A stretch of DNA of 64,000 bases, taken from the NCBI RefSeq assembly GCF_024919275.1, contig NZ_JANWGH010000003.1, positions 223,677 through 287,676 of the forward strand. Direction: 5' to 3'. The stretch's first letter is position 1, and each line of letters starts with the position of its first letter. This document shows, in pieces, positions 1 to 64,000 of this stretch. The translations under genes were made by a program, and so were the position numbers. The notes beneath the pieces were generated by a model, which searched no databases, had not been told where the DNA came from, and saw only the letters and a program-made list of their open reading frames with translations. The stretch comes from Algoriphagus limi (GTDB taxonomy: Bacteria; Bacteroidota; Bacteroidia; Cytophagales; Cyclobacteriaceae).

Positions 1-1
1 T

Positions 2-916
2 CAACCCCTGTTCCAAAACTGGCTCGAATCCTCTTTTAGTATGAAACCCTGTTGGGTTTTAGAGGATGCCTTGATTCTTCAGGATACCGTTTTTTCTTGG
101 AGGGAATTACGTTTTTTCGATTCCCATACCCATGTTTATGGCTTGGGCCCCTTGCCTTTGGGGAAGCGAGTTTTGAATTGTGCCCTTCGAAAATGGAGAA
201 CCATCGAAGCGGGTATTTGGATCAAGGATGAGTGGAGTGCGAATTATTTTCATTGGATGACGGATTGTCTTCCGCGCATTTGGCAAGGTCTTGAAAAAGG
301 AATCACGGATCGAGTGATTTTGCATGAAGCCTATCAAAAACTCCCTTATGTAAGCCAAAGCCTTGAGATGATCGGGGTAACTCCTGTTTATTATTCTGCT
401 TCTGAAAATCTAAAAGTTAAAAAGCTAGTATTGACTTCCAGAACAGCAGAATTCCCTCATTTCAACCCAAAATACACCTTGGAGACCAGGGACAGAATTT
501 CTAAGATTTCTGAGAATCCCAGCCGGAAAGTTTACATCAGTCGCGAAAAAGCTCCTAAGCGTCGGGTGCTCAATGAAACGGAAGTAGAGTTGATGCTGCG
601 CAAAAGAGGATTTGAGATTTTTCATGCCGAAAATTTCTCAGTCCAGCAACAGGTAGAACTCATGGGCGAAACGCAATTGCTGGTTTCTTTGCACGGAGCC
701 GCTTTGACTAATATGATTTTTTTGCCTTCAGGAAGCCAAGTGTTGGAACTTCGCAATTATCATGATGATAAGACTAATTGCTATTTCAATTTAGCCAATG
801 CGCTCGGGCTATCTTATTATTATACCTTAAACGAAGGGACCGAGAAGAACACTATTTTGGCCGATTTCAACATAGATGTAGAATCTCTTGAAGAGGTTTT
901 GGATAGCATGGCTTGA
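2..916 (+). CDS. GT61-type (DUF563) glycosyltransferase, 5' partial
   Basis: Probable glycosyltransferase of the GT61/DUF563 group, which builds surface polysaccharide or glycan. The frame is open to the window edge: the codons before the first ATG (base 41) encode ordinary sequence (QPLFQNWLESSFS), so the true start probably lies upstream. Support for the family is the block around 'SANYFHWMTDCLPRIW' near residue 70, a mid-protein 'RKVYISREKAPKRRVLNE' segment, and the C-terminal 'LVSLHGAALTNMIFLPSGSQVLEL' region, where the HGA(A/G)LTN motif is the family hallmark. No signal peptide or membrane segment is visible, so it is probably cytosolic or membrane-associated. The next gene begins 93 bases on and is metabolically unrelated. 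Acceptor and donor sugars cannot be read from the sequence. Confidence 0.8.
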   Translation, partial: QPLFQNWLESSFSMKPCWVLEDALILQDTVFSWRELRFFDSHTHVYGLGPLPLGKRVLNCALRKWRTIEAGIWIKDEWSANYFHWMTDCLPRIWQGLEKGITDRVILHEAYQKLPYVSQSLEMIGVTPVYYSASENLKVKKLVLTSRTAEFPHFNPKYTLETRDRISKISENPSRKVYISREKAPKRRVLNETEVELMLRKRGFEIFHAENFSVQQQVELMGETQLLVSLHGAALTNMIFLPSGSQVLELRNYHDDKTNCYFNLANALGLSYYYTLNEGTEKNTILADFNIDVESLEEVLDSMA

Positions 917-1009
917 ATTGGGGAGAAAGCAAGGAGAATAGGTTTTTACTCGATTAAATCTTCTTTTTTTCCTATCTTCTAGAAAAAATTCTCAAACCCA
1001 AAAAAAACC

Positions 1010-2728
1010 ATGTCCAAGAAAAAACTCCGTAGTCAGGAGTGGTATGGCCGTACAGGAAAAGACGGCTTTATTTATCGCTCCTGGATGAAAAATCAAGGCC
1101 TTCCCCACCATCTTTTTGAAGGCGAAAAACCAGTCATCGGAATATGTAATACCTGGTCTGAATTCACTCCCTGTAATGCCCATTTTCGGGAATTAGCTGA
1201 ATCCATCAAACAAGGAATTTGGGAAGCTGGAGGATTTCCTTTGGAGTTTCCGGTCATGTCTTTGGGAGAGTGTTCCATCAAGCCTACGGCTATGCTTTTT
1301 AGAAATCTGGCTTCCATGGATGTGGAAGAAAGCATCCGTGCAAACCCTATGGATGGGGTAATTTTAATGTGTGGATGTGATAAGACCACTCCATCTTTGG
1401 TCATGGGTGCTGCTTCGGTTGATTTACCCACTTTGGTTGTTTCGGGAGGGCCTATGTTGGTGGGAAGGTTTAAGGGTAAAAAAATCGGCACATCCGATGT
1501 TTGGCGATTTGCAGAAGAATACAAATTAGGAAAGCTTTCTCAGGAAGAATTTATTGAGGCTGAAGCTGCCATGTCCCGTTCCAGAGGTCATTGCGCACCA
1601 ATGGGAACAGCTTCTACGATGGCTGCCATGGTGGAGGCTTTAGGTTTAGCTATGCCGGATAATGCTACCATTCCAGCTGCTGATTCCAGAAGGAAAGTTT
1701 TGGCACATATGGCTGGAATGCGGATTGTGGAGTTGGTCAAAGAAGATATGCGTATGAGCAAAATTCTCACCCGAAAAGCATTTGAAAATGCCATTATGGT
1801 CAATGCAGCTCTGGGAGGTTCTACCAACTTTATTCTGCATTTGACAGCCATCGCAAGAAGGATTGGAGTGGAGTTGGACTTGACGGATTTTGATCATTTT
1901 TCATCCCAAATTCCACTCATAGCCAACGTACAGCCATCAGGAGAGCATTGGGTGGAGGACTTATTTTATGCTGGAGGTTTACCGGCTGTGATGCGAGAAA
2001 TTCAATCCAAGCTTCATACAGAATGTATGACCGTCAATGGTAAAATACTTGGGCAAAACATCGAAAAGGCAGAGTGCTACGACCGAGATTTGATCGGAAC
2101 TTTGGAAAAACCCATCAAGCCGGATTCTGGAATTGCAGTACTTAAAGGAAACCTTTGTCCCCATGGAGCAGTGCTCAAACCATCTGCAGCAAGTCCGCAT
2201 CTTTTAACACATACAGGAAAGGCTGTGGTATTTGAAGATATTGATGATTACAAAGCACGGATTGATGATCCTGATTTAGAAGTGGATGAAACCTCTGTTT
2301 TGGTACTCAAAAATGTGGGACCAAAAGGCTATCCTGGAATGCCTGAGGTAGGGAATATGGGGTTGCCGGCTAAGCTTTTGCAAAAAGGGATTAAGGACAT
2401 GGTCCGTATTTCCGATGGTCGAATGAGTGGAACGGGATATGGGACAGTGGTGCTCCATGTTTCGCCGGAATCAGCCATTGGAGGGCCTTTGGCTTTGGTG
2501 CAAAATGGAGATTTGATCGAATTAGATGTGCCTAATCGTAGCCTGAATTTACTTATTCCTGAAAGTGAATTGGAACGGAGAATGGCGGAATTTAAGCCAA
2601 CTGAATTGCCTTATGATAGAGGCTATGTCAACCTATTCTTGGACCGGGTAAACCAAGCCCATGAAGGAGTTGATTTTGACTTTCTACAAGGAAGTTCCGG
2701 ATCGGAGGTGAAAAGGGACTCCCATTAA
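1010..2728 (+). CDS. IlvD/Edd-family sugar-acid dehydratase (L-arabinonate dehydratase type)
   Basis: Fe-S dehydratase of the IlvD/Edd family, 572 residues. The N-terminal layout (RSQEWYGR, RSWMKNQG, NTWSEFTPCNAHF) is that of L-arabinonate/other sugar-acid dehydratases rather than housekeeping dihydroxy-acid dehydratase. The three cysteines expected to hold the [2Fe-2S] cluster are Cys55 (TPCN), Cys123 (GCDKTTP) and Cys195 (GHCAPMGT). The C-terminal half has the family's 'SDGRMSGTGYG' loop. The likely reaction is dehydration of an aldonate to a 2-keto-3-deoxy acid. The SDR 37 bases downstream would suit a following oxidation step, which supports a sugar-acid catabolic role over branched-chain amino-acid synthesis. 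A weak -7-like box (TATCTTCT, 973-980) precedes it. Exact substrate is unknown. Confidence 0.85.
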   Translation: MSKKKLRSQEWYGRTGKDGFIYRSWMKNQGLPHHLFEGEKPVIGICNTWSEFTPCNAHFRELAESIKQGIWEAGGFPLEFPVMSLGECSIKPTAMLFRNLASMDVEESIRANPMDGVILMCGCDKTTPSLVMGAASVDLPTLVVSGGPMLVGRFKGKKIGTSDVWRFAEEYKLGKLSQEEFIEAEAAMSRSRGHCAPMGTASTMAAMVEALGLAMPDNATIPAADSRRKVLAHMAGMRIVELVKEDMRMSKILTRKAFENAIMVNAALGGSTNFILHLTAIARRIGVELDLTDFDHFSSQIPLIANVQPSGEHWVEDLFYAGGLPAVMREIQSKLHTECMTVNGKILGQNIEKAECYDRDLIGTLEKPIKPDSGIAVLKGNLCPHGAVLKPSAASPHLLTHTGKAVVFEDIDDYKARIDDPDLEVDETSVLVLKNVGPKGYPGMPEVGNMGLPAKLLQKGIKDMVRISDGRMSGTGYGTVVLHVSPESAIGGPLALVQNGDLIELDVPNRSLNLLIPESELERRMAEFKPTELPYDRGYVNLFLDRVNQAHEGVDFDFLQGSSGSEVKRDSH

Positions 2729-2765
2729 TTTAATAAAACCCTTCGAGGGCTAAATGAATACAAAA

Positions 2766-3527
2766 ATGAAAAGTCCAAAGACAGTAATTATCACAGGGGC
2801 AGGCCAAGGAATAGGTTTGGAAATTGCCCGAAAAATGCTTGAAAATGGATCTCAGGTTGTAATTAATGATTCCGAGAAAAGCTTGGTGGAGGATGCTGTA
2901 GCCAACCTTTCAAGAGTAGGAAAAGGTAGTGTGATTGGATGTTCGGGTGATGCGGCATCAGACTCAGTCATTCAAGAAATGGTCGACTTGGCTTTGCATC
3001 ATTTTGGAAAAATAGATCAGGTAGTTGCCAATGCCGGGATTACCCTTTTTGGAAATTTTTTGGAATACAATCGGGAGGATTTTATGGAAGTGATGAGAGT
3101 AAATCAAGCCGGCACTTTCTTTTTGGTGCAAGCTGTAGCCCGAGTGATGAAAAGACAAGAAGAGGGAGGTTCGATTCTGTTGACTTCTTCTGTAACAGCG
3201 CATCAAAGCCACGAAAATCTAACCGCCTATGCGATGAGTAAGGCGGCAATTGAGATGCTAGCCAAAAATCTGGTTATGGAATTAGCACCTCATGGAATTC
3301 GGATCAATGCTATTGCTCCTGGGGCAACTCTTACGGAACGAACCACCACTGACCCTGACTATGCTAAAATCTGGTCACAGTTAACCCCATTGGGAAGGCC
3401 GGCGTCCACAACTGACATTGCAGAAGCAGCAGCCTTTTTACTATCCGATGCGGCTAGGCACATCACAGGTCAGACTTTGGTAATTGACGGAGGCTGGACT
3501 TCTGTAAGCCCTTCTCCTTATTCCTAA
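2766..3527 (+). CDS. SDR-family NAD(P)-dependent oxidoreductase
   Basis: Classical short-chain dehydrogenase/reductase, 253 residues from the ATG at 2766. An upstream in-frame ATG at 2754 would add four residues (MNTK), and the choice is uncertain. Visible motifs are TGAGQGIG (cofactor binding, residues 10-17), NAG in 'VVANAGIT', the catalytic Ser in 'LLTSSVTA' and YAMSK (Tyr-x-x-x-Lys). The C-terminus has the common 'ITGQTLVIDGGWT' ending of classical SDRs. It follows the dehydratase by 37 bases and precedes the acetoacetate-decarboxylase-like gene by 13, so the four genes from 1010 to 4984 probably form one operon. By context it may oxidise a 2-keto-3-deoxy sugar acid or the parent sugar; that is inference. 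Confidence 0.85.
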   Translation: MKSPKTVIITGAGQGIGLEIARKMLENGSQVVINDSEKSLVEDAVANLSRVGKGSVIGCSGDAASDSVIQEMVDLALHHFGKIDQVVANAGITLFGNFLEYNREDFMEVMRVNQAGTFFLVQAVARVMKRQEEGGSILLTSSVTAHQSHENLTAYAMSKAAIEMLAKNLVMELAPHGIRINAIAPGATLTERTTTDPDYAKIWSQLTPLGRPASTTDIAEAAAFLLSDAARHITGQTLVIDGGWTSVSPSPYS

Positions 3528-3540
3528 ATTGAGCTGATCT

Positions 3541-4209
3541 ATGACGGAGCCTCTTTCGAAAGATTCGGTTCAAAAATCCCCTGCACCTTGGGATTTAAAA
3601 GGTGAGGGCGTGATTTTGGTCTATAAATTTTCCAAAAAATGGATTAAGGAAAAAGGGCAATTGCCGGAGTATTTGAAGGGGAAATTTTCAGGTGGTTTAG
3701 GCTACCTTATGTTGGTTAATTACACTCAAAGTCCTGTGGGGGCCTATCGGGAATTATTGTTTATCCCTGGAAAATTCAAGCTAAAAGGTAAGCAGTCCAT
3801 CACCCGTATTTTTGTGGATTCGGAGCAAAGCACCCAAAATGGTAGAGCCAATTGGGGGATTCCTAAAGAGACTATGGACTTTGATTGGGTAGAGGATGAT
3901 GGGGAAATCAAAATTCAGGTAAAATCTCAAGGGGAGTACTTTTTCTCCTGTGAGATCAAACATTTTGGATTTCCATTTCCTGCAAGCACAAAGCTTCTTC
4001 CTATTGACCTTTATCAGCAGTGGGAGGGGAAAGGATTTTACACGAAACCTTCCGGAAAAGGGAAGGCCAAGTTGGCGAGGGTGAAGATTCATGAAGTCAA
4101 TCCGAAATTTTTTCCTCCGGTAGATCAAATCAAACCGCTATTAGCAGTTCATATCCGCCCTTTTCAAATTCATTTCCCAAAACCGATCATTCATGAGGGG
4201 AGCATTTAG
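3541..4209 (+). CDS. Acetoacetate decarboxylase-like protein
   Basis: Member of the acetoacetate decarboxylase (ADC) superfamily, 222 residues. The fold's typical segments are visible: 'AYRELLFIPGKF' near residues 69-80 and 'GRANWGIPKETMDFDW' near 101-116. The lysine of G(F/I)PK (Lys109) aligns with the Schiff-base lysine region of true ADC, but the following residue is Glu instead of the second Lys of clostridial ADC. It may therefore act on another keto acid or have hydratase/aldolase activity, as several ADC-like proteins do. No signal peptide. Its last 17 bases overlap the start of the next SDR, a sign of translational coupling. It sits in the dehydratase/SDR operon. Confidence 0.75.
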   Translation: MTEPLSKDSVQKSPAPWDLKGEGVILVYKFSKKWIKEKGQLPEYLKGKFSGGLGYLMLVNYTQSPVGAYRELLFIPGKFKLKGKQSITRIFVDSEQSTQNGRANWGIPKETMDFDWVEDDGEIKIQVKSQGEYFFSCEIKHFGFPFPASTKLLPIDLYQQWEGKGFYTKPSGKGKAKLARVKIHEVNPKFFPPVDQIKPLLAVHIRPFQIHFPKPIIHEGSI

Positions 4210-4984
4210 CCAGAAAAATATCATCGTCACAGGTGCTGCCTCAGGAATAGGAAAGGAGTTGGTAAGGCTATTAAATGGGCAGCAGGCACAGATTTTAGCA
4301 GCGGATTTTTCGGAAGAAGGTTTGGATGAATTGGAAAAGGAATTTCCAGGTATTCAGATTCTAAAAGTAGACTTAAGTCAAAAGGAGGGGAATCAAAAGA
4401 TTTTGGATTGGGTTCGGACACATTGGACTCGAGTGGACGTGAGCATAGCTAATGCAGGAAAGGCGGAATATGGCTTAGCCGAGCAGCAAAACTGGAGGGA
4501 AATGGATCAGCTTTTTCAGCTCAATGTATTTAGTCCCATACAGTTGGGAATGGAATTGCGTCAGTTGCTGAAAGAAAATTTTGGAAGACATGTGATTGTG
4601 GCTTCGGCTATTTCCTATTGGACGGTGCCGGGTTATAGTATTTATGCTGCAAGTAAATCTTCCTTATTACAATGGGCTCGTACGGTTTGGAAAGAGTCAG
4701 GAGGTGATTGGTTGACTTTGGTCTTTCCAATCGCTACAGACACGCATTTTTTTGATGCGGCAGGCAAATCCATTCCCAAGGCATTTCCCATTCAAAGACC
4801 CCAAAAAGTAGCAGAAAATATCCTTAATGGGATTATCCGGCGAAAAAAACGTATTTTCCCTTCTAACTTATTTCCATGGATGATGAATTTGGATCGCTTT
4901 CTCTTTTTGATCCAACCGATTTATCAGTCTATTGAAAGAAAAAAATTGAAGAAATGGGTTCTAAACAATCCTAAAAATGAATAA
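4193..4984 (+). CDS. SDR-family oxidoreductase
   Basis: Second short-chain dehydrogenase of this operon, 263 residues, starting inside the 3' end of the ADC-like gene. It has TGAASGIGKE for cofactor binding, 'SIANAGKAEYG' (NAG motif), Ser in 'IVASAISYW' and YAASK as catalytic Tyr-Lys. The C-terminal part (residues about 215-263) is unlike classical SDRs: it is basic and has two hydrophobic stretches (SNLFPWMMNLDRFLFLIQPI), as in SDRs that act on lipid-like or membrane-bound substrates. The ADC-like/SDR coupling suggests that they work on the same keto compound. Substrate unknown. Confidence 0.8.
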   Translation: MRGAFSQKNIIVTGAASGIGKELVRLLNGQQAQILAADFSEEGLDELEKEFPGIQILKVDLSQKEGNQKILDWVRTHWTRVDVSIANAGKAEYGLAEQQNWREMDQLFQLNVFSPIQLGMELRQLLKENFGRHVIVASAISYWTVPGYSIYAASKSSLLQWARTVWKESGGDWLTLVFPIATDTHFFDAAGKSIPKAFPIQRPQKVAENILNGIIRRKKRIFPSNLFPWMMNLDRFLFLIQPIYQSIERKKLKKWVLNNPKNE

Positions 4985-5009
4985 GTTAGCTAATCTAACC
5001 CTTTAAAAA

Positions 5010-5651
5010 ATGAATAAGTCTTACCTCTTTATTTTGGCGATTCTGGCGACTTTAGCCTGTTCTCCAAAGATGCCCGATACCCTTCCTTTTCAGGTTGCAA
5101 AAGCCTATGGCTTTGAGAATTTTGATGAGCTGAAGTCGATTTCTTATACTTGGAATGTACAGCGGGATTCGGTGAATGTTTTTTCAAGAAATTGGTCTTG
5201 GGATATCAAAAATCGGATGGTTACCTACTCCGGGCCTGATACCACATTCACCTACAGTCAGGATTTACCCAAGGAATCCCTTCCTGATGCAGACAAGGGT
5301 TTTGTGAATGATAAGTATTGGTGCATGATGCCCTTTCAACTGGCTTGGGATTCAGGATATGAATATGAGGTGACTGAAAATGTACCGACACCCCTTCACC
5401 AGCAGAATTCTACCAAGTTGACGGTGGTTTATGGCTCAGGGGATGGCTATACCCCGGGAGATGCCTATGATTTGTACCTGGATGAAAACTATCATATTCT
5501 AGAGTGGACTTACAGAAGACAAAATGCTCCGGAGGGAAGAACCTGGACCTGGGAAAATCTTCAGGATTTCGGTCCGATTAAATTAGCAACCGATCATCGG
5601 GACGGAGCTGGGAACCGCTTTATTTGGATTTCTGATGTGAAAGTAGAGTAG
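5010..5651 (+). CDS. Hypothetical lipoprotein
   Basis: 213-residue exported lipoprotein of unknown function. The N-terminus is a short basic start, a hydrophobic stretch and a lipobox ending LATLAC (Cys17), so it is probably anchored in the outer or inner membrane. The mature part is rich in aromatic residues and beta-type sequence (SYTWNVQRDSV, NRMVTYSGPDTTFTYS, WTYRRQNAPEGRTWTWENL), typical of Bacteroidota lipoproteins with a beta-sandwich or LolA-like fold. I do not recognise a named family. It lies 25 bases after the SDR and is closed by a strong terminator, so it may be the last gene of the operon. Confidence 0.7.
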   Translation: MNKSYLFILAILATLACSPKMPDTLPFQVAKAYGFENFDELKSISYTWNVQRDSVNVFSRNWSWDIKNRMVTYSGPDTTFTYSQDLPKESLPDADKGFVNDKYWCMMPFQLAWDSGYEYEVTENVPTPLHQQNSTKLTVVYGSGDGYTPGDAYDLYLDENYHILEWTYRRQNAPEGRTWTWENLQDFGPIKLATDHRDGAGNRFIWISDVKVE

Positions 5652-5677
5652 TTTGACAACTGCTCAAAAATTATCGA

Positions 5678-5706
5678 CCACCTCAATTTTGGGGTGGTTT
5701 TTTTGT
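5678..5706 (+). terminator. Rho-independent terminator after 5010-5651
   Basis: Stem ACCACC/GGTGGT (5678-5683 and 5694-5699) followed by a run of T. The inner ten bases, TCAATTTTGG, extend the stem by a U-G, a C-G and an A-U pair and leave a four-base loop. The same inner ten bases occur in the terminator after rplS. Confidence 0.85.
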
Positions 5707-6036
5707 TGTCCTAAATGTAAAAACGGATGAGGTGGAGAAGATTAACCCGGATTATGCATCTACCAAATCTCCTTTCACCATTATTAAGCAGGATTATCCA
5801 TTCTTTTGGAAGTCGAAGGATTTGATCACTCTCTTTTTCTCTTTTGCAGAAATAGCGCGGACCATAATATCCGGATGTTGCAAATGGGTTTAGAGGAGTT
5901 TTATAGCGGATAGCTATTGGATTAATCTTTTGAAGTTTACCAAGAGTTAATTAAGTGGCTAATCAAAGCTAAAATGCCGCTAGTTAACAATTAGCATATT
6001 CAAAAATTTTGGTAAATTTTTAAAAATATCCAGACC
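5707..6036. other. Intergenic stretch, possible decayed coding remnant
   Basis: About 330 bases with no intact gene. On the + strand, 5708-5893 stays open for some 60 codons and reads like protein (for example EVEKINPDYASTKSPF), but it has no start codon and ends at a TAG at 5891. It may be the remains of a lost gene; I do not recognise it. Further on the sequence is AT-rich. A weak -7-like box (TAAATTTT, 6013-6020) stands before the gene at 6037. Confidence 0.3.
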
Positions 6037-6924
6037 ATGAAAAAATCCAGAAGAAGCTTTCTAACCCAATCAGGTCTGCTCTTGGGGGCAGGTTTGACTA
6101 TCAATCCTATTTGGTCTTTTGCTCAATCCGAACAAAGAGAAATTACAGTTGGGGAAATCATGGATGCCTTTATCGGTCAGGTTTCTGGAGCTCCTTTTCC
6201 TCAAACGGTGGATACTTTAAAAGTAGGTTCTCGAGATCAGATAGTGACTGGTGTGGTGACGACCATGTTTGCCACTATGGAGGTAATTGAGCGAGCGATA
6301 GCATTGCAGGCAAACTTTATCATCCCTCATGAGCCCACTTTTTTCAATCATTTGGATGAAACAGAATGGTTGGAAAAGGATGCGGTTTTTCAAAGAAAGT
6401 ATGATTTGATGAAAGAAAACGGGATTGCCCTATGGAGAAATCATGATTACATTCATCGATTGGCGGATGATGGAGTTCGCCTTGGGGTGGTGAAAGATTT
6501 AGAGTGGGAGGCTTATTATCAAGCAAACAGTCCGATTTTAAACATTCCTCAAACTAATCTCGCTTCTTTAATCCACCACTTGAAAAGTAAATTGGATGTG
6601 CCCGCGATGCGCTATGTAGGTGATTTGGATCAATCCTGTGAAAAAGTCCTATTAATTCCCGGAGCAGCGGGAGGAATAGCGCAGCTTGAAGGAATAATGA
6701 AGTATAATCCCGATGTGCTGATATGTGGGGAATCCAATGAATGGGAGACTCCTGAGTATGTGCGTGCTGCTAATTCGCAAGGGAAAAAGCTGAGTATGAT
6801 CGTCATCGGGCATTCCGCTAGCGAAGAAGGAGGTTCCGAGTTTCTAGAGACTTGGCTAGAGTCCCAATTTCCTGGATTACCCGTATTCCATGTTCCTTCC
6901 GGGAATTCTTTGGAAATTATTTAA
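6037..6924 (+). CDS. NIF3-family (dinuclear metal centre) protein with Tat-type signal
   Basis: 295 residues. The N-terminus 'KKSRRSFLTQSG' followed by a hydrophobic stretch and 'SFAQS' is a Tat-type export signal with a probable cleavage site near residue 30. The mature part matches the NIF3/YqfO family: the first metal-binding block is 'FIIPHEPTFFNH', and the C-terminal block is 'IVIGHSASEEGGSEFLETWL' (canonical GHxxSE). 'CEKVLLIPGAAGGIAQLEG' is the conserved central segment. NIF3 proteins are normally cytosolic hexamers with two metal ions, so an exported version is unusual. The metal ligands look intact, which suggests an active exported hydrolase. It stands alone in a 1 kb transcription unit. 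Confidence 0.8.
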   Translation: MKKSRRSFLTQSGLLLGAGLTINPIWSFAQSEQREITVGEIMDAFIGQVSGAPFPQTVDTLKVGSRDQIVTGVVTTMFATMEVIERAIALQANFIIPHEPTFFNHLDETEWLEKDAVFQRKYDLMKENGIALWRNHDYIHRLADDGVRLGVVKDLEWEAYYQANSPILNIPQTNLASLIHHLKSKLDVPAMRYVGDLDQSCEKVLLIPGAAGGIAQLEGIMKYNPDVLICGESNEWETPEYVRAANSQGKKLSMIVIGHSASEEGGSEFLETWLESQFPGLPVFHVPSGNSLEII

Positions 6925-6991
6925 GGGTGAGGCTAATATTTACGAATTGAATTTTTGGAATTGGGTGTTATTAGAACCTGTCTGAGATATT

Positions 6992-7531
6992 CTACCTTGA
7001 CTCTTTCAAATACAAGATGAGGTTGTTGTAGTCAATGATAGCTTCATTATCTGATAGGATATCGGCACCGATGATTCCATCTGTTTCCTTAATGCCAAGG
7101 CTATTAAAGGCATTGTTTACATGATTAAGATTCATCAGGGTCAATTTTTGGTTTTCAATTTTTATGCTTCCGATTTCGATGGTGTTATTTCCGGAGTCTT
7201 CCATTCTGAGATTGGCACCTCCTGCTCCAGTTCCTGTACTTTGAGCAGCTCTTGATTTCATATTGAATTTATTCTTGCGCTTGGTTTCTATAATCGTTAC
7301 CCCTGCACCAGTATCTAAAATGAAGTTTGCATCTACTCCATTAATCTTGCCTTTTAAATGTAGGTGACCTGATTTTTCTTTTTCCATCTGCACCTTGGTG
7401 TAGCCACTTTCAATTAGATATTCCGAAAGAGTAGCGATTGGTTTTAGGTTGGAAGAAATGTCTTCTTTCTGCTTTTCCGTGCAATTAGATAGTAAAATTG
7501 AAATGGTGCAGATTAAAAGAATTTTTTTCAT
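6992..7531 (-). CDS. Retropepsin-like aspartic protease, lipoprotein
   Basis: 179 residues. A signal with lipobox 'ISILLSNC' (Cys17) predicts a lipid-anchored periplasmic or outer-membrane protein. Residues about 60-175 form a single retropepsin-like (clan AA) domain: 'ANFILDTGAGVTIIE' contains the DTGA catalytic motif, and 'DGIIGADILSDNEAIIDYNNLILYL' is the typical second hydrophobic Gly-Ala-Asp segment. With one catalytic Asp per chain it must act as a dimer. Bacteroidota carry many such proteins of unknown substrate. It is convergent with the gene at 6037 and lies downstream of the tRNA on the same strand. Confidence 0.75.
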   Translation of the reverse strand: MKKILLICTISILLSNCTEKQKEDISSNLKPIATLSEYLIESGYTKVQMEKEKSGHLHLKGKINGVDANFILDTGAGVTIIETKRKNKFNMKSRAAQSTGTGAGGANLRMEDSGNNTIEIGSIKIENQKLTLMNLNHVNNAFNSLGIKETDGIIGADILSDNEAIIDYNNLILYLKESR

Positions 7532-7600
7532 TCTTGATCGGTTTTTTGATTTTGTAGGATTTCAAAAAATCTCAAGTTTTTCATATTGGAAAGAGATAAG

Positions 7601-7672
7601 TAGCCCCGACAGGAATCGAACCTGTATCTAAAGTTTAGGAAACTTCTATTCTATCCATTGAACTACGGGGCC
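7601..7672 (-). tRNA. tRNA-Arg (anticodon CCT)
   Basis: 72-base cloverleaf on the minus strand. The acceptor stem is GGCCCCG pairing with CGGGGCT, with a G-U first pair and discriminator A. The five-pair anticodon stem GAAGT/ACTTT encloses loop TTCCTAA, giving anticodon CCT. The T arm contains GTTCGAATC. The CCA end is not encoded: the bases after the discriminator are CTT. The gene stands alone between the aspartic protease and rpsP. Confidence 0.93.
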
Positions 7673-7800
7673 ATAGGCAAGATCACCACCTTTAAGAATT
7701 AATTTTTTCAAAGCTTTAATCCAAACAGGCTACAACTGATCCTAAAGGACCTGCAAGATACTAGAAATGCCAAAAAACCCGCAAATATTCTAGAGTCAAC

Positions 7801-7832
7801 TTATGGGGATTCAGAGTTTTACCCTATCTTTG
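7801..7832 (+). promoter_or_regulatory. Promoter of the rpsP operon
   Basis: A perfect Bacteroidota -7 box TAnnTTTG (TATCTTTG, 7825-7832), with a weak -33 element near 7801 (TTATG) at a 21-base spacing. It predicts a transcript start near 7840 and a leader of about 47 bases. Confidence 0.65.
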
Positions 7833-7845
7833 CACTCCAAATTTA

Positions 7846-7864
7846 GGATGGACGGGTTCCATCC
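7846..7864 (+). promoter_or_regulatory. Leader hairpin ahead of rpsP
   Basis: GGATGGA (7846-7852) and TCCATCC (7858-7864) form a seven-pair stem with loop CGGGT, immediately after the predicted transcript start and 22 bases before the rpsP ATG. It is well placed for ribosomal-protein autoregulation or for 5'-end protection. The role is inference. Confidence 0.45.
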
Positions 7865-7886
7865 ATTAAACAAACAATAACAAACT

Positions 7887-8447
7887 ATGTCAGTAAAAAT
7901 CAGATTAGCACGTCGAGGCAGAAAGAAAATGGCCATCTACGACGTGGTTGTCGCTGATGCGAGAGCTCCACGGGATGGACGCTTCATCGAGAAAATCGGA
8001 ACTTACAATCCGAACACGAACCCTGCATCGATCAACATCAACAATGAGCGCGCTCTACAGTGGTTGTTGAACGGAGCCCAGCCTACCGATACGGTAAAGG
8101 CAATGCTGTCTTACAGAGGGGTAATGCTTAAAAAACACCTCCAAATCGGAGTGGTGAAAGGTGCGATCACGCAAGAACAAGCGGACGCGAAATTTGAGGC
8201 TTGGTTGTCTGAGAAAGAAGCTAAGATTCAAAGCAAGGTAGACTCAATCGGTAAAGCGAAAGAAGAAGCTCGTCAAAAAGCTCTTGAAGCTGAAGCCGCT
8301 AAGAATCAGGCTCGTCTTGATGCGATCAAAGCAAGAGAAGAAGAGGCAAAAGCAGCAGCTGCTGCAGCCGAAGCTCCTGCTGAAGAAGCCGCTGAAGATG
8401 CTGCTCCTGAAGCTTCCGCAGAAGGCGAAGAAGCTACAGAAGCTTAA
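7887..8447 (+). CDS. rpsP: 30S ribosomal protein S16 with acidic C-terminal extension
   Basis: Ribosomal protein bS16 of the small subunit body. The first 80-100 residues are the S16 domain ([20 protein letters not shown], '[15 protein letters not shown]', '[15 protein letters not shown]'). The protein is 186 residues against about 80-90 for the usual bacterial S16. The extra C-terminal half is charged helix followed by an Ala/Glu-rich tail ([22 protein letters not shown]), as seen in other Bacteroidota. First gene of the conserved rpsP-rimM-trmD-rplS operon; rimM begins 14 bases downstream. Confidence 0.97.
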
Positions 8448-8461
8448 TATAAAATCTCCCC

Positions 8462-8992
8462 ATGAACAAGGAGCAGTGCTTTCAATTGGGCTATGTGGCC
8501 AAAGTTCATGGACTTCGTGGTGAAGTAATGGTGGTTCTCGATGTGGATTATCCAGAAGATTATGAAGATCTGGAGCACATCTTTCTCGAGCAAAAAGGAC
8601 GCTTGGTTCCATTCTTTTTGGAGCATTTTGTTCTTCAGACCGGGAATAAGGCCTTGGCCAAATTTGAGGACTTTGACACCATTGAGCAGGTAGAGCCATT
8701 GGTTGGTTCGGGAGTTTTCCTCCCACTGACAGCTTTACCGGAGCTAGGTGAAGACCAATACTACTACCACGAGTTGATCGGGTTTGAAGTAGAAGATGAG
8801 AAAACCGGGGTCTTAGGTCCCGTGGAAACCATCTACGACTTGGAAACCCAAGACCTTCTGGGAGTGAGCTACCAAAACAAGGAAGTTCTTATTCCGATTC
8901 AGGATGAGATCATTCTTAAGGTAGACAAGGCAGCAAAAAAAGTTTTCTGCCGATTGCCAGAAGGATTGCTTGACATTTATCTGGAAGACTGA
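8462..8992 (+). CDS. rimM: Ribosome maturation factor RimM
   Basis: 176-residue RimM, which binds S19 and helps 16S rRNA processing and 30S assembly. The N-terminal RimM domain starts 'GYVAKVHGLRGEVMVVLDVD', and the C-terminal PRC-barrel-like part has 'YYYHELIGFEVEDE' and ends 'LPEGLLDIYLED', the family's usual ending. Length and ending are typical. It lies between rpsP (14 bases) and trmD (3 bases), so it is co-transcribed and probably translationally coupled to trmD. Confidence 0.95.
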   Translation: MNKEQCFQLGYVAKVHGLRGEVMVVLDVDYPEDYEDLEHIFLEQKGRLVPFFLEHFVLQTGNKALAKFEDFDTIEQVEPLVGSGVFLPLTALPELGEDQYYYHELIGFEVEDEKTGVLGPVETIYDLETQDLLGVSYQNKEVLIPIQDEIILKVDKAAKKVFCRLPEGLLDIYLED

Positions 8993-8995
8993 GAC

Positions 8996-9712
8996 ATGCA
9001 CATCGATATCATCAGTGTGGTACCTGGACTGCTGGAAGGACCTTTTTCACATTCTATCCTAAAAAGGGCGGAAGAAAAAGGACTAGCTACAGTGAGGGTT
9101 CACAATTTGCGTGACTTCGCCACAGGAAAACAGAAGCAGGTTGACGATTATGCTTTTGGTGGAGGAGCCGGCATGGTGATGATGGTAGAGCCCATTGCGA
9201 AATGCATCGAGAGCCTTCAAAGTCAGCGGGAATATGATGAAATCATCTACATGACCCCTGATGGAGAGACCTTCGATCAGCCTATGGCTAATTCACTATC
9301 GCTTCAGCAAAATCTATTAATCCTTTGTGGACATTATAAAGGGGTAGATGAGCGGATTCGAGAGCGATACATTACCAAGGAAATTAGCATTGGTGATTTT
9401 GTGCTATCGGGAGGAGAGCTTGCGGCCGCTGTAGTAGCGGATGCGGTGATTCGATTGATCCCTGGTGTACTCAATGATGAGACCTCAGCTTTGACAGATT
9501 CCTTTCAGGATCACCTGTTGGCGCCGCCAGTCTATACTCGTCCTGCTGAATGGCAAGGAATGAATGTACCGGAGGTATTGCTTTCAGGTCATGAAGCAAA
9601 GATCAATGAATGGAGATTTGAAGCCTCGGTTCGCCGGACCCGTGAACGTAGACCCGATTTGTGGGCTAAGTCAGGTTTGGGTGAAAGCGATTTGAAAAAG
9701 AGAAAAAAGTAA
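8996..9712 (+). CDS. trmD: tRNA (guanine-37-N1)-methyltransferase
   Basis: TrmD makes m1G37 in tRNAs that read CNN/CGG-type codons and so prevents frameshifting. It is 238 residues, full length. The trefoil-knot SAM site is visible: '[16 protein letters not shown]', '[15 protein letters not shown]' and '[31 protein letters not shown]'. The C-terminal tRNA-binding part has '[31 protein letters not shown]'. Third gene of the S16 operon; 51 bases separate it from rplS. Confidence 0.97.
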
Positions 9713-9763
9713 TTCAACAAGCCACGTGTTGGCCAAACAGCGAAAGCATAAAATATAGAAGCT

Positions 9764-10129
9764 ATGAGCGAACTAATGAAAATTGTAGAAGCGGAATACA
9801 ACGAAGCAAGAGCTAAATTCCCTTCTTTCAAAGCCGGAGATACCATCAACGTACACGTACGAATCAAAGAAGGTAACAAGGAGCGGGTACAGCAGTTTCA
9901 AGGAACTGTAATTCAGCGAAAGAACCCTAACTCTAACGGAGAGACCTTTACTGTACGTAAGATTTCTAACGGAATCGGTGTAGAGCGTATCTTCCCTATC
10001 CTTTCTCCAGCTATCGAGAAAATCGAATTGTTGAGACAAGGTAAAGTACGTAGAGCTAGATTGTTCTACTTGAGAGGTCGTCAAGGTAAGGCTGCCCGAA
10101 TCAAAGAAAAAATCCAGGTGAAACACTAA
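9764..10129 (+). CDS. rplS: 50S ribosomal protein L19
   Basis: Ribosomal protein bL19, at the 30S/50S interface. It is 121 residues, close to the usual length. Family segments are '[29 protein letters not shown]', '[37 protein letters not shown]' and the basic C-terminus '[10 protein letters not shown]'. Last gene of the operon; a strong terminator follows 20 bases after its stop. Confidence 0.97.
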
Positions 10130-10148
10130 GTTTCATCCGATTCAACAT

Positions 10149-10178
10149 AAAAGGAACTCAATTTTGGGTTCCTTTTTT
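10149..10178 (+). terminator. Rho-independent terminator of the rpsP-rplS operon
   Basis: AAAAGGAAC (10149-10157) pairs with GTTCCTTTT (10168-10176) and runs into six Ts. The inner ten bases TCAATTTTGG are the same as in the terminator at 5678, extending the stem with a U-G wobble, C-G and A-U. Confidence 0.9.
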
Positions 10179-10208
10179 CATTTGTTTAAATTCATACAAG
10201 CATACAAA

Positions 10209-10496
10209 ATGCTAATGAAAGAAACTCAAATCCTCGATCCTGGACAAAAACTTGGAAAAGTGGTTGTCAAATTAGCCCAGCTGCTTTTTGCTACATTTTC
10301 CGTTTTATTATTCCTAATAGCCTATTTGGGGAATCGAGGACTTTTTCAGGATTGGAATATTAAAATTGAGCCTGAATTTTCTTGGTTCTTATCTTCCTAT
10401 GAGCCCCATCAAATAGTCACTCTATTCTGTGTAGTCGCAGGGTTTAAGTTTTTGATCCTATTGGGGATTATGGTTTGGATAGATCGGGATATATAG
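10209..10496 (+). CDS. Small hypothetical membrane protein
   Basis: 95 residues from the ATG at 10209. A longer frame would begin at 10164, but that start lies inside the preceding terminator stem, so the ATG at 10209 (or 10215) is preferred. Two hydrophobic segments are visible, 'LAQLLFATFSVLLFLIAYLG' near residues 20-40 and 'LFCVVAGFKFLILLGIMVWI' near 73-92, with a polar loop between. It is probably a two-helix inner-membrane protein. I do not recognise a family. It lies between the S16 operon and gltX in the same direction. Confidence 0.5.
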   Translation: MLMKETQILDPGQKLGKVVVKLAQLLFATFSVLLFLIAYLGNRGLFQDWNIKIEPEFSWFLSSYEPHQIVTLFCVVAGFKFLILLGIMVWIDRDI

Positions 10497-10579
10497 ATTT
10501 CCCACAATCATCCATATTAAATCTGTTTAGTAGAAATTTTTGCTGCCGATTTGAATCGAGCCTTTCCCTTACAAATCCC

Positions 10580-10587
10580 TATCTTTG
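10580..10587 (+). promoter_or_regulatory. -7 promoter box ahead of gltX
   Basis: TATCTTTG matches the Bacteroidota TAnnTTTG consensus exactly and lies about 60 bases before the gltX ATG. The nearest TTTG (10550-10553) is 26 bases upstream, longer than the usual 19-21, so the -33 element is uncertain. Confidence 0.55.
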
Positions 10588-10648
10588 CAGCTTCATTGAT
10601 AAACTATAGGCAGATTTGCCTGTTAAAAGCTAAGCATATTCTAAACCC

Positions 10649-12187
10649 ATGAGCAGAGAAGTTCGCGTACGTTTTGCCCCTTCCCCGACAGGACCTTTAC
10701 ATATAGGTGGAGTCCGTACTGCCTTATATAATTACCTTTTTGCAAGAAAACACAACGGTAAATTTATCCTTCGAATAGAAGATACAGATCAGGCCCGCTA
10801 TGTTCCGGGTGCCGAGATCTATATCAAGGATTCCTTGGATTGGCTGGGAATTACACCGGATGAAAGTCCATGGAACCCAGGTTCTGTTGGTCCCTATCGT
10901 CAGTCAGAGCGAAAGCCTGACTACATGAAATATGCCTTGAGTTTGGTTGAAAAAGGGCTTGCTTACTATGCTTTTGACACTGCTGAGGAATTGGAAGCTA
11001 TGCGGGAGCGATTGACTGCTGCCCGGGTTGTTCAGCCTCAATACAATAGCATTACGCGAACCCAAATGAAAAATTCCCTGACTTTACCTGAAGATGAGGT
11101 GAAAGCGAGACTTGCTTCCGGAGAACCGTATGTGATTCGTGTCAAAATCCCCAGAAAAGAGGAAGTTCGCTTACATGATCAGATTCGAGGTTGGGTAATG
11201 GTGCATTCTTCGACGCTTGACGATAAGGTTTTGATGAAGTCAGATGGTATGCCTACATATCACCTGGCAAATATTGTTGATGATCATTTGATGGGGATTA
11301 CTCATGTGATCCGCGGTGAGGAATGGTTGCCTTCAGCTCCCTTGCATGTCTTGTTATACCGCTATTTTGGGTGGGAAGACACCATGCCGGAATTCGCCCA
11401 TTTGCCTTTGCTTTTGAAGCCTGATGGAAACGGCAAACTTTCCAAGCGGGATGGAGATCGGTTAGGATTTCCTGTTTTTCCAATTGACTGGAAAAATGAA
11501 ACCACAGGAGAGACTGCTAGTGGCTTTAGAGAGCAGGGATATCTTCCAGAAGCATTGTTGAATTTCTTAGCATTTTTGGGCTGGAACCCCGGAGATGATC
11601 GGGAATTGTTTACCAAAGAAGAATTGATCGAAGCTTTCTCCATCGAGCGAATTGGAAAGGCAGGGACCAAGTTTGACATTGCTAAAGCCAAATGGTACAA
11701 TGAGCAATATCTTCGGGCAAAAACCGACGCGGAATTGGCTCCTTACATTCAGGTAAGTGCTGAGAAGGAAGGATTCCAAATTTCCGGTGATACTGCCGAG
11801 GCTATCGCGGCTTTGACAAAAGGACGGGTTTCCTTCCCGGCAGAAATGTGGCAGGAAAGCCGATTTGTTGTGGTAGCTCCTACCGAATTTGATGAGCAAG
11901 TAGCGGCGAAAAAATGGAATGAAGATGCAGTGAAAGTACTTTCTGCTTATCAGGAAAAGTTAGATTCCTTCGAAGGGGATTTTGATGCAAATTCTGCAAA
12001 ATCCTTGCTTGAATCTACTGCGGAAGCAGCGGGAATCAAACTTGGAAAAGTGATGCAGGCTGTAAGACTTTCTGTGACCGGGGCAGGTGCAGGACCGGAT
12101 TTGATGGAGATATTTGCTATCTTAGGTCCTAAGGAAGTGGCTCAGCGAATTCGATTCGCCTTAGAAACTTTGCCACTTGCTCAATAA
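10649..12187 (+). CDS. gltX: Glutamyl-tRNA synthetase
   Basis: Class I aminoacyl-tRNA synthetase that charges tRNA-Glu, 512 residues, normal bacterial length. The HIGH-type signature is 'PTGPLHIGGVRTALYN' (residues about 12-27) and the KMSKS-type loop is 'GKLSKRDGDR' near residue 265. 'GEEWLPSAPLHVLLY' and 'FLAFLGWNPGD' are other family blocks, and the C-terminal third is the alpha-helical anticodon-binding domain. No second copy is seen here. The small gene downstream follows after 10 bases. Confidence 0.97.
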   Translation: MSREVRVRFAPSPTGPLHIGGVRTALYNYLFARKHNGKFILRIEDTDQARYVPGAEIYIKDSLDWLGITPDESPWNPGSVGPYRQSERKPDYMKYALSLVEKGLAYYAFDTAEELEAMRERLTAARVVQPQYNSITRTQMKNSLTLPEDEVKARLASGEPYVIRVKIPRKEEVRLHDQIRGWVMVHSSTLDDKVLMKSDGMPTYHLANIVDDHLMGITHVIRGEEWLPSAPLHVLLYRYFGWEDTMPEFAHLPLLLKPDGNGKLSKRDGDRLGFPVFPIDWKNETTGETASGFREQGYLPEALLNFLAFLGWNPGDDRELFTKEELIEAFSIERIGKAGTKFDIAKAKWYNEQYLRAKTDAELAPYIQVSAEKEGFQISGDTAEAIAALTKGRVSFPAEMWQESRFVVVAPTEFDEQVAAKKWNEDAVKVLSAYQEKLDSFEGDFDANSAKSLLESTAEAAGIKLGKVMQAVRLSVTGAGAGPDLMEIFAILGPKEVAQRIRFALETLPLAQ

Positions 12188-12197
12188 GTTGAATAGT

Positions 12198-12410
12198 ATG
12201 AGCAAAAAGAAAAAAAAGAAAAACGAAGAACCGAAAGTCCATGATGACCTGAAAGGGTTTAAAATGGAAATCGATTCCTTTGGGGAGATTTCTTCCACTT
12301 TTTCGATCGACAAGATCAATGAGTTTTTGAATAAAAATGTGGAAGACAAAAAACTCAAGGATCGAGATGATTTGGATGAAATACAGAACGGTTCTGATGA
12401 AGAAAAATAA
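12198..12410 (+). CDS. Small charged hypothetical protein
   Basis: 70 residues from the ATG at 12198. An earlier in-frame ATG at 12177 lies inside gltX and would add seven residues. The N-terminus is a lysine run (MSKKKKKKN) and the C-terminus is acidic (DDLDEIQNGSDEEK). The middle, 'GFKMEIDSFGEISSTFSIDKINEFLNK', looks like a small conserved helix-strand unit. Such short proteins downstream of gltX occur in related Bacteroidota, but their function is not known to me. A terminator begins at the stop codon, so it closes the gltX unit. Confidence 0.6.
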   Translation: MSKKKKKKNEEPKVHDDLKGFKMEIDSFGEISSTFSIDKINEFLNKNVEDKKLKDRDDLDEIQNGSDEEK

Positions 12411-12434
12411 AGCTCCCGAGAGGAGCTTTTTTTC
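12411..12434 (+). terminator. Rho-independent terminator of the gltX unit
   Basis: AGCTCC (12411-12416) and GGAGCT (12422-12427) form a six-pair stem with loop CGAGA, followed by seven Ts. It begins directly after the stop codon at 12408-12410. Confidence 0.9.
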
Positions 12435-12529
12435 TTGAGGAGTTCAAATGCTCTTTTCTTCCCTGTTGAAAAGATGAAAGACTAGTAATCCTCAACCTGA
12501 TTAGGTTAGCTTCGTTTGTTATGAGAAAT

Positions 12530-12552
12530 AATTACAGATCAATTCTGTAATT
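12530..12552. promoter_or_regulatory. Perfect inverted repeat ahead of 12581
   Basis: AATTACAGA (12530-12538) and TCTGTAATT (12544-12552), nine perfect pairs with a five-base centre (TCAAT), ending 28 bases before the TTG start of the next gene. It could be an operator or an RNA leader hairpin. There is no T-run, so it is not a terminator. Confidence 0.45.
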
Positions 12553-12580
12553 TCACCAGCTATTAAACCAACGATTTCCC

Positions 12581-15349
12581 TTGAAAAAACTTTTACTTTC
12601 TCTCTTCCTAGGCTTCTTTTTGATGTATGCCGGATTTTCCCAAACCAGTACTGTAACTGGTGTGGTTAAGGATGCTGAAACAGGTGAAACTCTTCCTTTC
12701 TGTAATGTTTTCATTAACAATACCACCATTTCCACGACAACGGATTTGGATGGTGCTTATACGCTTCAGGATTTACAGCCTGGTCCAACAGAGATTGGCT
12801 TCTCTTTTATGGGGTATGAGGCGGTCACCAAACAAGTGACTTTAAATCCTGGCGGTACCCTTACCTTGAATCTTTCGCTCAAGCCGCTTGAGACCGAATT
12901 AAGTGATGTGGAAATTAAAGCAAAACGAGATAAGGCTTGGGAGAGAGATTTGCGGAAGTTTGAAAACTTATTCCTTGGGAATGATTTGATGGCTGCCCGA
13001 ACTGAGATCGAAAATCCATGGGTCATCGATTTTCCTCCGTCCGAGGAGCGGAATACTTTTTTGGCGAGTTCCCAATTGCCTATTGAATTGGTAAACAATT
13101 ACTTGGGTTATAAAATCACCTTCGATTTAACGGAATTCTTCGATAATCCGGTGAATTACAGGATCTCTGGTGCGGCTCGTTTTGAAGAAATGGAGGCAGG
13201 GTCTGCTGAGCAAGAGCAAGAATGGGAGAAGAATCGCATGGAGGTTTATCGGAAATCTCCTCAAAATATGTTTCGGGCGATGATTGCCGGAACCCATGAA
13301 AAAGAAGGGTTTTTCCTCTATGGAGACAAGCCGGGCGGAGCCGATTCAAGAAATATGCGTTCGGATATTTTCGCCAATGAATTGGGAAAATCCGTGATTC
13401 CTTACAAGCCTGAGCAATTGGTAGCACCTGCAGACAAGCCGGGTGAGTATTGGATTTATTTGAAGGGAAGAATTGAAATTCACTATCAGAAGGGCTATAG
13501 TCAACAGAATACTTACCGGGATGCTCCTTATCCGGTTTCTTGGTTGGAGGTGAATGGAGGAAGAGTTCGGGTAAGGGAAAATGGGATGATCCTTAATCCT
13601 CAAGATGTGGTTTTTTCTGGGGATATGGACCGAAGAAGAGTTGCGTCCATGCTCCCTTTGGACTATGACGCTGAGCGGGCTATTCAGCTTCAAAATTTGG
13701 AAAAAACAGCGGCTAACTACCAAGAGCGAATCTACATTCATACTGATCGTCCTTATTATCAAGTAGGAGATGAGGTCTTTTTTCAGGCCTTTATCAATTA
13801 TGGAAATCCATACCTGAAGAATGAGCTGAGTGAGATTTTGCATGTGGAATTGCTTTCTGAGGACCGCGACTTCATTTTCAAAAAGAAATACAAAATCTTC
13901 GAAGGGGCAGCTGGAGGCAGTTTCTTTATTCCAGATTCTCTTGTGGGTAATCATTTTTACCTCAGAGCTTATACCAATTGGAACAGGAATTATGGTCCTG
14001 ATCACTATTTCACTAAGCCGATTTTGGTAATAGCACCAGGTCAAGAAGTAGAAAAGGCCAATGCGTCAGGTGGAGTTTCCGAAAATGTAACAGTAAGAAC
14101 AGATAAGCCTCACTATGGGAAGCGGGAAAAGGTCAACTTGAAAATTAACTCTAAAGAGTTATCAGGAAAGCCACTTTCTGCGCGACTTTCAGTCACAGTC
14201 TATGATTTGTCGCAGGTGCAGCCTGTATTGGAAGAATCGGTGGCTATCAATTCTTTAATCCTTGAAAAAATTCCTGAATCGGTAGGCTTGGATAGGTTTT
14301 CCTACGCGATTGAAAAAAGCTTGAATGAACAGTTTCTTTTGAAAGATCAAAAGGGTAGGGGAACGGCTGGAAATGTCACCGTTTTCGTTAACGGATTTGA
14401 GGGAATTGTTGAGTTAGAGGCAAATCGAAATGGGGAGTTTGCCATGGAGGAAATGGAATTTTATGGTCCGATGCGATTGGCTATTCAAGGAGTAGATTCC
14501 AAAGGCCGACCTCTGCCTGAAGTAGAATATTTGGAATCACTTCCGGCACCTATTGCTTCCTTTCCGAGTGTGAATTGGCCTAAAATAATTGAAAGTGCCA
14601 ATAAGCTAGTTTTAGAAAAGCCTTCCGAGGAGTTTGTGGAGTTGGAAGAAGTAGAGGTGGAAGAAAAGGCTCCTTCTTCTAGTGGAGCGATCTATGGAAA
14701 TCCGGATTTTGTGGTTACCAGTGATAAAATCATGGCTACTGGGAGTGCTGTGGATTTGGTGAATAGCTTGGCTGGAAACGTACCGGGAATGCGAGTGACA
14801 ATTGCCGGAGCCAGCGGTAAACAACAAATCCGACTTCGCGGAGGTGCAACTTCTGTTTTTGGATCCATGGAACCTGTGGTGATGGTGAATGGAGCGATTT
14901 TGGTTTCCGGGCCTGATGCCACCGCGGCAGATAATCTTCGAAATATTAATCCCAATGATATTGACCGGGTTGAAATTGTATCAAGGACAGTATCTATGTT
15001 GGGTGATCAAGGGAGAAATGGGGTCATTGCTGTGTACTTAAAAGATGGCATGAGTTCGCAGCAGCAAATGGCTATTCCATCAACTATTTCGGAATTTGTT
15101 ATTCAAGGTTATGAGGTGCCAAGAAGCTTTTTCGAGTTTTCCTATGACACTATATCTGAAGTACCGAGTCAGGATTTGAGAAAAACTTTATACTGGAATG
15201 GAAACCTAGTGACGGATGATTCTGGTGAGGTAGAAATTAGCTTTTTCACCAATGATCAGGCTGGTCCGATGCGGGTGGAGATTCGGGGATTGAGTTTGGA
15301 TGGAAAACCAATTTCAGGCACCTTTACCATCAATCAGGCAAATCAGTGA
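12581..15349 (+). CDS. Carboxypeptidase-like/MG2/TonB-plug domain envelope protein
   Basis: 922 residues with TTG as start codon; no ATG is available before the signal peptide (KKLLLSLFLGFFLMYAGFSQ). Domains in order: CarboxypepD_reg-like beta-sandwich (about 22-108, 'GVVKDAETGETLPFCNVFINN'), a mixed middle region, a macroglobulin MG2-type domain (about 380-480, 'YIHTDRPYYQVGDEVFFQAFINYG'), a second beta-rich region, then a TonB-receptor plug-like domain (about 690-830, 'QIRLRGGATSV', 'VVMVNGAIL', 'GRNGVIAVYLKDG'). There is no 22-strand barrel, so it is not a complete TonB-dependent transporter. This arrangement is common in Bacteroidota surface proteins of unknown role. The beta-barrel gene begins 7 bases after its stop, suggesting a joint outer-membrane function. 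Confidence 0.8.
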   Translation: MKKLLLSLFLGFFLMYAGFSQTSTVTGVVKDAETGETLPFCNVFINNTTISTTTDLDGAYTLQDLQPGPTEIGFSFMGYEAVTKQVTLNPGGTLTLNLSLKPLETELSDVEIKAKRDKAWERDLRKFENLFLGNDLMAARTEIENPWVIDFPPSEERNTFLASSQLPIELVNNYLGYKITFDLTEFFDNPVNYRISGAARFEEMEAGSAEQEQEWEKNRMEVYRKSPQNMFRAMIAGTHEKEGFFLYGDKPGGADSRNMRSDIFANELGKSVIPYKPEQLVAPADKPGEYWIYLKGRIEIHYQKGYSQQNTYRDAPYPVSWLEVNGGRVRVRENGMILNPQDVVFSGDMDRRRVASMLPLDYDAERAIQLQNLEKTAANYQERIYIHTDRPYYQVGDEVFFQAFINYGNPYLKNELSEILHVELLSEDRDFIFKKKYKIFEGAAGGSFFIPDSLVGNHFYLRAYTNWNRNYGPDHYFTKPILVIAPGQEVEKANASGGVSENVTVRTDKPHYGKREKVNLKINSKELSGKPLSARLSVTVYDLSQVQPVLEESVAINSLILEKIPESVGLDRFSYAIEKSLNEQFLLKDQKGRGTAGNVTVFVNGFEGIVELEANRNGEFAMEEMEFYGPMRLAIQGVDSKGRPLPEVEYLESLPAPIASFPSVNWPKIIESANKLVLEKPSEEFVELEEVEVEEKAPSSSGAIYGNPDFVVTSDKIMATGSAVDLVNSLAGNVPGMRVTIAGASGKQQIRLRGGATSVFGSMEPVVMVNGAILVSGPDATAADNLRNINPNDIDRVEIVSRTVSMLGDQGRNGVIAVYLKDGMSSQQQMAIPSTISEFVIQGYEVPRSFFEFSYDTISEVPSQDLRKTLYWNGNLVTDDSGEVEISFFTNDQAGPMRVEIRGLSLDGKPISGTFTINQANQ

Positions 15350-15356
15350 TGCATTT

Positions 15357-16019
15357 ATGAGAATACCTGCTTTGATTTTTTTCTTTTTAATGCTCGGGAT
15401 AGAGGCATTTTCACAGACTAGTGTGGGAATTCGTGGAGGATATGTAAGTTCTTCTTTTAGCTATCGTCCTGCAGCCAATATTCGTAACCAAAGCACGGAA
15501 AGTATAGCAAAACCGACCTTTGCCTTGGTGGTGGAGCATTTCAATGCAAAAAATGCTGGAGTGGAGTTGAACCTGCAACTGATCACCTTGGGCTTTCGCC
15601 AACTGAATGATAACCCGGATAATCCACTCGAAAACCGAACGGAATTCGATTACTTGAAAATCCCTTTTTTGGCTTCCTTTTATGCTGGAAGATCGGGGCG
15701 ATTTCAGGTGAAGATCGGTCCGCATGTGGGGTATTTGTTAGGCGTTAGGGATGTTCAGCGGGAATTTGAAAATCTTTCTGTACCTGAAATTCCTACGTAT
15801 GGAGAGGAAGGAGATAATCCAAAGAAATTCATGTATGGGATCAATGCCGGAGCAGGGATTTCAAAGGTTTTTGGAAAAAGCTCTTTAGCAGCAGAGGTGC
15901 GTTTTTCCTATGATTTTACCAATCCTGAAAGTCAGGACCGGATTTTTGATATGAATTCGACCACCTTGGAACTTGGGCTTTCGTATCTATTTCGAGTTCG
16001 GGAGCGAAAGGAACCCTAG
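15357..16019 (+). CDS. PorT-family-type outer-membrane beta-barrel protein
   Basis: 220 residues from the ATG at 15357, the start that gives a clean signal peptide (MRIPALIFFFLMLGIEAFSQ). The longer frame begins inside the previous gene and puts nonsense sequence before the signal. The mature part is an outer-membrane beta-barrel of the PorT/opacity-like type: alternating strands such as 'VGIRGGYVSSSFSYRP', 'YLKIPFLASFYAGRSGRFQVKIGPHVGYLLGV', 'GINAGAGISKVFGKSSLAAEVRFSYDF', and an aromatic/Arg end 'TTLELGLSYLFRVRER'. Probably co-transcribed with the plug/MG2 gene. It is a family member but not PorT itself, which lies near 57000. Confidence 0.75.
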   Translation: MRIPALIFFFLMLGIEAFSQTSVGIRGGYVSSSFSYRPAANIRNQSTESIAKPTFALVVEHFNAKNAGVELNLQLITLGFRQLNDNPDNPLENRTEFDYLKIPFLASFYAGRSGRFQVKIGPHVGYLLGVRDVQREFENLSVPEIPTYGEEGDNPKKFMYGINAGAGISKVFGKSSLAAEVRFSYDFTNPESQDRIFDMNSTTLELGLSYLFRVRERKEP

Positions 16020-16087
16020 CGAGTTTTTTTAAAAATTTTCAGACTCGCTGTCCTATTTTTTGTCATTTCTCCGATTACTAATTGAAT

Positions 16088-16582
16088 ATGAAGCACAGTG
16101 AGCTGGAAAATATTCTGAAGAACTATCATCGAGAGGCCTATCTCTGGTCCCGGCAATGCTGTGGTTTTGAGGACGAATTGGCCAAGGATGTGCTTCAGCA
16201 GAGTTATTTGAAAATCCTGGAGGGTAAGGCCAAGCTTCGATATCCCGAAAAAGTCAAATTATGGTTGTTCTCGATAATTCGATTCACGGCCATCGATGAA
16301 CTTCGAAAAAATGGGAAATGGCTACGACTAGAGGATTCCTTTGATTTAATAGAGCAGGAAAGAGAGGAAGTCGAAATGGACTATCAAAAGCTTTTGATGA
16401 GATTGTCGCCCATGCAGAGGGAAGTGCTATTGATGGTTTTTTATCATCAGATGACTATCGCTGAAGCAGCTGAAATCCTCCAAATTGGATTGGGTACCGC
16501 TCGGACACACTATGAGCGGGGAAAAAAGAAACTGAAAGAACTGATTGAAACTTCTCAAACCGAAGCAGAAAATGGAAAATGA
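16088..16582 (+). CDS. ECF-type RNA polymerase sigma factor
   Basis: 164 residues from the ATG at 16088 (a TTG two codons earlier is possible). Region 2 is 'YHREAYLWSRQCCGFEDELAKDVLQQSYLKIL' with 'KVKLWLFSIIRFTAIDELRK', and region 4 is 'LSPMQREVLLMVFYHQMTIAEAAEILQIGLGTARTHYERGKKKL'. The helix-turn-helix in region 4 is complete. The last 11 bases overlap the start of the next gene, which encodes a small one-helix membrane protein, the usual arrangement of an ECF sigma factor and its regulator. A box resembling the -7 element (TATTTTTTG) lies about 25 bases upstream. Target genes probably include its own cluster, which is inference. Confidence 0.88.
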   Translation: MKHSELENILKNYHREAYLWSRQCCGFEDELAKDVLQQSYLKILEGKAKLRYPEKVKLWLFSIIRFTAIDELRKNGKWLRLEDSFDLIEQEREEVEMDYQKLLMRLSPMQREVLLMVFYHQMTIAEAAEILQIGLGTARTHYERGKKKLKELIETSQTEAENGK

Positions 16583-16886
16583 AGACGATTTGATAAAAGG
16601 GTTTTTCAAGGATTTGAAAAGACAGGATGAGAGTCTCTCCATTCCTAAATTCCCCGAAACCAAAGTAAAAAGCTTTCCTTGGTGGATTCCAATGGGAATT
16701 GCAGCAAGCTTTATTTTGGGAGCTTTCTTGCTATTTCAGCGTCCTGAAGTTCCCGAAGCACCTGCTGATGTGATTATCATTTCCCTTCAGGAAAATGAGA
16801 ATCATGAGCAAGAAATTTTGATTGAAGAAAAAGCCTATATCGATATATGGGAGTCAAGTACCTCTTCCCTTTTAACTGAATTCTAA
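16572..16886 (+). CDS. Single-helix membrane protein, probable sigma-factor regulator
   Basis: 104 residues from the ATG at 16572, overlapping the sigma gene by 11 bases. Residues 1-36 are cytosolic and charged (ENEDDLIKGFFKDLKRQDE). One membrane helix (about 38-56, 'WWIPMGIAASFILGAFLLF') follows, then a short acidic periplasmic tail. No zinc-binding anti-sigma motif (HxxxCxxC) is present, so it would be a short, atypical anti-sigma factor. The role is inferred from position only. Confidence 0.65.
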   Translation: MENEDDLIKGFFKDLKRQDESLSIPKFPETKVKSFPWWIPMGIAASFILGAFLLFQRPEVPEAPADVIIISLQENENHEQEILIEEKAYIDIWESSTSSLLTEF

Positions 16887-16898
16887 ACCAACTATACC

Positions 16899-17648
16899 AT
16901 GAAAAACCTATTTGCAATTGCCCTTTTCCTGCTTAGTCATCTTCTTTCAGCTCAAGATATCTTCAAAAAAAATCTATACTCAGCCGACCAAATTATGGAG
17001 GCCAGGGAGAAGATCAGTTTGACAGATGCCCAAGCATCCAAAATCAAGAAAATCCATGCTGAGAACGCAGGAGAGTTTTCAACCTTAAAATGGGACTTGG
17101 ATGAAGCAAATTCCAAATTGGAAAAAATGCTTCAAGAGCCTAAAATCGACCAAGTGGCTGTAAATAGGCAGCTTGATAAGGTTTTGGAGCTGGAAAACCA
17201 ACTCAAGAAAAAGCAACTGAGTACACTAGTCGCTATTAAAAATGAGCTGACTGAAAATCAGATTGAGATGCTTAGTCAAAGTCAAGTTTATGGTTTAAGA
17301 CGTGTAGGTCCAACGGGTACTTCAAGCGTGATTGGGATTTCTGGTTTGAAATCCAATGAAAGTGTCCGAATAGGACAACCAGTTACCGGATATTCCGCAG
17401 TATCTCCAGAGTCAAAAGTTGGAGTAGTGGTTTCTGGAACCGCTTCAGATGATCAACCGCTTTATATTATCAAATCAGATGCTGGTACTGCAGAAAAAAA
17501 GTCTTCCCAAGCTCTTGATTTAAATCCTGGTGATATTGAAAGCATCTCTGTCCTGAAAGATAAATCTGCCACTGAAGTGTATGGTGAGAAAGGAAAAAAT
17601 GGTGTAATCATCATCACCTTGAAAAAAGGTGCAAAGTTTAAAAAATAG
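16899..17648 (+). CDS. Spy/CpxP-like periplasmic protein with TonB-plug-like tail
   Basis: 249 residues with signal peptide (MKNLFAIALFLLSHLLSAQ). Residues about 30-130 are alpha-helical and carry two LTxxQ motifs (LTDAQ at 41-45 and LTENQ at 118-122), the hallmark of the Spy/CpxP periplasmic chaperone/sensor family. The C-terminal part, residues about 208-245, reads 'LNPGDIESISVLKDKSATE' then 'YGEKGKNGVIIITLKKG', which is the end of a TonB-receptor plug domain and resembles the tail of the 922-residue protein at 12581. It lies 12 bases after the presumed anti-sigma gene, so the set resembles an envelope-stress module. A strong terminator follows. Confidence 0.7.
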   Translation: MKNLFAIALFLLSHLLSAQDIFKKNLYSADQIMEAREKISLTDAQASKIKKIHAENAGEFSTLKWDLDEANSKLEKMLQEPKIDQVAVNRQLDKVLELENQLKKKQLSTLVAIKNELTENQIEMLSQSQVYGLRRVGPTGTSSVIGISGLKSNESVRIGQPVTGYSAVSPESKVGVVVSGTASDDQPLYIIKSDAGTAEKKSSQALDLNPGDIESISVLKDKSATEVYGEKGKNGVIIITLKKGAKFKK

Positions 17649-17670
17649 AAGTTGATTATGGTTTAAATAA

Positions 17671-17699
17671 AAAAGGAGACTAATGCAGTCTCCTTTTTT
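17671..17699. terminator. Bidirectional terminator between convergent genes
   Basis: AAAAGGAGAC (17671-17680) and GTCTCCTTTT (17688-17697), ten pairs with a seven-base loop. T-runs on both strands serve the gene ending at 17648 (+) and the one ending at 17708 (-). Confidence 0.9.
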
Positions 17700-17707
17700 G
17701 TTTGACA

Positions 17708-18997
17708 TTACTTCATTCCCATATAATCTACGACGAAATAGCTCATCACTCGTAGTCCTAGGATAAAGCCGCTTTCATCGATGTAGAAATCAGGCGTGTG
17801 GTGAGAAGGAGTTTTTGTTGGGTCTCCACCTTTTTTCATTCCGCCTAAGCCAATAAATAAACCGGGCTTTTCACGCTGGTAAAAACTGAAATCCTCAGCT
17901 CCAGTCACTGGCGGATTGACGCGGACATGATCCTTTCCTGCAGCAGCTTCCAAAGTTGGGACCATTTTGGCTGTGAGATCAAGGTCATTGACTGTGGATG
18001 GATAGAGTTTTTGGATATTTACCTCAGCTTTTGCTCCGGCACTTTCAGCAATGTTCGTTGCGATTTCTGTGATTCGCTTATGTACCAATGCCTGTTGCTC
18101 GTCTCCAAAAGTTCGGATAGTTCCGATCATTTCCACTTTTTCAGGGATAATGTTGTGTCGAATTCCACCATGAATAGCCCCAATTGTCACTACAGCGGGG
18201 TTTTGGGTGATATTTACACTTCTGGATAGGATGGTCTGAAGGCCAGTCACAATCTGAGAAGCGGTGACAATGGGATCCACTCCTGACCACGGAGATGCAC
18301 CATGAGCCTGCGTTCCGTGAACAATAATTTCCAAATTATCTACAGCAGCTTGTGCAGGTCCAGGTCTGTAGCCAATGGTTCCTACTTCAGTCTGAGCGGA
18401 AATATGTAGCCCGAAAATGGCATCTACGTCTTCCATGACTCCCTCTTCCACGAGTTGCTTAGCGCCCCAAGTGGTCACACCTTCTTCATTGATTCCCTCT
18501 TCGGCAGGTTGGAAGATGAATTTGACATTGCCTTCCAATTGATCCTTCATACTGGCTAGAATTTCAGCCACACCCATTAAGATGGCGACGTGAGTATCAT
18601 GTCCACAGGCATGCATGACGCCTGTTTCCTGACCATTGTAAACGGTCGTCACAGTAGATTTGAAGGGCAAATCTCCACGCTCTGTAACTGGCAAAGCATC
18701 CATATCAGCTCGCAGTGCTACGGTAGGTCCAGGTTTGCCTCCTTTGAGATAACCTACCACACCTGTTACGGCCATATTTTCCTTTACTTCTATGCCTAAA
18801 CTTCGCAGGTGATCTGCTATTTTTTTGGCGGTTCGGAATTCCTGATTTCCCAATTCAGGATTTTGGTGAATATCCCTTCGCCATTCGATTACTTTGGATT
18901 CAATTTCACTGGCTTTTTGATCGATTTGTGGGCGAAGGTTTGTTTGCCCAAAAGCCATAGTGCTAATCAGAAATAAGGGGAGTATAAGCTTCTTCAT
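17708..18997 (-). CDS. M20-family amidohydrolase, exported
   Basis: 429 residues from the ATG at 18997, chosen because it opens directly into a signal peptide (MKKLILPLFLISTMAFGQ); an upstream ATG at 19036 would bury the signal. M20D-type N-acyl-amino-acid/hippurate amidohydrolase: 'ALRADMDALPV', 'MHACGHDTHVAILMGVAEIL' (metal-binding Cys and His), 'FIFQPAEEG' (catalytic Glu-Glu) and the dimerisation domain 'GTQAHGASPWSGVDPI'. It probably hydrolyses N-acylated amino acids or short peptides in the periplasm. Convergent with the previous gene and divergent from the SDR at 19128. Confidence 0.9.
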   Translation of the reverse strand: MKKLILPLFLISTMAFGQTNLRPQIDQKASEIESKVIEWRRDIHQNPELGNQEFRTAKKIADHLRSLGIEVKENMAVTGVVGYLKGGKPGPTVALRADMDALPVTERGDLPFKSTVTTVYNGQETGVMHACGHDTHVAILMGVAEILASMKDQLEGNVKFIFQPAEEGINEEGVTTWGAKQLVEEGVMEDVDAIFGLHISAQTEVGTIGYRPGPAQAAVDNLEIIVHGTQAHGASPWSGVDPIVTASQIVTGLQTILSRSVNITQNPAVVTIGAIHGGIRHNIIPEKVEMIGTIRTFGDEQQALVHKRITEIATNIAESAGAKAEVNIQKLYPSTVNDLDLTAKMVPTLEAAAGKDHVRVNPPVTGAEDFSFYQREKPGLFIGLGGMKKGGDPTKTPSHHTPDFYIDESGFILGLRVMSYFVVDYMGMK

Positions 18998-19127
18998 ACT
19001 AAAATTTGGTTGGTGATGGAAAGGCAATTTATCCATTTCGTGATAGAATAATCTGACTTTTTTGAAAATTGAAGATTATTCGAACCAAAAGGGCTAAATC
19101 TGTTTTTTAAAACAAAAAGTAATAATC

Positions 19128-19826
19128 ATGGAAATAAAAGATAAAGTAGCAGTTGTAACAGGAGTCAGTAAAGGAATTGGATTGGAAGTAGTCAAAATCC
19201 TCTTGGAAAAAGGTACCATTGTCGCTGGATGGGGAAGAAATAAACCAGAAGTGTCGCATTCCAATTTTCACTTTTTCACCTGTGATGTAGCAAAAGAAGA
19301 ATCGGTCGAAGAAGCTTTTCAAGCCACAAAAGCCAAGCTTGGAGATGACATCAGAATCCTGATTAATAATGCAGGATTTGGTGTTGCTGGTCCAACCGAG
19401 ACTTTTTCTTCAGAAGATTGGAAGGCCATGTTTGACACGAATGTTCATGGGATTTTTTACACCACGAAGCGCTTGATTCCGGCTATGAAGGCTGCTGATG
19501 AGGGACATATCATCAATGTGGCTTCCATTGCAGGATTGAATGGAGTGAATCAATTTGCTGGATACGTAGGTACCAAGCATGCAGTAAGAGGAATTTCCCA
19601 TTCTTTGTATATGGAACTTCGTGATTATGGAATCAAGGTTTCTACTATTTATCCGGGTTCTGTACAAACACATTTCTTTGATGAAATTCCGGGTATAGAA
19701 GCCAATGAAAACATGATGAGACCGGAGGATGTGGCGATGACTATTGTACAAACTCTTGAAACCCATCCAAACTATTTCGTGGCAGATGTGGAGTGTAGAC
19801 CTTTGAGGCCGAGAGGGAAGAAGTAG
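19128..19826 (+). CDS. SDR-family oxidoreductase
   Basis: 232-residue short-chain dehydrogenase. Motifs: 'VVTGVSKGIG' for cofactor, 'ILINNAGFGVAG', Ser in 'INVASIAGLNG', and YVGTK as catalytic Tyr-Lys, then 'IYPGSVQTHFF'. This resembles the 3-ketoacyl/3-hydroxy-acid dehydrogenase-like SDRs widespread in Bacteroidota. The last codons (AAG AAG TAG) read straight into a 7-base repeat array: the stop codon forms part of the first repeat unit. Promoter not obvious. Confidence 0.85.
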   Translation: MEIKDKVAVVTGVSKGIGLEVVKILLEKGTIVAGWGRNKPEVSHSNFHFFTCDVAKEESVEEAFQATKAKLGDDIRILINNAGFGVAGPTETFSSEDWKAMFDTNVHGIFYTTKRLIPAMKAADEGHIINVASIAGLNGVNQFAGYVGTKHAVRGISHSLYMELRDYGIKVSTIYPGSVQTHFFDEIPGIEANENMMRPEDVAMTIVQTLETHPNYFVADVECRPLRPRGKK

Positions 19827-19938
19827 GCAGTTTGCAGTATTCAGTAGGCAGTATGCGGTAAGCAGTGGGAAGTAATCAGTAAACAGTATGCGGTAGGCCG
19901 TAAATAGTAAAAAGTTTTCGGTAAGAAGTAATCAGTAA
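19820..19938 (+). repeat. 17-unit degenerate heptad array, consensus CAGTAnG
   Basis: Seventeen consecutive 7-base units without phase change, 119 bases in all, each a variant of nCAGTAn: for example GAAGTAG, GCAGTTT, GCAGTAT, TCAGTAG, GCGGTAA. The first unit contains the TAG stop of the upstream SDR. The GT at unit positions 4-5 is invariant; the others vary. No start codon or coding pattern explains it. Confidence 0.85.
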
Positions 19939-20212
19939 AATTCCCAAAAAAAGCATCCTGCCCAGGTGAGTGTCTTTACTCACCAATTCCTTAATGCTGT
20001 TTTGAGTGGAGACACTCACAATGGCGAAGAAAACAGTAGACAGTTACTATTGCAGAATTATTGGTTTCTTTGGTTTTTTTGTCAGGCTGAGCGGAGTCGA
20101 AGCCTATTTTTTCAATAGCCTACTAAATATAATTAATAAAGACCTCGACTCCGCTCGGTCTGACATTACATATCCGGGAATCGCATCCTACTGAAATCTG
20201 CCTCCTGAACCC
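19939..20212. repeat. Repeat-rich intergenic stretch with two long inverted repeats
   Basis: No gene is seen. It holds GTGAGTGTCT (19966-19975) with its perfect complement AGACACTCAC (20010-20019). It also holds a longer imperfect pair with 24-base arms at 20081-20104 and 20141-20164, each with the core GAGCGGAGTCGA, 20 of 24 positions matching. The longer pair has a 36-base loop containing AGCCTA twice. The GTCAGGCTGAGCGGAGTCGA sequence is, to my knowledge, a dispersed element in Bacteroidota genomes. An open frame across it (20006-20194) is built from repeat and is not a gene. Confidence 0.6.
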
Positions 20213-20242
20213 TTGCCATTCCCCGCTCATTCCCTATTTTTG
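20213..20242 (+). promoter_or_regulatory. Promoter of the gldA-gldF-gldG operon
   Basis: TTG (20213-20215), 19 bases, then TATTTTTG (20235-20242), an exact match to the Bacteroidota -33/-7 arrangement (TTTG, 19-21 bases, TAnnTTTG). It predicts transcription from about 20247-20250, directly at the foot of the leader hairpin that follows. Confidence 0.7.
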
Positions 20243-20247
20243 CCTTA

Positions 20248-20304
20248 GACCTTTCGACCGGGTTTTTACCCTTGCCATGCGGGTGAACTCCCGGTCGGTC
20301 TTTT
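20248..20304 (+). promoter_or_regulatory. Structured leader upstream of gldA
   Basis: The leader can fold almost completely. CGACCGGG (20255-20262) pairs with CCCGGTCG (20290-20297), an outer GAC/GTC pair adds three more, and an inner ACCC/GGGT stem (20268-20271, 20281-20284) holds a nine-base loop. The outer stem is followed by TTTTG and the gldA ATG is seven bases further on, so it could act as an attenuator or translation control. I do not recognise a known riboswitch. Confidence 0.5.
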
Positions 20305-20311
20305 GTAGCCT

Positions 20312-21217
20312 ATGTCTCTAGAAGTCTCTCAACTGTGTAAAAATTTTGGTTCTCAAAAAGCGCTGGATGGGGTGACTTTTTCAGCAAAGCCTGGGCGTAT
20401 TTTAGGGTTTTTGGGTCCAAATGGAGCCGGAAAATCCACCACAATGAAAATCATCACCGGCTATTTGCAGGCAGATTCCGGACAAGTACAAATCCATGGT
20501 ATTGATGCTCTTGCTCATCCCAAGCAGGTAAGTCCTCTAATCGGCTACCTTCCGGAGAAAAATCCACTTTATGCTGACATGTTCGTAAAGGAGTTTCTAT
20601 CCTTTGCGGGAGGATTGTATGGACTTTCTGGGAAAACACTAAAATCCCGGCTGGGTGAAATGCTTGAAAAGACAGGCCTAACTTCAGAACAGCACAAAAA
20701 AATCGGGCAACTTTCCAAGGGCTATCAACAGCGAGTTGGGCTTGCCAAGGCATTGATTCATGACCCCAAAGTTTTGATTTTGGATGAGCCTACTACGGGT
20801 TTGGACCCGAATCAATTGGCAGATATTCGTGGTTTGATACGTGAAATTGCGAAGGATAAAACCTTGATTCTTTCTACCCATATCATGCAAGAGGTGGAGG
20901 CGATTTGTCAGGATGTGGTCCTTATTTCCAAAGGTCAAATCAAAGCTGCAGACTCCTTGGCTAATTTTCAGCAACAGGGGAGTGGAGATCAATTAGTTGT
21001 GGAAACCGAAGAAGCTTTGGAGCTTTTCTGGTTTGACGCGTTTCCAAGTGCCTCCTTCGGTCCAAAGGGTGATATTCAGGTAATAATTAAGGCGGAAAAT
21101 ATCACGGATGCAAGGAAGGCCATTCTTGGAATTATTCAGGAAAAAGAGTTGAATCTGATTTCCCTAAGTCAGGAAAAGAAAAGTCTAGAGGAGTTATTTA
21201 GACAATACACCAAATGA
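20312..21217 (+). CDS. gldA: Gliding-motility ABC transporter ATP-binding protein GldA
   Basis: 301-residue ABC ATPase. Walker A is 'GPNGAGKSTTMK' (about 34-45), signature 'LSKGYQQRVGLAKALI', Walker B 'VLILDEPTTGLDPNQ' and the switch His in 'LILSTHIMQEVE'. The C-terminal extension ends 'LSQEKKSLEELFRQYTK', as in GldA. It energises the GldA/GldF/GldG transporter needed for gliding in Flavobacterium johnsoniae. The identity rests on the following gldF and gldG genes, overlapping by four bases at each junction. Start chosen at the first ATG after the leader hairpin. Confidence 0.9.
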   Translation: MSLEVSQLCKNFGSQKALDGVTFSAKPGRILGFLGPNGAGKSTTMKIITGYLQADSGQVQIHGIDALAHPKQVSPLIGYLPEKNPLYADMFVKEFLSFAGGLYGLSGKTLKSRLGEMLEKTGLTSEQHKKIGQLSKGYQQRVGLAKALIHDPKVLILDEPTTGLDPNQLADIRGLIREIAKDKTLILSTHIMQEVEAICQDVVLISKGQIKAADSLANFQQQGSGDQLVVETEEALELFWFDAFPSASFGPKGDIQVIIKAENITDARKAILGIIQEKELNLISLSQEKKSLEELFRQYTK

Positions 21218-21933
21218 AAAGTCTGATCATCAAAGAAATCAATGCATTTTTGGGTAGCCTGTTGGGCTACCTGATCTTAGCTTTGTTTTTAGTGGCAATT
21301 GGATTGATTGTTTGGGTGTTTCCCCAAAGTAGTGTCTTGGATTATGGCTATGCTGATTTGGAGCCACTATTTACTTACACTCCCTATGTTTTCACCTTTT
21401 TGATTCCGGCTCTTTCCATGCGTGCCATTGCGGAAGAAAGGCGAAATCACACTTGGGAATTGCTACGAACTTCTCCCTTAAATCTGGTGCAAATTGTCTT
21501 TGCCAAATACCTTGCACTTCTGATTCTGGTATTCATAGCCGTCCTTCCCACGCTTTTGTATTTCTACAGCGTGTATCAATTGGGAGATCCGGTAGGGAAT
21601 TTGGATCAGGCTGGCTTTTTTGGTAGTTGGATAGGTTTGTTGCTCTTAGGAGCAGTATTTGGAGCCGTCGGTATTTTTTCCTCTGCTTTGACTTCTCAAC
21701 AAGTAGTTGCCTTTGTATTAGGTGTCTTCTTCTGCTTTGTGCTCTATTTTGGATTTTCGGCAGCTTCCGATTTGGGTTTGGGAACTTGGGCCTATTGGAT
21801 TGAAGAGTTGAGTTTGAGTTTTCATTATATCAACCTAAGCAGGGGAGTAATTGACTCCTCAGATATCTTTTTCTATTTGGGATTGATTTGGTTGTTTTTG
21901 GGAGGAGCTGTTTTGGTCTTGAGAAATAAATGA
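21214..21933 (+). CDS. gldF: Gliding-motility ABC transporter permease GldF
   Basis: 239-residue ABC-2-type permease with six hydrophobic segments, starting 'KSLIIKEINAFLGSLLGYLILALFL'. The 'IPALSMRAIAEERRNHTWELLRTSPL' loop after helix two is the typical cytosolic coupling segment of ABC-2 permeases. Overlaps gldA and gldG by four bases (ATGA), so the three are translationally coupled. In F. johnsoniae GldF and GldG form the membrane part of the transporter; the transported substrate is not known. Confidence 0.9.
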   Translation: MKSLIIKEINAFLGSLLGYLILALFLVAIGLIVWVFPQSSVLDYGYADLEPLFTYTPYVFTFLIPALSMRAIAEERRNHTWELLRTSPLNLVQIVFAKYLALLILVFIAVLPTLLYFYSVYQLGDPVGNLDQAGFFGSWIGLLLLGAVFGAVGIFSSALTSQQVVAFVLGVFFCFVLYFGFSAASDLGLGTWAYWIEELSLSFHYINLSRGVIDSSDIFFYLGLIWLFLGGAVLVLRNK

Positions 21934-23606
21934 GTAGAAAAAATCAACATATCGTCCGGAATATTGGGGTTTTGCTTGGTGGCTTGCTCATTTTCTTGGC
22001 TTTGGGAGCATTTTTGCGTTTTCGAATTGATTTGACCGAGGATAAGCGCTATTCACTTCATCCAGCTACAGAGGATGTCTTGGAGAAAGTTCAAGAACCT
22101 ATTCATGTCGAAATTTTACTCGTAGGGGATGATTTGCCGGCAGGGATGCGTCGCCTTCAGCGATCTATAGAAGAAACAATCCGAACTTTTGATGCTTTTT
22201 CCGATCAAAAAATCAGCTTTTCCTATCTGGATCCGCTCAGCTTACCGGAGGAAGATCAGGAAGAATTTATCCTTCAATTAAACGATTATGGGATCAATCC
22301 AACGAGTTTGATGGTCAATCAAACCGGAGGTCAGCAAACCAAATTGATTTTTCCTGGGATTCTTGTTTACAATGAGGAATTCGAAACAGGCGCACTCATT
22401 CTGAAAGGAGAGATGGGAATGAGTCAGGAAGAAATCCTAAATCAGTCCATTGAGAATTTAGAGTTTGAACTGAGTAATGCCATCCGAAAATTAAGCAATC
22501 CAGGCTCCGGAGCGATTGCCATGGTTATGGGGCAAGGGGAGATGAAAGAGGATGATGGCTATGGTTTGGTAGAAGCACTTGATGGTGATTTTGAGCTGTT
22601 CAAAGTCCCCTTGGAGCAGGCTAGAACCGTTGAGGATTTGGTCAATTTTGAATTGATTTTTATTCAAGGCCCACAAGAAAGTTTTAAAGAGCGAGAAGTT
22701 TACCTGCTGGATCAGTATGTGATGCATGGAGGTAAATTGGTGGTTCTGAGCGATGGTGTTTTGGTGGATGTGACGCAGGCTGGTGGAGACGGAACATTGG
22801 CATTTCCTTTTGAAAATGGGCTTGAAAATCTTTTGTTCAAATATGGAATTCGGGTCAATAAAGATCTGATTCAGGATTTGAACTTTGGATATTTCCCGGT
22901 TATGGGAGGTAATTTCGGAAATCAGGAGCAGCTGGTGCCATTGCCTTGGCCTTTTTACGTACAGGCCTCCCGAATGCAGGATCATCCAATTACCAAAGGT
23001 TTGGATGTGGTCAATTTTCGATTTGTGAGTAGTTTGGATACGGTGATGGCGCAAGGGATCCAGAAAACCCCGCTTCTTTTTTCCTCAGATTTTACAAGAA
23101 TTTTACCAGCCCCCGCTCGGGTAGCCTTTCGGGATATGGAAATGGAACCGAATGTGGCTGATTTCCCTTTACGCAATCTTCCCTTAGCGTATTTGTTGGA
23201 AGGGGAATTTACATCCCTTTACAAAAACAGATTTTTGCCGGAGGGTTTTGACCAAGCTGATTTCAAAGAAAGCGGAGAAGGAAAAGTAGTGGTCATCGGA
23301 GATGGAGAGGTTTTCCAAAGTCAGGTAGATTTCCAATCCGGAGCGCCTTTAAATCTGGGTGAAGATCCTTTTAATCAGATGGTTTTTGCAAATCGTATTT
23401 TTCTCAGAAATCTGGTTCAATATTTACAGAACCCTGATGGAATCATTGCTAGTAGGACTCGGACTTTTCAAATCCGTCCCCTTAACCGCGTGAAAATTGT
23501 AGAGCAAAAGAGTTTTTGGCAGATCCTTAATGTAGGATTGCCTGTCGCTTTGCTTTTACTTTTGGGAACTGGAGTTTCTTTCTGGAGAAAGAAAAAATAT
23601 TCCTAG
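21930..23606 (+). CDS. gldG: Gliding-motility ABC transporter substrate-binding-like protein GldG
   Basis: 558 residues. N-terminal membrane helix (about 12-30), then 'RIDLTEDKRYSLHPATEDVLEKVQEPIHVEILL', a hallmark of GldG. A large extracytoplasmic domain of the ABC_transp_aux type follows, and a C-terminal helix (about 530-552) precedes a basic tail RKKKYS. Length and topology fit GldG. Last gene of the operon; no clear terminator before dnaN, whose start is 222 bases downstream. Confidence 0.9.
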   Translation: MSRKNQHIVRNIGVLLGGLLIFLALGAFLRFRIDLTEDKRYSLHPATEDVLEKVQEPIHVEILLVGDDLPAGMRRLQRSIEETIRTFDAFSDQKISFSYLDPLSLPEEDQEEFILQLNDYGINPTSLMVNQTGGQQTKLIFPGILVYNEEFETGALILKGEMGMSQEEILNQSIENLEFELSNAIRKLSNPGSGAIAMVMGQGEMKEDDGYGLVEALDGDFELFKVPLEQARTVEDLVNFELIFIQGPQESFKEREVYLLDQYVMHGGKLVVLSDGVLVDVTQAGGDGTLAFPFENGLENLLFKYGIRVNKDLIQDLNFGYFPVMGGNFGNQEQLVPLPWPFYVQASRMQDHPITKGLDVVNFRFVSSLDTVMAQGIQKTPLLFSSDFTRILPAPARVAFRDMEMEPNVADFPLRNLPLAYLLEGEFTSLYKNRFLPEGFDQADFKESGEGKVVVIGDGEVFQSQVDFQSGAPLNLGEDPFNQMVFANRIFLRNLVQYLQNPDGIIASRTRTFQIRPLNRVKIVEQKSFWQILNVGLPVALLLLLGTGVSFWRKKKYS

Positions 23607-23828
23607 AAAATCTCCTTGGAAAAGAACTCAAAAAACAGGAATTTATTTGGTGATGGAGGCTTTTCGTCCCCTGTTAAATCGATTTTATTTATAAATTTAC
23701 CCCCATTCCATAAAGTAATCTTTAAATAAGCCCTATGGTATGAAATCGAGCATGTTGAAGAAAGTCACAAAAGGATTGCTGTCAACCATGCGAGATTTTA
23801 CATGACCTTGTAAAAAACTTATAAGCAT

Positions 23829-24953
23829 ATGAAATTTATTGTTTCTTCTTCTGCGCTTTTGAAGCAGCTTTCGGCAATCAACGGTGTCGTCACTACCAAT
23901 CCGGTAGTACCCATTCTTGAGAACTTTCTATTTGAGATTAAGGATTCGATGTTGACCATCACGGCTTCGGATCTTCAAACTTCCATGATTACTGAAATCC
24001 ACGTTGAGGCCAAAGAAGATGGAAATATTGCGGTACCAGCTCGTATTTTGATCGATACCTTGAAAAACTTGCCTGAGCAGCCGGTGACATTTAGCATAGA
24101 TCATGATACCTATGCGGTGGAAATCAGCTCTGACAATGGTCGCTACCGCTTGGCAGGAGAGAATGCAACGGACTTCCCAAAAATCCCTACTGTCAACAAT
24201 CCGACGACTGTGGACATGTCTACAGAGGTGCTTTCAAGTGCGATTTCCAATACCATTTTTGCGACAAGTTCTGATGAACTTCGTCCAGCGATGACCGGGG
24301 TTTACATCAACTTGAGTGATACCAATACAACTTTCGTTGCGACAGATGGTCACCGATTGGTTCGTTACCGAAGAGTGGATGTAGCTTCTTCCAGCCCAGC
24401 TAGCTTGATTATCCCAAGAAAAGCCTTGAACCTGCTTAAGTCTACCCTTCCTTCAGAGAATATTTCTGTAACTGTGGAGTTCAATCAGTCCAATGCTTAT
24501 TTCAAGTTTGGTCAAATCAAAATGATCTGTCGTCTGATCGACGAGCGATTCCCGGATTATGAAAACGTAATCCCTGCTGACAATCCAAACATCATGACCA
24601 TCGATCGTCAGGACTTGTTGAGTTCACTTCGTCGTATCGCGATCTATGCTAACAAGACGACGCATCAGGTACGATTAAAATTGACCGGGTCTGAATTGAT
24701 GATCTCTGCGGAGGATTTGGATTTCTCCAATGAGGCGAATGAGCGACTTTCCTGCGAGCATGATGGAGAGGATATTGAGATCGGTTTCAATGCTAAGTTT
24801 TTGGTAGAAATGCTTGGTAACTTGAATTCCAAGGAAGTGAGCTTGAAGTTCTCAGCACCGAATAGAGCAGGCTTGATTTTGCCAGCAGAGCAGGATGAAA
24901 ACGAGGATATCTTGATGCTCGTAATGCCTGTGATGTTGAATAACTATGTATAA
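23829..24953 (+). CDS. dnaN: DNA polymerase III beta subunit (sliding clamp)
   Basis: 374 residues, the normal clamp length, with the three-fold repeated domain plan. 'MKFIVSSSALLKQLSAINGVVTTNPVVPILENFLFEI' is the N-terminus, 'TDGHRLVRYR' lies in domain II, and the C-terminus 'ILMLVMPVML' carries the protein-binding (hydrophobic pocket) end of DnaN. It clamps the polymerase to DNA. It is not beside dnaA or recF, so it is separated from the usual origin-linked cluster. A strong terminator follows. Confidence 0.96.
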   Translation: MKFIVSSSALLKQLSAINGVVTTNPVVPILENFLFEIKDSMLTITASDLQTSMITEIHVEAKEDGNIAVPARILIDTLKNLPEQPVTFSIDHDTYAVEISSDNGRYRLAGENATDFPKIPTVNNPTTVDMSTEVLSSAISNTIFATSSDELRPAMTGVYINLSDTNTTFVATDGHRLVRYRRVDVASSSPASLIIPRKALNLLKSTLPSENISVTVEFNQSNAYFKFGQIKMICRLIDERFPDYENVIPADNPNIMTIDRQDLLSSLRRIAIYANKTTHQVRLKLTGSELMISAEDLDFSNEANERLSCEHDGEDIEIGFNAKFLVEMLGNLNSKEVSLKFSAPNRAGLILPAEQDENEDILMLVMPVMLNNYV

Positions 24954-24976
24954 TCTTACACAACCATAAACCACCG

Positions 24977-25006
24977 AAGCCCGGATCATTGATTCGGGCT
25001 TTTTTG
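24977..25006 (+). terminator. Rho-independent terminator of dnaN
   Basis: AAGCCCG (24977-24983) and CGGGCTT (24995-25001) with an inner ATC/GAT pair, followed by TTTTT. Confidence 0.9.
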
Positions 25007-25019
25007 TTGATTGAGTAAT

Positions 25020-25053
25020 AACCCTCCAAGGGATTTTAAACCCTTGGAGGGTT
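25020..25053. repeat. Perfect 13-base inverted repeat
   Basis: AACCCTCCAAGGG and CCCTTGGAGGGTT separated by eight bases (ATTTTAAA). It lies between dnaN (+) and the DUF2132 gene (-, stop at 25063). The layout is the same as the AACCTTCGAGG-type palindromes near 30000: a dispersed palindromic element that could also terminate the minus-strand gene. Confidence 0.7.
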
Positions 25054-25062
25054 AATCAAAGA

Positions 25063-25287
25063 TTACTTCGTATCCCTCAGCATCTTTAAATACAAGCCCT
25101 CCACCCGCTCTCTGGCCCAAGGGGTTTTGCGAAGAAATTTTAAGCTGGATTTAATTGAAGGATCATGAGTAAAACAGCGGATCGTAATCCGCTCCCCTAG
25201 TTCTTCCCAGCCATAATGAGCTACCAATTGCTCCAAAATGGTATCGAGTCGAAGACCGTGAAGGGGATTGTTAGGTTGATGTTCCAA
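25063..25287 (-). CDS. VF530/DUF2132-family small DNA-binding-like protein
   Basis: 74 residues. The whole protein matches the VF530 (DUF2132) family: '[33 protein letters not shown]' then '[26 protein letters not shown]'. This family has an HTH-like fold described as double-stranded DNA-binding in a structural-genomics entry; its physiological role is unknown. It stands alone on the minus strand, with 165 featureless bases between it and the HtrA-type gene. Confidence 0.85.
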
Positions 25288-25452
25288 GAGGAAGGGATGT
25301 TAGTTTTTAGGTATAAATAAATGGTTAAAAGTCATTCTCAAATGTTGATTGGTCATAGCACTTGATGTTTGTTTTCCTGCTTTTCCAGAGGTTGGACTTT
25401 TCTATTGCAAAGAGAGATGCTGACTTCAGAAAAGCAGTATAGCAGCAAGAAA

Positions 25453-26871
25453 TCAATCCTTGTTATCTTTAGCTTTTGTAGTATTAACTTCCACCTGAAA
25501 ATATCCAATTAACCCACTCATACACTCCAAAAGCACATTTTTGCCTTTGTTTTTATCCAGTATTTTTTGGAGATCATCCAGAGTATGAACTTCCTCTTCG
25601 TTGGCTTTTATGATCAATTCTCCCAGCGGCCATTCCATTTTATCTGCTTGAGTTCCTTGGTGAATATGGGTGACCACAAGCATGGGCTTTTCCTCGTCTA
25701 GAATTTTCAGCATTTCGATCTGTGCATAGGGATCCACTTCTTGAATAGCTTGAATAATCTCAAAACTCAGAGGTTGAATAACCATCCCGAATACTTCTAA
25801 AAACCTTCGCTCGCTTAAAATCGGATTTGAAATAATTCCCAATTCAGGATTAGGCATTGCCTTGGCTTTGGCATGTTGAATTTTTCCATCCCTCAAATAG
25901 CCGATCTCCACTTCCTCTCCGATGGGTACGAGCTTCATGACATCAAAAATATTCTTGTGTCGATAAAGCCCCTCCTTCCCAATCACAATTCCATGTCGAT
26001 CAAATTCCACCTGATTGATGGAAAGAATGACATCCCGAGGCTGAATTTTAGCAGCCTCTAAAAAGCCTTTTTTTAAGACTTTGGATACTATCACACCTTT
26101 TGCGCGCGACTGCTTCAAAAAAGGGTTAAAGTTTTCAGAGTTTTTCTGCAATTTTCCCCCAAGCCCTGCAAACTGAGGTTCATTCAATAGGAGTAAGTTC
26201 TTGATGATAATTTTGATAAAACTTGCTGGAGTAATAAATCCGATATTTTCGGCATCCACAATTACGGCTGTATTGAGTCCTATCACTTCTCCATCTTTGT
26301 TGATGCTTGGACCTCCGGAATTTCCAGGATTAATGGCAGCATTCGTAACAAATCGTTCAGTAGTGAATTCCGAACCGGAAATAAAATTCGTGATTTCTCC
26401 ACCCGTAATATTGGGTTCTATCATTCCCAAAGGATACCCAATCGCCTTGATTACTTCTCCTCGTGGGGGATTTGCCCCTTTTTGAAGGGTTAGGTATTCA
26501 ATGGGTTGGATAGCCATTTTTTTGAACCGAGCAAGCTCCTCTTCGGTCAGTTTGATAAGGGCCACGTCAGGCTCGAGTTGCTTGACCATTCCGACGACTT
26601 CGGTTTCGAAGCGCTCCTCACTTGTCAACATGGAACTGATCTCGATTTTTACGGCATTTCTCACCACATGGGAGTTGGTCACGATGTAGCCTTCGAGATT
26701 TTTATGTTTTACGAAAAAGCCCGAACCTGACCAGATACCAGGGATTTTGATGGATGGATTTAAAACGGATTGTATGTCTTCTTCCAGATATCCTTCAACA
26801 TGGATTTGAACAACCCCGCTTATCATTCTACGGGCGATCTCGTTTAAACTTTGTTTGGTAGTAGTCATCAA
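25453..26871 (-). CDS. HtrA/Deg-type serine protease with two PDZ-like regions, no signal peptide
   Basis: 472 residues. The catalytic triad of the trypsin-like domain is His68 ('VTNSHVV'), Asp102 ('PDVALIKL') and Ser185 ('NPGNSGGP'). A PDZ domain follows around residues 260-350 ('GVIVSKVLKKGFLEAAKIQPRDVILSINQ'), and a second PDZ-like unit is near the C-terminus ('LVVTHIHQGTQADKMEWPLGELIIKANEEEV'). There is no signal peptide or membrane helix: the N-terminus 'TTTKQSLNEIARRM' is polar. It is therefore probably cytosolic, like plant Deg9-type proteases rather than periplasmic DegP. Its upstream neighbour ends at 26932. Confidence 0.85.
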   Translation of the reverse strand: MMTTTKQSLNEIARRMISGVVQIHVEGYLEEDIQSVLNPSIKIPGIWSGSGFFVKHKNLEGYIVTNSHVVRNAVKIEISSMLTSEERFETEVVGMVKQLEPDVALIKLTEEELARFKKMAIQPIEYLTLQKGANPPRGEVIKAIGYPLGMIEPNITGGEITNFISGSEFTTERFVTNAAINPGNSGGPSINKDGEVIGLNTAVIVDAENIGFITPASFIKIIIKNLLLLNEPQFAGLGGKLQKNSENFNPFLKQSRAKGVIVSKVLKKGFLEAAKIQPRDVILSINQVEFDRHGIVIGKEGLYRHKNIFDVMKLVPIGEEVEIGYLRDGKIQHAKAKAMPNPELGIISNPILSERRFLEVFGMVIQPLSFEIIQAIQEVDPYAQIEMLKILDEEKPMLVVTHIHQGTQADKMEWPLGELIIKANEEEVHTLDDLQKILDKNKGKNVLLECMSGLIGYFQVEVNTTKAKDNKD

Positions 26872-26931
26872 CTCATGGAGTAGCCGCTAGCTTTAATATA
26901 GGAAGGTTTTTTCTGAATACCTGCTCCAATC

Positions 26932-27507
26932 CTATTCTTCCCCGATTTTTGAAAGTTGCTCGATTAAATCCCGCTCTTTACGGTAGCTTTTTCGAATGAC
27001 CCAAATAAATCCGAACCAGAAACCTAATCCTGTAATCACGCAATAGGCAAAAAAGATAGGTGAGAGAAATGGCTGGATAGCGATCAAAAATAAGACAATT
27101 CCAATTCCATAAATCAGGTAAATAATAGGTGTGAAGACCTTTTGAATCTGCTTACGGCTTTGATAGTACCTTTTGACAGAATCCAAAAAGTCCTGTGTTG
27201 AAAGAAAAGTATGAAGTCGCTTCAAACCAATTTTGCTCCAAAATTCAAGCAGGACTCTTAGGACTAATGACCCAATCATCATTCCCAATCCTGAAATCAA
27301 TTTCCAATCTCCAAATTGACCTATTCGGTAAAAAAAGAAAATTAGAGCAGTAAGAGTTAGCGTAAGAATGCCAATGACAAAGTATTGATCTCTTTTGAGC
27401 TTTTTCAAATATAATTTGGCAGAGGAAAGAATTTCATCAGCTGATTTTTGGGTAGGATTCCTTATTTGGGAATCATAGATAGCTTGAATTTCGTCAAAGG
27501 TTTCCAT
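26932..27507 (-). CDS. Hypothetical membrane protein in an ECF sigma pair
   Basis: 191 residues. The first 40 are cytosolic and helical, then four hydrophobic segments appear (about 43-60, 69-86, 127-145 and 148-167), and the C-terminus is charged (RKSYRKERDLIEQLSKIGEE). It overlaps the end of the ECF sigma gene by 14 bases. The position suggests a sigma-factor regulator, but it lacks an anti-sigma zinc motif and is polytopic. Family not recognised. Confidence 0.65.
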   Translation of the reverse strand: METFDEIQAIYDSQIRNPTQKSADEILSSAKLYLKKLKRDQYFVIGILTLTLTALIFFFYRIGQFGDWKLISGLGMMIGSLVLRVLLEFWSKIGLKRLHTFLSTQDFLDSVKRYYQSRKQIQKVFTPIIYLIYGIGIVLFLIAIQPFLSPIFFAYCVITGLGFWFGFIWVIRKSYRKERDLIEQLSKIGEE

Positions 27508-27994
27508 GGCTGATGCAGCTATAAAGTTGTTTTTTGATTCGATGGATTTTCACTCGTAGATTTTCAGAACTCAGTCCCATGGTTTCCTCAATAGTCGCAT
27601 AGGGAATTCCTTCCAATACCATCAAAATAAGTATTTGATTTTGAGGCTGAAGCTTTTCAATGCACTGATGCATTTTTTGAATCTTTCTTTCTTTTTCATC
27701 ATCAAATTCCACCTGAGGTTCTAAGGAGTATGCTTGGGCTTTATCCTTCTCTTTCTTTTCTTGCTTGATTTTCAAAAGACAGGTATTCACGGCGATCCGA
27801 TAAATCCAAGTCTGCCAATTGGCATCCTCCCGAAACTGTTTTCTATGGATCCAAGCCTTAATAAATGTTTCTTGAAGAGCATCCTCTGCTAGCATGCTGT
27901 TCTGCTGAAAATAGCCTAAGCAAAGCCGATAGATGGTGTCTTTATGCTCCTCAAAACGTGCTTTGAATAATTCCTCTTCAGCTGATTGATTCAA
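27494..27994 (-). CDS. ECF-type RNA polymerase sigma factor
   Basis: Region 2: 'EEHKDTIYRLCLGYFQQNSMLAEDALQETFIKAWIHRKQF' and 'NWQTWIYRIAVNTCLLKIKQ'. Region 4: 'LQPQNQILILMVLEGIPYATIEETMGLSSENLRVKIHRIKKQL', with an HTH. No ATG fits. The frame is open back to a TTG at 28096, but that adds an unlike N-terminal extension. The TTG at 27994 (167 residues, starting NQSAEEELFKARF) gives normal ECF length and leaves room for a promoter before the divergent gene at 28137. The start is therefore uncertain. Confidence 0.8.
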   Translation of the reverse strand: MNQSAEEELFKARFEEHKDTIYRLCLGYFQQNSMLAEDALQETFIKAWIHRKQFREDANWQTWIYRIAVNTCLLKIKQEKKEKDKAQAYSLEPQVEFDDEKERKIQKMHQCIEKLQPQNQILILMVLEGIPYATIEETMGLSSENLRVKIHRIKKQLYSCISHGNL

Positions 27995-28136
27995 ACTCGT
28001 GGCTTTTTTAAGATTCTTGATGATTAGAGTGGATAAACTCTGATTTGTTACAAAATCGAAAGAAAAATTTGATAAAAATCGATTCAAGTGTAACAATGAT
28101 AGCGGGAGCTACTCTAAAAGAAAAAAATAAAATAGC

Positions 28137-28739
28137 ATGAAGACAGAATCTCTTTCAATGGGACTTAGGCAAACAGATCTACTAGATCAATGGAGAATCG
28201 AACTCAGTATTCGGTGTAAAAATGGTGTGAACTTCATTCTTGCTGCAGCCTTGATTTGGGCTGGGATTGCGGTGATTTGGAATTGGGAATTGAGTACTTA
28301 CAATCAAAGTATTCTCACCTTTTCCATTTCCGGGCTAATGTTGCCACTTGCTTGGATTTTTGGAAAAATCTTGAAAACGGCTTGGAATGTGGAAGGGAAT
28401 CCCCTAAATAAAGTGGGTTTGATTTTCAACCTGGCTCAGCTCTTTTATTTCCCTTTTCTCTTTATCCTTTTAGGAAATAAGCCCGAATTCTTTGCTTTGG
28501 GCTATGCCATCATCACCGGAGCGCATTTCTTCCCTTATGCCTGGTATTACAAGACCAATTGGTTTGGGGTTTTTGCAGGGCTGATCCCATTTGGATCGTG
28601 GATTCTTTCTAATTACTTCCCAGAAGTGATCGGGCTGATCCCTGCTTTTGTTTCGGGCTGTTTGGGGATTTTGGGGCTGGGATTGGTGAGGGATTATCGG
28701 TTAAAAATACTGCAAGGCAATCAGACAGCAATCCTTTGA
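28137..28739 (+). CDS. Multi-pass membrane protein, possibly DUF7010 family
   Basis: 200 residues, with about six hydrophobic segments after a polar N-terminus (QTDLLDQWRIELSIRCKNG). The opening 'NGVNFILAAALIWAGIAVIW' and the 'GAHFFPYAWYYKTNW' segment remind me of the DUF7010 membrane proteins, but I cannot confirm this. It lies divergent from the ECF sigma gene. Its stop codon (28737-28739) falls inside a palindromic element that could serve as its terminator. Confidence 0.6.
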   Translation: MKTESLSMGLRQTDLLDQWRIELSIRCKNGVNFILAAALIWAGIAVIWNWELSTYNQSILTFSISGLMLPLAWIFGKILKTAWNVEGNPLNKVGLIFNLAQLFYFPFLFILLGNKPEFFALGYAIITGAHFFPYAWYYKTNWFGVFAGLIPFGSWILSNYFPEVIGLIPAFVSGCLGILGLGLVRDYRLKILQGNQTAIL

Positions 28740-28761
28740 GGTTTCTAAAACCTCGAAGGAT
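28731..28761 (+). repeat. Palindromic element over a stop codon
   Basis: ATCCTTTGAGGTTT (28731-28744) and AAACCTCGAAGGAT (28748-28761), 13 of 14 Watson-Crick pairs plus one U-G on the + strand. The TGA stop of the preceding gene is within the left arm. An almost identical element lies at 30017-30046. Confidence 0.8.
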
Positions 28762-28951
28762 TTATTTTTTCTCAGTTCTTAATATGCTTTATCCAAGAAA
28801 AATTTGCGTAAAAAATGATTAATTTTCTAGGTTTTTAGGTAGTTGTAAAACTAATTTCCTTATCTTTTAGTTGTTAACTTTTAATTTTTCAGATCTACGG
28901 ATCATCAGGAGCAAATTATATCAATGGTTTAAAAATGATAACCGGATTAAG

Positions 28952-29950
28952 ATGAAAAAGTCAATAATTCTATTTGTTTTCTTTGTTGGTCTTCTCTCCT
29001 GTAACCAAAACAAATACCCTGTCGGTATTTTTCCTGAGGAAGCGACCAATTTGTCAGTAATCAATTCTCCATTTGACGATGTTAATTCGGATGTACCCAC
29101 AATTAATCATGGGTTTAAACTTGTTTTTTCATCCAATCGAATTAATTCTCAACCCAATCATTTTAATTTAGTAGAATCCAACTTGGTTTTTTATTGGGAT
29201 AAGTCAGAGGGATTCTTAAGAGTAGATCGAGGTAATACCCTTTTTGATACCTGGTTGAGAGATTGGATCAGAAAAACGGAAACGAATTTCAATGAAAAAG
29301 GGCCCTATACCTTCATTGATTCGGAAGCTGGAGATATTCTGTTATTTAGCAGGGACAATGGCGAGGGCATTTATTCCATTCTTACCGAACCTCGAGAAGC
29401 TTCCTCACAAGAGGTCGATGGTGCTGAGGCATCTTTGAGACTAATGGAAAATGGATCGAGTGAAATGTACCCCTCCTTTTATGGAGCCGATTATTTGAAA
29501 GGTGCTGGAGTAGAAAGCCAAGGCCGACCTGAAAAAATGCTCTTTAGCTCGGATCGGGATGGTGCTTTTGATATCTATGAAGTGGATCTGCCTGCAAGTG
29601 GATCCGTGCTGGATTATCTCCAAAGTGCCAAAGAGAAGGATATCCAAAAAATCGAAATCAATACCATGGCCAATGACCACATGCCTTTTGTCTATGGGGA
29701 CTTGCTGGTCTTTTCCTCAGACCGTCCGGGAGGATATGGAGGCTATGATTTGTATTATTCCTTCCGTAGTGGAGCCGGCTGGACCGAGCCGGAGAACTTC
29801 GGACCAAAGATCAATTCCGAATTTGATGAATATAGACCCGTGGTCTCGGACTCTTGGGAATTTGAAAATCAGGTGATAATCTTCTCCTCCAACCGACCCG
29901 GTGGATTGGGTGGGTTTGATTTGTATTTTGTGGGGATTCCGAAGTTTTAA
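28952..29950 (+). CDS. PD40 (WD40-like propeller) lipoprotein
   Basis: 332 residues from the ATG at 28952, which opens a lipoprotein signal (MKKSIILFVFFVGLLSC, Cys17). An earlier frame start at 28871 puts unrelated residues in front. The mature part contains PD40 propeller blades: 'MLFSSDRDGAFDIYEVDL', 'LLVFSSDRPGGYGGYDLYYS' and 'IIFSSNRPGGLGGFDLYF'. The blade motif (F)SSxRxGGxGGxDLY is also present in the PorE-like gene at 59885. Such lipoproteins are usually bound to the outer membrane; the partner is unknown. No peptidoglycan-binding OmpA domain is present. Confidence 0.8.
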   Translation: MKKSIILFVFFVGLLSCNQNKYPVGIFPEEATNLSVINSPFDDVNSDVPTINHGFKLVFSSNRINSQPNHFNLVESNLVFYWDKSEGFLRVDRGNTLFDTWLRDWIRKTETNFNEKGPYTFIDSEAGDILLFSRDNGEGIYSILTEPREASSQEVDGAEASLRLMENGSSEMYPSFYGADYLKGAGVESQGRPEKMLFSSDRDGAFDIYEVDLPASGSVLDYLQSAKEKDIQKIEINTMANDHMPFVYGDLLVFSSDRPGGYGGYDLYYSFRSGAGWTEPENFGPKINSEFDEYRPVVSDSWEFENQVIIFSSNRPGGLGGFDLYFVGIPKF

Positions 29951-29977
29951 ATTGCAAAAATTAAAGTCAATGTATGA

Positions 29978-30117
29978 AACCTTCGAGGTAAGAAAGACCT
30001 CAAAGGTTGTGGGAATATCCTTTGAGGTTTCAAAACCTCGAAGGATTTTGAATTGGCAACAAAAACCTTCGAGGAGATTTCTCAATCGTTCCTCTTTCGA
30101 AATGACACCTCAAAGGT
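29978..30117. repeat. Cluster of three related palindromes
   Basis: Three inverted repeats of one family lie between convergent genes. AACCTTCGAGGT (29978-29989) pairs with ACCTCAAAGGTT (29997-30008). ATCCTTTGAGGTTT (30017-30030) pairs with AAACCTCGAAGGAT (30033-30046). AACCTTCGAGG (30063-30073) pairs with CCTCAAAGGTT (30107-30117). Each has a single T/C difference between arms, giving a G-U pair on one strand only. Confidence 0.8.
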
Positions 30118-30122
30118 TGGGT

Positions 30123-31925
30123 TTACTGCTTTCTCTCTCCTCTAAACGTCCCATTCGGTTGAATAAAGCTTACCGCGATGATTTCCCCGTCTTTTTCCTC
30201 AAACTTCACCTTAAAGCCTTCTAGCACCTTTAGATTAAACTCATGTTCGCCGATATTGACCAATTCGTACTCGGGCTGACCAGGAACGAAAGCATAGAGT
30301 TTTTCCTCTTTGATGTAAATTTTCACTTCCTGCACGCCCATCAGCATATAGGCTCCTTCATATTTTTTCAAGTCATCCACCGAAAGCTCATTTTCCTTCG
30401 GAGTCCGCTTGAATTCGATCGGGTCGAGGGCAGGCTCCAACGCGGCTTTTAATCCGGAAATATCACCGGTCATATTGCTGACAAACTGAAAAATAAATGG
30501 ATTGTCTCGATTGGGTTCGCCCTGATAAATCAGATACATATTGAAGGTATCGTAATCTTTGTGTTCCAAGAATCCACCCAAGAGGCCGGTCTGCACAAAG
30601 AGCGTATCATTCTTAAGGTCAATCTCCATTTTACCATAGCCGGGATGTTCGTAAGTGCCAGTGTAGTCCATCAAAATGTGGGAAGGCTTGGTCAGGCTAG
30701 CTTTTGCGGTAGAGTCGGCAGCTGCTTTGGCTTTGGCTTGTGCTTCTTTTGCTTCTTCCAGTCTCTTGACTGTCTCGCCTAGCCAGTCTACCGGGTCTAG
30801 TTCAAGCATATAATCTGAGATTATATTTCTTGTCACCCCCGGTAGCGGCGAACCGTTTTGATTGGTCAAAATCATGATTCCCAAACTGTCTGTTGGGAAA
30901 AATGATGCTGAAGCCGAAAAGCCGTCAATATTTCCCCCATGCTCCACCCGATAGTGTCCCCGATAGGAAGCCAAAAACCAGCCATAGCCATAGTTCGAAA
31001 ACTGTACATCGGGATGTTCTTTGGAAGGAGTGCCTGCAGCCACGACCATCTGCGCACTCATGGCTTCTTTTACATAGTCCTCGGGGATGATTTGTTCTCC
31101 CTTGAATTTCCCACCATTGATCCAGGTGATCAGCCAATTGGACATCTCGGAAACGCTGGAATTGATCGCTCCTGCCGGACCCATGGCTGCGATGTTGTAG
31201 TAGTCCATTTTTTTGGTCTTGCCTTCCAAATCTACCGAGTAGCCAAAAGATTTATCAGCATCTTTTTCTAGGTCAGGAATACGGAAATTGCTTCGGGTCA
31301 TGCCCAATTTGTCAAAAAAGAGTTCTTGTACATTCTCTTCCCAGCTTTTTCCGGTAAGTCGGGCACCAATTTCCCCTTGGAGGAAAAACATCCAGTTGTT
31401 GTAATACCACCGCTGTCGCAATCCGGTGAAAGGTTCCTGAAATTCGATACGCTTGATCAGTTCGGACTTAGACTCAGAGGGAAACATAAACCAAGAAAAG
31501 TCGTGCCTCGGCAATCCCGTCCGGTGTGCCATCAGGTCTTTTACAATGATTTGTTCATTCATCCAAGGTTCTGCAAAGCGAAGTTCGGGGATATATTTTC
31601 CTGGTCGTTCGTCGAAGTCGATTTTCTCCTCTTTGCGCAGCACGCCTAAGACTGCGGAAGTAAAGGCCTTGGAGGAAGAGCCGATGGCAAAAAGCGTGTT
31701 TTCTGTCACCGGAACCTGATTTTCCACATCCTTATAGCCAAATCCTTTGGCATAGACGATTTTATCCTTTTGGACGATAGCGACCGCAAAGCCGGGAGTA
31801 TTTAGGGCGACTCGTGCTTTTTCGAGTTCGGTGTCCAAGGTTTTAAAAACATCTGCTTTTTTCTGGGAAAAGGTAGGGTTTAGAAAAAGGCAAAATAAAA
31901 TGAGGGGTAGAAAGATTTTTTTCAT
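30123..31925 (-). CDS. Serine hydrolase (beta-lactamase/class C family) with C-terminal DUF3471-like domain
   Basis: 600 residues from the ATG at 31925, which opens a signal peptide (MKKIFLPLILFCLFLNPTFSQ). The penicillin-binding/class C beta-lactamase core has SxxK at Ser83-Lys86 (IGSSSKAF) and a YxN motif in 'WYYNNWMF'. The 'HGGNIDGFSASASFFP' segment fits the KTG-equivalent region (HxG). Residues about 430-600 form a beta-sandwich of the DUF3471 type (YTGTYEHPGYGKMEIDL and YEGAYMLMGVQEVKIYI). Probably a periplasmic peptidase or esterase on peptidoglycan-like or ester substrates. It is not a resistance enzyme by this evidence. Confidence 0.88.
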   Translation of the reverse strand: MKKIFLPLILFCLFLNPTFSQKKADVFKTLDTELEKARVALNTPGFAVAIVQKDKIVYAKGFGYKDVENQVPVTENTLFAIGSSSKAFTSAVLGVLRKEEKIDFDERPGKYIPELRFAEPWMNEQIIVKDLMAHRTGLPRHDFSWFMFPSESKSELIKRIEFQEPFTGLRQRWYYNNWMFFLQGEIGARLTGKSWEENVQELFFDKLGMTRSNFRIPDLEKDADKSFGYSVDLEGKTKKMDYYNIAAMGPAGAINSSVSEMSNWLITWINGGKFKGEQIIPEDYVKEAMSAQMVVAAGTPSKEHPDVQFSNYGYGWFLASYRGHYRVEHGGNIDGFSASASFFPTDSLGIMILTNQNGSPLPGVTRNIISDYMLELDPVDWLGETVKRLEEAKEAQAKAKAAADSTAKASLTKPSHILMDYTGTYEHPGYGKMEIDLKNDTLFVQTGLLGGFLEHKDYDTFNMYLIYQGEPNRDNPFIFQFVSNMTGDISGLKAALEPALDPIEFKRTPKENELSVDDLKKYEGAYMLMGVQEVKIYIKEEKLYAFVPGQPEYELVNIGEHEFNLKVLEGFKVKFEEKDGEIIAVSFIQPNGTFRGERKQ

Positions 31926-31954
31926 GGCATTAGAAAAAGGTAGAAAACAATAAT

Positions 31955-31985
31955 ACAAAAAATAAAGCCTCCAATTAGGAGGCTT
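31955..31985 (-). terminator. Terminator of the gene at 31995
   Basis: AAGCCTCC (31965-31972) and GGAGGCTT (31978-31985) form eight pairs with a five-base loop. On the minus strand it is followed by TATTTTTTG. It ends the sugar-isomerase gene before the serine-hydrolase start at 31925. Confidence 0.85.
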
Positions 31986-31994
31986 AGCGTTGAA

Positions 31995-32942
31995 TTATCC
32001 TTCATTTTCCAGTGTTCGCCGGACCATATCCAGATTCACCCGGATTTCTTCGATACTTTCCCACTCACGTCCTTCAGCACCATGTTCGATTCCGACATAG
32101 CCATGATAATCATGAGCGAGTACAATTTTCATCATTCGGGTATAATCTAGCGGATGCTCCTCTCCTTGATCGTTCCAAACTGTTGGTTTTAAACTAACTC
32201 CCTTCGCATAAGGCATCAATTCATCTACTCCTCTATAAGAGTCATAACTCATGATCCGCTCTCCTTCTGCATGCATTCTAAAGTTTCCGAAATCAGGAAG
32301 CGTACCTGCTCGTGAATGGGCTGTTTGTTTGATCAATTCAGCTAGCCATTTGCCATTGGAAGAGAAACCTCCATGGTTTTCAATAATTACATTGATATCG
32401 TAGTCATCTGCAAATTCACAGATTCTTCGGAGTGTGGAGCTGCAAACATCAATCGCTTCTTGCTCTAGTTTAGGATCCTGACTGAATGGAACAGCAGTGT
32501 AGGCATTGATTCGGATGGAATGGCAACCTAAGAATTGAGCTGCTTCTACCCATTTTTTGTGATTATCTACTGTTTTTTGGCGCTCTTCTGGAGTTGCAGC
32601 ACCCAATTGCCCTTCACGGTCTACCATGATCAATACATTGGTGACACCTTCGCCCTCAGCGCGGGTTTTCATTTCTTGGAGATAAACCTTGTCTTGAGCT
32701 TTATCCATGAAAAATTGATTGACATACTCTACTGCATCGATGTTGTGTTTTTTTGCTTCAATTGCAAAATCCAAATGATCCATTTTACCTGCGAAAAGTG
32801 GTCGATAGAGAGACCATTCAGCTAAGGAAATTTTAAAAATCGGATCTGCTTTGGCTTTGGCAAATGAAAATTCAGGGAGCCCGAGCCCTAGGGCCGCAGC
32901 GGCCAAGCCAGAGGTTTTGAGGAAATTTCTTCTGTTCGTCAT
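31995..32942 (-). CDS. Sugar phosphate isomerase/epimerase-type protein, Tat signal
   Basis: 315 residues. Tat signal 'NRRNFLKTSGLAAAALGLGLPEFSFA' is followed by a xylose-isomerase-like TIM barrel. Metal-binding and barrel segments are seen in 'VLIMVDREGQLG', 'IRINAYTA', 'INVIIENHGGFSSNG', 'GTLPDFGNF' and 'GYVGIEHGAEGREWESI'. The Glu and Asp/His ligands of this family appear present. Probably a periplasmic hydroxypyruvate-isomerase-type or sugar epimerase acting on exported sugars, together with the Tat-exported Gfo/Idh/MocA oxidoreductase 190 bases upstream. Substrate unknown. Confidence 0.85.
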   Translation of the reverse strand: MTNRRNFLKTSGLAAAALGLGLPEFSFAKAKADPIFKISLAEWSLYRPLFAGKMDHLDFAIEAKKHNIDAVEYVNQFFMDKAQDKVYLQEMKTRAEGEGVTNVLIMVDREGQLGAATPEERQKTVDNHKKWVEAAQFLGCHSIRINAYTAVPFSQDPKLEQEAIDVCSSTLRRICEFADDYDINVIIENHGGFSSNGKWLAELIKQTAHSRAGTLPDFGNFRMHAEGERIMSYDSYRGVDELMPYAKGVSLKPTVWNDQGEEHPLDYTRMMKIVLAHDYHGYVGIEHGAEGREWESIEEIRVNLDMVRRTLENEG

Positions 32943-33083
32943 AGGTGGTTGGATTTTGGGTTAATGGTTATTGATGTATTAATAATGGTAACCTAAGTTA
33001 ATGAATTTGAGGGAGAATGCTTACCCTGATAGAGGGGGCTTCATTTTCCTCGACAGCAGGCGGTTCCTCTTTCCCGCAATGAA

Positions 33084-33132
33084 ACAGCTGCTCACTGCTC
33101 AGTGCCAACTGCTCACTGCCCTCTGCCTACTG
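33084..33132 (-). repeat. Seven-unit heptad array, consensus CAGTnnG on the minus strand
   Basis: Read along the minus strand from 33132: CAGTAGG, CAGAGGG, CAGTGAG, CAGTTGG, CACTGAG, CAGTGAG, CAGCTGT. The array starts two bases after the stop codon (TGA, 33137-33135) of the oxidoreductase. The unit matches that of the 19820 array. Confidence 0.85.
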
Positions 33133-33134
33133 AA

Positions 33135-34640
33135 TCAAATCTCCCATCCAGACCGATACTCCCTAGTCAGCAAGCGATTGGCCTCTTCATCGTTTGTGAT
33201 CTTCACAAGATTGGAATCAAAGTGGACTTTTTTACCAGCGCGCAAAGCAATAGCGCCGAGATTAATCGTATCGGTAATGCATTGGGCTCGGGTAAAGCTA
33301 CCAGGGGTCTGTCTGTTTTCAAGCATAGCATCCACCCACTGATCGGTTTTCCGATCAACTTCTCGGGAATTGATCCGTTCAGAATCCCGGCCTGGCATCA
33401 TTTTACTTTCCGGTAAAAGCACTGGGTTTTCACCTCGGAAACCACCTAAAATTTTCCCTTTGGTTCCCACAATCATCAACCCTTCTTCGGGTGTATCTTT
33501 CGCATCCATTTCCAGTTCTTCAGGAGCAAACGGCTTCATTCCTCCGTCATACCAAAAAAGATCAAAAGCAGGTAATTTTTCCTGTTCAGGGAATTTCCAT
33601 TTGATCATGCAACTGGCAGGGAAGGCGACATCATTATTCACCCACTGATAGACCTGATTGACTTCCTCTCGGGTCGTGGTGCCAAAGGCTTTTGCAGAAA
33701 TGGGACTTCGATGGATGCCTAAGGTTTCAAATAGTGGAAACAAACTGTAATGTCCCATATCAGCCACGCTCCCTCCTCCGAACTCATACCAGCCACGGAA
33801 AACATTGTGCGTATAGTTTTTATGATAAGGCATATCCGGAACAGGACCGAGCCAAAGTTCCCAGTTCAATCCATCTGGGATAGGTTGAGATTCCGCAGGT
33901 CTTTTGGTCCACTGCTGCCAAACAGGTCGATAAGACCAATTGTGGATTTCTTTCAATTCCCCTATCAATCCCGCATCAATCCAAGCTTTGATCTGCCGGT
34001 ATTCGGGCCGATCCGACCAAGCTAAAAGATGAGTAACCAAGCCAGAATCTTTGGCTTTTTGGATGACTTTTCTCCCTTCAACCAATCGATTTGCAATGGG
34101 CTTGTGGGTTACCACATGCATTTTAGAATCCATGGCTGCTAGGGCGATCGGCGCATGAGTATGGTCGGGAGTCATGATTTTGACTACGTCGATTCCACTT
34201 TCTTTGGCGAAAAGTTCTCGATAGTCTTCGTAGCTTGCACAGCCTTTGTAGCCACCTGAAGGGCTGTTTTTGGAATAGAATTTTTCAACATATTCTTTCC
34301 CAATATCCCTGCCTCCAGGAATTCCGGGTTTGCCTTCCCACCAAGAATCGTCACCGATTGTTCTTCGAATATCATTCCGGATGCCATAAGGAGACCAATC
34401 AATGTAATCTGTTGAGAATTTATTTACATCGCAGACTGCAACTACACGTACTTTAGGATTGTTGAGAAGTCCGCTCATTTCGCGAAGGCCTTGTGTACCG
34501 CAACCAATATTCGCAACGGTCAATTGATCAGAGGGAGGGATTTTTCCTAGTCCGGCAATGACATTGGAAGGAACGATGGTAAAGGAAGCGGCGAAAGTAG
34601 CGGCGGAGGCCAGAAAATCCCGGCGATTTAGCGTGGACAT
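33135..34640 (-). CDS. Gfo/Idh/MocA-family oxidoreductase, Tat signal
   Basis: 501 residues. Tat signal 'NRRDFLASAATFAASF', then the Rossmann fold 'LTVANIGCGTQGLREMSGLLNNPKVRVVAVCDVNK'. The EKP-type motif reads as 'HVVTHKPIANRLVEGRKV' (THKP instead of EKP). The C-terminal substrate domain has 'GGGSVADMGHYSLFPLFETL'. This is the long form (about 450-500 residues) that includes periplasmic sugar oxidoreductases. It probably oxidises or epimerises a sugar with NAD(P). Divergent from the sulfatase, with a 12-base palindrome between. Confidence 0.88.
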   Translation of the reverse strand: MSTLNRRDFLASAATFAASFTIVPSNVIAGLGKIPPSDQLTVANIGCGTQGLREMSGLLNNPKVRVVAVCDVNKFSTDYIDWSPYGIRNDIRRTIGDDSWWEGKPGIPGGRDIGKEYVEKFYSKNSPSGGYKGCASYEDYRELFAKESGIDVVKIMTPDHTHAPIALAAMDSKMHVVTHKPIANRLVEGRKVIQKAKDSGLVTHLLAWSDRPEYRQIKAWIDAGLIGELKEIHNWSYRPVWQQWTKRPAESQPIPDGLNWELWLGPVPDMPYHKNYTHNVFRGWYEFGGGSVADMGHYSLFPLFETLGIHRSPISAKAFGTTTREEVNQVYQWVNNDVAFPASCMIKWKFPEQEKLPAFDLFWYDGGMKPFAPEELEMDAKDTPEEGLMIVGTKGKILGGFRGENPVLLPESKMMPGRDSERINSREVDRKTDQWVDAMLENRQTPGSFTRAQCITDTINLGAIALRAGKKVHFDSNLVKITNDEEANRLLTREYRSGWEI

Positions 34641-34698
34641 GATTTAGGTTTTTTGGGTTTGAAATGGAATTTAAGAATTTCAGTCTAAAAAGGAGAGC

Positions 34699-34710
34699 CT
34701 TTGATCAAAG
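34699..34710. promoter_or_regulatory. Perfect 12-base palindrome in the divergent region
   Basis: CTTTGATCAAAG is fully self-complementary and lies between the oxidoreductase (start 34640, minus) and the sulfatase (start 34788, plus). Possible operator for a regulator of both genes; unproven. Confidence 0.35.
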
Positions 34711-34787
34711 TCCTCATTTCATATTTTTTGATATTGGGAAGCTTCTCTTTTAGAAAATCCTAACTTATAGGATCAATTCCATGCCCT

Positions 34788-36422
34788 ATGAAAAATCTAG
34801 CTTTCACTTTTTTGATTCTCTTTGTGATTTTCTCCTGTCAAAACAAGGAGCCCCAAATCCAAGAAATTGTTTATCCCGAAAGACCCAATATCGTCTGGAT
34901 CGTCGTCGAAGATATGTCTCCCGAACATCTGGAAAGCTACGGAGGCACAGGAGGGAAGACGCCCAATTTAAACGCTTTGGCAGCGGAATCTCTGCAATAC
35001 CAAAATGCCTTTTCCACGGCAGGAGTCTGCGCCCCTAGTCGGGCTGCTTTGATCACTGGGGCCTATCAAACTTCCATTGGAGCGCATCATATGCGGACTA
35101 CCGGAATGTCTGCGAATGCGCTAGATGCCTATCCTCCGGGATTTAAGAGTTATAATGTGGTATTACCTGAAGGAATGTGGCCATATCCAGTTCACTTGCG
35201 CATGGCAGGCTATTATGTGACCAATAATGTGAAGGAAGATTATCAATTTCGATCACCGGTTATGATGTGGGATGAAAGCAGCCGCAATGCCCATTGGCGC
35301 AACCGACCCGATAAAAATCAGCCTTTTTTCTCCATTTTCAATTTTATGACTACCCATGAATCTCAGGTTTGGGTAAGAGAAGGTCAGGATAGTCTTTTAG
35401 TGAATCCAAAAGACGTAACGGTTCCTCCTGTCTATCCCGATGATTCCCTGACCCGAAGAACTCTGGCTCGCTTTATTACCAATGTGATGCGGATGGATCA
35501 ACAGGTGGGAGAAGTGATTGCCCAATTGAAGGAAGATGGATTGTACGAAAACACCATCATTTTCTTCTATTCCGACCATGGGGATGGGATGCCCTATTTC
35601 AAGCGTGAACTCTACGATAGGGGATTGAAGGTACCTTTACTGGTTAAAGCCCCTTGGCTGGAAGGAGGAACAAAAACAGATGAATTGGTCAGTTTTGTGG
35701 ATTTTGGACCGACTGTCCTTTCACTTTCGGGAGTTCAAATTCCTGAAAGTATGCAGGGGCAGGCTTTCCTGGGAGCCCAAAAAGCAGAGCCTCGAAAGTA
35801 TGTCTATGCGGCTAGGGATCGGATGGATAGCGAGTACGATCGGGTAAGGGCTGTTTCCGATGGTCGATTTAAATACATCCGAAACTACATGCCAGAAAAG
35901 CCGAATTACCAGAATATCCAATATCGTTTGAATAATCCATTGATGGTCCACCTGTTGGATTTGAATGAAAAAGGCTTGCTTAATGAAAATCAAGCCCGCT
36001 GGTTTGCCCAAAGCAAGCCCGAGGAAGAACTCTACGATACCCAAAGCGATCCTTGGGAGTTTACCAATCTGGCAGGCAATCCTGACTACGCTGAAAAGCT
36101 TGCTGAACTACGCAAAGCACATGAGGACTGGGTTGTTGAGTACGGAGACAAAGGTGCCCTGAATGAAATGGAAATGGTGAAAGCCATGTGGAATGGAGGC
36201 GATAATCCTCCGGTCACCGCGGAGGCAGACGTTGAATTTGAAAATGGCATGGTCACCTTGAGTTGCTCTACCCCTTCTGCTTTGATCGGTTGGAGAAAGT
36301 CCAGCTTCGAATCCTGGAAGATCTACACCGGACCTTTTGAAGCAATGGCAGGAGATTCCCTGTATGTGAATACTCATCGGATCGGGTATGTGGCGGCGGA
36401 AGTGGCTGTGAAGCTGGAATAA
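34788..36422 (+). CDS. Sulfatase, lipoprotein
   Basis: 544 residues. Signal with lipobox (MKNLAFTFLILFVIFSC, Cys17). The alkaline-phosphatase-type sulfatase domain begins 'PNIVWIVVEDMSPEHLESYGG'. The active-site motif is 'CAPSRAALITG' (C-x-P-S-R, Cys81, to be converted to formylglycine by a sulfatase-maturing enzyme not seen here). Metal and substrate residues include 'FFYSDHGDGMPYFKRELYDRGLKVPLLV'. It probably removes sulfate from a polysaccharide or other sulfated sugar at the surface. C-terminus has a small beta-domain. Position in a sugar-enzyme neighbourhood supports a catabolic role. Confidence 0.92.
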   Translation: MKNLAFTFLILFVIFSCQNKEPQIQEIVYPERPNIVWIVVEDMSPEHLESYGGTGGKTPNLNALAAESLQYQNAFSTAGVCAPSRAALITGAYQTSIGAHHMRTTGMSANALDAYPPGFKSYNVVLPEGMWPYPVHLRMAGYYVTNNVKEDYQFRSPVMMWDESSRNAHWRNRPDKNQPFFSIFNFMTTHESQVWVREGQDSLLVNPKDVTVPPVYPDDSLTRRTLARFITNVMRMDQQVGEVIAQLKEDGLYENTIIFFYSDHGDGMPYFKRELYDRGLKVPLLVKAPWLEGGTKTDELVSFVDFGPTVLSLSGVQIPESMQGQAFLGAQKAEPRKYVYAARDRMDSEYDRVRAVSDGRFKYIRNYMPEKPNYQNIQYRLNNPLMVHLLDLNEKGLLNENQARWFAQSKPEEELYDTQSDPWEFTNLAGNPDYAEKLAELRKAHEDWVVEYGDKGALNEMEMVKAMWNGGDNPPVTAEADVEFENGMVTLSCSTPSALIGWRKSSFESWKIYTGPFEAMAGDSLYVNTHRIGYVAAEVAVKLE

Positions 36423-36567
36423 ATTGAAAAAAGTTTGATATCAATTTGTCCTGAATCTTTTGAATCTAGACACTCAAGTAAGTGATTAGAATTATCCCGC
36501 TTTCGGAAAAGCATTATTGCGATGTAAATGGGAAGAGAAATACCAAATCTGAATGATTTAACAGCAC

Positions 36568-37368
36568 TTAAGGCATTTTCAATTTGTGTAGCTGAAATCT
36601 TCCCCCACGTAGGATATTCAAATCGATTCTTTCTCCAATACCTTCCAGACTTCCCTTTTCTGAAAACTGCCAGATTACCCAATTTTTGGTCTCTGGTTCT
36701 AAAACTCGATTATAATTCGCAACCCAAATAGGATATTCATCAAATCCCTGATTGTGAAGAACCTCCCAAAAAAATCGATCTCCAGTATAAATCATTGGTT
36801 TTACTCCGTAATGAGCTTCGACAAGATTCAACCAGTTTTTGATGCCTTGGCGCAATCGGTTCCTGGATTGAATTGTGCTGTGCTTCTCAATATCCAACAC
36901 GGGGATGAGATTTCCGGATTCTAATTTGACAGTTCGGATAAAATTTTCAGCTTGGTGGGTGCTATTTTCATTGGGGCGGTAATAGTGGTAAACCCCTCGA
37001 ACCACAGGCAACTTTTTGGCTGCTTCCCAGTTTTCATAAAATCTCCGGTCCAAGCCATCGCTTCCCATGGTAGCACGAAAGACTAAAAACTGGACAGGAC
37101 GATTTTGGAGTTGAAGGGTCAGCTTATTGAAGTCAATTTTTCCTTGATATTGAGAAATGTCAATTCCCAAAATTCCATCTGGAAATTGATTAAATACCTG
37201 ATCAAACTTTTGCGTTTCTGTCCAAGCAGGAGTTTTTCGGGTATAGTCAGATAGCTCCCGCTTGATCCATTTGTTGTATTTGATTAGAGAAACAGTTCCT
37301 CCAATCAGGGTAAGCAGGATTAGAAAAATTACCCAAATCCAGGAGTTAGAAGCCTTTTTTCGGGGCAT
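36568..37368 (-). CDS. GH25-family lysozyme, membrane-anchored
   Basis: 266 residues. N-terminal basic stretch and one membrane helix (about 11-29, 'WVIFLILLTLIGGTVSL') suggest an inner-membrane anchor with the enzyme outside. GH25 (Cellosyl-type) motifs: 'ILGIDISQYQGKIDF' (DxSxxQ), 'FLVFRATMGSDGLDRRF', 'RGVYHYYRP', 'PVLDIEKHST' (DIE, catalytic acids), 'MIYTGDRFFWE' and 'WVIWQFSEKG'. It probably cleaves the peptidoglycan glycan strand. The start lies 14 bases after the amylase-type gene's stop, so it may share its transcript. Confidence 0.9.
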   Translation of the reverse strand: MPRKKASNSWIWVIFLILLTLIGGTVSLIKYNKWIKRELSDYTRKTPAWTETQKFDQVFNQFPDGILGIDISQYQGKIDFNKLTLQLQNRPVQFLVFRATMGSDGLDRRFYENWEAAKKLPVVRGVYHYYRPNENSTHQAENFIRTVKLESGNLIPVLDIEKHSTIQSRNRLRQGIKNWLNLVEAHYGVKPMIYTGDRFFWEVLHNQGFDEYPIWVANYNRVLEPETKNWVIWQFSEKGSLEGIGERIDLNILRGGRFQLHKLKMP

Positions 37369-37382
37369 GGAAACTACTTGTC

Positions 37383-39242
37383 TTATTTCACTTCAAACAC
37401 CGCCGACTCCCATGGCCCAAAGTCCAAGTCGATTTCAGCCCCGGCATCCGTCACTCGCAACAAAGTCTTCTTCTTCCCAAACATGAGCTCTTTAATTTCC
37501 CGCTCGCCTTTTTCCAGATTCCATTCTTTGAATAGTTCCGGAGAAAGTTTGAGCGTCGTTTTCACCGATTGGAATTCATCGAAGTTGGTCACCACTATTA
37601 GCTTTTGGCTTTCATCCCAGCGGGCAAAAGCAAAGGCTTTATCTGTGTATGCTGGATTTTGTTGACGGTTGAAGGAATGCAATTCTAGGTATTCACCCAT
37701 TAAAGCAGAGCTGTTTCGGGTGAAGTTGAGCACTTCGGAATAGTAGTTTCGAAGGGCTTTTTCATTTTCCGACAGCTGTCCTCCATCAAACTTCCCTCCA
37801 TTCATCCATTTCTGATGCTGCGGAACTCCTATGTAATCGAAAATAGAGGTTCGGCTAGGCTGTCCAAATCCTGCATTCTCTGCTCCCGGTTCGCCTACTT
37901 CTTGACCGAAATAAATCATGGTAGGAGAAGTTGAAACGGTTGCCGAAACGACCATGGCAGGCATAGCTTTCCAGGGATTTCCGGCAAATTCTGGACTTGC
38001 TATTCTTTGTTCGTCATGGTTTTCCAGAAAGTGGAGCATATGATGCTCAATGTCTTTCAATCCTTCCAAAATCGGCGCCAGATTATCGGTCGAACCGTAA
38101 CCTTGCATGATATGCTTCAAGGTGTCGTACAACTCCACCTTATCGTAGAGATAATCCATTTTTCCCTTGTGGATGTAGTCTCGGTACAGGCTTGGGTTGT
38201 ATACTTCGGCCAGAAGAAATGCTTCCGAATTGGTCTTTTTGATATGGGAATTCAGGTAGGACCAAAACTCCACCGGTACCATCTCAGCCATATCAAATCG
38301 GAATCCGTCTACCTTTTTTGCTAGCCAAAACTGGGTGATGTCCTTGAACTTTTTCCAGGAATCAGGCACTTCTTTGCCCTGCCAAAAGTCATAATGCGCC
38401 TTCCAATCTAGGGAATCAGCTCCGACTGGTAACTCATCAAAATCTTTTGTTCCGTCAGGTCTGACCCCATAATTTATTTTGACTGTTTCATACCAATCAT
38501 AAAAATCAGGCTGGGCTTTTCTGGAACCATTGCCTGTCCATTTGGCTGGGTTTTCATCAAATTTTCTGTCAGCTAAGGGATTCTCTTCTCCGCCAAGAGG
38601 TTGGTATCCGTTTTTGGGTTCGGGTACTTGAAAGGCTTCTCCCGGGATGTAATAAAAGTTGTTGTCTCGGGTATATTCCACCGAAGTATCATCATCCGCG
38701 CCGAAATCCCTCACTCCAGCAGGATTGTTTTTCCCTTCATAATGCCGGGAAACATGATTAGGTACGATATCGATAATCACCTTCATCCCATGCTTGTGTG
38801 TACGTTCGATCAAAGCTTCGAATTCTTCCATCCGCTTGGTCACATCCACTGCCAAGTCCGGGTTGACTTGGTAGTAATCCCGCACGGCATAAGGCGAACC
38901 TGCCCGTCCTTTGATCACATCCGGATCATCGGAGCTTACACCGATTTCTGGAAAATCCCCGATTACTCCATGATGTGGCACGCCGGTATACCAGATATGT
39001 GATATCCCGAGTTTTTTGATTTCATCCAAGGCGGTATCTGTGAAGTCATTGAACTTTCCAACCCCATTTTCCTCCTTGGTTCCCCAAGGTTTGTTGGTGG
39101 TATTGGTATTGCCAAAAAGTCTTGTAAAAACCTGATAGACAACGATTTTTTGAGGTTTCATAGGTTCGCTTTCTTGAGGTTTTGGAGATTGGCAGGAAAG
39201 AATCGCCGCCGTTATCATCGCCGGGATTAAAAATTTCTTCAT
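37383..39242 (-). CDS. Alpha-amylase family (GH13) enzyme, lipoprotein
   Basis: 619 residues. Lipobox 'MITAAILSC' (Cys17). GH13 (beta/alpha)8 barrel with the conserved regions: region I 'DIVPNH' (158-163), region II 'GFRFDMAEM' (nucleophile Asp317), region III 'LLAEVYN' (acid/base Glu346), region IV 'LENHDEQ' (Asp410). The C-terminal beta-domain follows. It resembles surface alpha-glucan degrading enzymes (neopullulanase/alpha-amylase-like) but has no SusD or SusC next to it. It acts on alpha-1,4-glucans by family; specificity is unknown. Upstream lies an M20 peptidase gene, 4 bases away. Confidence 0.92.
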   Translation of the reverse strand: MKKFLIPAMITAAILSCQSPKPQESEPMKPQKIVVYQVFTRLFGNTNTTNKPWGTKEENGVGKFNDFTDTALDEIKKLGISHIWYTGVPHHGVIGDFPEIGVSSDDPDVIKGRAGSPYAVRDYYQVNPDLAVDVTKRMEEFEALIERTHKHGMKVIIDIVPNHVSRHYEGKNNPAGVRDFGADDDTSVEYTRDNNFYYIPGEAFQVPEPKNGYQPLGGEENPLADRKFDENPAKWTGNGSRKAQPDFYDWYETVKINYGVRPDGTKDFDELPVGADSLDWKAHYDFWQGKEVPDSWKKFKDITQFWLAKKVDGFRFDMAEMVPVEFWSYLNSHIKKTNSEAFLLAEVYNPSLYRDYIHKGKMDYLYDKVELYDTLKHIMQGYGSTDNLAPILEGLKDIEHHMLHFLENHDEQRIASPEFAGNPWKAMPAMVVSATVSTSPTMIYFGQEVGEPGAENAGFGQPSRTSIFDYIGVPQHQKWMNGGKFDGGQLSENEKALRNYYSEVLNFTRNSSALMGEYLELHSFNRQQNPAYTDKAFAFARWDESQKLIVVTNFDEFQSVKTTLKLSPELFKEWNLEKGEREIKELMFGKKKTLLRVTDAGAEIDLDFGPWESAVFEVK

Positions 39243-39246
39243 CAGG

Positions 39247-40536
39247 TTATCGGGTCAATCGGTAGAGCAGAAGAGTATTCCGTTTTATCAGGTCAGGAAA
39301 TTGTTTCATGTTGATTGTTTCGCCAGGGGCATGGGCTCCACGACCGGAAGCCCCAAGACCATCCAAGCCTGGAAGAATATCCGCCACATAAGCTATGTCA
39401 GCTGCTCCTCGACTTCCTGGATCACCCGGTTTCACTTCTCCCAATCCCATATCTAAACTTACCTGATTCAAGATAGCTGCCAATTCATAATTTTCTTCTC
39501 GGGGACTCATGGAAGGAATTCCGTCCCGGAAGGTAATTTCTGCATCAGTTTGATTAAGGTTTCGATCGACAATTTCTTGCATTTTGGCTCGTGTGCGCTC
39601 CTTTTGTTCTTCTCCCAAAAATCGTAAATCTCCTGTTACATAAGCTTCACGCGCTACGATATTGGTTTTTCCCAAAGCTTCGCCTTTTCCTGTTTCTTCA
39701 TCATAGGAAATATCTGAACCTCCGATAATCTGTCCAGGGTTAAAAGTCAAGTATTGCTCTCCTGCGAGCTCTTCCCGAAATTCCGTCAAAATTCTTGCAG
39801 CTTCATAGATGGCGCCATAGCCCACACTTTCACGAAAAACTCCACTGGAATGACTTTGACGTCCCGTGGTTTTCAAAGTCCAGCCACTTGATCCTCTACG
39901 GGCGACGGTCACGGAGTTGAAACCTTGGGCTGTCTCATAGCCCAAAGCAATATCATGGGATTTGGCACGCTCGATGAAATCCCGTCTCGAAAGCTCATTG
40001 TCTCCTGAGCTCTCTTCATCACCCATAAAATACACGGTAATACTTCGGTCATCCAATAAGCCCAATTCATGCAATGCTTTTAGACTGGCAAAAACCAGTA
40101 CATCTCCACCTTTCATATCATTAGCTCCTTGTCCGGTTGCGGTACTGTCATTGAGCCAAGTGAACGGAGTAAAAGGCATATCTTTTTCAAATACAGTATC
40201 CAAGTGCCCAATCAGTAAAAGTTTCTTGCCCTTTGTTCCTTTTCTGCTTGCTACAAAATGGCCTGCTCGATTTACTTCGGCAGGAACTTCTATCCATTCG
40301 GTTTCAAAGCCTATTTTCTGAAATTCCCTTTCAAAAACACGACCTACTTCTCTGACTCCTTCCTTGTTCAAAGAACCGGAATTAATATTGAGAACCTCCT
40401 CCAAAAGAGCGACCGTCTCTTGGTAATTTTTATCAATTAATTCGACAAGTTGCAGCTCCTCTTTATTGAGTTTTTGTTGCGCAAAACTAAGAAAGGGCCC
40501 AAAGGCCAAAATCAAGATTAGGGCTAGTTTTTTCAT
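39247..40536 (-). CDS. M20/M25-family metallopeptidase (carboxypeptidase G2-like)
   Basis: 429 residues with signal peptide (MKKLALILILAFGPFLSFAQ). Di-zinc motifs: 'LLIGHLDTVFEKDMPF' (His-x-Asp), 'GANDMKGGDVLVFASLKAL' (bridging Asp), 'FMGDEESSGDNELSRRDFI' (catalytic Glu-Glu), 'GYETAQGFNSVTVARRGS', and 'DPGSRGAADIAYVAD' near the C-terminus with metal-binding His in 'GRGAHAPGETINM'. It probably releases C-terminal glutamate or other amino acids from peptides in the periplasm. Four bases before the GH13 gene, so they are likely co-transcribed. Confidence 0.9.
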   Translation of the reverse strand: MKKLALILILAFGPFLSFAQQKLNKEELQLVELIDKNYQETVALLEEVLNINSGSLNKEGVREVGRVFEREFQKIGFETEWIEVPAEVNRAGHFVASRKGTKGKKLLLIGHLDTVFEKDMPFTPFTWLNDSTATGQGANDMKGGDVLVFASLKALHELGLLDDRSITVYFMGDEESSGDNELSRRDFIERAKSHDIALGYETAQGFNSVTVARRGSSGWTLKTTGRQSHSSGVFRESVGYGAIYEAARILTEFREELAGEQYLTFNPGQIIGGSDISYDEETGKGEALGKTNIVAREAYVTGDLRFLGEEQKERTRAKMQEIVDRNLNQTDAEITFRDGIPSMSPREENYELAAILNQVSLDMGLGEVKPGDPGSRGAADIAYVADILPGLDGLGASGRGAHAPGETINMKQFPDLIKRNTLLLYRLTR

Positions 40537-40593
40537 CTAGGAAAAATAGGGGAAAATGGGGATGAGGGCAAGAAGTATTAAGGAGTAATAAAC

Positions 40594-40635
40594 ATGAAAA
40601 GAAAACTATACTTTTTACTGTTTTGCTTTTCATGA
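40594..40635 (+). CDS. 13-codon mini-ORF with a Shine-Dalgarno
   Basis: ATG at 40594 after AAGGAG (40580-40585). Translation MKRKLYFLLFCFS then TGA. It looks like the beginning of a signal peptide, cut short. It could be a remnant of a lost exported protein or a leader peptide for the GMC gene 63 bases downstream. An AAGGAG motif is rare in this genome's leaders. Confidence 0.3.
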   Translation: MKRKLYFLLFCFS

Positions 40636-40697
40636 TCTAAACAGGGTTTTTAGAGGAAAATTGGCTATTATTATTCTTTCCAATAAACCTATTGTAA

Positions 40698-42404
40698 ATG
40701 GCCAATTTTAATATTGATGCAGATAAAAGCCTTACTTATGATGCGATCGTCATCGGGTCAGGCATCAGTGGAGGCTGGGCTGCAAAAGAACTTTGCGAAG
40801 CAGGACTCAAAACGCTGGTACTAGAGCGAGGTAGAATCGTGGAGCATGTGGTGGATTACCCTACCATGAATTTGGATCCCTGGGAGCATGAACTTCGTGG
40901 AGGTCTTACCCCAGAACAAGCTGCTCGCCATCCCAAAGGTGGTCGATCGGGATTTATAGGAGCATTCAATGAGCACTTTCATGCTAATGATGTTGAAAAT
41001 CCCTACACTGAAGTGAAACCTTTCATGTGGGTTCGGGCCCATCAAATGGGAGGCCGATCCTTGCTTTGGGGAAAGCAAACTTACCGTTGGTCTGATTTGG
41101 ATTTTGAAGCCAACGCTAAGGATGGTCACGGAGTGGATTGGCCGATTCGATACAAAGATTTGGAACCTTGGTATACCCATGTAGAGAAATTCGCAGGAAT
41201 TAGCGGAGAGGCGATAGGTTTACCACAATTACCGGACTCCCATTTTTTGCCTCCTATGGAGTTAAACTGTGTTGAAAAGCATGTAAAAGAACGGATCGAA
41301 AAGGATTTTCCAGGAAGAAATTTAATAATTGGCCGTGTGGCTCACTTGACAGAACCTTTGAATGGGCGAGGAAAGTGTCAGTTCCGAAACAGATGCGATA
41401 GAGGCTGCCCTTATGGAGCATATTTCAGTTCGAATGCAGTCACTCTTCCAGCAGCAAATGCAACCGGAAATTTGACCATCCGACCTTTTTCCATCGTTCA
41501 ATCCATCGTCTATGATGAGGAAAAAGGAAAAGCTTCAGGCGTACGAATTATAGATGCTGAAACGGGTGAGGATATCGTTTACAAAGCGAAGATTGTATTT
41601 GTCAATGCCTCGACGCTTAGCACTACTCAAATCCTATTGAACTCTACATCCAATCGTTTTCCAAATGGTTTAGGGAATGACTCTGGTGAATTGGGGCACA
41701 ACTTAATGGACCATACCTATAGAATCGGCGCTATGGGGACAGTGGAAGGCTTTGAGGATAAATATTACAAAGGAAGACGCCCTAATGGGATTTATATTCC
41801 CCGCTATGTGAATCTGAAAGACGGGCCTCAAAGTGACAATTTTGTTCGCGGTTGGGGTTTCCAAGGTGGAGGATACCGACATGGGTGGGGAGCAGGAAGC
41901 AACCAAGAGGATTTTGGAGGAGAATTCAAGGATGGATTAATGAAACCTGGACCTTGGGAGTTTTTCATCACAGGATTTGCAGAATGCCTTCCATCCCATG
42001 AAAACAAAGTCTATCTCAATAAAGATGTCTTGGATAAATGGGGGCAACCGACCCTTTCCATAGATGCGGAATGGGGACCAAATGAATTGGCTTTGAATAA
42101 ACAGATTCGAATCGACGCTAAGGAAATGCTGGAGCGTGCAGGTTTGAAGGATATCCATGACTTTGATAATGAGCATGAGATGGGGTACGGAATCCATGAA
42201 ATGGGTACTGCAAGAATGGGGGGTGATCCAAAAACTTCTGTTTTGAATGCGACCAATCAGGTTCATACCTGTAAAAATGTTTTTGTAACAGACGGAGCTT
42301 GTATGACTTCCTCCTCCTGTGTCAATCCTTCCTTGACTTATATGGCATTGACTGCGCGAGCAGCCAATCATGCAGTATCTGAACTTAAAAAAATGAACCT
42401 CTAA
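40698..42404 (+). CDS. GMC-family oxidoreductase (large subunit of a membrane-type dehydrogenase)
   Basis: 568 residues. FAD-binding motif 'YDAIVIGSGISGGWAAKELCEAGLKTLVLERG' at the N-terminus, 'GRSLLWGKQTYRWSDLDFEANAKDGHGVDWPIRY', a four-cysteine segment 'GKCQFRNRCDRGCPYGAYFSS', and the C-terminal 'HEMGTARMGGDPKTSVLN' with 'VFVTDGACMTSSSCVNPSLTYMALTARAA'. This is the choline/glucose-dehydrogenase-like GMC type of large subunit. The next gene, 3 bases later, is its small Tat-signal partner, so the pair oxidises a sugar or polyol. No Tat signal is visible on this subunit; it may be exported with the small one. No cytochrome subunit is nearby. Confidence 0.9.
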   Translation: MANFNIDADKSLTYDAIVIGSGISGGWAAKELCEAGLKTLVLERGRIVEHVVDYPTMNLDPWEHELRGGLTPEQAARHPKGGRSGFIGAFNEHFHANDVENPYTEVKPFMWVRAHQMGGRSLLWGKQTYRWSDLDFEANAKDGHGVDWPIRYKDLEPWYTHVEKFAGISGEAIGLPQLPDSHFLPPMELNCVEKHVKERIEKDFPGRNLIIGRVAHLTEPLNGRGKCQFRNRCDRGCPYGAYFSSNAVTLPAANATGNLTIRPFSIVQSIVYDEEKGKASGVRIIDAETGEDIVYKAKIVFVNASTLSTTQILLNSTSNRFPNGLGNDSGELGHNLMDHTYRIGAMGTVEGFEDKYYKGRRPNGIYIPRYVNLKDGPQSDNFVRGWGFQGGGYRHGWGAGSNQEDFGGEFKDGLMKPGPWEFFITGFAECLPSHENKVYLNKDVLDKWGQPTLSIDAEWGPNELALNKQIRIDAKEMLERAGLKDIHDFDNEHEMGYGIHEMGTARMGGDPKTSVLNATNQVHTCKNVFVTDGACMTSSSCVNPSLTYMALTARAANHAVSELKKMNL

Positions 42405-42407
42405 GCC

Positions 42408-43001
42408 ATGAATAGACGAGACGCACTCAAAAAATCAGCCTTGGCACTTGGAGCAGCCGCTGGAGCTCCGACACTGCTGAGCTTATTGCAAGCCTGTGCC
42501 AAGCAGGATAGATTGACATGGACTCCCATTTTTTTAAATGAGGATCAAGCGAGATTTATGACCGCTTTTGTGGATTTTCTATTACCAAAAACCGAAACCC
42601 CAGGAGGCTTGGATGTAAAGGCTGATGTCTTTATCGACTTGATGTATGCCAAAACCTATGATGAGGCCGGTCAGAAATATGTGGTTTCAGAAATCGAGAA
42701 ATTCAATACTGATTGTAAGGAAAAGTATGGGAATGTCTTTGCCGAACTTTCAGTTGAAGACAAAGCAGCTTGTTTTAAGGATCATGAATCGAATTCACCG
42801 AAATATGCACCCAAAGTTTGGGGGACTGCAGTGGGACCACAGGAGCCTGTTGGTTTTTACAGAGGTTTAAAATCCATGGTACTTTGGGCTTACTTTAGTT
42901 CAGAAGAAGTTGGAAAAAATATCCTCAGTTATGATCCTATTCCTGGGGATTATTTAGGATGTATTCCACTATCAGATGTTGGGAATACTTGGAGTTTATA
43001 A
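42408..43001 (+). CDS. Gluconate 2-dehydrogenase subunit 3-type protein, Tat signal
   Basis: 197 residues. Tat signal 'MNRRDALKKSALALGAAAGAP' is followed by 'LLSLLQACAKQ', whose cysteine could be lipidated. The rest matches the gluconate 2-dehydrogenase subunit 3 family ('NEDQARFMTAFVDFLLPKTETPGGLDVKADVFIDLMYAKTYD', 'PVGFYRGLKSMVLWAYFSSEEVGKNILSYDPIPGDYLGC'). In such enzymes the small subunit helps the flavin subunit to be exported. It follows the GMC gene by 3 bases and completes the unit. Confidence 0.88.
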   Translation: MNRRDALKKSALALGAAAGAPTLLSLLQACAKQDRLTWTPIFLNEDQARFMTAFVDFLLPKTETPGGLDVKADVFIDLMYAKTYDEAGQKYVVSEIEKFNTDCKEKYGNVFAELSVEDKAACFKDHESNSPKYAPKVWGTAVGPQEPVGFYRGLKSMVLWAYFSSEEVGKNILSYDPIPGDYLGCIPLSDVGNTWSL

Positions 43002-43017
43002 TTCCTGTAAAGTGAGT

Positions 43018-43443
43018 TTAGGATTGTTCTTTGGAAGCGGGATGAATTTTCAATTTCCAATAAATAAAACCACCTATTGCGCCTAATATGAATCCTATTG
43101 GACCTGTATAAAAAATTCCAAGCAATGGTCCTAAGTTAGCTTCAGGCTGAAATATTAATGGGCCGAAAAAGCCAATAATAAATCCAATTGCACCAAATAG
43201 CAGAGCTCCTTTTATGATGTATTGAAATGAGGAGTTCATTGATGCTTTTAGAATAAACTTCACTGCTAAATAGGTGATATAGACAGCTAAAAGAGAACCT
43301 AAAATTGCTGAAACTAAGGTAGGTATATTGATGGAAATAGATTCTGAAATTTTGAGAAAAACTACATTCAAAATCATTGATGAGAAATAGAATGTTGTTA
43401 TAGCTACCAATGCGACGATAAGAATTCGAGAAAACTTTTCCAT
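43018..43443 (-). CDS. Small hypothetical membrane protein
   Basis: 141 residues with four hydrophobic segments: about 7-29, 41-64, 78-95 and 106-130. A Gly-rich fourth segment (GIFYTGPIGFILGAIGGFIYW) and a charged tail (KIHPASKEQS) follow. No family recognised. Convergent with the dehydrogenase pair (17-base gap). Confidence 0.6.
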   Translation of the reverse strand: MEKFSRILIVALVAITTFYFSSMILNVVFLKISESISINIPTLVSAILGSLLAVYITYLAVKFILKASMNSSFQYIIKGALLFGAIGFIIGFFGPLIFQPEANLGPLLGIFYTGPIGFILGAIGGFIYWKLKIHPASKEQS

Positions 43444-43583
43444 AGAATTTATTATAAAGTGTCTTTCTTAATCGAAACCAAACCTTTAGAATTAAAGGGT
43501 TTGAGGTTAACCTACTTTTGTACTGAGATAAATCTCCAGGTTAACTTGTTGATCTTATAATACTTAACTCATTTGGAAAAAAC

Positions 43584-43615
43584 AAAAAACCCTGAGGTGA
43601 TATCCTCAGGGTTTT
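43584..43615 (-). terminator. Terminator of the PEGA-repeat gene
   Basis: AAAACCCTGAGG (43586-43597) and CCTCAGGGTTTT (43604-43615), 12 pairs with a six-base loop. It stands directly after the stop of the minus-strand gene (43619). The remaining 43444-43583 holds no recognised feature except a TAnnTTTG-like box (43513-43520) that leads to no gene. Confidence 0.9.
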
Positions 43616-43618
43616 GAT

Positions 43619-44953
43619 TTATTGTAGTCGAGCTTGAATTTCTTGAATTAGCCCTTCATATTTTTTCAGAATTCGGGACCAATCTTCAAACTTCTCATCG
43701 TCTTTTACTGTCACTTGGTTTCTACCATCAAGGTAAGCTTCCTGACTCACCAATTTTACAGCATAAGCTAATTGGTCAGAATTGCCACCGCTACTCACGA
43801 TTACTCGAGTTCGAATCACACTGGACTGGAAGTTTTCAACTTGCCAAGAAGTGGTCAAATATCCAGTATTGAAATCTACTGTCTCGAGGATATCAAAGTA
43901 TCGAGTAATGATGGAGGAAAGAATTCTCCAAGCTTCTTCAGATGAATATTGTGAATTGACCGGAACCGTGATACGAACGTTTGCCAAGTCAGAGGAAACA
44001 GAAGAAGTGTAAGCCTCATCTACAGTCATTTCGATGTAGTCAGTTACAGGAGGTTCCTGCATATTGGCTTGGTTGTAGTAGTTTTTGATGTATCGAACGT
44101 ACCCGTCTTTTAATACTCTCACTTCCACACTTCCATTGGAAGGAACTTTTAGATCATAGCTTCCGGTTCCGACCGTTCTTCCACCGATTTCAATAATTGC
44201 ATCAGTAGGGTTGGTAGTGATTTTCACTAAACGATCAGAAAGCAATGCCTGCTCTCTTGTCGGTGGCTCCGGATCAGTTTCCGGCTTATTACAAAATACT
44301 TTGGTGTATTCTACATAGCCATCCTTATTTACAGTCACGGTCACGCATTCTCCGAGCGGAATATTGATATCTTGATTTCCTTTTCCAAGAGAAACCCCAT
44401 TGGCCATTACTACGCCATCCGCAGGAAGAACTTCCAGACGAACCTGTCTATCCTTCAATTCAAAGTAGTCTTTGATTGGTGGGGTTTCACGGTCAGGAGA
44501 GTTGTAATAAGTCTTGGTGATAGGAGCAAAGCCTGATTTTTTCACTTCTACAGTGTGGAACCGATCTTTTTCGATCACAAGGTAAATAGCCTTTTTCCCG
44601 ATGTTTCTACCATCTACGTAGATATCAGCATCATAAGGTTCAGCAGAAATCTCCACTCTTCGAGCATCCAAAGAAACACGCTGATCCTTATCCCACTTTA
44701 GATCTCGGTTGTATTCCTTGATAACAGGCTGGAAGCCTGGTTTGGTGATTTTGATCCGATTTCGGGAATCTTTTTCGAGCTTGTATTCGATAGTTCCCAT
44801 GCCTAATTCCTGCTTTTCGGAATCATCGTAATCGTTCAACAGGATGAATTTGGCGTCGGAATGATTGGCCGTAATAGTCAATTTTTGGGCTTGGACCGCT
44901 GTAAAAGCAATAAGACTCAGCATTGCCCAAGACAATAGGTACTTTTTTATCAT
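43619..44953 (-). CDS. PEGA-domain repeat protein, exported
   Basis: 444 residues with signal peptide (MIKKYLLSWAMLSLIAFTAVQAQ). Residues about 25-325 contain four PEGA-like units, each about 70 long and ending in 'VxKxGYxxYxKxYxN': 'IKITKPGFQPVIKEYN', 'VEVKKSGFAPITKTYYN', 'VTVNKDGYVEYTKVFCN' and 'VRVLKDGYVRYIKNYYN'. Inside each unit 'ADIYVDGRNIGKK'-type turns recur. The C-terminal part (about 335-444) is alpha/beta and ends 'YEGLIQEIQARL'. PEGA domains are found in S-layer and envelope proteins; the precise role is unknown. It is its own transcription unit. Confidence 0.8.
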   Translation of the reverse strand: MIKKYLLSWAMLSLIAFTAVQAQKLTITANHSDAKFILLNDYDDSEKQELGMGTIEYKLEKDSRNRIKITKPGFQPVIKEYNRDLKWDKDQRVSLDARRVEISAEPYDADIYVDGRNIGKKAIYLVIEKDRFHTVEVKKSGFAPITKTYYNSPDRETPPIKDYFELKDRQVRLEVLPADGVVMANGVSLGKGNQDINIPLGECVTVTVNKDGYVEYTKVFCNKPETDPEPPTREQALLSDRLVKITTNPTDAIIEIGGRTVGTGSYDLKVPSNGSVEVRVLKDGYVRYIKNYYNQANMQEPPVTDYIEMTVDEAYTSSVSSDLANVRITVPVNSQYSSEEAWRILSSIITRYFDILETVDFNTGYLTTSWQVENFQSSVIRTRVIVSSGGNSDQLAYAVKLVSQEAYLDGRNQVTVKDDEKFEDWSRILKKYEGLIQEIQARLQ

Positions 44954-44982
44954 AAATTTTAAGGGTTGGCGATTTTGACTGC

Positions 44983-45005
44983 AAATAATTCAATTAGAAT
45001 TATTT
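44983..45005. promoter_or_regulatory. Perfect inverted repeat ahead of the PEGA gene
   Basis: AAATAATTC (44983-44991) and GAATTATTT (44997-45005), nine pairs around AATTA, 30 bases upstream of the minus-strand start at 44953. It has the same geometry as the inverted repeat at 12530-12552. Possible operator or weak terminator of the upstream dipeptidase; there is no T-run. Confidence 0.35.
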
Positions 45006-45047
45006 ATGCAACTTAAGCGAGTACAGATTTGAATAAACAATTCTAGG

Positions 45048-46118
45048 TTATGGCCAATTTTTCCTCAAAAAGTTCAACCAATTTCCGCTCATGACTTGTT
45101 GGATATCCTTTTCGGAATAGCCTCTTTCTTGGAGTAAGTCTGGGGTTTTCTGCAAGTCTGCGATGGTTTCCAAATCCCAAGGGCATTGTTCTTTTCCGAA
45201 GGCTCCATCCAAATCGGAACCAATTCCAATATGATTGACATTCCCAGCTAGTTGGCAGATATGATCTAAATGATCCAAAACGGTGGAGATCGTAACATTT
45301 CGTTCCTTAGGGGTGCTTTTCCCGCGAATCCATCCCGGACTCAGCATCCATGCATCGAAAGCTCCTCCGATTACTGCTCCGCGATCGATCAAAGCTTTGA
45401 TCATTTCATCCGAAAATTGGCGATTGTGATCAACTAGTGCTCTGCAATTATTATGGCTTGCCCATATTGGACCTTGGAAAACTTCCAACGCATCCCAAAA
45501 TGCTAAGTCACACAAATGGGTCGCATCCAGGATAATTCCCAATTCATCCATTTTTCGGAGTAAATCTTTGCCTTTTTGACTCAAAGGGGCTGATGCATCT
45601 GTTCCAAAGGCATATCGACCCGGGCCATAATGAGCGGGCCCTAAAGCTCTCAATCCAGACTCATAAGCTTTTTCCAAATAATCCAGAGAGACAATGGAAT
45701 CTGCTCCTTCCAATGACAGGATAAAACCAATGGGTTTTTGGCTAGATTCTTTTCCATCATGCCAAAGTGAAACATGGTTTTCCAGTTCAACTTTATTCCG
45801 GATTTGAGTCATCTCACCTTTTTCCACCATGGCTTGATACCATGCCAGTTGGCCTTGAGTCTGCGCCCAAGCCTGTTCAGGAGAATGCCATCCTGGTAAA
45901 GGATTATCAGGAGCTACATAGCGGGCGATTTGTGTAGCGACCACGAGCCCAATATTTCCTTTTCGGAGTTCTGGAATTGAAACGACTGCATTTCCTCGAT
46001 CCGGTTTATCATCCAGGCCAACTTCCCGAGCATTGATTTCTGACACCGGCCTAGTGAGGTCCCGATTCCATTCGAGGGCATTCATACTTAAGTCTAGGTG
46101 AGCGTCAATGGTAAACAT
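45048..46118 (-). CDS. Membrane-dipeptidase family (M19) dipeptidase
   Basis: 356 residues, no signal peptide (starts TIDAHLDLSMNALEW). HxD zinc ligand pair 'DAHLDL', bridging Glu region 'GFILSLEGADSIVSLDYLEKAYESGLRALGPAHYG', 'ILDATHLCDLAFWDALEVFQGPIWASHNNCRALVDHNRQFSDEMIKALIDRGAVIGGAF', and 'NHIGIGSDLDGAFG'. This is the renal dipeptidase-type metallopeptidase, here probably cytosolic. It may hydrolyse dipeptides, including cell-wall ones. Two bases separate it from the methyltransferase gene upstream, so it is the last gene of a four-gene minus-strand operon (48068 to 45048). Confidence 0.92.
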   Translation of the reverse strand: MFTIDAHLDLSMNALEWNRDLTRPVSEINAREVGLDDKPDRGNAVVSIPELRKGNIGLVVATQIARYVAPDNPLPGWHSPEQAWAQTQGQLAWYQAMVEKGEMTQIRNKVELENHVSLWHDGKESSQKPIGFILSLEGADSIVSLDYLEKAYESGLRALGPAHYGPGRYAFGTDASAPLSQKGKDLLRKMDELGIILDATHLCDLAFWDALEVFQGPIWASHNNCRALVDHNRQFSDEMIKALIDRGAVIGGAFDAWMLSPGWIRGKSTPKERNVTISTVLDHLDHICQLAGNVNHIGIGSDLDGAFGKEQCPWDLETIADLQKTPDLLQERGYSEKDIQQVMSGNWLNFLRKNWP

Positions 46119-46120
46119 GT

Positions 46121-46861
46121 TCAGAAACTTTGAAGGATAAATACAGTAGGAACTTTATGCAGATCGATGGGTGATTTTTTCCAATCCTGAATGGATTTGG
46201 TTTGGATCAATTCATCCGAAGCGGTAAGGTTTTTTGCGATGCAAAGTTTGGTCTGAGGGGAAAGCATCCGGGTTAAATCCTCCAAAAGTTGATTGTTCCG
46301 GAAAGGTGTTTCCATAAAAATCTGGGCTCTTTTTTCCCGAAGGGATTCTGCTTCCAATTTTTTTAATGCTTGGGCTCTTTCTTTTTTATCAATAGGCAAA
46401 TACCCGTGAAAGGCAAATGACTGTCCCGAAAAACCTGAGCCCATCAAGGATAAAAACATAGAACTTGGCCCTGAAAGAGGAATTACCTGAATTCCTCGGG
46501 TATGGGCATGAGCGACCGCTAATGCACCTGGGTCAGCTATTCCCGGGCATCCTGCCTCTGAAATAATACCTACATCAGCACCCTTAAAAAGTGGTTGAAG
46601 TAGACGATTAATGGATTCAGGTGGAGTGTTTTTATCCAAAACCTCCATGTGAATTTCTTCCAAATTGACACCAAGTTTTAGGCTTGAAATATAACGCCTA
46701 GCATTTCTTGGATTTTCAACCAAGTAAACTTTGGTGTGCTGGATTACTTCCCGAACCTGAGGGCTGATGACTGAATCAGCAGTATTCTCAGCAAGAACAT
46801 TGGGAATTAAGAAAAGCTTTCCTTGGGGCATTTTTGATGGTTTATTGGCAGATTTAGTCAA
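46121..46861 (-). CDS. RsmI-like SAM-dependent methyltransferase (tetrapyrrole methylase fold)
   Basis: 246 residues. It has the tetrapyrrole-methylase fold: 'GKLFLIPNVLAENTADSVISPQVREVIQHTKVYLVENPRNARRYIS', 'VGIISEAGCPGIADPGALAVAHAHTRGIQVIPLSGPSSMFLSLMGSGFSGQSFAFHGYLP' and 'IFMETPFRNNQLLEDL'. The 'GxxSEAGxPGIxDPG' block is characteristic of RsmI, which 2'-O-methylates C1402 of 16S rRNA. It diverges from RsmI at its N-terminus ('LIPNVLAEN' instead of the usual 'VATPIGN'), so it belongs to the RsmI-like group. Whether its substrate is rRNA is uncertain. Confidence 0.85.
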   Translation of the reverse strand: MTKSANKPSKMPQGKLFLIPNVLAENTADSVISPQVREVIQHTKVYLVENPRNARRYISSLKLGVNLEEIHMEVLDKNTPPESINRLLQPLFKGADVGIISEAGCPGIADPGALAVAHAHTRGIQVIPLSGPSSMFLSLMGSGFSGQSFAFHGYLPIDKKERAQALKKLEAESLREKRAQIFMETPFRNNQLLEDLTRMLSPQTKLCIAKNLTASDELIQTKSIQDWKKSPIDLHKVPTVFILQSF

Positions 46862-47300
46862 GTTTTCTACCCTTTTTTAGTATGGCAGAAATCTGACCTG
46901 AATGGTGAAAGTGGTGAAATAGGATATGGGAGAATAAGCGGAATCGACTTACATCACCAAAAAATGGAGTGTGAATAATTCCTTGCCAGAACTCCTCTTC
47001 AGAGTTTTCGATGAGCTTCTTTAAATTGGAGAACCCCCTTTTAATTAGAGCTAGGCTAGCTTGAATGTCCTTGCCTTGCCCATTGTCTTCAAAGCCCAAG
47101 GTAGTGTTTTGAACATCAGTAGGGATCTCAAAAAATGTCCCAAAAAGATTGACGATTTCACCCATGTGCAAGAGAATAAATCCAATGGAATTGGAGTCTT
47201 TATTAAGTTTCCAATTCCAGTGTTCGTTTTGAACTTCTTGAAGATTTGAACTGGTCAGCTCCACCTGAACCAACATCTCAAGCATGGCTTCTTTCATCAA
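46854..47300 (-). CDS. DinB-family protein
   Basis: 148 residues. Four-helix DinB-like fold: 'HWNWKLNKDSNSIGFILLHMGEIVNLFGTFFEIP' carries a metal-type His, and 'FRLFSHILFHHFHHSGQISAILKKG' near the C-terminus carries the typical HxxxHxG end. Several members bind a divalent metal; function of most is unknown. The last eight bases overlap the RsmI-like gene, indicating an operon. Confidence 0.85.
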   Translation of the reverse strand: MMKEAMLEMLVQVELTSSNLQEVQNEHWNWKLNKDSNSIGFILLHMGEIVNLFGTFFEIPTDVQNTTLGFEDNGQGKDIQASLALIKRGFSNLKKLIENSEEEFWQGIIHTPFFGDVSRFRLFSHILFHHFHHSGQISAILKKGRKLD

Positions 47301-47309
47301 TGTCCTATT

Positions 47310-48068
47310 TTATATTAGAAATCTACGAATTTCCCGAACAACTGCTTCTGGCTTTTCAGCATGAAGCCAATGACCGGCTCCCTCAATGAATTCAATTTCA
47401 TAATTCGGGAAATGAGCCAGAATATCTGGGAGATCACTTTGTTGGATGTAATTGGAATTGGCACCGGCTAGGAATAGGGTAGGACCTGAATAAACGGTGT
47501 TTTCCTCCAAAGCCTTTCCTACTTCTTCAATATTTTCAGTAATGACAGGAAGGTTGATTTTCCAATAAAATCCGTTTCTATCCCTACCCAGACTTTTCAA
47601 AAGGAATTGTCGAATTCCAGGATAAGGGATAAACTTTGCCAGTTGGTCATCGGCGTCCTTTCGCGAATAGGTTTCTGAAAGATTAATGGAATTTAATCCT
47701 TCTAAGATTGTCTGATGGTGAATAGGGTAATACCGAGGAGCTATGTCAGCAACGATTAATTTCTCAACCCGATCGGGATAGGTTACTGCAAAGTTCATGA
47801 CAGTTTTCCCACCCATGGAGTGTCCCATCAAGTAAGCTTCACTTAGCCCTTCTTCATCCATTAGCTCTTTCAAATCCTCTACCATTACCTCGTAATTCCA
47901 TTCATCTGATTTAGGGGAATCACCATGATTCCGCTGGTCTACAAGGTAGAGGGTAAAATCATTTTCCAATTCCTTAGCAATGGAAAACCAATTGTCTGCC
48001 GAGCCAAAAAGCCCATGGAGAATGATTAGCGGTTCACCAGTGCCGGATTTTTTAAAATTTAATTTCAT
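47310..48068 (-). CDS. Alpha/beta-fold hydrolase (YbfF-like esterase)
   Basis: 252 residues. 'LIILHGLFGSADNWFSIAKELENDFTLYLVDQRNHGDSP' is the oxyanion and strand-3 region, 'YLMGHSMGGKTVMNFA' holds nucleophile Ser in GHSMGG, and the catalytic His is in 'IEGAGHWLHAEKPEAV'. It resembles E. coli YbfF (acyl-CoA/ester hydrolase). No signal peptide. First gene of the operon that runs to 45048. A heptad array lies 8 bases upstream of its ATG. Confidence 0.9.
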   Translation of the reverse strand: MKLNFKKSGTGEPLIILHGLFGSADNWFSIAKELENDFTLYLVDQRNHGDSPKSDEWNYEVMVEDLKELMDEEGLSEAYLMGHSMGGKTVMNFAVTYPDRVEKLIVADIAPRYYPIHHQTILEGLNSINLSETYSRKDADDQLAKFIPYPGIRQFLLKSLGRDRNGFYWKINLPVITENIEEVGKALEENTVYSGPTLFLAGANSNYIQQSDLPDILAHFPNYEIEFIEGAGHWLHAEKPEAVVREIRRFLI

Positions 48069-48076
48069 GGTATTAT

Positions 48077-48111
48077 AGTCAACAGTCCACTGTCAACGGA
48101 CGACAGCCGAT
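48077..48111 (+). repeat. Heptad array, consensus NGTCMAC on the plus strand
   Basis: Units AGTCAAC, AGTCCAC, TGTCAAC, GGACGAC, AGCCGAT. The first three match NGTCMAC; the last two drift. It lies 23 bases past the stop of the four-helix gene and 8 bases upstream of the hydrolase ATG. Confidence 0.75.
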
Positions 48112-48134
48112 AAGTGAAAATTAGAGTTTTGTGT

Positions 48135-48485
48135 CTAAATTGAATTTTTAAGTGCTTGAATTTTTTTGATTAAATCCTCATAAGCGGAATATAGTTTTGA
48201 GAAATCCTCCTCTCCAATGATGCTTCTCTTTTTGCCTAAATAAAGGCAACTGACCACCTCAATTGCGGAGCGAACCGAATATCCAAGAAACTTTTTGAAT
48301 TCTGGTGTGGATTGTCCAGTGGACCCTTCGGCAATATTTAAAGCAACAGAATCTGCAGCTCGTTGGATTTGTGTAGCCAAAATAAATTTTTCTTCAGAAG
48401 GAAAAGATTTGACCAAAGAATTTACTTCAGCAGAAAGTTCAATTGATAATTTCCATACTCGTAAATCTTCGAACTTAAATGCCAT
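48135..48485 (-). CDS. Four-helix bundle protein (S23/23S rRNA-intervening-sequence type)
   Basis: 116 residues. It matches the S23/IVP family: N-terminal 'FKFEDLRVWKLSIELSAEVNSLVKSFP', then 'EKFILATQIQRAADSVALNIAEGSTGQSTPEFKKFLGYSVRSAIEVVSCL'. These are small helical bundles first seen in intervening sequences of 23S rRNA and found widely as orphan genes in Bacteroidota. No rRNA is nearby. It lies between pdxJ and the hydrolase, bordered on both sides by heptad arrays with the same consensus pointing inward, so it may be an inserted unit. Its function is not established. Confidence 0.9.
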   Translation of the reverse strand: MAFKFEDLRVWKLSIELSAEVNSLVKSFPSEEKFILATQIQRAADSVALNIAEGSTGQSTPEFKKFLGYSVRSAIEVVSCLYLGKKRSIIGEEDFSKLYSAYEDLIKKIQALKNSI

Positions 48486-48539
48486 AATATTTTAGATAGT
48501 TGGTTAAGTGCTTTTTTCTGTAGTAAACGAATACAATCT

Positions 48540-48567
48540 GTGGACCATAGACCGTGGACCGTTGACC
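48540..48567 (-). repeat. Heptad array, consensus NGTCMAC on the minus strand
   Basis: Read on the minus strand from 48567: GGTCAAC, GGTCCAC, GGTCTAT, GGTCCAC. It begins five bases after the stop codon of pdxJ and faces the similar array at 48077 across the four-helix gene. Confidence 0.8.
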
Positions 48568-48572
48568 AAAAA

Positions 48573-49289
48573 TCAAATCTCCAACCTCCTCCTATACATC
48601 TGAATTGTGTTTTCCAATCCATAGTATAATGCATCGCAGATGAGGGCATGGCCAATGGAAACTTCATCCAAGAATGGAATTTTATGCTTTAGGAAGGCAA
48701 GATTATTCAAGTCCAAATCATGGCCGGCATTAAGTCCCAATCCGAGTTCACGGGCGATATTTGCAACTTCCACATAGGGCTGAACAGCCTTTTCACGATC
48801 CTTTGGAAATAGAACAGCGTAAGGCTCGGTGTAAAGCTCCACTCGATCTGTTCCGGTTTCCTTTGCAGGCTCAAAATATTTGGACTCTGGGTTGATGAAA
48901 ATTGAAACTCGACAACCTGCTTCTTTCAACTCTGCCACAATATCCTGAAGCATACTTTGATGGGTGATGGTATCCCAGCCTGTATTGGATGTCAAGGCAT
49001 CTGGCGGATCAGGTACCAGCGTAGCTTGGGCAGGTTTTACCAGCTTAACCAATTCCATGTATCGCTTGTCTGGATAGCCTTCAATATTGAACTCCGTTGT
49101 AACTACTTCTGCCAAATCCAATACATCCTGATATCGGATATGTCTTTCATCAGGACGAGGGTGCACTGTGATTCCCTCCGCTCCGAAACGTTCGGCATCC
49201 TTAGCAACCTGAACAACATTTGGGTTATTGCCGCCCCTTGCATTGCGAAGGGTGGCGATCTTATTGATATTTACACTAAGCTTGGTCAT
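48573..49289 (-). CDS. pdxJ: Pyridoxine 5'-phosphate synthase
   Basis: 238 residues, the usual PdxJ size. It condenses 3-amino-2-oxopropyl phosphate with 1-deoxyxylulose 5-phosphate in vitamin B6 synthesis. TIM-barrel blocks: 'LSVNINKIATLRNARGGNNPNVVQVAKDAERFGAEGITVHPRPDERHI', 'NIEGYPDKRYMELV', 'QATLVPDPPDALTSNTGWD', 'DRVELYTEPYA', 'GLGLNAGHDLDLNNLAFL' and 'DEVSIGHALICDALYYGLE'. Catalytic His and Glu are in 'ITVHPRPDERHIRY'. Divergent from yqeY, with the yqeY promoter at its start. Confidence 0.96.
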   Translation of the reverse strand: MTKLSVNINKIATLRNARGGNNPNVVQVAKDAERFGAEGITVHPRPDERHIRYQDVLDLAEVVTTEFNIEGYPDKRYMELVKLVKPAQATLVPDPPDALTSNTGWDTITHQSMLQDIVAELKEAGCRVSIFINPESKYFEPAKETGTDRVELYTEPYAVLFPKDREKAVQPYVEVANIARELGLGLNAGHDLDLNNLAFLKHKIPFLDEVSIGHALICDALYYGLENTIQMYRRRLEI

Positions 49290-49314
49290 AAAAAGCCTGA
49301 AAAGGGTATTTTTG
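49282..49314 (+). promoter_or_regulatory. Promoter of yqeY-cvpA
   Basis: TTG (49282-49284), 22 bases, then TATTTTTG (49307-49314), an exact TAnnTTTG box. It predicts a leader of about 30 bases before the yqeY ATG at 49351. The -33 element overlaps the start of the divergent pdxJ. Confidence 0.6.
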
Positions 49315-49350
49315 TCGATAGAACAAAGTTATAACATAAACTGAGTAGCG

Positions 49351-49803
49351 ATGAGTTTAAAACAAAAGATAGAAAATGAAATTAAGTCAGCCATGCTGGC
49401 AAAAGATAAAACCCGGCTAACAGCCCTACGTGCCGTCAAGTCCTTGATTCTGTTGGAGGAAACTAAGGGTGGCACAAAAGGTGATTTGTCTGCTGATGAC
49501 GAGATGAAATTACTTACAAAGGCTGCAAAACAGCGAAAAGATTCTGCAGATATCTATGAGCAGCAAGGACGTTTTGATTTGCATGAAGTAGAAATGGCTG
49601 AGCTGAAGGTGATTCAGGAATTTCTTCCAAAAGCTTTATCTCCAGATGAATTAAAAGCCGCGATCGCTGAAATCATCTCCAAAACTGGAGCAAGCGGTAT
49701 GAAAGATATGGGAAAAGTGATGGGAATGGCTAGTAAAGAACTGGCAGGAAAGGCAGATGGCAAGGCTATTGCTGATCAGGTAAAAGCACTTCTAAATTCA
49801 TAA
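49351..49803 (+). CDS. GatB/YqeY-domain protein
   Basis: 150 residues. Full-length YqeY family: 'LKQKIENEIKSAMLAKDKTRLTALRAVKSLILLEE', 'KQRKDSADIYEQQGRFDLHEVEMAELKVIQEFLPK', 'TGASGMKDMGKVMGMASKELAGKADGKAI'. It resembles the C-terminal tRNA-binding domain of GatB and is believed to take part in tRNA-related processes, though its exact function is not known. Three bases separate its stop from the cvpA-like gene. Confidence 0.92.
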   Translation: MSLKQKIENEIKSAMLAKDKTRLTALRAVKSLILLEETKGGTKGDLSADDEMKLLTKAAKQRKDSADIYEQQGRFDLHEVEMAELKVIQEFLPKALSPDELKAAIAEIISKTGASGMKDMGKVMGMASKELAGKADGKAIADQVKALLNS

Positions 49804-49806
49804 ACA

Positions 49807-50364
49807 TTGGAAATTAAATCCTTTCTGGATATTGTCATTGTTCTCCTTCTAGCCTTAGGAGCTTATGAAGGCTATAGAAAAGGGTTTCTTTTGGGAATTC
49901 TAGGCATCGTTGGCTTCGTGGTTGCCTTGGTTTTAGGCTTTTATTTTATGGAGCCTGCCGCGCAATGGTTACAGGAGAATGTAGAGACCGTCAATCTATC
50001 ATATCCAGTTATTGGCTTCCTGATTATTTTCATAATTAGTGTGCTCCTTATCAACGGCGTTGGTTGGGTTCTGAAAAAATTCATGGATCTGACCATTTTA
50101 GGTTCCTTTGATCAAGTTGCAGGATTGTTTTTTGGAGTTTTAAAAATTGGATTCTTCCTCAGTCTCTTTTTGTGGTTCACCAAGGAATTTGATTTGGATT
50201 TGCCCAAAAAGTGGGAGCGTGAATCTGAATTGATTGGTTATGTGGAACCTATGGCTCCCGCCGTTATCGATGCGGTAGAACCATTTTTCCCATCTGTAAA
50301 ATCTACCAAAAGCAAATTCGAAGAGCTGGTGGAAAAAGTAAAAGAAGCCGCAAAGGGAGAGTAA
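49807..50364 (+). CDS. CvpA-family membrane protein
   Basis: 185 residues, TTG start (no ATG available before the first helix). Four hydrophobic segments (about 7-24, 30-48, 62-84, 104-122). 'DIVIVLLLALGAYEGYRKGFLLGILGIVGFVVALVLGFYFM' is the CvpA signature region. The family was named for colicin V production but is a general membrane protein of unclear function. The C-terminal tail is charged and cytosolic (EELVEKVKEAAKGE). Follows yqeY in one operon; ended by a terminator. Confidence 0.85.
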   Translation: MEIKSFLDIVIVLLLALGAYEGYRKGFLLGILGIVGFVVALVLGFYFMEPAAQWLQENVETVNLSYPVIGFLIIFIISVLLINGVGWVLKKFMDLTILGSFDQVAGLFFGVLKIGFFLSLFLWFTKEFDLDLPKKWERESELIGYVEPMAPAVIDAVEPFFPSVKSTKSKFEELVEKVKEAAKGE

Positions 50365-50382
50365 TAAGATTGATTTCAAAAG

Positions 50383-50412
50383 AAAAGCGCTTCTGATTGG
50401 AAGCGCTTTTAT
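50383..50412. terminator. Bidirectional terminator between cvpA-like and lolA-like genes
   Basis: AAAAGCGCTTC (50383-50393) and GAAGCGCTTTT (50400-50410), 11 pairs, six-base loop. It ends the yqeY-cvpA unit and overlaps the 3' end of the convergent lolA-like gene (50409). Confidence 0.9.
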
Positions 50413-51062
50413 CTTAAATCAATGATTTCAATCCCAGGATATTTTTTGGTATCAAAGGCAAAATAAGTCGCCGGTAAATTAGCGTTGGGCTGAAGGTTTT
50501 TAAAGGTGTAGGCATACATGCCGCCTTGCCCATCGTACATTTCCCAACCTAAAAGATCCTTGCTGCTTTTGTCGATCATCAATTTGACCCGTTCGAATGG
50601 AGCATTTCCATTTGCTGCAATTAATTCCACCACATCCACAGACTTTCCTTGAAATTGCTTAGCAGGCAAAAGAGTGTAATTATAGCCTGATTCATACATC
50701 CTGTAAATGTTGGATGGTGTGAGTTCACCTTCCATTTGAGAGACGTCATTGATAGTTACTTCTTTGTATCCATCTGCCTGAATAAAAGTCCAAACGGTCT
50801 TGCCATCATTGTAGATTTCCTGCTCAGGAAGCTTGAGTCGGTATTGTTCTCCTTTGACGGCTATTTCCCCGCTCTCTCGGTCACTACTTCCGGTGGCGTC
50901 CTGAAAAGTAAAGTCAAATTGAGCCGTAAAGCCGTTCATCGATTGGAACTTTTGGCTCATTGCATCCAAGATGACTTTGGCTTTGGGGTCTTGTTGAGCC
51001 TCAACCTGAGCACTAAAAAGACCAATAAATAGGATGCAGAAAACTAGGGCGATTTTTCTCAT
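50409..51062 (-). CDS. LolA-like outer-membrane lipoprotein carrier protein
   Basis: 217 residues with signal peptide (MRKIALVFCILFIGLFSAQVEAQ). The mature part has the LolA fold: 'LDAMSQKFQSMNGFTAQFDFTFQDATG', 'GEIAVKGEQYRLKLPEQEIYNDGKTVWTFIQADGYKEVTIND', 'KLMIDKSSKDLLGWEMYDGQGGMYAYTFKNLQPNANLPATYFAFD'. It would carry lipoproteins from the inner to the outer membrane. The very frequent lipoproteins in this window would need it. It lies just downstream of ftsK. Confidence 0.82.
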   Translation of the reverse strand: MRKIALVFCILFIGLFSAQVEAQQDPKAKVILDAMSQKFQSMNGFTAQFDFTFQDATGSSDRESGEIAVKGEQYRLKLPEQEIYNDGKTVWTFIQADGYKEVTINDVSQMEGELTPSNIYRMYESGYNYTLLPAKQFQGKSVDVVELIAANGNAPFERVKLMIDKSSKDLLGWEMYDGQGGMYAYTFKNLQPNANLPATYFAFDTKKYPGIEIIDLR

Positions 51063-51095
51063 GAATTTGTAGCCGTATTAATCAAAAAACAGCGA

Positions 51096-53582
51096 CTACA
51101 AACTATTCAATAACTGTTCCAAACTAGATTCATCTTGGATCAGAACTTCTCTGGCTTTAGAGCCTTCAAATGGTCCTACAATTCCTGCAGCTTCCAATTG
51201 ATCAATAATTCGTCCTGCGCGGTTGTAGCCAAGTTTAAGTTTACGCTGAATCAAGGATGTACTGCCCTGCTGATGTAGCACTATCAATTTCGCTGCTTCA
51301 TCAAACAAAGGGTCCCGATCTGATAGATCAATATCCCCGATGGAATTGTCGCTATCTTCTCCCTCATATTCAGGTAGTAGATAAGCATCCGGATAGCCTT
51401 TTTGTTCCCCAATCCAATCGCAAATGGCCTCTACTTCAGGTGTATCTAGGAAGGCGCATTGTAAGCGGATTACTTCTGAACCTTGAGATAAAAGCATATC
51501 ACCCATACCTATCAACTGATCGGCACCTCCAGTATCAAGGATAGTTCGGGAATCGATTTTTGAAGTAACCCGGAAGGAAAGTCTAGCAGGGAAATTAGCT
51601 TTGATGATACCTGTAATAACGTTTACTGAAGGACGCTGGGTCGCAACAACCAAGTGAATGCCAATAGCTCGCGCTAGTTGTGCCAATCGAGCGATCGGAC
51701 CTTCAATCTCTTTTCCAGCCGTCATCATCAAGTCCGCCAACTCATCGATTACAAGGACGATGTAAGGCATAAAACGATGTCCTTTCTCAGGATTGAGTTT
51801 TCGGGCTATAAACTTCGCATTGTATTCCTTCAGGTTTCTGGCACCCGCATCTTTAAGCAAATTGTAGCGGTTATCCATCTCGATACAAAGTGAGTTTAGC
51901 GTATAAATCACCTTTTTTGTATCTGTAATAATCGCTTCTTCAGAACCTGGAAGTTTTGCAAGGAAGTGTCGCTCAATTTTATTGAAAAGTGTCAATTCTA
52001 CTTTTTTTGGGTCCACCAGGACGAATTTTAATTGAGCCGGATGCTTCTTGTATATCAAAGAAGCCAAAATCATATTCAAGCCCACAGACTTTCCTTGACC
52101 TGTTGCACCTGCCATTAGCAAGTGAGGCATCTTGGCTAGGTCCACTACGAAAACTTCATTTGAAATAGTTTTGCCTAGAGCCACCGGAAGGTCCTTATCG
52201 GAACGCATGAATTTCTCAGTGCCGATGACTGCTCGAGCTGGTACTAGTTCTCGGTTTTTGTTTGGAACTTCAATACCGATGGTGCCTTTCCCAGGGATCG
52301 GAGCAATGATTCGAATTCCCAAAGCTGCCAAACTTAAAGCGATGTCATCTTCTAGGTTTTTGATTTTGGATATCTTCACCCCCGGTTCAGGAACGATTTC
52401 ATAAAGCGTCACAGTTGGACCGATGGTCGCTTTAATCTCCTGAATTCCGATTTTGAAATTCTCTAATGTCTCTACGATCTTGTTTTTATTCTCTTCCAGT
52501 TCCTGCCGGGTGACAGTAACTTTTTGAAGATCATATTCATTCAGGAGATCTAGGGTAGGATATTGGTAGCGAGGAAGGTCCAAAGTAGGATCGTAAGGAT
52601 CCAAGTTTTCGACTTCTTCGGCCGTTTTTTCCTGGTTTTCAGCTTTGGTCACTGAGAACTGTTTTTCTTCTATTGGCTTAGTAGTTGGCTTTTCGGTATT
52701 TTCTGCAAGAAGGTCTACCTGCTTGACCTCAAACAAATCATCCAATTCGGCTTCATTTTCTTCAGCCTCCGGTTCCCCAGAATTTTTTACTGTCCAAGAA
52801 GAACCGTCATCCAAGACTTCATCTTCCTCTTCTTCCAATCCAAAAGGATCCTCATTTTTAGAGCTTGGCTTGATGGCCAATTCATCCTCGGAGATTTTTT
52901 CTTCTTCTAATGAATCCAGATCGGAATCAAAGTTCTTTGAGCTGAACCATTCCAATTTGTCAATATCAAAGTAGAATACCACGAAAACCAGCAGTGAACC
53001 TGCCAGTAAAATGAATGTCCCCCAGCTTAAGTAATCGGCTGAAAGCTTTGCTAATTCATATCCAAAACCGCCGGAAAGGAAGCTCCAATATGAGTAGCCT
53101 TTCACCAAAATGACAATGTAACCTGTAAGAAGGCCAAGCCAAAAGGTGAAGAAAAGCGCAAAACTCGTGTATCGAGTCAAAGAAATAAGAGACAATTTAA
53201 AAGCCCATCGAAATCCCAAAATGAACAAGAAAGGAGGGAAGAGAAAGGCTGCAATACCAAACCATCGATAGATCAGCAGGTGGCTAGCTTTAGCTCCCAA
53301 TAATCCCAACCAGTTTTGAGATTCACGGGCGACTTCCCTAGACTCTTCACTTGTAGGATTCATGACCAAGCTTTGATCTGCAGGCCCACTTAATAAGTAG
53401 CTGATAAAGGCAAAAAACAGAAAGATCCCCAAGGACATCATGATGATTCCTAGGGTAAGGACAATTTTGGAATTTTTAAATCCCCCAAAAGAAAGCTTGA
53501 TGCCAGAGCCTTTGGATTTAGGCTTGGCGGATTTTTCTCCCTTTTTTCTAAAAGTATTTTGTTTAGGTGAATTGCTGGGCAT
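51096..53582 (-). CDS. ftsK: DNA translocase FtsK
   Basis: 828 residues. Four N-terminal membrane helices (about 40-62, 104-126, 141-163, 188-205), an acidic linker (about 220-330, rich in Glu/Asp), the motor core with Walker A 'GATGQGKS' (492-499), Walker B-like 'YIVLVIDELADLMM', 'IHLVVATQRPSVNVITG' and 'PARLSFRVTSKIDSRTILDTGGAD', and the C-terminal gamma winged helix (about 760-828, 'GSTSLIQRKLKLGYNRAGRIIDQLEAAGIVGP'). It pumps DNA and supports chromosome dimer resolution at the septum. The linker is shorter than that of E. coli FtsK. Confidence 0.96.
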   Translation of the reverse strand: MPSNSPKQNTFRKKGEKSAKPKSKGSGIKLSFGGFKNSKIVLTLGIIMMSLGIFLFFAFISYLLSGPADQSLVMNPTSEESREVARESQNWLGLLGAKASHLLIYRWFGIAAFLFPPFLFILGFRWAFKLSLISLTRYTSFALFFTFWLGLLTGYIVILVKGYSYWSFLSGGFGYELAKLSADYLSWGTFILLAGSLLVFVVFYFDIDKLEWFSSKNFDSDLDSLEEEKISEDELAIKPSSKNEDPFGLEEEEDEVLDDGSSWTVKNSGEPEAEENEAELDDLFEVKQVDLLAENTEKPTTKPIEEKQFSVTKAENQEKTAEEVENLDPYDPTLDLPRYQYPTLDLLNEYDLQKVTVTRQELEENKNKIVETLENFKIGIQEIKATIGPTVTLYEIVPEPGVKISKIKNLEDDIALSLAALGIRIIAPIPGKGTIGIEVPNKNRELVPARAVIGTEKFMRSDKDLPVALGKTISNEVFVVDLAKMPHLLMAGATGQGKSVGLNMILASLIYKKHPAQLKFVLVDPKKVELTLFNKIERHFLAKLPGSEEAIITDTKKVIYTLNSLCIEMDNRYNLLKDAGARNLKEYNAKFIARKLNPEKGHRFMPYIVLVIDELADLMMTAGKEIEGPIARLAQLARAIGIHLVVATQRPSVNVITGIIKANFPARLSFRVTSKIDSRTILDTGGADQLIGMGDMLLSQGSEVIRLQCAFLDTPEVEAICDWIGEQKGYPDAYLLPEYEGEDSDNSIGDIDLSDRDPLFDEAAKLIVLHQQGSTSLIQRKLKLGYNRAGRIIDQLEAAGIVGPFEGSKAREVLIQDESSLEQLLNSL

Positions 53583-53636
53583 AGATGCGGTTCAATTCCA
53601 AATTTGAAGATAAGGTTTCGGCTCGGATTCGGAAAA

Positions 53637-54677
53637 TTAGCTCGAGAAATAAGTTGCCAAGCCCTTTTTGATGCGTTTGATTAGACTTGGTCCTTCATAA
53701 ATCATGCCTGAATAGACCTGAACTAAGGAAGCTCCTGCCTCAAGTTTTTCAATCGCATCTTGCGGGCTAAAAATTCCCCCCACACCGATGATAGGGAAGG
53801 AACCTTGAGATTTTTGGTGGAGGTAGCGGATTACATCCGTACTTCGGCTTTTCAAAACTTTTCCACTTACTCCACCTGCACCTATGGCTTCCACCTGGTT
53901 TTTATCAGTTTGAAGTTGACTCCGATCAATGGTGGTATTGGTTGCGATTACTCCCGCAATACCTGTTTCCTGAACAATCTCAACAATGTCGTCCAACTGT
54001 CCATCCGTTAAATCAGGTGCGATTTTGAGAAGGATTGGTTTGGGTTTTTCTTTGGCATCATTCGCCGCTTTTACGGCTGTCAGCAAGGCCTTGAGGGGTT
54101 CTTTTTCCTGTAAATCCCGAAGATTGGGAGTGTTGGGTGAACTTACATTCACCACAAAATAGTCTACATAAGGATGTAAGGATTCCAAACAAAAAAGGTA
54201 ATCGTCAATAGCTTTTTCGTTTGGGGTGACTTTGTTTTTGCCAATATTCCCACCAACGATGACATCAGATTTCCGATTTTTTAGCCGTTCCACAGCTTCC
54301 AAGACGCCGCCATTGTTAAAGCCCATTCTGTTGATCAAGGCTTCATCCTGAGGTAGGCGGAAAAGCCGGGGCTTGGGATTCCCGTCTTGAGGTTTGGGAG
54401 TTAAGGTTCCGATTTCAATAAATCCAAATCCCAGCATAGCCATTTCATCGATTAGCTTGGCGTCCTTGTCAAAACCTGCAGCCAAACCAACCGGATTTTT
54501 GAATTTTAAACCAAAAACTTCCCGCTCCAACCACTTGTCATCATACCGATAAGCCATTCGAATGATTCCTCCAATCAATGGAAAATTGAAGGCGAATTTG
54601 GTCAGGCTAAAGGTAAAGTGGTGGGCGGTTTCTGGGGATTGAGTGAAAAGAAGCGGCTTGAGTAGGGTTTTGTACAC
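53637..54677 (-). CDS. pyrD: Dihydroorotate dehydrogenase (quinone), class 2
   Basis: 346 residues. N-terminal membrane-associating helix region ('[35 protein letters not shown]'), FMN barrel '[48 protein letters not shown]', '[13 protein letters not shown]', '[18 protein letters not shown]' (catalytic Ser-type class 2), '[21 protein letters not shown]', '[35 protein letters not shown]'. It oxidises dihydroorotate to orotate and passes electrons to menaquinone. No other pyr gene is nearby. Confidence 0.96.
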
Positions 54678-54784
54678 GGGAAATTGGTTTTTTCGCTACA
54701 GGCAAAAGTAGGCAATCCAAGGCAATATTTTAACCCTAGAAAAATTAGAGTCTCTAAAGATATTGGAGTAAAATCTCTGCTTGC

Positions 54785-55528
54785 TTATTCTACAATTTTA
54801 AATTTTTCTCCCGCTTCTTTTCGGGAATAGGCATTGAAATGCCACCATTCTGATCCAATTCCAGTAAAACCAGACTCGGTCATGACTTTTCGGAGGATTT
54901 CACGGTTTTTGATTTGGGATTCAGTAAGGACTCCTTCTGCCAGCATTTGGGCTTCACGATCGGGATAGGCAGCATAGCCAAAGAAATCATAACCTGTCCC
55001 CATATCCAAAGTTGAATCCGCTTGGCTATCATAGATGGTTAAGTCTACTGCTACCCCAAAATTGTGCAAACTTCCTTTTTTTGGATCGGCTACGTACAAT
55101 GGCTTAATGCTGTCCGGTTTGTCCAAATTATCCCAAAGAATCTGCTGGACTGATAGCGGCCTGACCCCATCATAGACCAAAAGGGTAAGGTTTGGATATT
55201 CTTCCTGCAAACTTTCCTGTGCTGCTTTTAGTCGCTCGGCAACTTCAGGCTGGAGATAAGCGTGAGTCAAATCCCCATATACATCCTGTCCAAAGAAATT
55301 ATCTGTCGTAGAATACTTTAACTCTACCCGAATTCCAGGAATGACTTCTTCCAAATTGACCAATCCCTGATCGATTAAGGTTTGTTCCAATGCTGGAATT
55401 GATTCCTGAGGTGCTTCCGATAGGGGAGCTAGATTTTCTTTTTGTTGTTCGGAGAATACTTCCTGATCGCTTTTTGGAGCAGAACAACTCCAAATAATCG
55501 AAAGAAGGATAAGGCTCAAATATCTCAT
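54785..55528 (-). CDS. D-alanyl-D-alanine dipeptidase-like (VanX/M15D) lipoprotein
   Basis: 247 residues. Lipobox 'LSIIWSC' (Cys15). Zinc and catalytic motifs of the M15 D-Ala-D-Ala dipeptidase family are complete: 'SLHNFGVAVDLTIYD' (SxHxxGxAxD) and 'GSEWWHFNA' (ExWxH). 'ELKYSTTDNFFGQDVY' is another family block. It removes D-Ala-D-Ala in the periplasm or at the outer membrane; by context a peptidoglycan recycling enzyme, with nothing here suggesting vancomycin resistance genes. 107 bases lie between it and pyrD. Confidence 0.88.
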   Translation of the reverse strand: MRYLSLILLSIIWSCSAPKSDQEVFSEQQKENLAPLSEAPQESIPALEQTLIDQGLVNLEEVIPGIRVELKYSTTDNFFGQDVYGDLTHAYLQPEVAERLKAAQESLQEEYPNLTLLVYDGVRPLSVQQILWDNLDKPDSIKPLYVADPKKGSLHNFGVAVDLTIYDSQADSTLDMGTGYDFFGYAAYPDREAQMLAEGVLTESQIKNREILRKVMTESGFTGIGSEWWHFNAYSRKEAGEKFKIVE

Positions 55529-55535
55529 CCGAAGA

Positions 55536-56294
55536 TTATGGATTCTTGTTCACCAATGTTGCAGAAGCCTGAGCAGTTGGAAGTATCACAATATCTGCCA
55601 AGACTACATGGGCTGGTCGATTGACACAAAACTCCACGATTTCGGCAATATCCTGAGCCAACAAAGGTTGATATCCTTGGTAGACTTTTTCGGCCCGCTC
55701 TGAATCTCCTTTAAATCGAACCAACGAAAACTCGGTTTCGACTAATCCCGGATGAATGCCGATAACTTTTATCCCGAAAGGGTTTAAATCAATGCGCATT
55801 CCTTTGGTAATAGCGTCTACAGCATGCTTGGAGCCACAATACACGTTTCCGTTTGGATAGACTTCTTTTCCTGCAATGGATCCAATATTGATGATAGTTC
55901 CAGATTTCCGCTCGGTCATTCCTGGGATGATGGCTTTTGAAACGTATAAAAGTCCTTTCACATTGATATCCATCATGGCATCCCAATCCTCGGTATCACC
56001 TGTTTGGATAGGGTCAAGTCCATGGGCATTCCCGGCATTGTTGATCAAAACATCGATATTTTTCCAGCGATCGGGGAGGTTTCCTAGAATCTGAAAAACT
56101 GCTTCCTTATCCCTTACATCAAAAATCAAAGGTAGAACTTCGATTCCCTCAGGAACTTCTTTTTTCAATTCCTCCAATCGTTCTTTTCTTCTTCCGGTAA
56201 CGATTAAATCATATCCGTTCTTAGCCAAAATCAGTGCACAGGCTTTTCCGATTCCAGAACTTGCTCCGGTGATTAATGCGATTTTTCTTTCCAT
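55536..56294 (-). CDS. SDR-family oxidoreductase (YdfG-like)
   Basis: 252 residues from the ATG at 56294; a GTG two codons upstream is possible. 'IALITGASSGIGKACALILAKNGYDLIVTGRRKERLEEL', 'DVLINNAGNAHGLDPI', Ser in 'INIGSIAGKEVYPNG', 'YCGSKHAVDAI' as the YxxxK motif, 'IGIHPGLVETEFSLVRFKGD'. It resembles NADP-dependent 3-hydroxy-acid (serine/allothreonine) dehydrogenases of the YdfG type. Seven bases separate its stop from the downstream dipeptidase gene, so they form one unit. Confidence 0.9.
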   Translation of the reverse strand: MERKIALITGASSGIGKACALILAKNGYDLIVTGRRKERLEELKKEVPEGIEVLPLIFDVRDKEAVFQILGNLPDRWKNIDVLINNAGNAHGLDPIQTGDTEDWDAMMDINVKGLLYVSKAIIPGMTERKSGTIINIGSIAGKEVYPNGNVYCGSKHAVDAITKGMRIDLNPFGIKVIGIHPGLVETEFSLVRFKGDSERAEKVYQGYQPLLAQDIAEIVEFCVNRPAHVVLADIVILPTAQASATLVNKNP

Positions 56295-56338
56295 AGTCAC
56301 AAGTTAACTGAAAAGAAAAATATCCAAAAAGTAAAAGC

Positions 56339-57139
56339 TTACTGGAAGTTCAAATAGAGGGTGACAGACTTCCTTTTGATGCTAGAAATGGCATCCCGAA
56401 TATCTGGGATAGTATTTTCTGCCTGGTAGATATTGTTGAGTCCGTGTGAGAAACGGATTTCTGGGGCAAATTTGAAGAAGCGAAAATAGATCTCAAATCC
56501 CATTCCCAGTTCGATGGCATAATCTTGCCCTGTAGTCACCAAGTCCTCTAAATTGGCTTCGTCTTGACTTTTCGTACGGAATTGATAACTCGCCCCCCCG
56601 ATAAAATACATCCGGGTATTATTGAATCGTTGAGAGCGATATTTGAATAGCAAAGGCAATTCAATCATCGTAGCCTCATTGATGATGGTATTGACATCAG
56701 CAACGGGCGTGACCGGTTCTTCTCCTGTATTGCCAGGCTGAGGTGTGAAGCTGGTTGGAAAATATTCTACTTCTGTTCGAAATTCATAGAAGCCGATTTT
56801 CGGCGTAAATAATATCTGAACTTGATCGTGAAGACGCATCATTCCAATGAATCCCAATGAAAATCCCGGATTGAATCGAGGGAAAATTGCACGAACATTA
56901 GGCGACGCTGGATCACTTGCCTGAACGAATTGATCCGTGTATTTCAGTCGATAGGAATTATTATGCGCTGCAAGGAAAAACCCGTAGGAGATGAATTTAT
57001 CATCAGAACCTGAGGTACTGGTCAATCCAAAAAGGCCTTGTGAATTAGCTGAATTTGCAACTAAAAAGAAAAGGAAGGCAAGAATGCCTATTTTTCCCCT
57101 ACGTAAATTGAGCTTATTCCAAAAGTGAGCGGTTTGCAT
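56339..57139 (-). CDS. porT: Type IX secretion/gliding protein PorT
   Basis: 266 residues. Signal '[21 protein letters not shown]' sits after a 14-residue basic lead. Outer-membrane beta-barrel of PorT type: '[20 protein letters not shown]', '[35 protein letters not shown]', '[33 protein letters not shown]', '[31 protein letters not shown]', ending 'SVTLYLNFQ'. Its adjacency to menG/ubiE is the arrangement I know for porT in Bacteroidota. PorT is needed for T9SS export. The start lies 52 bases inside menG. Confidence 0.85.
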
Positions 57140-57810
57140 ACAGTGCTGTGAAATCCAACTTTTTTCAATACAGCCAGAAAATCTTCCCCATCAGGAAAAG
57201 CCTGGACAGATTCTGGAAGATAAGTATAAGCAGAATTGTCCTTGGATACAATTTTTCCAATTTGAGGCAATATCGTATTGGAATAAAACGAATAGGCCTG
57301 TTTCATTGGAAAGGCCTTTGGTTTACTGAATTCCAAAATGACTGTTTTACCTCCAGGCTTTAAGACCCGGTACATGTCTGCCAGTCCTTTTTCCAGATTT
57401 TCGAAGTTTCTGACTCCAAATGAAACGATGACTGCATCGAACTTATTATCCTCAAAGAGCAAACCTTCTGAATCACCCATCTGCATATCAATGATATGAT
57501 CCAGTTTTCGCTTCTTCATTTTCTTTCGGCCTTCTTCCAGCATTCCTTCTGAAATGTCCACTCCGATGATTTTATCTGGATTCAAAGCCAATGCCTCAAT
57601 CGCAAAATCCCCCGTTCCAGTAGCAATATCTAAAATCAACTTTGGCTGATCTTTCTGGAGCATTTTGATGGCTTTTTTTCTCCAAATAATATCTATCCCC
57701 AAACTCAGCACGTGATTGAGTAGGTCATACTTCGGGCTGATGTTGTTAAACATCTCGGCTACCTGTGCTTTTTTAGGGTATTCTTTATCTTTATAAGGGA
57801 CTACGGACAT
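57088..57810 (-). CDS. menG: Demethylmenaquinone methyltransferase
   Basis: 240 residues. UbiE/MenG family, converts demethylmenaquinone to menaquinone. SAM motif '[41 protein letters not shown]', '[56 protein letters not shown]', '[34 protein letters not shown]'. The class has aerobic menaquinone in Bacteroidota, consistent with the pyrD quinone. Its 3' end overlaps porT by 52 bases. Divergent from the GTPase gene. Confidence 0.95.
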
Positions 57811-57932
57811 CAGTTAAATTCTAATTGGTGCGCAATATTACTCAAGAAACCCGAGTAAGCGAAAAATGTTAAGGAAGAAGGAGGGTGGTGTCTATGGAAT
57901 TAAACCCTAATTTTGTCCCAAATTCCAATCCC

Positions 57933-58544
57933 ATGATCAAAAAGGCCGAATTCGTCGTTTCCAATTCCGATCCTTCAAAATGTCCGAAGCCGGAGCGGGC
58001 AGAGATTGCCTTCATCGGTCGATCAAATGTCGGCAAGAGTTCCTTGATCAATATGATTACAGGCAAAAAGGACTTGGCAAAAACTTCCCAAAAGCCCGGT
58101 AAGACTCAATTGATCAATCATTTCATGATTAATGATCAATGGTTTTTGGTGGATTTGCCAGGGTATGGTTTTGCGAAAGTCAATGTCAAAGTGAAGGAGG
58201 GGTGGGAAAATATGATCAAAACTTACCTGACGAAGCGAAGTAATCTTTGTGGTGTTTTCGTTTTGATAGACAGTAGACTCGAGCCTCAGAAAATCGATTT
58301 AGAGTTTTTGCTTTGGTGTGGGGTAAATGGTGTTCCCGCCGCTTTGATTTTCACCAAAGCTGATAAGCAGTCAAAAACCAAGACCAACCAAAACGTTCAG
58401 AAATTCCTGAAGAAAACGGAGGAAATTTTTGAAGAGGCTCCGGATTATTTTGTCACCAGTTCGGAGACAGGTTTTGGAAAGGAGTCCTTATTGGACTTTA
58501 TTGACGAATTGGTCAAAGAATACGAAAGTGGTGCGCTCGAATGA
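57933..58544 (+). CDS. engB: YihA/EngB ribosome-biogenesis GTPase
   Basis: 203 residues from the ATG at 57933, which gives the usual family N-terminus (MIKKAEFVVSNSDPSKCP). Upstream in-frame GTG at 57885 and ATG at 57894 would add up to 16 residues. GTPase motifs: G1 'GRSNVGKSSLIN', G2/G3 'KTSQKPGKTQLINHF' and 'LVDLPGYGFAKV', G4 'FTKADK', G5 'TSSETGFG'. EngB assists 50S subunit assembly. DUF5606 gene follows after 38 bases. Confidence 0.95.
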   Translation: MIKKAEFVVSNSDPSKCPKPERAEIAFIGRSNVGKSSLINMITGKKDLAKTSQKPGKTQLINHFMINDQWFLVDLPGYGFAKVNVKVKEGWENMIKTYLTKRSNLCGVFVLIDSRLEPQKIDLEFLLWCGVNGVPAALIFTKADKQSKTKTNQNVQKFLKKTEEIFEEAPDYFVTSSETGFGKESLLDFIDELVKEYESGALE

Positions 58545-58554
58545 GCACAAATTC

Positions 58555-58562
58555 TATATTTG
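58555..58562 (+). promoter_or_regulatory. -7 promoter box ahead of the DUF5606 gene
   Basis: TATATTTG is an exact TAnnTTTG match, 20 bases before the ATG at 58583. No clear -33 element is seen at the right distance. Confidence 0.45.
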
Positions 58563-58582
58563 CAAGCTGAAAATCTAAACCC

Positions 58583-59014
58583 ATGAATTTTAAAGACATT
58601 GCTACCGTTTCTGGAAAACCAGGATTATTCAAAGTATTAAAACCTACCCGGACAGGGGTGATTCTAGAGAGTTTGGATGCCAAAAAAGCCAAACTTGTAG
58701 CCGGAATTTCACATCGTGTTTCCATCCTTGCTGATATTTCTATTTACACCTTGAACGAGGAAGGAGCAGAGCCTTTGGAAAGTGTTATGCAAAAAATTGA
58801 GGTGGAATTTCAGGGAGATTTGGGATTGGATTCCAATCCGGATGAGGCTGAACTTCGAGCATTTATGAAGCATATTCTTCCTGAGGTAGATGAATCTCGA
58901 GTATATGTATCCGATATCAAAAAATTGATTTCTTGGTATAAAATCATCCATGAGCAAATGCCTGAGGTTTTACAGGCCTCTGATGATGCCACCGAGGAAA
59001 AGGAAGCAGAATAA
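58583..59014 (+). CDS. DUF5606-domain protein
   Basis: 143 residues. It matches the DUF5606 family of Bacteroidota: 'MNFKDIATVSGKPGLFKVLKPTRTGVILESLDAKKAKLV', 'RVSILADISIYTLNEEGAEPLESVMQKIEVEF', 'RVYVSDIKKLISWYKIIHE'. The C-terminal tail is acidic (ASDDATEEKEAE). Function not known. No signal peptide. It lies downstream of engB, with its own -7 box. Confidence 0.88.
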   Translation: MNFKDIATVSGKPGLFKVLKPTRTGVILESLDAKKAKLVAGISHRVSILADISIYTLNEEGAEPLESVMQKIEVEFQGDLGLDSNPDEAELRAFMKHILPEVDESRVYVSDIKKLISWYKIIHEQMPEVLQASDDATEEKEAE

Positions 59015-59021
59015 GATTTTA

Positions 59022-59046
59022 AGGTCCGGACAAACCGGGCTTTTTT
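59022..59046 (+). terminator. Weak terminator after the DUF5606 gene
   Basis: Short CCGG/CCGG stem around ACAAA, followed by GC and seven Ts. Only four strong pairs, so it is weak. Confidence 0.5.
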
Positions 59047-59053
59047 TAATTGT

Positions 59054-59356
59054 ATGAATAATTCCGATCTACTCACTACCGCTTATTCTTTAGCTCAAAA
59101 GCAATTTGAGCTGCCGGAACTTCCTCCCCAATTTGATGAGGAGCAGGCCGTGAAAATCATTGCTAAAGCCGTGGGGGAGTTATTGGATCGGGATTTGGAA
59201 AAACTGCTTCAAATCTGTTATAGGATTGACCTTTCGGAACAGCGACTAAAGGAAATTTTACATGAATCTGCGCCTGATCTAGTGGCAGAGGATTTAGCAA
59301 GGGCCCTTTGGGAAAGACAAAAACAGAAGGCTGAAATTTGGAAGAGGTATTCGTGA
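59054..59356 (+). CDS. Small helical hypothetical protein
   Basis: 100 residues. Alpha-helical throughout: 'EEQAVKIIAKAVGELLDRDLEKLLQICYRIDLSEQRLKEIL', ending in a basic 'ALWERQKQKAEIWKRY'. I recall similar unnamed proteins in other Bacteroidota, but not their function. No membrane or signal segment. The repeat island begins right after its stop codon. Confidence 0.65.
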   Translation: MNNSDLLTTAYSLAQKQFELPELPPQFDEEQAVKIIAKAVGELLDRDLEKLLQICYRIDLSEQRLKEILHESAPDLVAEDLARALWERQKQKAEIWKRYS

Positions 59357-59530
59357 AGTTATACGCCTCACTTCGTTTACTGAAATATGCCTTTGGCGAA
59401 ATATATCTCACTTCTTACGACGAAATACGGTCGGCTTCGCCTCCCGAAATAAGATTCGCGAAATACACTTCGCTCCGCTTCGTAAGATATGGCTGCGCCG
59501 AGATACACTCCCTTCGGTCGTGAGATATTC
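59357..59530. repeat. GARATA-hairpin repeat cluster
   Basis: A chain of about eight short units, each starting GAAATA, GAGATA or AGATAT, followed by a small GC hairpin. Examples of the hairpins are GCCTTTGGC, GGCTTCGCC and GGCTGCGCC. Unit length varies from about 14 to 26 bases. It has no coding potential: the open frames across it are repeat-made. Confidence 0.7.
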
Positions 59531-59846
59531 TAGGGGTTCCTAGTACTTAGTACAATTGGGAATCTATTTCAAAGTATCCCAGCGCGCTTGCGGGATAATC
59601 CATTTTTTGAAATTCCTCTACGTCTTGCTGGTACGATATTTCCCTTTCCAAAACAAAGATCATGGACCAGCGCTAGAATTCGGTTTTTGTTCTTTTTTCC
59701 TGGGTTGAAACCCAGGGCTATTAAAAATTGTGCCTTCAACCCTCTCTCTTCAGCACTTTGCAGAGTCTTTGCGGGAGATTATCTGCTAGACCTTATTTCA
59801 GCTCGCTTGCGAGCTTTATTTCCATCATATTTCTACCGTGTTCCAC
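59531..59846. repeat. Palindrome-rich intergenic stretch
   Basis: No gene is seen. It contains TATCCC...GGGATA with inner GC...GC pairs (59574-59597), CCTGGGTT/AACCCAGG around GA (59699-59716) and AGCTCGC/GCGAGCT around TT (59800-59815). An apparent frame over 59588-60043 is not supported because it reads across these repeats and into the opposite-strand OmpA gene. Confidence 0.6.
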
Positions 59847-59881
59847 CGAACTTCCCTCTTCCCACTCCCATCTTCCTTCTT
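59847..59881 (-). repeat. Heptad array, purine-rich, next to the OmpA gene stop
   Basis: Read on the minus strand from 59881: AAGAAGG, AAGATGG, GAGTGGG, AAGAGGG, AAGTTCG. It begins three bases after the TAA of the OmpA/PD40 gene. Confidence 0.75.
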
Positions 59882-59884
59882 CTA

Positions 59885-61813
59885 TTATTCCTTAATCTCA
59901 ATCACCTTAAATTCAGTACGTCGATTGACCTGATGCTCTTCTTCCGTTTGAGCATTTTTGATGATCAACTGCGTTTCACCATAGCCTTTGGCAACCAATC
60001 GACTTGGATCGATTCCTTGCGATACTATGTAATTTACAGCTGATTCAGCTCTTCGCTGTGACAAATCCAAGTTGTATTCATCCGAAGATCTGGCATCGGT
60101 ATGAGAGCTTAGCTCGATTCGGATATTTGGATTGTCCTTGAGGATTTGTACCAATTTATCCAATTCCCTTGCCGCATCCGGTCGGATATCAGCCTTATCC
60201 AAGTCGTAATAAATATTTTCTAAAACGATGGATTTTTCTAGAATCAACTGATCCAAAACGATAGTCGTATCCAAGCTTACATTGGTGACATCTTGGATCA
60301 AAGTTGCAGGGTCAGGAGTTTTTCCGCGAGTGGAATAAGGAACAGACTTGGAGAAATACCCTCCTTTGGATGCGATAATGGTATAATCTGCTTGAGGTTC
60401 TAAGGTAAATCGGACGCGACCATTTGAATTGGAGAAGTCACCTCCTATTTGTTTGTTATTGCCATCATACAAGACAACACGAGCTTGGTCAAGGACCTGA
60501 TCAGGTTCTCCTGCTACGCGCTGCTTGGTAAATACATTCAACAGGACATTGACGATTTTTGGCTTTGGAGTTTTGTCTTCGAAATAATAAATATCATCGT
60601 CTCCAATTCCACCTTCACGATTGGAAGAAAGGAATCCCTCTTTGGGATAATTGGTGAAAAAGATGCCAAAATCATCCGCTGGGCTGTTGATATTTTCACC
60701 CAAATTTTTGATGACTTGTTTTCCTGATTCATCTGTTTCAGCTACAAAAAGGTCTAGTTTTCCATAGCCGGGATGTCCGTCGGAAGCAAAAAAGAATTTT
60801 CCATCTGGAGTAGGGCGAGGGAAAAGTTCATTGCCAGGAGTGTTGATAGTTGGTCCTAAGTTGACAGCATTCCCGAAGTCTCCATTTGCCAACTTAGTCG
60901 CTTTGTAAATATCAATTCCTCCATACCCTCCTGGACGGTTGGATGCGAAATAGAGAACTTCCCCATCAGGACTGAAAGCTGGGGTCGAATTCCACCAATT
61001 TTCATCTTCATTCACCGGAAGCCAAATTGGCAATGTAAATCCGCCTCCTCGAAAATATGAAGCGAATAAAGCTGTTTCCGGAAGGTCTTTCGGAGAGGTG
61101 GAATTTCCCCGAGCATAAATAATGATATTTCCATCAGGGCTGATGGCCATTGCGGCTTGATTCAACCCTTCTTCATTTGGAAATTCAGGTAAAGCCTGTA
61201 TTCCTCCTACATCGACTCTTAGCCCCTCTGCCCTCGCTCTGAATAGTTTGGTGTAGGGAGTCCCCGTCGCTGGATAAATCCCAGAAGCTTGTCTAGCTGA
61301 AGTGAAGTACAAGAAATTCTCACTAACTATCGGAGCATAGTCTCCGCCCGGAGTATTAAGCTCCCGGTAATTCACGAGTTCGTGATAAGGCCAGTAGTTT
61401 TCAATGCCAGCTGCAAGATTAATTGATTCAATTTCCCGCTGTGTTCGAGCGAGCAAAGCTTCATCTTGCGTGTAACCTTTTGCATTTTCGAAGGCTTCCT
61501 TTGCCTCCTCATTTTTTTGCTGGGCTTTGAGACTTTGTCCTAGAAAGAAATATCGCTCAAAGCTCGGCTCGATATCAATTAGTTTTTGGTAATAGTTAGC
61601 AGAATTTTCAATTCGGTTGGAAAGGCGATAGCTTTCTGCGATGATTTGATTTGCCTCTTCGTTTTCAGGATCCTCCTCTAGAATTTGAGAAAAAGTATTG
61701 ATAGCATATTGGTATTGTCCCGAGAGGTATTGGTCAGTTCCTTTTTCTTGAAGGCTTTTGCAGCCACCAAGAATTAACATAAATATGAATAGACCCAAAA
61801 AGTAGTGTTTCAT
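59885..61813 (-). CDS. PorE-like lipoprotein: TPR, PD40 propeller, CRD and OmpA domains
   Basis: 642 residues from the ATG at 61813, giving a lipobox (MKHYFLGLFIFMLILGGC, Cys18). The longer frame to 61900 adds 29 unrelated residues. Domains: TPR-like helices about 20-130 ('QYAINTFSQILEEDPENEEANQIIAESY'), PD40 propeller about 150-400 ('VLYFASNRPGGYGGIDIYKAT'), carboxypeptidase-regulatory-like sandwich about 420-510 ('RVRFTLEPQADYTIIASKGGYFSKS'), and C-terminal OmpA domain about 530-640 ('IRIELSSHTDARSSDEYNLDLSQRRAESAVNYI'). This is the order described for T9SS PorE, which tethers the machinery to peptidoglycan. The assignment is inferred from architecture; other OmpA/PD40 proteins of the phylum share it. 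Confidence 0.8.
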   Translation of the reverse strand: MKHYFLGLFIFMLILGGCKSLQEKGTDQYLSGQYQYAINTFSQILEEDPENEEANQIIAESYRLSNRIENSANYYQKLIDIEPSFERYFFLGQSLKAQQKNEEAKEAFENAKGYTQDEALLARTQREIESINLAAGIENYWPYHELVNYRELNTPGGDYAPIVSENFLYFTSARQASGIYPATGTPYTKLFRARAEGLRVDVGGIQALPEFPNEEGLNQAAMAISPDGNIIIYARGNSTSPKDLPETALFASYFRGGGFTLPIWLPVNEDENWWNSTPAFSPDGEVLYFASNRPGGYGGIDIYKATKLANGDFGNAVNLGPTINTPGNELFPRPTPDGKFFFASDGHPGYGKLDLFVAETDESGKQVIKNLGENINSPADDFGIFFTNYPKEGFLSSNREGGIGDDDIYYFEDKTPKPKIVNVLLNVFTKQRVAGEPDQVLDQARVVLYDGNNKQIGGDFSNSNGRVRFTLEPQADYTIIASKGGYFSKSVPYSTRGKTPDPATLIQDVTNVSLDTTIVLDQLILEKSIVLENIYYDLDKADIRPDAARELDKLVQILKDNPNIRIELSSHTDARSSDEYNLDLSQRRAESAVNYIVSQGIDPSRLVAKGYGETQLIIKNAQTEEEHQVNRRTEFKVIEIKE

Positions 61814-61851
61814 CTGACTCAGTTTTGATGATCTTGTCTGAATATTACTAA

Positions 61852-62337
61852 TTAATTTGGAAAGTATTTGTTCAACCAGCTTTTTGCTGCAGGAATCCAC
61901 AAAGAATTCAAATCGGCTTTGGTTTGGATGAGTGGGTTCATCACGGGCGTGTCCGAAACAATGCTTCCTTCCTGAACTTTGCTGCGAATTCCCAAAGCAG
62001 GTGCAATTCGAATTTGACCTGATTCTTTGAAAGCTACTTTTCCGCGATCAGTCAGGTTGATTTGGAGTAAATTTTCAAGCCTTTGTAAAGCTCTGACAGA
62101 GCTATCGATTGAGCAGCCACTTGTTGCGGACTGGGATTCATCTGCAGCCAAAACGATCACCTGATCTTCTAAAATCTCGAAAGAAGTCAGAATCCCATTT
62201 CCGTGTACATTCCATCCTTCACAAAAGGATTTTAATTCCTGTCGGACCAGTTCCAGTTCCCTATCACTGAGTTTTCGATCAGCTTGATAGAGCCAAATTC
62301 GGCTTTGGTCAGAAATCTTATCAAAGGCTACGTACAT
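61852..62337 (-). CDS. Conserved hypothetical protein of Bacteroidota (often mislabelled ABC transporter ATPase)
   Basis: 161 residues, full length. 'IWLYQADRKLSDRELELVRQELKSFCEGWNVHGNGILTSFEILEDQVIVLAADESQSATSGCSIDSSVRALQRLENLLQINLTDRGKVAF' is a well-conserved core. I recall that database entries call this family 'ABC transporter ATPase', but it has no Walker motifs, so that name is wrong. It is cytosolic; its function is unknown. 38 bases lie between its stop and the PorE-like start. Confidence 0.75.
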   Translation of the reverse strand: MYVAFDKISDQSRIWLYQADRKLSDRELELVRQELKSFCEGWNVHGNGILTSFEILEDQVIVLAADESQSATSGCSIDSSVRALQRLENLLQINLTDRGKVAFKESGQIRIAPALGIRSKVQEGSIVSDTPVMNPLIQTKADLNSLWIPAAKSWLNKYFPN

Positions 62338-62357
62338 AATTTGGATATTTTGACAAA

Positions 62358-62390
62358 GAAAAACCCTTTCTACCTAACGGCAAAAAGGGT
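62358..62390 (-). terminator. Terminator of the 62416 gene
   Basis: On the minus strand ACCCTTT (62390-62384) pairs with AAAGGGT (62369-62363), seven pairs with a 14-base loop, then TTTTC. Placed after the stop of the reductase-like gene. Confidence 0.7.
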
Positions 62391-62415
62391 GGAATTGATT
62401 CAATTTTAATTTCAC

Positions 62416-63207
62416 TTAAATCCCCATGTCTTTGGCGATCATTTCGGCGAGATCATAGACCTTGACATCGTTTTCTCGCTCTTTGTTTTTTACACCGTCA
62501 GCCATCATGGTCAAGCAAAAAGGACAGCCTACGGCAATTGCTTGAGCTCCAGTTGCTAATGCTTCTTCTGTGCGTTCGACATTGATGTCTTTTTTACCTG
62601 GTTCTGGTTCCTTAAACATCTGAGCTCCACCTGCTCCGCAGCAAAGCCCTTTGGTTCGGCAGCGCTTCATTTCTACCAGTTCCACATCCAAAGCCTTAAT
62701 GACTTCCCGTGGAGCTTCATATACATTATTTGCACGGCCGAGGTAGCAAGAATCATGGAAGGTGATCTTTTTCCCTTTAAACTCACCGCCTCCCTGAAGC
62801 ACTACTTTTCCTTCATTAATTAGCTGCTGCAAAAATTGAGAGTGATGAATCACTTCATAATTCCCGCCCAAAGCAGGATACTCATTTTTGATGGTGTTGA
62901 AACAATGAGGGCATGCGGTCACTACTTTTTTGACTCCATATCCATTCAAAACTTGGATATTGGGGACTGCCTGCATTTGGAAAAGGAACTCATTTCCAGC
63001 TCTTCGTGCAGGATCACCGGTACAAGTCTCTTCAGGGCCAAGTACAGCGAATGATACACCTACTTTATTCAATATTTTGACGAAAGCCTGGGTAACTGCT
63101 TTGTATCGGTCATCAAAGGAACCGGCACAACCGACCCAAAAAAGAACTTCCGGATTTTCACCTTTAGCGGCCATTTCGGCCATGGTTGGTACTTTGTATG
63201 TAGACAT
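62416..63207 (-). CDS. (Fe-S)-binding protein, heterodisulfide-reductase subunit B-like (CCG domains)
   Basis: 263 residues from the ATG at 63207 (MSTYKVPTMAEMAAKGENP). An earlier start at 63261 translates a repeat array and is rejected. Two CCG-type domains: 'TACPHCFNTIKNEYPALGG' and 'HDSCYLGRANNVYEAPREVIKAL', then 'CRTKGLCCGAGGAQMF' and 'AIAVGCPFCLTMMADGVK'. These bind special iron-sulfur clusters in heterodisulfide-reductase-like subunits and in GlpC/LutA-like proteins. It is the partner of the ferredoxin-type membrane protein upstream. The electron donor and acceptor are unknown. Confidence 0.88.
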   Translation of the reverse strand: MSTYKVPTMAEMAAKGENPEVLFWVGCAGSFDDRYKAVTQAFVKILNKVGVSFAVLGPEETCTGDPARRAGNEFLFQMQAVPNIQVLNGYGVKKVVTACPHCFNTIKNEYPALGGNYEVIHHSQFLQQLINEGKVVLQGGGEFKGKKITFHDSCYLGRANNVYEAPREVIKALDVELVEMKRCRTKGLCCGAGGAQMFKEPEPGKKDINVERTEEALATGAQAIAVGCPFCLTMMADGVKNKERENDVKVYDLAEMIAKDMGI

Positions 63208-63208
63208 A

Positions 63209-63243
63209 TTTTCGGATTTACGATTTTTGATATTGGATTTACG
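63209..63243 (-). repeat. Heptad array directly before a start codon
   Basis: Read on the minus strand from 63243: CGTAAAT, CCAATAT, CAAAAAT, CGTAAAT, CCGAAAA, one T, then the ATG of the reductase-like gene (63207). The first and fourth units are identical. The array occupies the ribosome-binding position. Confidence 0.65.
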
Positions 63244-63292
63244 AGAGCAGCTTTCAAACATCCTTGTTCTCGATAATTCAATTGCTTTGGGT

Positions 63293-63332
63293 TATTGAAT
63301 TTTTCAATTTTCAAATCTTCCAATTTTTCAAT
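63293..63332 (-). repeat. Octad array over a stop codon
   Basis: Read on the minus strand from 63332: ATTGAAAA, ATTGGAAG, ATTTGAAA, ATTGAAAA, ATTCAATA. Period is 8. The TGA stop of the upstream gene (63330-63328) is part of the first unit. Confidence 0.7.
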
Positions 63333-64000
63333 CTGGAATCTCCTCTTCTTTGACTGAATCGGCCCAGTTGAATCGATCTTGGGGACTGAATTTCCAAGGA
63401 GAGAAACTGGTCTCCATATTTTGGAACATGGCATTCCATTGTGCTGGAGTGCCGGATTCTTCCATCGCTACATAGCGGCGCATTTGTAGGATGATGGATA
63501 ATGGATCGATATTGACCGGGCAGGCTTCCACGCAGGCGTTGCAGGAAGTACAAGCGTTTAATTCCTCTTTTGAAATGTAATCGCCAAGGAGAGATTTTCC
63601 ATCTTCCAGACCTGGCCCGCCGGAGTCTATGCTTTTTCCAACTTCTTCTGCACGGTCACGAACATCCATCATGATTTTTCGTGGTGAAAGTTTTTTGCCT
63701 GTCAGGTTAGCCGGACACTCGGAAGTACATCGGCCGCACTCAGTACAGGAGTAGGCATTCAGAATATTGACCCAAGAAAGATCATTGATGTCTTTGGTGC
63801 CGAATCTTCCGATTTCAGCAGGAGGATCGGCAGGAGCATCAGTTGGAATTCCCAGCATCATATTGACCTCATTCGTGACCTCCGGCATATTCGGCATCTC
63901 TCCTTTTGGCTTCAAATTAGAATACCAGGTATTTGGGAAAGCCAGGAAAATATGAAGGTGCTTGGAATAAGTCACATATACTGCAAAAGCTAAAATACCA
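63328..64000 (-). CDS. Membrane-bound 4Fe-4S protein of the heterodisulfide-reductase type, 5' partial
   Basis: The frame stays open to the window edge. The upstream codons encode 'GILAFAVYVTYSKHLHIFLAFPNTW', the end of a membrane segment, so the GTG at 63975 is not the true start. The cytosolic part has two 4Fe-4S sites: 'CTECGRCTSECPANLTGKKLSP' and 'CTSCNACVEACPVNIDPL', each CxxCxxCxxxCP. This is the electron-carrier subunit that pairs with the CCG-domain protein 120 bases downstream. It probably passes electrons from a membrane quinone or NADH pool. The N-terminal membrane domain lies outside the window. Confidence 0.85.
   Translation of the reverse strand, partial: GILAFAVYVTYSKHLHIFLAFPNTWYSNLKPKGEMPNMPEVTNEVNMMLGIPTDAPADPPAEIGRFGTKDINDLSWVNILNAYSCTECGRCTSECPANLTGKKLSPRKIMMDVRDRAEEVGKSIDSGGPGLEDGKSLLGDYISKEELNACTSCNACVEACPVNIDPLSIILQMRRYVAMEESGTPAQWNAMFQNMETSFSPWKFSPQDRFNWADSVKEEEIPD

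Follow-up and report, generated by a model that had tools for sequence, protein, structure and literature searches.

Heptad arrays at stop codons in Algoriphagus limi as probable ends of very small IVP/S23 elements

The tandem arrays of 7-nt (sometimes 8-nt) units studied here are probably the terminal repeats of very small mobile elements of about 0.4-0.8 kb, each composed of one IVP/S23 gene between inverted arrays. Comparison of loci shows, at the level of sequence, that IVP genes in many phyla have such arrays on both sides, that array sequence follows IVP subfamily, that gene and arrays come and go together at a given site, that one IVP subfamily occupies three non-homologous plasmid sites, and that insertion takes place directly behind stop codons. 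In such an element the IVP ring would bind the repeats at both ends, with about one unit per subunit, and the protein, alone or with a host enzyme, might direct the element into new sites. Stop codons would be favoured because insertion there spares both neighbouring genes, and arrays without a gene would be gene-less derivatives or decayed remnants of IVP elements.

Heptads are known from cyanobacteria (where the heptamers are called STRR and such arrays have been reported since about 1990), Xanthomonas, Beggiatoaceae and Bacteroidota, and no account of their origin has gained acceptance; the link to the cyanobacterial heptads made in the initial annotation was apt. To our knowledge, the S23/IVP family has solved structures and no assigned function. 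If IVP explains the heptads, two open questions would become one testable system. There would then be a mobile element with only a small four-helix protein, akin in fold to Avd, which partners a reverse transcriptase, and the element ends would form a readable code of array sequence against IVP sequence.

Heptad arrays in the window and in the genome

The window is the whole stretch of 64,000 nt that was analysed (Table 1). All seven arrays listed in the initial annotation were found at the places described. They were scored by the best lag-7 (14, 21) signal, or lag-8 (16, 24) for 63293, and for comparison the ~400 bases around each array were dinucleotide-shuffled 500 times. This gave P=0.000 for the arrays at 19820, 33084, 63209 and 63293, P=0.002 for 48540 and P=0.010 for 59847. 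The array at 48077 is not significant alone (P=0.128), and is supported because it is the inverted partner of 48540 and is kept in two relatives. TRF listed five of the seven.

Table 1. Arrays and the IVP gene in the window
Feature	Positions	Strand	Remarks
CAGTNNN heptad array	19822..19940	+	overlaps stop codon of SDR gene 19128-19826
Remnant matching inverted partner array of G046 (ACTGAAATCTGCC...)	20189..20209	-	by eye
CAGTNNN array	33085..33132	-	2 nt past stop of minus-strand gene 33135-34640
Outer array of IVP element	48078..48109	+	downstream of IVP gene; 8-10 nt from start codon of gene 47310-48068
IVP/S23 four-helix-bundle gene	48135..48485	-	116 aa, TIGR02436
GGTCNAY array upstream of IVP gene	48540..48567	-	inverted vs 48078-48109; abuts stop codon of pdxJ (48573-49289, minus)
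GAAGNNN-like array	59847..59884	-	adjoins stop of OmpA-like gene 59885-61900
GATTTNN array	63209..63240	+	adjoins start codon
Octad array	63293..63332	-	adjoins stop codon

The neighbouring genes are indeed unrelated, several of their names having scores under the model cut-offs, and each locus has its own consensus, both as first described. The Y-R-G-T-N-N-R consensus proposed as common to four loci gives way, by eye, to several families (CAGTNNN, GGTCNAY, GAAGNNN and GATTTNN), and two arrays (48077 and 63209), rather than one, lie at a start codon. The four-helix protein had been listed as one neighbour among several; its gene lies between the arrays 48077 and 48540, which form inverted repeats, a layout common to most such genes sampled.

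A genome scan covering 1.264 Mb of the 3.77 Mb genome bore out the heptad phase: 23 intergenic lag-7 segments with a score of at least 12 were observed, where shuffled sequence gave 0.5. At lags 4-6 and 8-13 there were 0-5 segments (at most five at lag 11, then three at lag 8), and multiples of 7 were high. The proposed anchoring to stop codons held as well, since 13 of the 26 arrays in gaps lay no more than 15 nt from a stop, versus a mean of 5.6 under random placement in the same gaps (0/2000 placements reach 13). Starts were not enriched (6/23 arrays versus 4.35 expected, which 483/2000 random placements reach). The sample of G000 contained 44 period-7 arrays versus 3.0 after shuffling; in 400 kb of G018, a genome without IVP, there was no period-7 excess (2 versus 3.4 shuffled), although five CAGT-pattern matches occur there. 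Genes in unannotated genomes were predicted with a simple gene caller. Counting heptads by fixed patterns was abandoned: the consensus differs from family to family, so that such counts fail to follow the number of IVPs (G006, with a single IVP, has 41 AAGTAYN matches).

In the genome sample 22 of 27 gap arrays lie away from any IVP gene; an inverted partner accompanies only six of these 22, versus 2 expected. For most solo arrays, four of them in the window, an IVP ancestor is hypothetical, and at 59847, 63209 and 63293 no link to IVP was seen. This genome has six IVP genes, and at two of them (L351 and L352) inspection by eye shows no heptads. Polysaccharide islands are rich in arrays; an integron-like reading of these islands was set aside without test once the IVP genes were seen.

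Association, inversion and co-variation of arrays with IVP genes

Period-7 or -8 arrays (score at least 10, within 330 nt) flank 66 of 75 IVP genes in Algoriphagus and, among the best 80 of 265 relatives across bacteria and archaea, 70 of 80. One shuffle of each set left 1/75 and 1/80, respectively, and the control periods 9/10 gave 4/75 and 9/80. The 75 genus loci comprise 30 from the IVP match list, 40 chosen further down that list and five others; L199 repeats L078 and was taken out only for the genus inversion and co-variation tests. In the cross-phylum set L268 is L082 again, L301, L331 and L336 repeat Algoriphagus loci, and L271, L292 and L305, with short or broken ORFs, are still counted; the far ends of its loci carry arrays in 19/72. 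On plasmids 17 of 18 IVP genes are flanked (within 250 nt, counted without a shuffle control); these are 18 of 44 plasmid records and include the near-duplicates L360/L361 and L366/L367.

With a score of at least 12 within 400 nt, arrays accompany 20/26 IVP loci versus 14/209 size-matched control genes. Two other families were rejected as array carriers at this setting: GxxExxY (PF13366; 1/26 loci) and DUF559 (PF04480; 4/16). This test kept 26/30, 26/30 and 16/30 loci of IVP, GxxExxY and DUF559, respectively, loci that were short, without an ORF or with an ORF >260 aa being left out.

The two arrays of an IVP locus are inverted copies of each other. Measured as the 5-mer cosine between the upstream array and the reverse-complemented downstream array, similarity in the genus (29 loci) was 0.539 at the same locus, 0.103 between loci and 0.045 when not reversed (0/5000 permutations). 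Across phyla (40 loci; best 80 of 265 relatives) the values were 0.482, 0.055 and 0.041. Array sequence also follows IVP subfamily, array similarity and IVP identity being correlated in Mantel tests in the genus (33 loci; 0/2000) and across phyla (40 loci from the best 80 of 265 relatives; 1/2000).

These results bear on the reading of the arrays as slippage microsatellites, unrelated to IVP, with 7 nt as a polymerase-favoured length. In many genomes no long simple repeat is more frequent than the heptamer (Mrazek 2007, cited in the available part of PMC4679880), and some arrays are perfect, e.g. TTAACGA. The strong association with IVP flanks and the inversion already disfavour slippage, as does the unequal conservation of array columns (variance 0.0328 versus 0.0173 under a uniform null; 33/78 arrays at p<0.05, uncorrected), and we consider it most improbable.

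Occupied and empty sites in relatives and on plasmids

On whether arrays are kept at the same gene ends in relatives, a point raised by the initial annotation, the answer differs by site. The inverted pair of arrays 48077 and 48540 is kept in two relatives, and the IVP gene 48135-48485 is present at the same site in G046 and G045. Array 33085 has a weaker version in G045 and none in G046 or G034 (a 70-nt gap), and 59847 recurs in G046 and is absent in G045. Array 63209 is kept in G046, in which the 63293 octad array is mostly lost; the G045 gap there measures only 50 nt. The gap at 19822 contains, in G046 and G010, an array, an IVP gene and an inverted array, in opposite orientations in the two. 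Site polymorphism of IVP elements is seen in Algoriphagus. Genus pairs with 60-75% IVP identity have homologous flanks in 162/168 cases and those with 75-90% in 70/71, and movement within the genus is therefore slow. A single genus pair above 75% lacks flank homology, and its arrays do not resemble each other (cosine 0.05). Since the sites are orthologous, co-variation in the genus is weaker as proof of movement, and plasmid comparisons were therefore sought.

Compared with the empty site of L371, the filled site of L366 has a 428-bp insertion with an exact 5-bp overlap, GTAAT. At a second plasmid site the duplication is off by one base, and at a third there is no duplication and a few bases differ. 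Closely related cyanobacterial plasmids, some carrying the element and others lacking it, place the insertion directly behind a stop codon. In L363, L365 and L366 the IVPs are 79-83% identical and the heptads alike, with flanks without homology; the arrays of the Nostoc locus L365 are TCAGGAG heptads. Site B (L359 versus L373) was discarded as an empty site, another insert being present there. The evidence on element movement is sequence comparison, with a clean duplication in one comparison, and the empty sites could instead be precise losses. If mobile, the element would settle between neighbouring genes of an operon, for example cas6 and cas4, and leave both unbroken.

That similar IVPs of the genus lie mostly at orthologous places would also agree with arrays that are binding or RNA-processing sites (RNase III-cut stems, or an IVP regulon) around a resident regulatory locus that does not move. 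Stems can arise by pairing of the two arrays, there are more solo arrays than IVP genes, and RNase III excises the IVSs of 23S rRNA (available part of PMC4990558). Such a locus, which we regard as distinctly unlikely, is argued against by closely related plasmids that differ in whether the site is filled, by the occurrence of one subfamily at three places, by the unrelated neighbours and by the differing gene orientation at one site.

A second alternative keeps the movement and changes the role of IVP: ordinary MITE-like elements would depend on a transposase acting in trans from another locus, with IVP as a passenger or maintenance gene. A 5-bp duplication is typical of known transposases; facing array pairs without a gene exist, and no catalytic domain is recognisable in IVP. 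Against this alternative, IVP recurs as the gene between the arrays, the arrays co-vary with it, and Y1 is not required in a survey of that transposase family only; we consider it rather unlikely. An IS200-like Y1 transposase was rejected as the required driver, being absent from G001 (only 89% complete), G014 and G038, which have 5, 8 and 3 IVPs, respectively. Apart from the role of IVP, this alternative and the element reading overlap.

The IVP protein and known systems

The window IVP matches TIGR02436 with 99.9 bits versus a curated cut-off of 24 (TIGR02436 / PF05635), and its predicted structure has four helices (pLDDT 94.8), with 2gsc as the best structural match (Foldseek, TM 0.93). The structures 2gsc and 2rld contain five chains each, and a pentameric ring is stated for a Xanthomonas relative in the available text of PMC4990558. 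Among 119 arrays of 66 non-redundant elements the median is 5.14 units and the fullest bin 4.5-5; five repeat units per pentamer are only suggestive. Residues Q39, R42, S46, N50, E53 and E76 of IVP are conserved. In the elements read, the arrays enclose the IVP gene and no other, and no transposase gene was seen. It is tempting, though rather speculative, to propose a new kind of mobile element of bacteria and archaea. In it, a lone four-helix ring would read inverted 7-/8-nt arrays (about five units per pentamer) and insert behind stops with no known recombinase, and its gene-less offspring would be the unexplained heptads of cyanobacteria, Xanthomonas and Bacteroidota. The kind is called new because no recognised recombinase lies inside, and would not be so if a known transposase moves the element in trans.

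The 23S rRNA IVS with an S23/IVP ORF, called selfish in the available part of PMC4990558, resembles the window element in protein family, shortness, inverted termini and patchy distribution. It ends in a plain 28-bp stem in Coxiella, whereas the window element ends in inverted 7-nt tandem arrays, lies between protein genes (pdxJ and an esterase-like gene) instead of in a 23S rRNA helix, and has gene-less copies elsewhere.

The initial annotation knew of no system tying heptads to stop codons in Bacteroidota. In general this tie is not new: Rehm et al. 2015 (PMC4692102, as far as available) describe GGGAATC in Xanthomonas and GGGGA(C/T)T in Nostoc close to stop codons or running across them, with a sense strand rich in G after stops; the window arrays can be likened to these. 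The same sections report 70 inverted pairs for Xcc and few for Nostoc PCC 7120, a preference for four units, and Xanthomonas heptads that are generally not tied to mobile elements and sit at sites more stable than controls. The main text of that paper has no match to XCC0516 or S23; Xcc0516 is the solved IVP of Xanthomonas campestris. On Nostoc-type plasmids IVP genes have heptad arrays, as in the window element. Within Bacteroidota too there is a precedent, one TAACTGA set directly behind a stop codon in MacGregor 2015 (available part of PMC4679880), which reports these heptamers from Beggiatoaceae, cyanobacteria and five Bacteroidetes. They are intergenic heptad direct repeats like the window arrays, but with one fixed heptamer, mostly just before start codons in the main genome of that study. 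Its available text suggests horizontal spread and a mobile repeat-binding protein, identifies no such protein for TAACTGA, and lacks the terms "S23" and "four helix". An open-access literature search found no paper linking stop-adjacent heptads to IVP.

REP/RAYT and MITE elements are likewise small, intergenic and inverted, with non-coding derivatives; IVP elements differ in the lack of a transposase gene in those read and in termini of tandem units. Terminal inverted repeats of the MITE or insertion-sequence type are present, in the form of inverted tandem arrays. Avd of the diversity-generating retroelements shares the IVP fold (Foldseek TM 0.78 to 4dwl, with an E of only 0.25 and 6-8% identity). 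Those retroelements differ in having a reverse transcriptase, which was rejected as a required IVP partner: RVT_1 is not matched in G023, G024, G026 and G039, which have 10, 11, 12 and 8 IVP matches, respectively. The IVP of G046 has sub-cut-off matches to NF033474 (1.1e-7) and phrog_3206 (2.4e-10).

Period-7 arrays and their place at gene ends

The initial annotation had described seven tandem arrays in the window, six of 7-nt units (heptads) and one of 8-nt units (octad). Six of the seven are significant against shuffled context; array 48077 (arrays are named by their start position) is not. The period-7 signal itself persists in the 1.264 Mb sampled from the 3.77-Mb A. limi genome, where intergenic segments self-matching at lag 7 number 44 at a score of at least 9 (5.2 in shuffles) and 23 at a score of at least 12 (0.5 in shuffles). 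The next highest lags are 14, 21, 28 and 35, and at the latter score the other lags up to 13 reach a maximum count of 5, at lag 11. The suggested anchoring at stop codons is borne out as well: 13 of 26 arrays are found no more than 15 nt from a stop, versus 5.6 upon random placement within the identical gaps, and 0 of 2000 random runs reached the observed count. The same null yielded no enrichment at start codons (6/23 versus 4.35). Heptads close to stop codons, GGGAATC and GGGGA(C/T)T, are known from Xanthomonas and Nostoc (Rehm 2015, PMC4692102); that paper also reports inverted heptad pairs and describes a link to mobile elements as generally absent. The sample holds 41 candidate arrays, and 25 of these fall at C1:260000-300000 and 440000-500000, around two polysaccharide-synthesis islands.

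IVP genes between inverted arrays

Arrays 48077 and 48540 are degenerate inverted copies of one another and flank a gene of the S23/IVP family (TIGR02436/PF05635; see table). More array-rich spots in the A. limi genome contain IVP-type genes too; at two of its six IVP genes no heptads are visible. Within Algoriphagus, period-7 arrays (score at least 10, within 330 nt) flank 63 of 75 IVP loci on one side or more, and 39 on both; with period 8 admitted the counts are 66 and 43, compared with 1 in a single flank shuffle and 4 for periods 9/10. The association extends to the best 80 of 265 relatives, a set that includes Flavobacteria, Desulfobacterota, Gallionellaceae, Patescibacteria, Planctomycetota, Terriglobia, Omnitrophota, Gastranaerophilales and methanogenic or ANME archaea. 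Period-7 arrays occur at 52/80 of these loci, period-8 arrays at 19/80 and either at 70/80 (both sides in 42/80); the controls gave 1/80 (single shuffle), 9/80 (periods 9/10) and 19/72 (far ends of these loci). Other fundamental periods are rare, and period 8 as the second one agrees with the single octad of the window. At a score of at least 12 within 400 nt, arrays accompany 20 of 26 IVP loci (10 on both sides), versus 14 of 209 A. limi genes of 80-200 aa (1 on both sides), 1/26 GxxExxY and 4/16 DUF559 loci.

In the genus (29 loci) the cosine between an upstream array and its own reverse-complemented downstream array is 0.539, versus 0.103 for other loci and 0.045 uncomplemented (0/5000 permutations), and for 18 of these 29 loci the own partner ranks among the best-matching tenth. 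The 40 cross-phylum loci give 0.482, 0.055 and 0.041 for the three cosines in turn. Of 129 elements, 101 show positive GC skew on the strand that reads into the element (51/63 outside Algoriphagus). Array columns are unequally conserved (variance 0.0328 versus 0.0173; 33 of 78 arrays at p<0.05, uncorrected).

Array sequence also tracks IVP identity (Mantel r 0.303, 0/2000, 33 genus loci; r 0.221, 1/2000, 40 cross-phylum loci). Since similar IVP pairs within the genus mostly occupy orthologous places, the co-variation there reflects co-inheritance, not movement. Between families or phyla, pairs with at least 60% identity have a mean array cosine of 0.284 (20 pairs, including one at 98%), versus 0.036-0.075 below 60%.

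Filled and empty sites

Gaps and plasmid sites with IVP genes and arrays (G, other Algoriphagus genomes; L, loci, in this table on plasmids)
Place	Genome or record	Content
Window 48135..48485 (-)	A. limi	116-aa TIGR02436 four-helix-bundle gene, arrays 48077 and 48540
Gap behind SDR gene (19826)	G046	CAGT array, IVP gene (minus strand), inverted CAGT array
Gap behind SDR gene	G010	layout as in G046, IVP gene on plus strand
Gap behind SDR gene	G034	two short facing arrays, no gene
Gap behind SDR gene	A. limi	long array, mere remnant of partner array
Gap behind SDR gene	G045	short degenerate run alone
Site A	L366 filled; L371 empty	428-bp insertion behind stop codon; prefix/suffix overlap of exactly 5 bp (GTAAT)
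Site C	L358 filled; L374, L375 empty	L376, facing arrays without gene
Site D	L360 filled; L377, L378 empty	last integrase codons differ; no duplication
Site E2	L365, L382 filled; L368, L379, L380 empty	3-nt gap when empty
Site E3	L365, L381; L380; L379, L382	facing arrays without gene; one array; none (by eye)

Behind the SDR gene (up to 260 nt past the stop) no array was seen in 15 of 20 genomes viewed, and the IVPs of G046 and G010 are 68% identical. An inverted repeat at window 20073-20168, GTCAGGCTGAGCGGAGTCGAAGCC...GACCTCGACTCCGCTCGGTCTGAC, has many dispersed matches across the genus and looks REP-like.

IVP genes were found in 44 plasmid records, of which 38 bear cyanobacterial names, and in none of 50,697 phage records. 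Of the 18 plasmid loci examined, all but one show an array of period 7 or 8 near the gene (17/18; score at least 10; 250-nt flanks, without shuffles). Several occupy gene junctions within operons, namely cas6|cas4 (two genera), cas10|cmr3, and those of nrd subunits and of tra genes, and by hand count the preceding gene is co-oriented in 14 of 17 annotated loci. In the CRISPR-Cas operons (L355, L359, L364; cas6|cas4 twice, cas10|cmr3 once) the two cas6|cas4 IVPs are 39% identical, with different arrays.

The element is missing from related plasmids. At site A the pair L367/L371 fails the exact-overlap test because of a flank substitution; five further records (H50-H54) also gave search matches with 77% cover at 97-98% identity. 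There L372 retains the left array together with a shortened IVP gene fragment that lacks its start, and appears to be a copy becoming a solo array. At site E2, TTCTA flanks the L365 element with one G missing beyond, and the exact duplication test fails. The IVPs of L363, L365 and L366 are 79-83% identical and have similar heptads in flanks without homology, which argues that gene and ends travel together. Judged from these sequence comparisons, the arrays would be the inverted ends of a tiny mobile element carrying one IVP gene.

The protein, solo arrays and other small genes

The window IVP is predicted to fold as a four-helix bundle (pLDDT 94.8); its nearest structures are 2gsc and 2rld, followed by Avd of a DGR (TM 0.78, E 0.25). 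An alignment of 163 IVPs shows conservation of 1.00 for E53 and E76 and of 0.94-0.99 for L8, Q39, S46, G54, R42 and N50; the polar residues may form a binding or catalytic site. The protein would bind the arrays, whose median of about five units would suit a pentamer in which each subunit takes one unit. Neither a reverse transcriptase nor a Y1 transposase is present in every IVP-bearing genome. A mobile repeat-binding protein has been suggested for TAACTGA heptamers by MacGregor 2015 (PMC4679880), and S23-bearing IVSs of 23S rRNA are termed selfish in a Coxiella IVS paper (PMC4990558). Among the published open-access papers listed, titles and opening lines of abstracts yielded no S23/IVP-heptad link.

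Three of 40 Algoriphagus genomes (G018, G029, G031) lack a PF05635 match. Lag-7 excess is absent in G018, the IVP-free genome sampled (2 versus 3.4 shuffled, 400 kb), and present in IVP-bearing G024 (7 versus 0.8, 200 kb), G009 (5 versus 0.0, 200 kb) and A. limi (44 versus 3.0, 1.264 Mb). G018 retains one array with a score of at least 12, and two of its regions share five matches to the CAGT pattern, perhaps relics. In the A. limi sample 22 of 27 gap arrays are remote from any IVP gene, and only 6 of these 22 have an inverted partner (expectation 2). Solo arrays, including 33084, 59847, 63209 and 63293 in the window, may derive from IVP elements.

Other repeats were seen around small genes. 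A divergent IVP-like gene (L351, A. limi C1:1394075) is flanked by a longer GATAGC/CTACGCAGATA repeat without heptads. GxxExxY (PDDEXK_3) genes L118, L121 and L127 are flanked by CTCTGTG/ACTCCGTG repeats; inverted 7-mers common to both GxxExxY flanks number 13.3 per locus versus 6.4 between loci (direct, 8.4). In the G046 gap orthologous to window 32943-33134 (L252-L255), a small, putatively GIY-YIG-like gene, judged by eye, takes the place of the heptad array; it sits among CGTCACTGCGAG / CTCGCAATGACG repeats and is perhaps a further small gene with a repeat type of its own.
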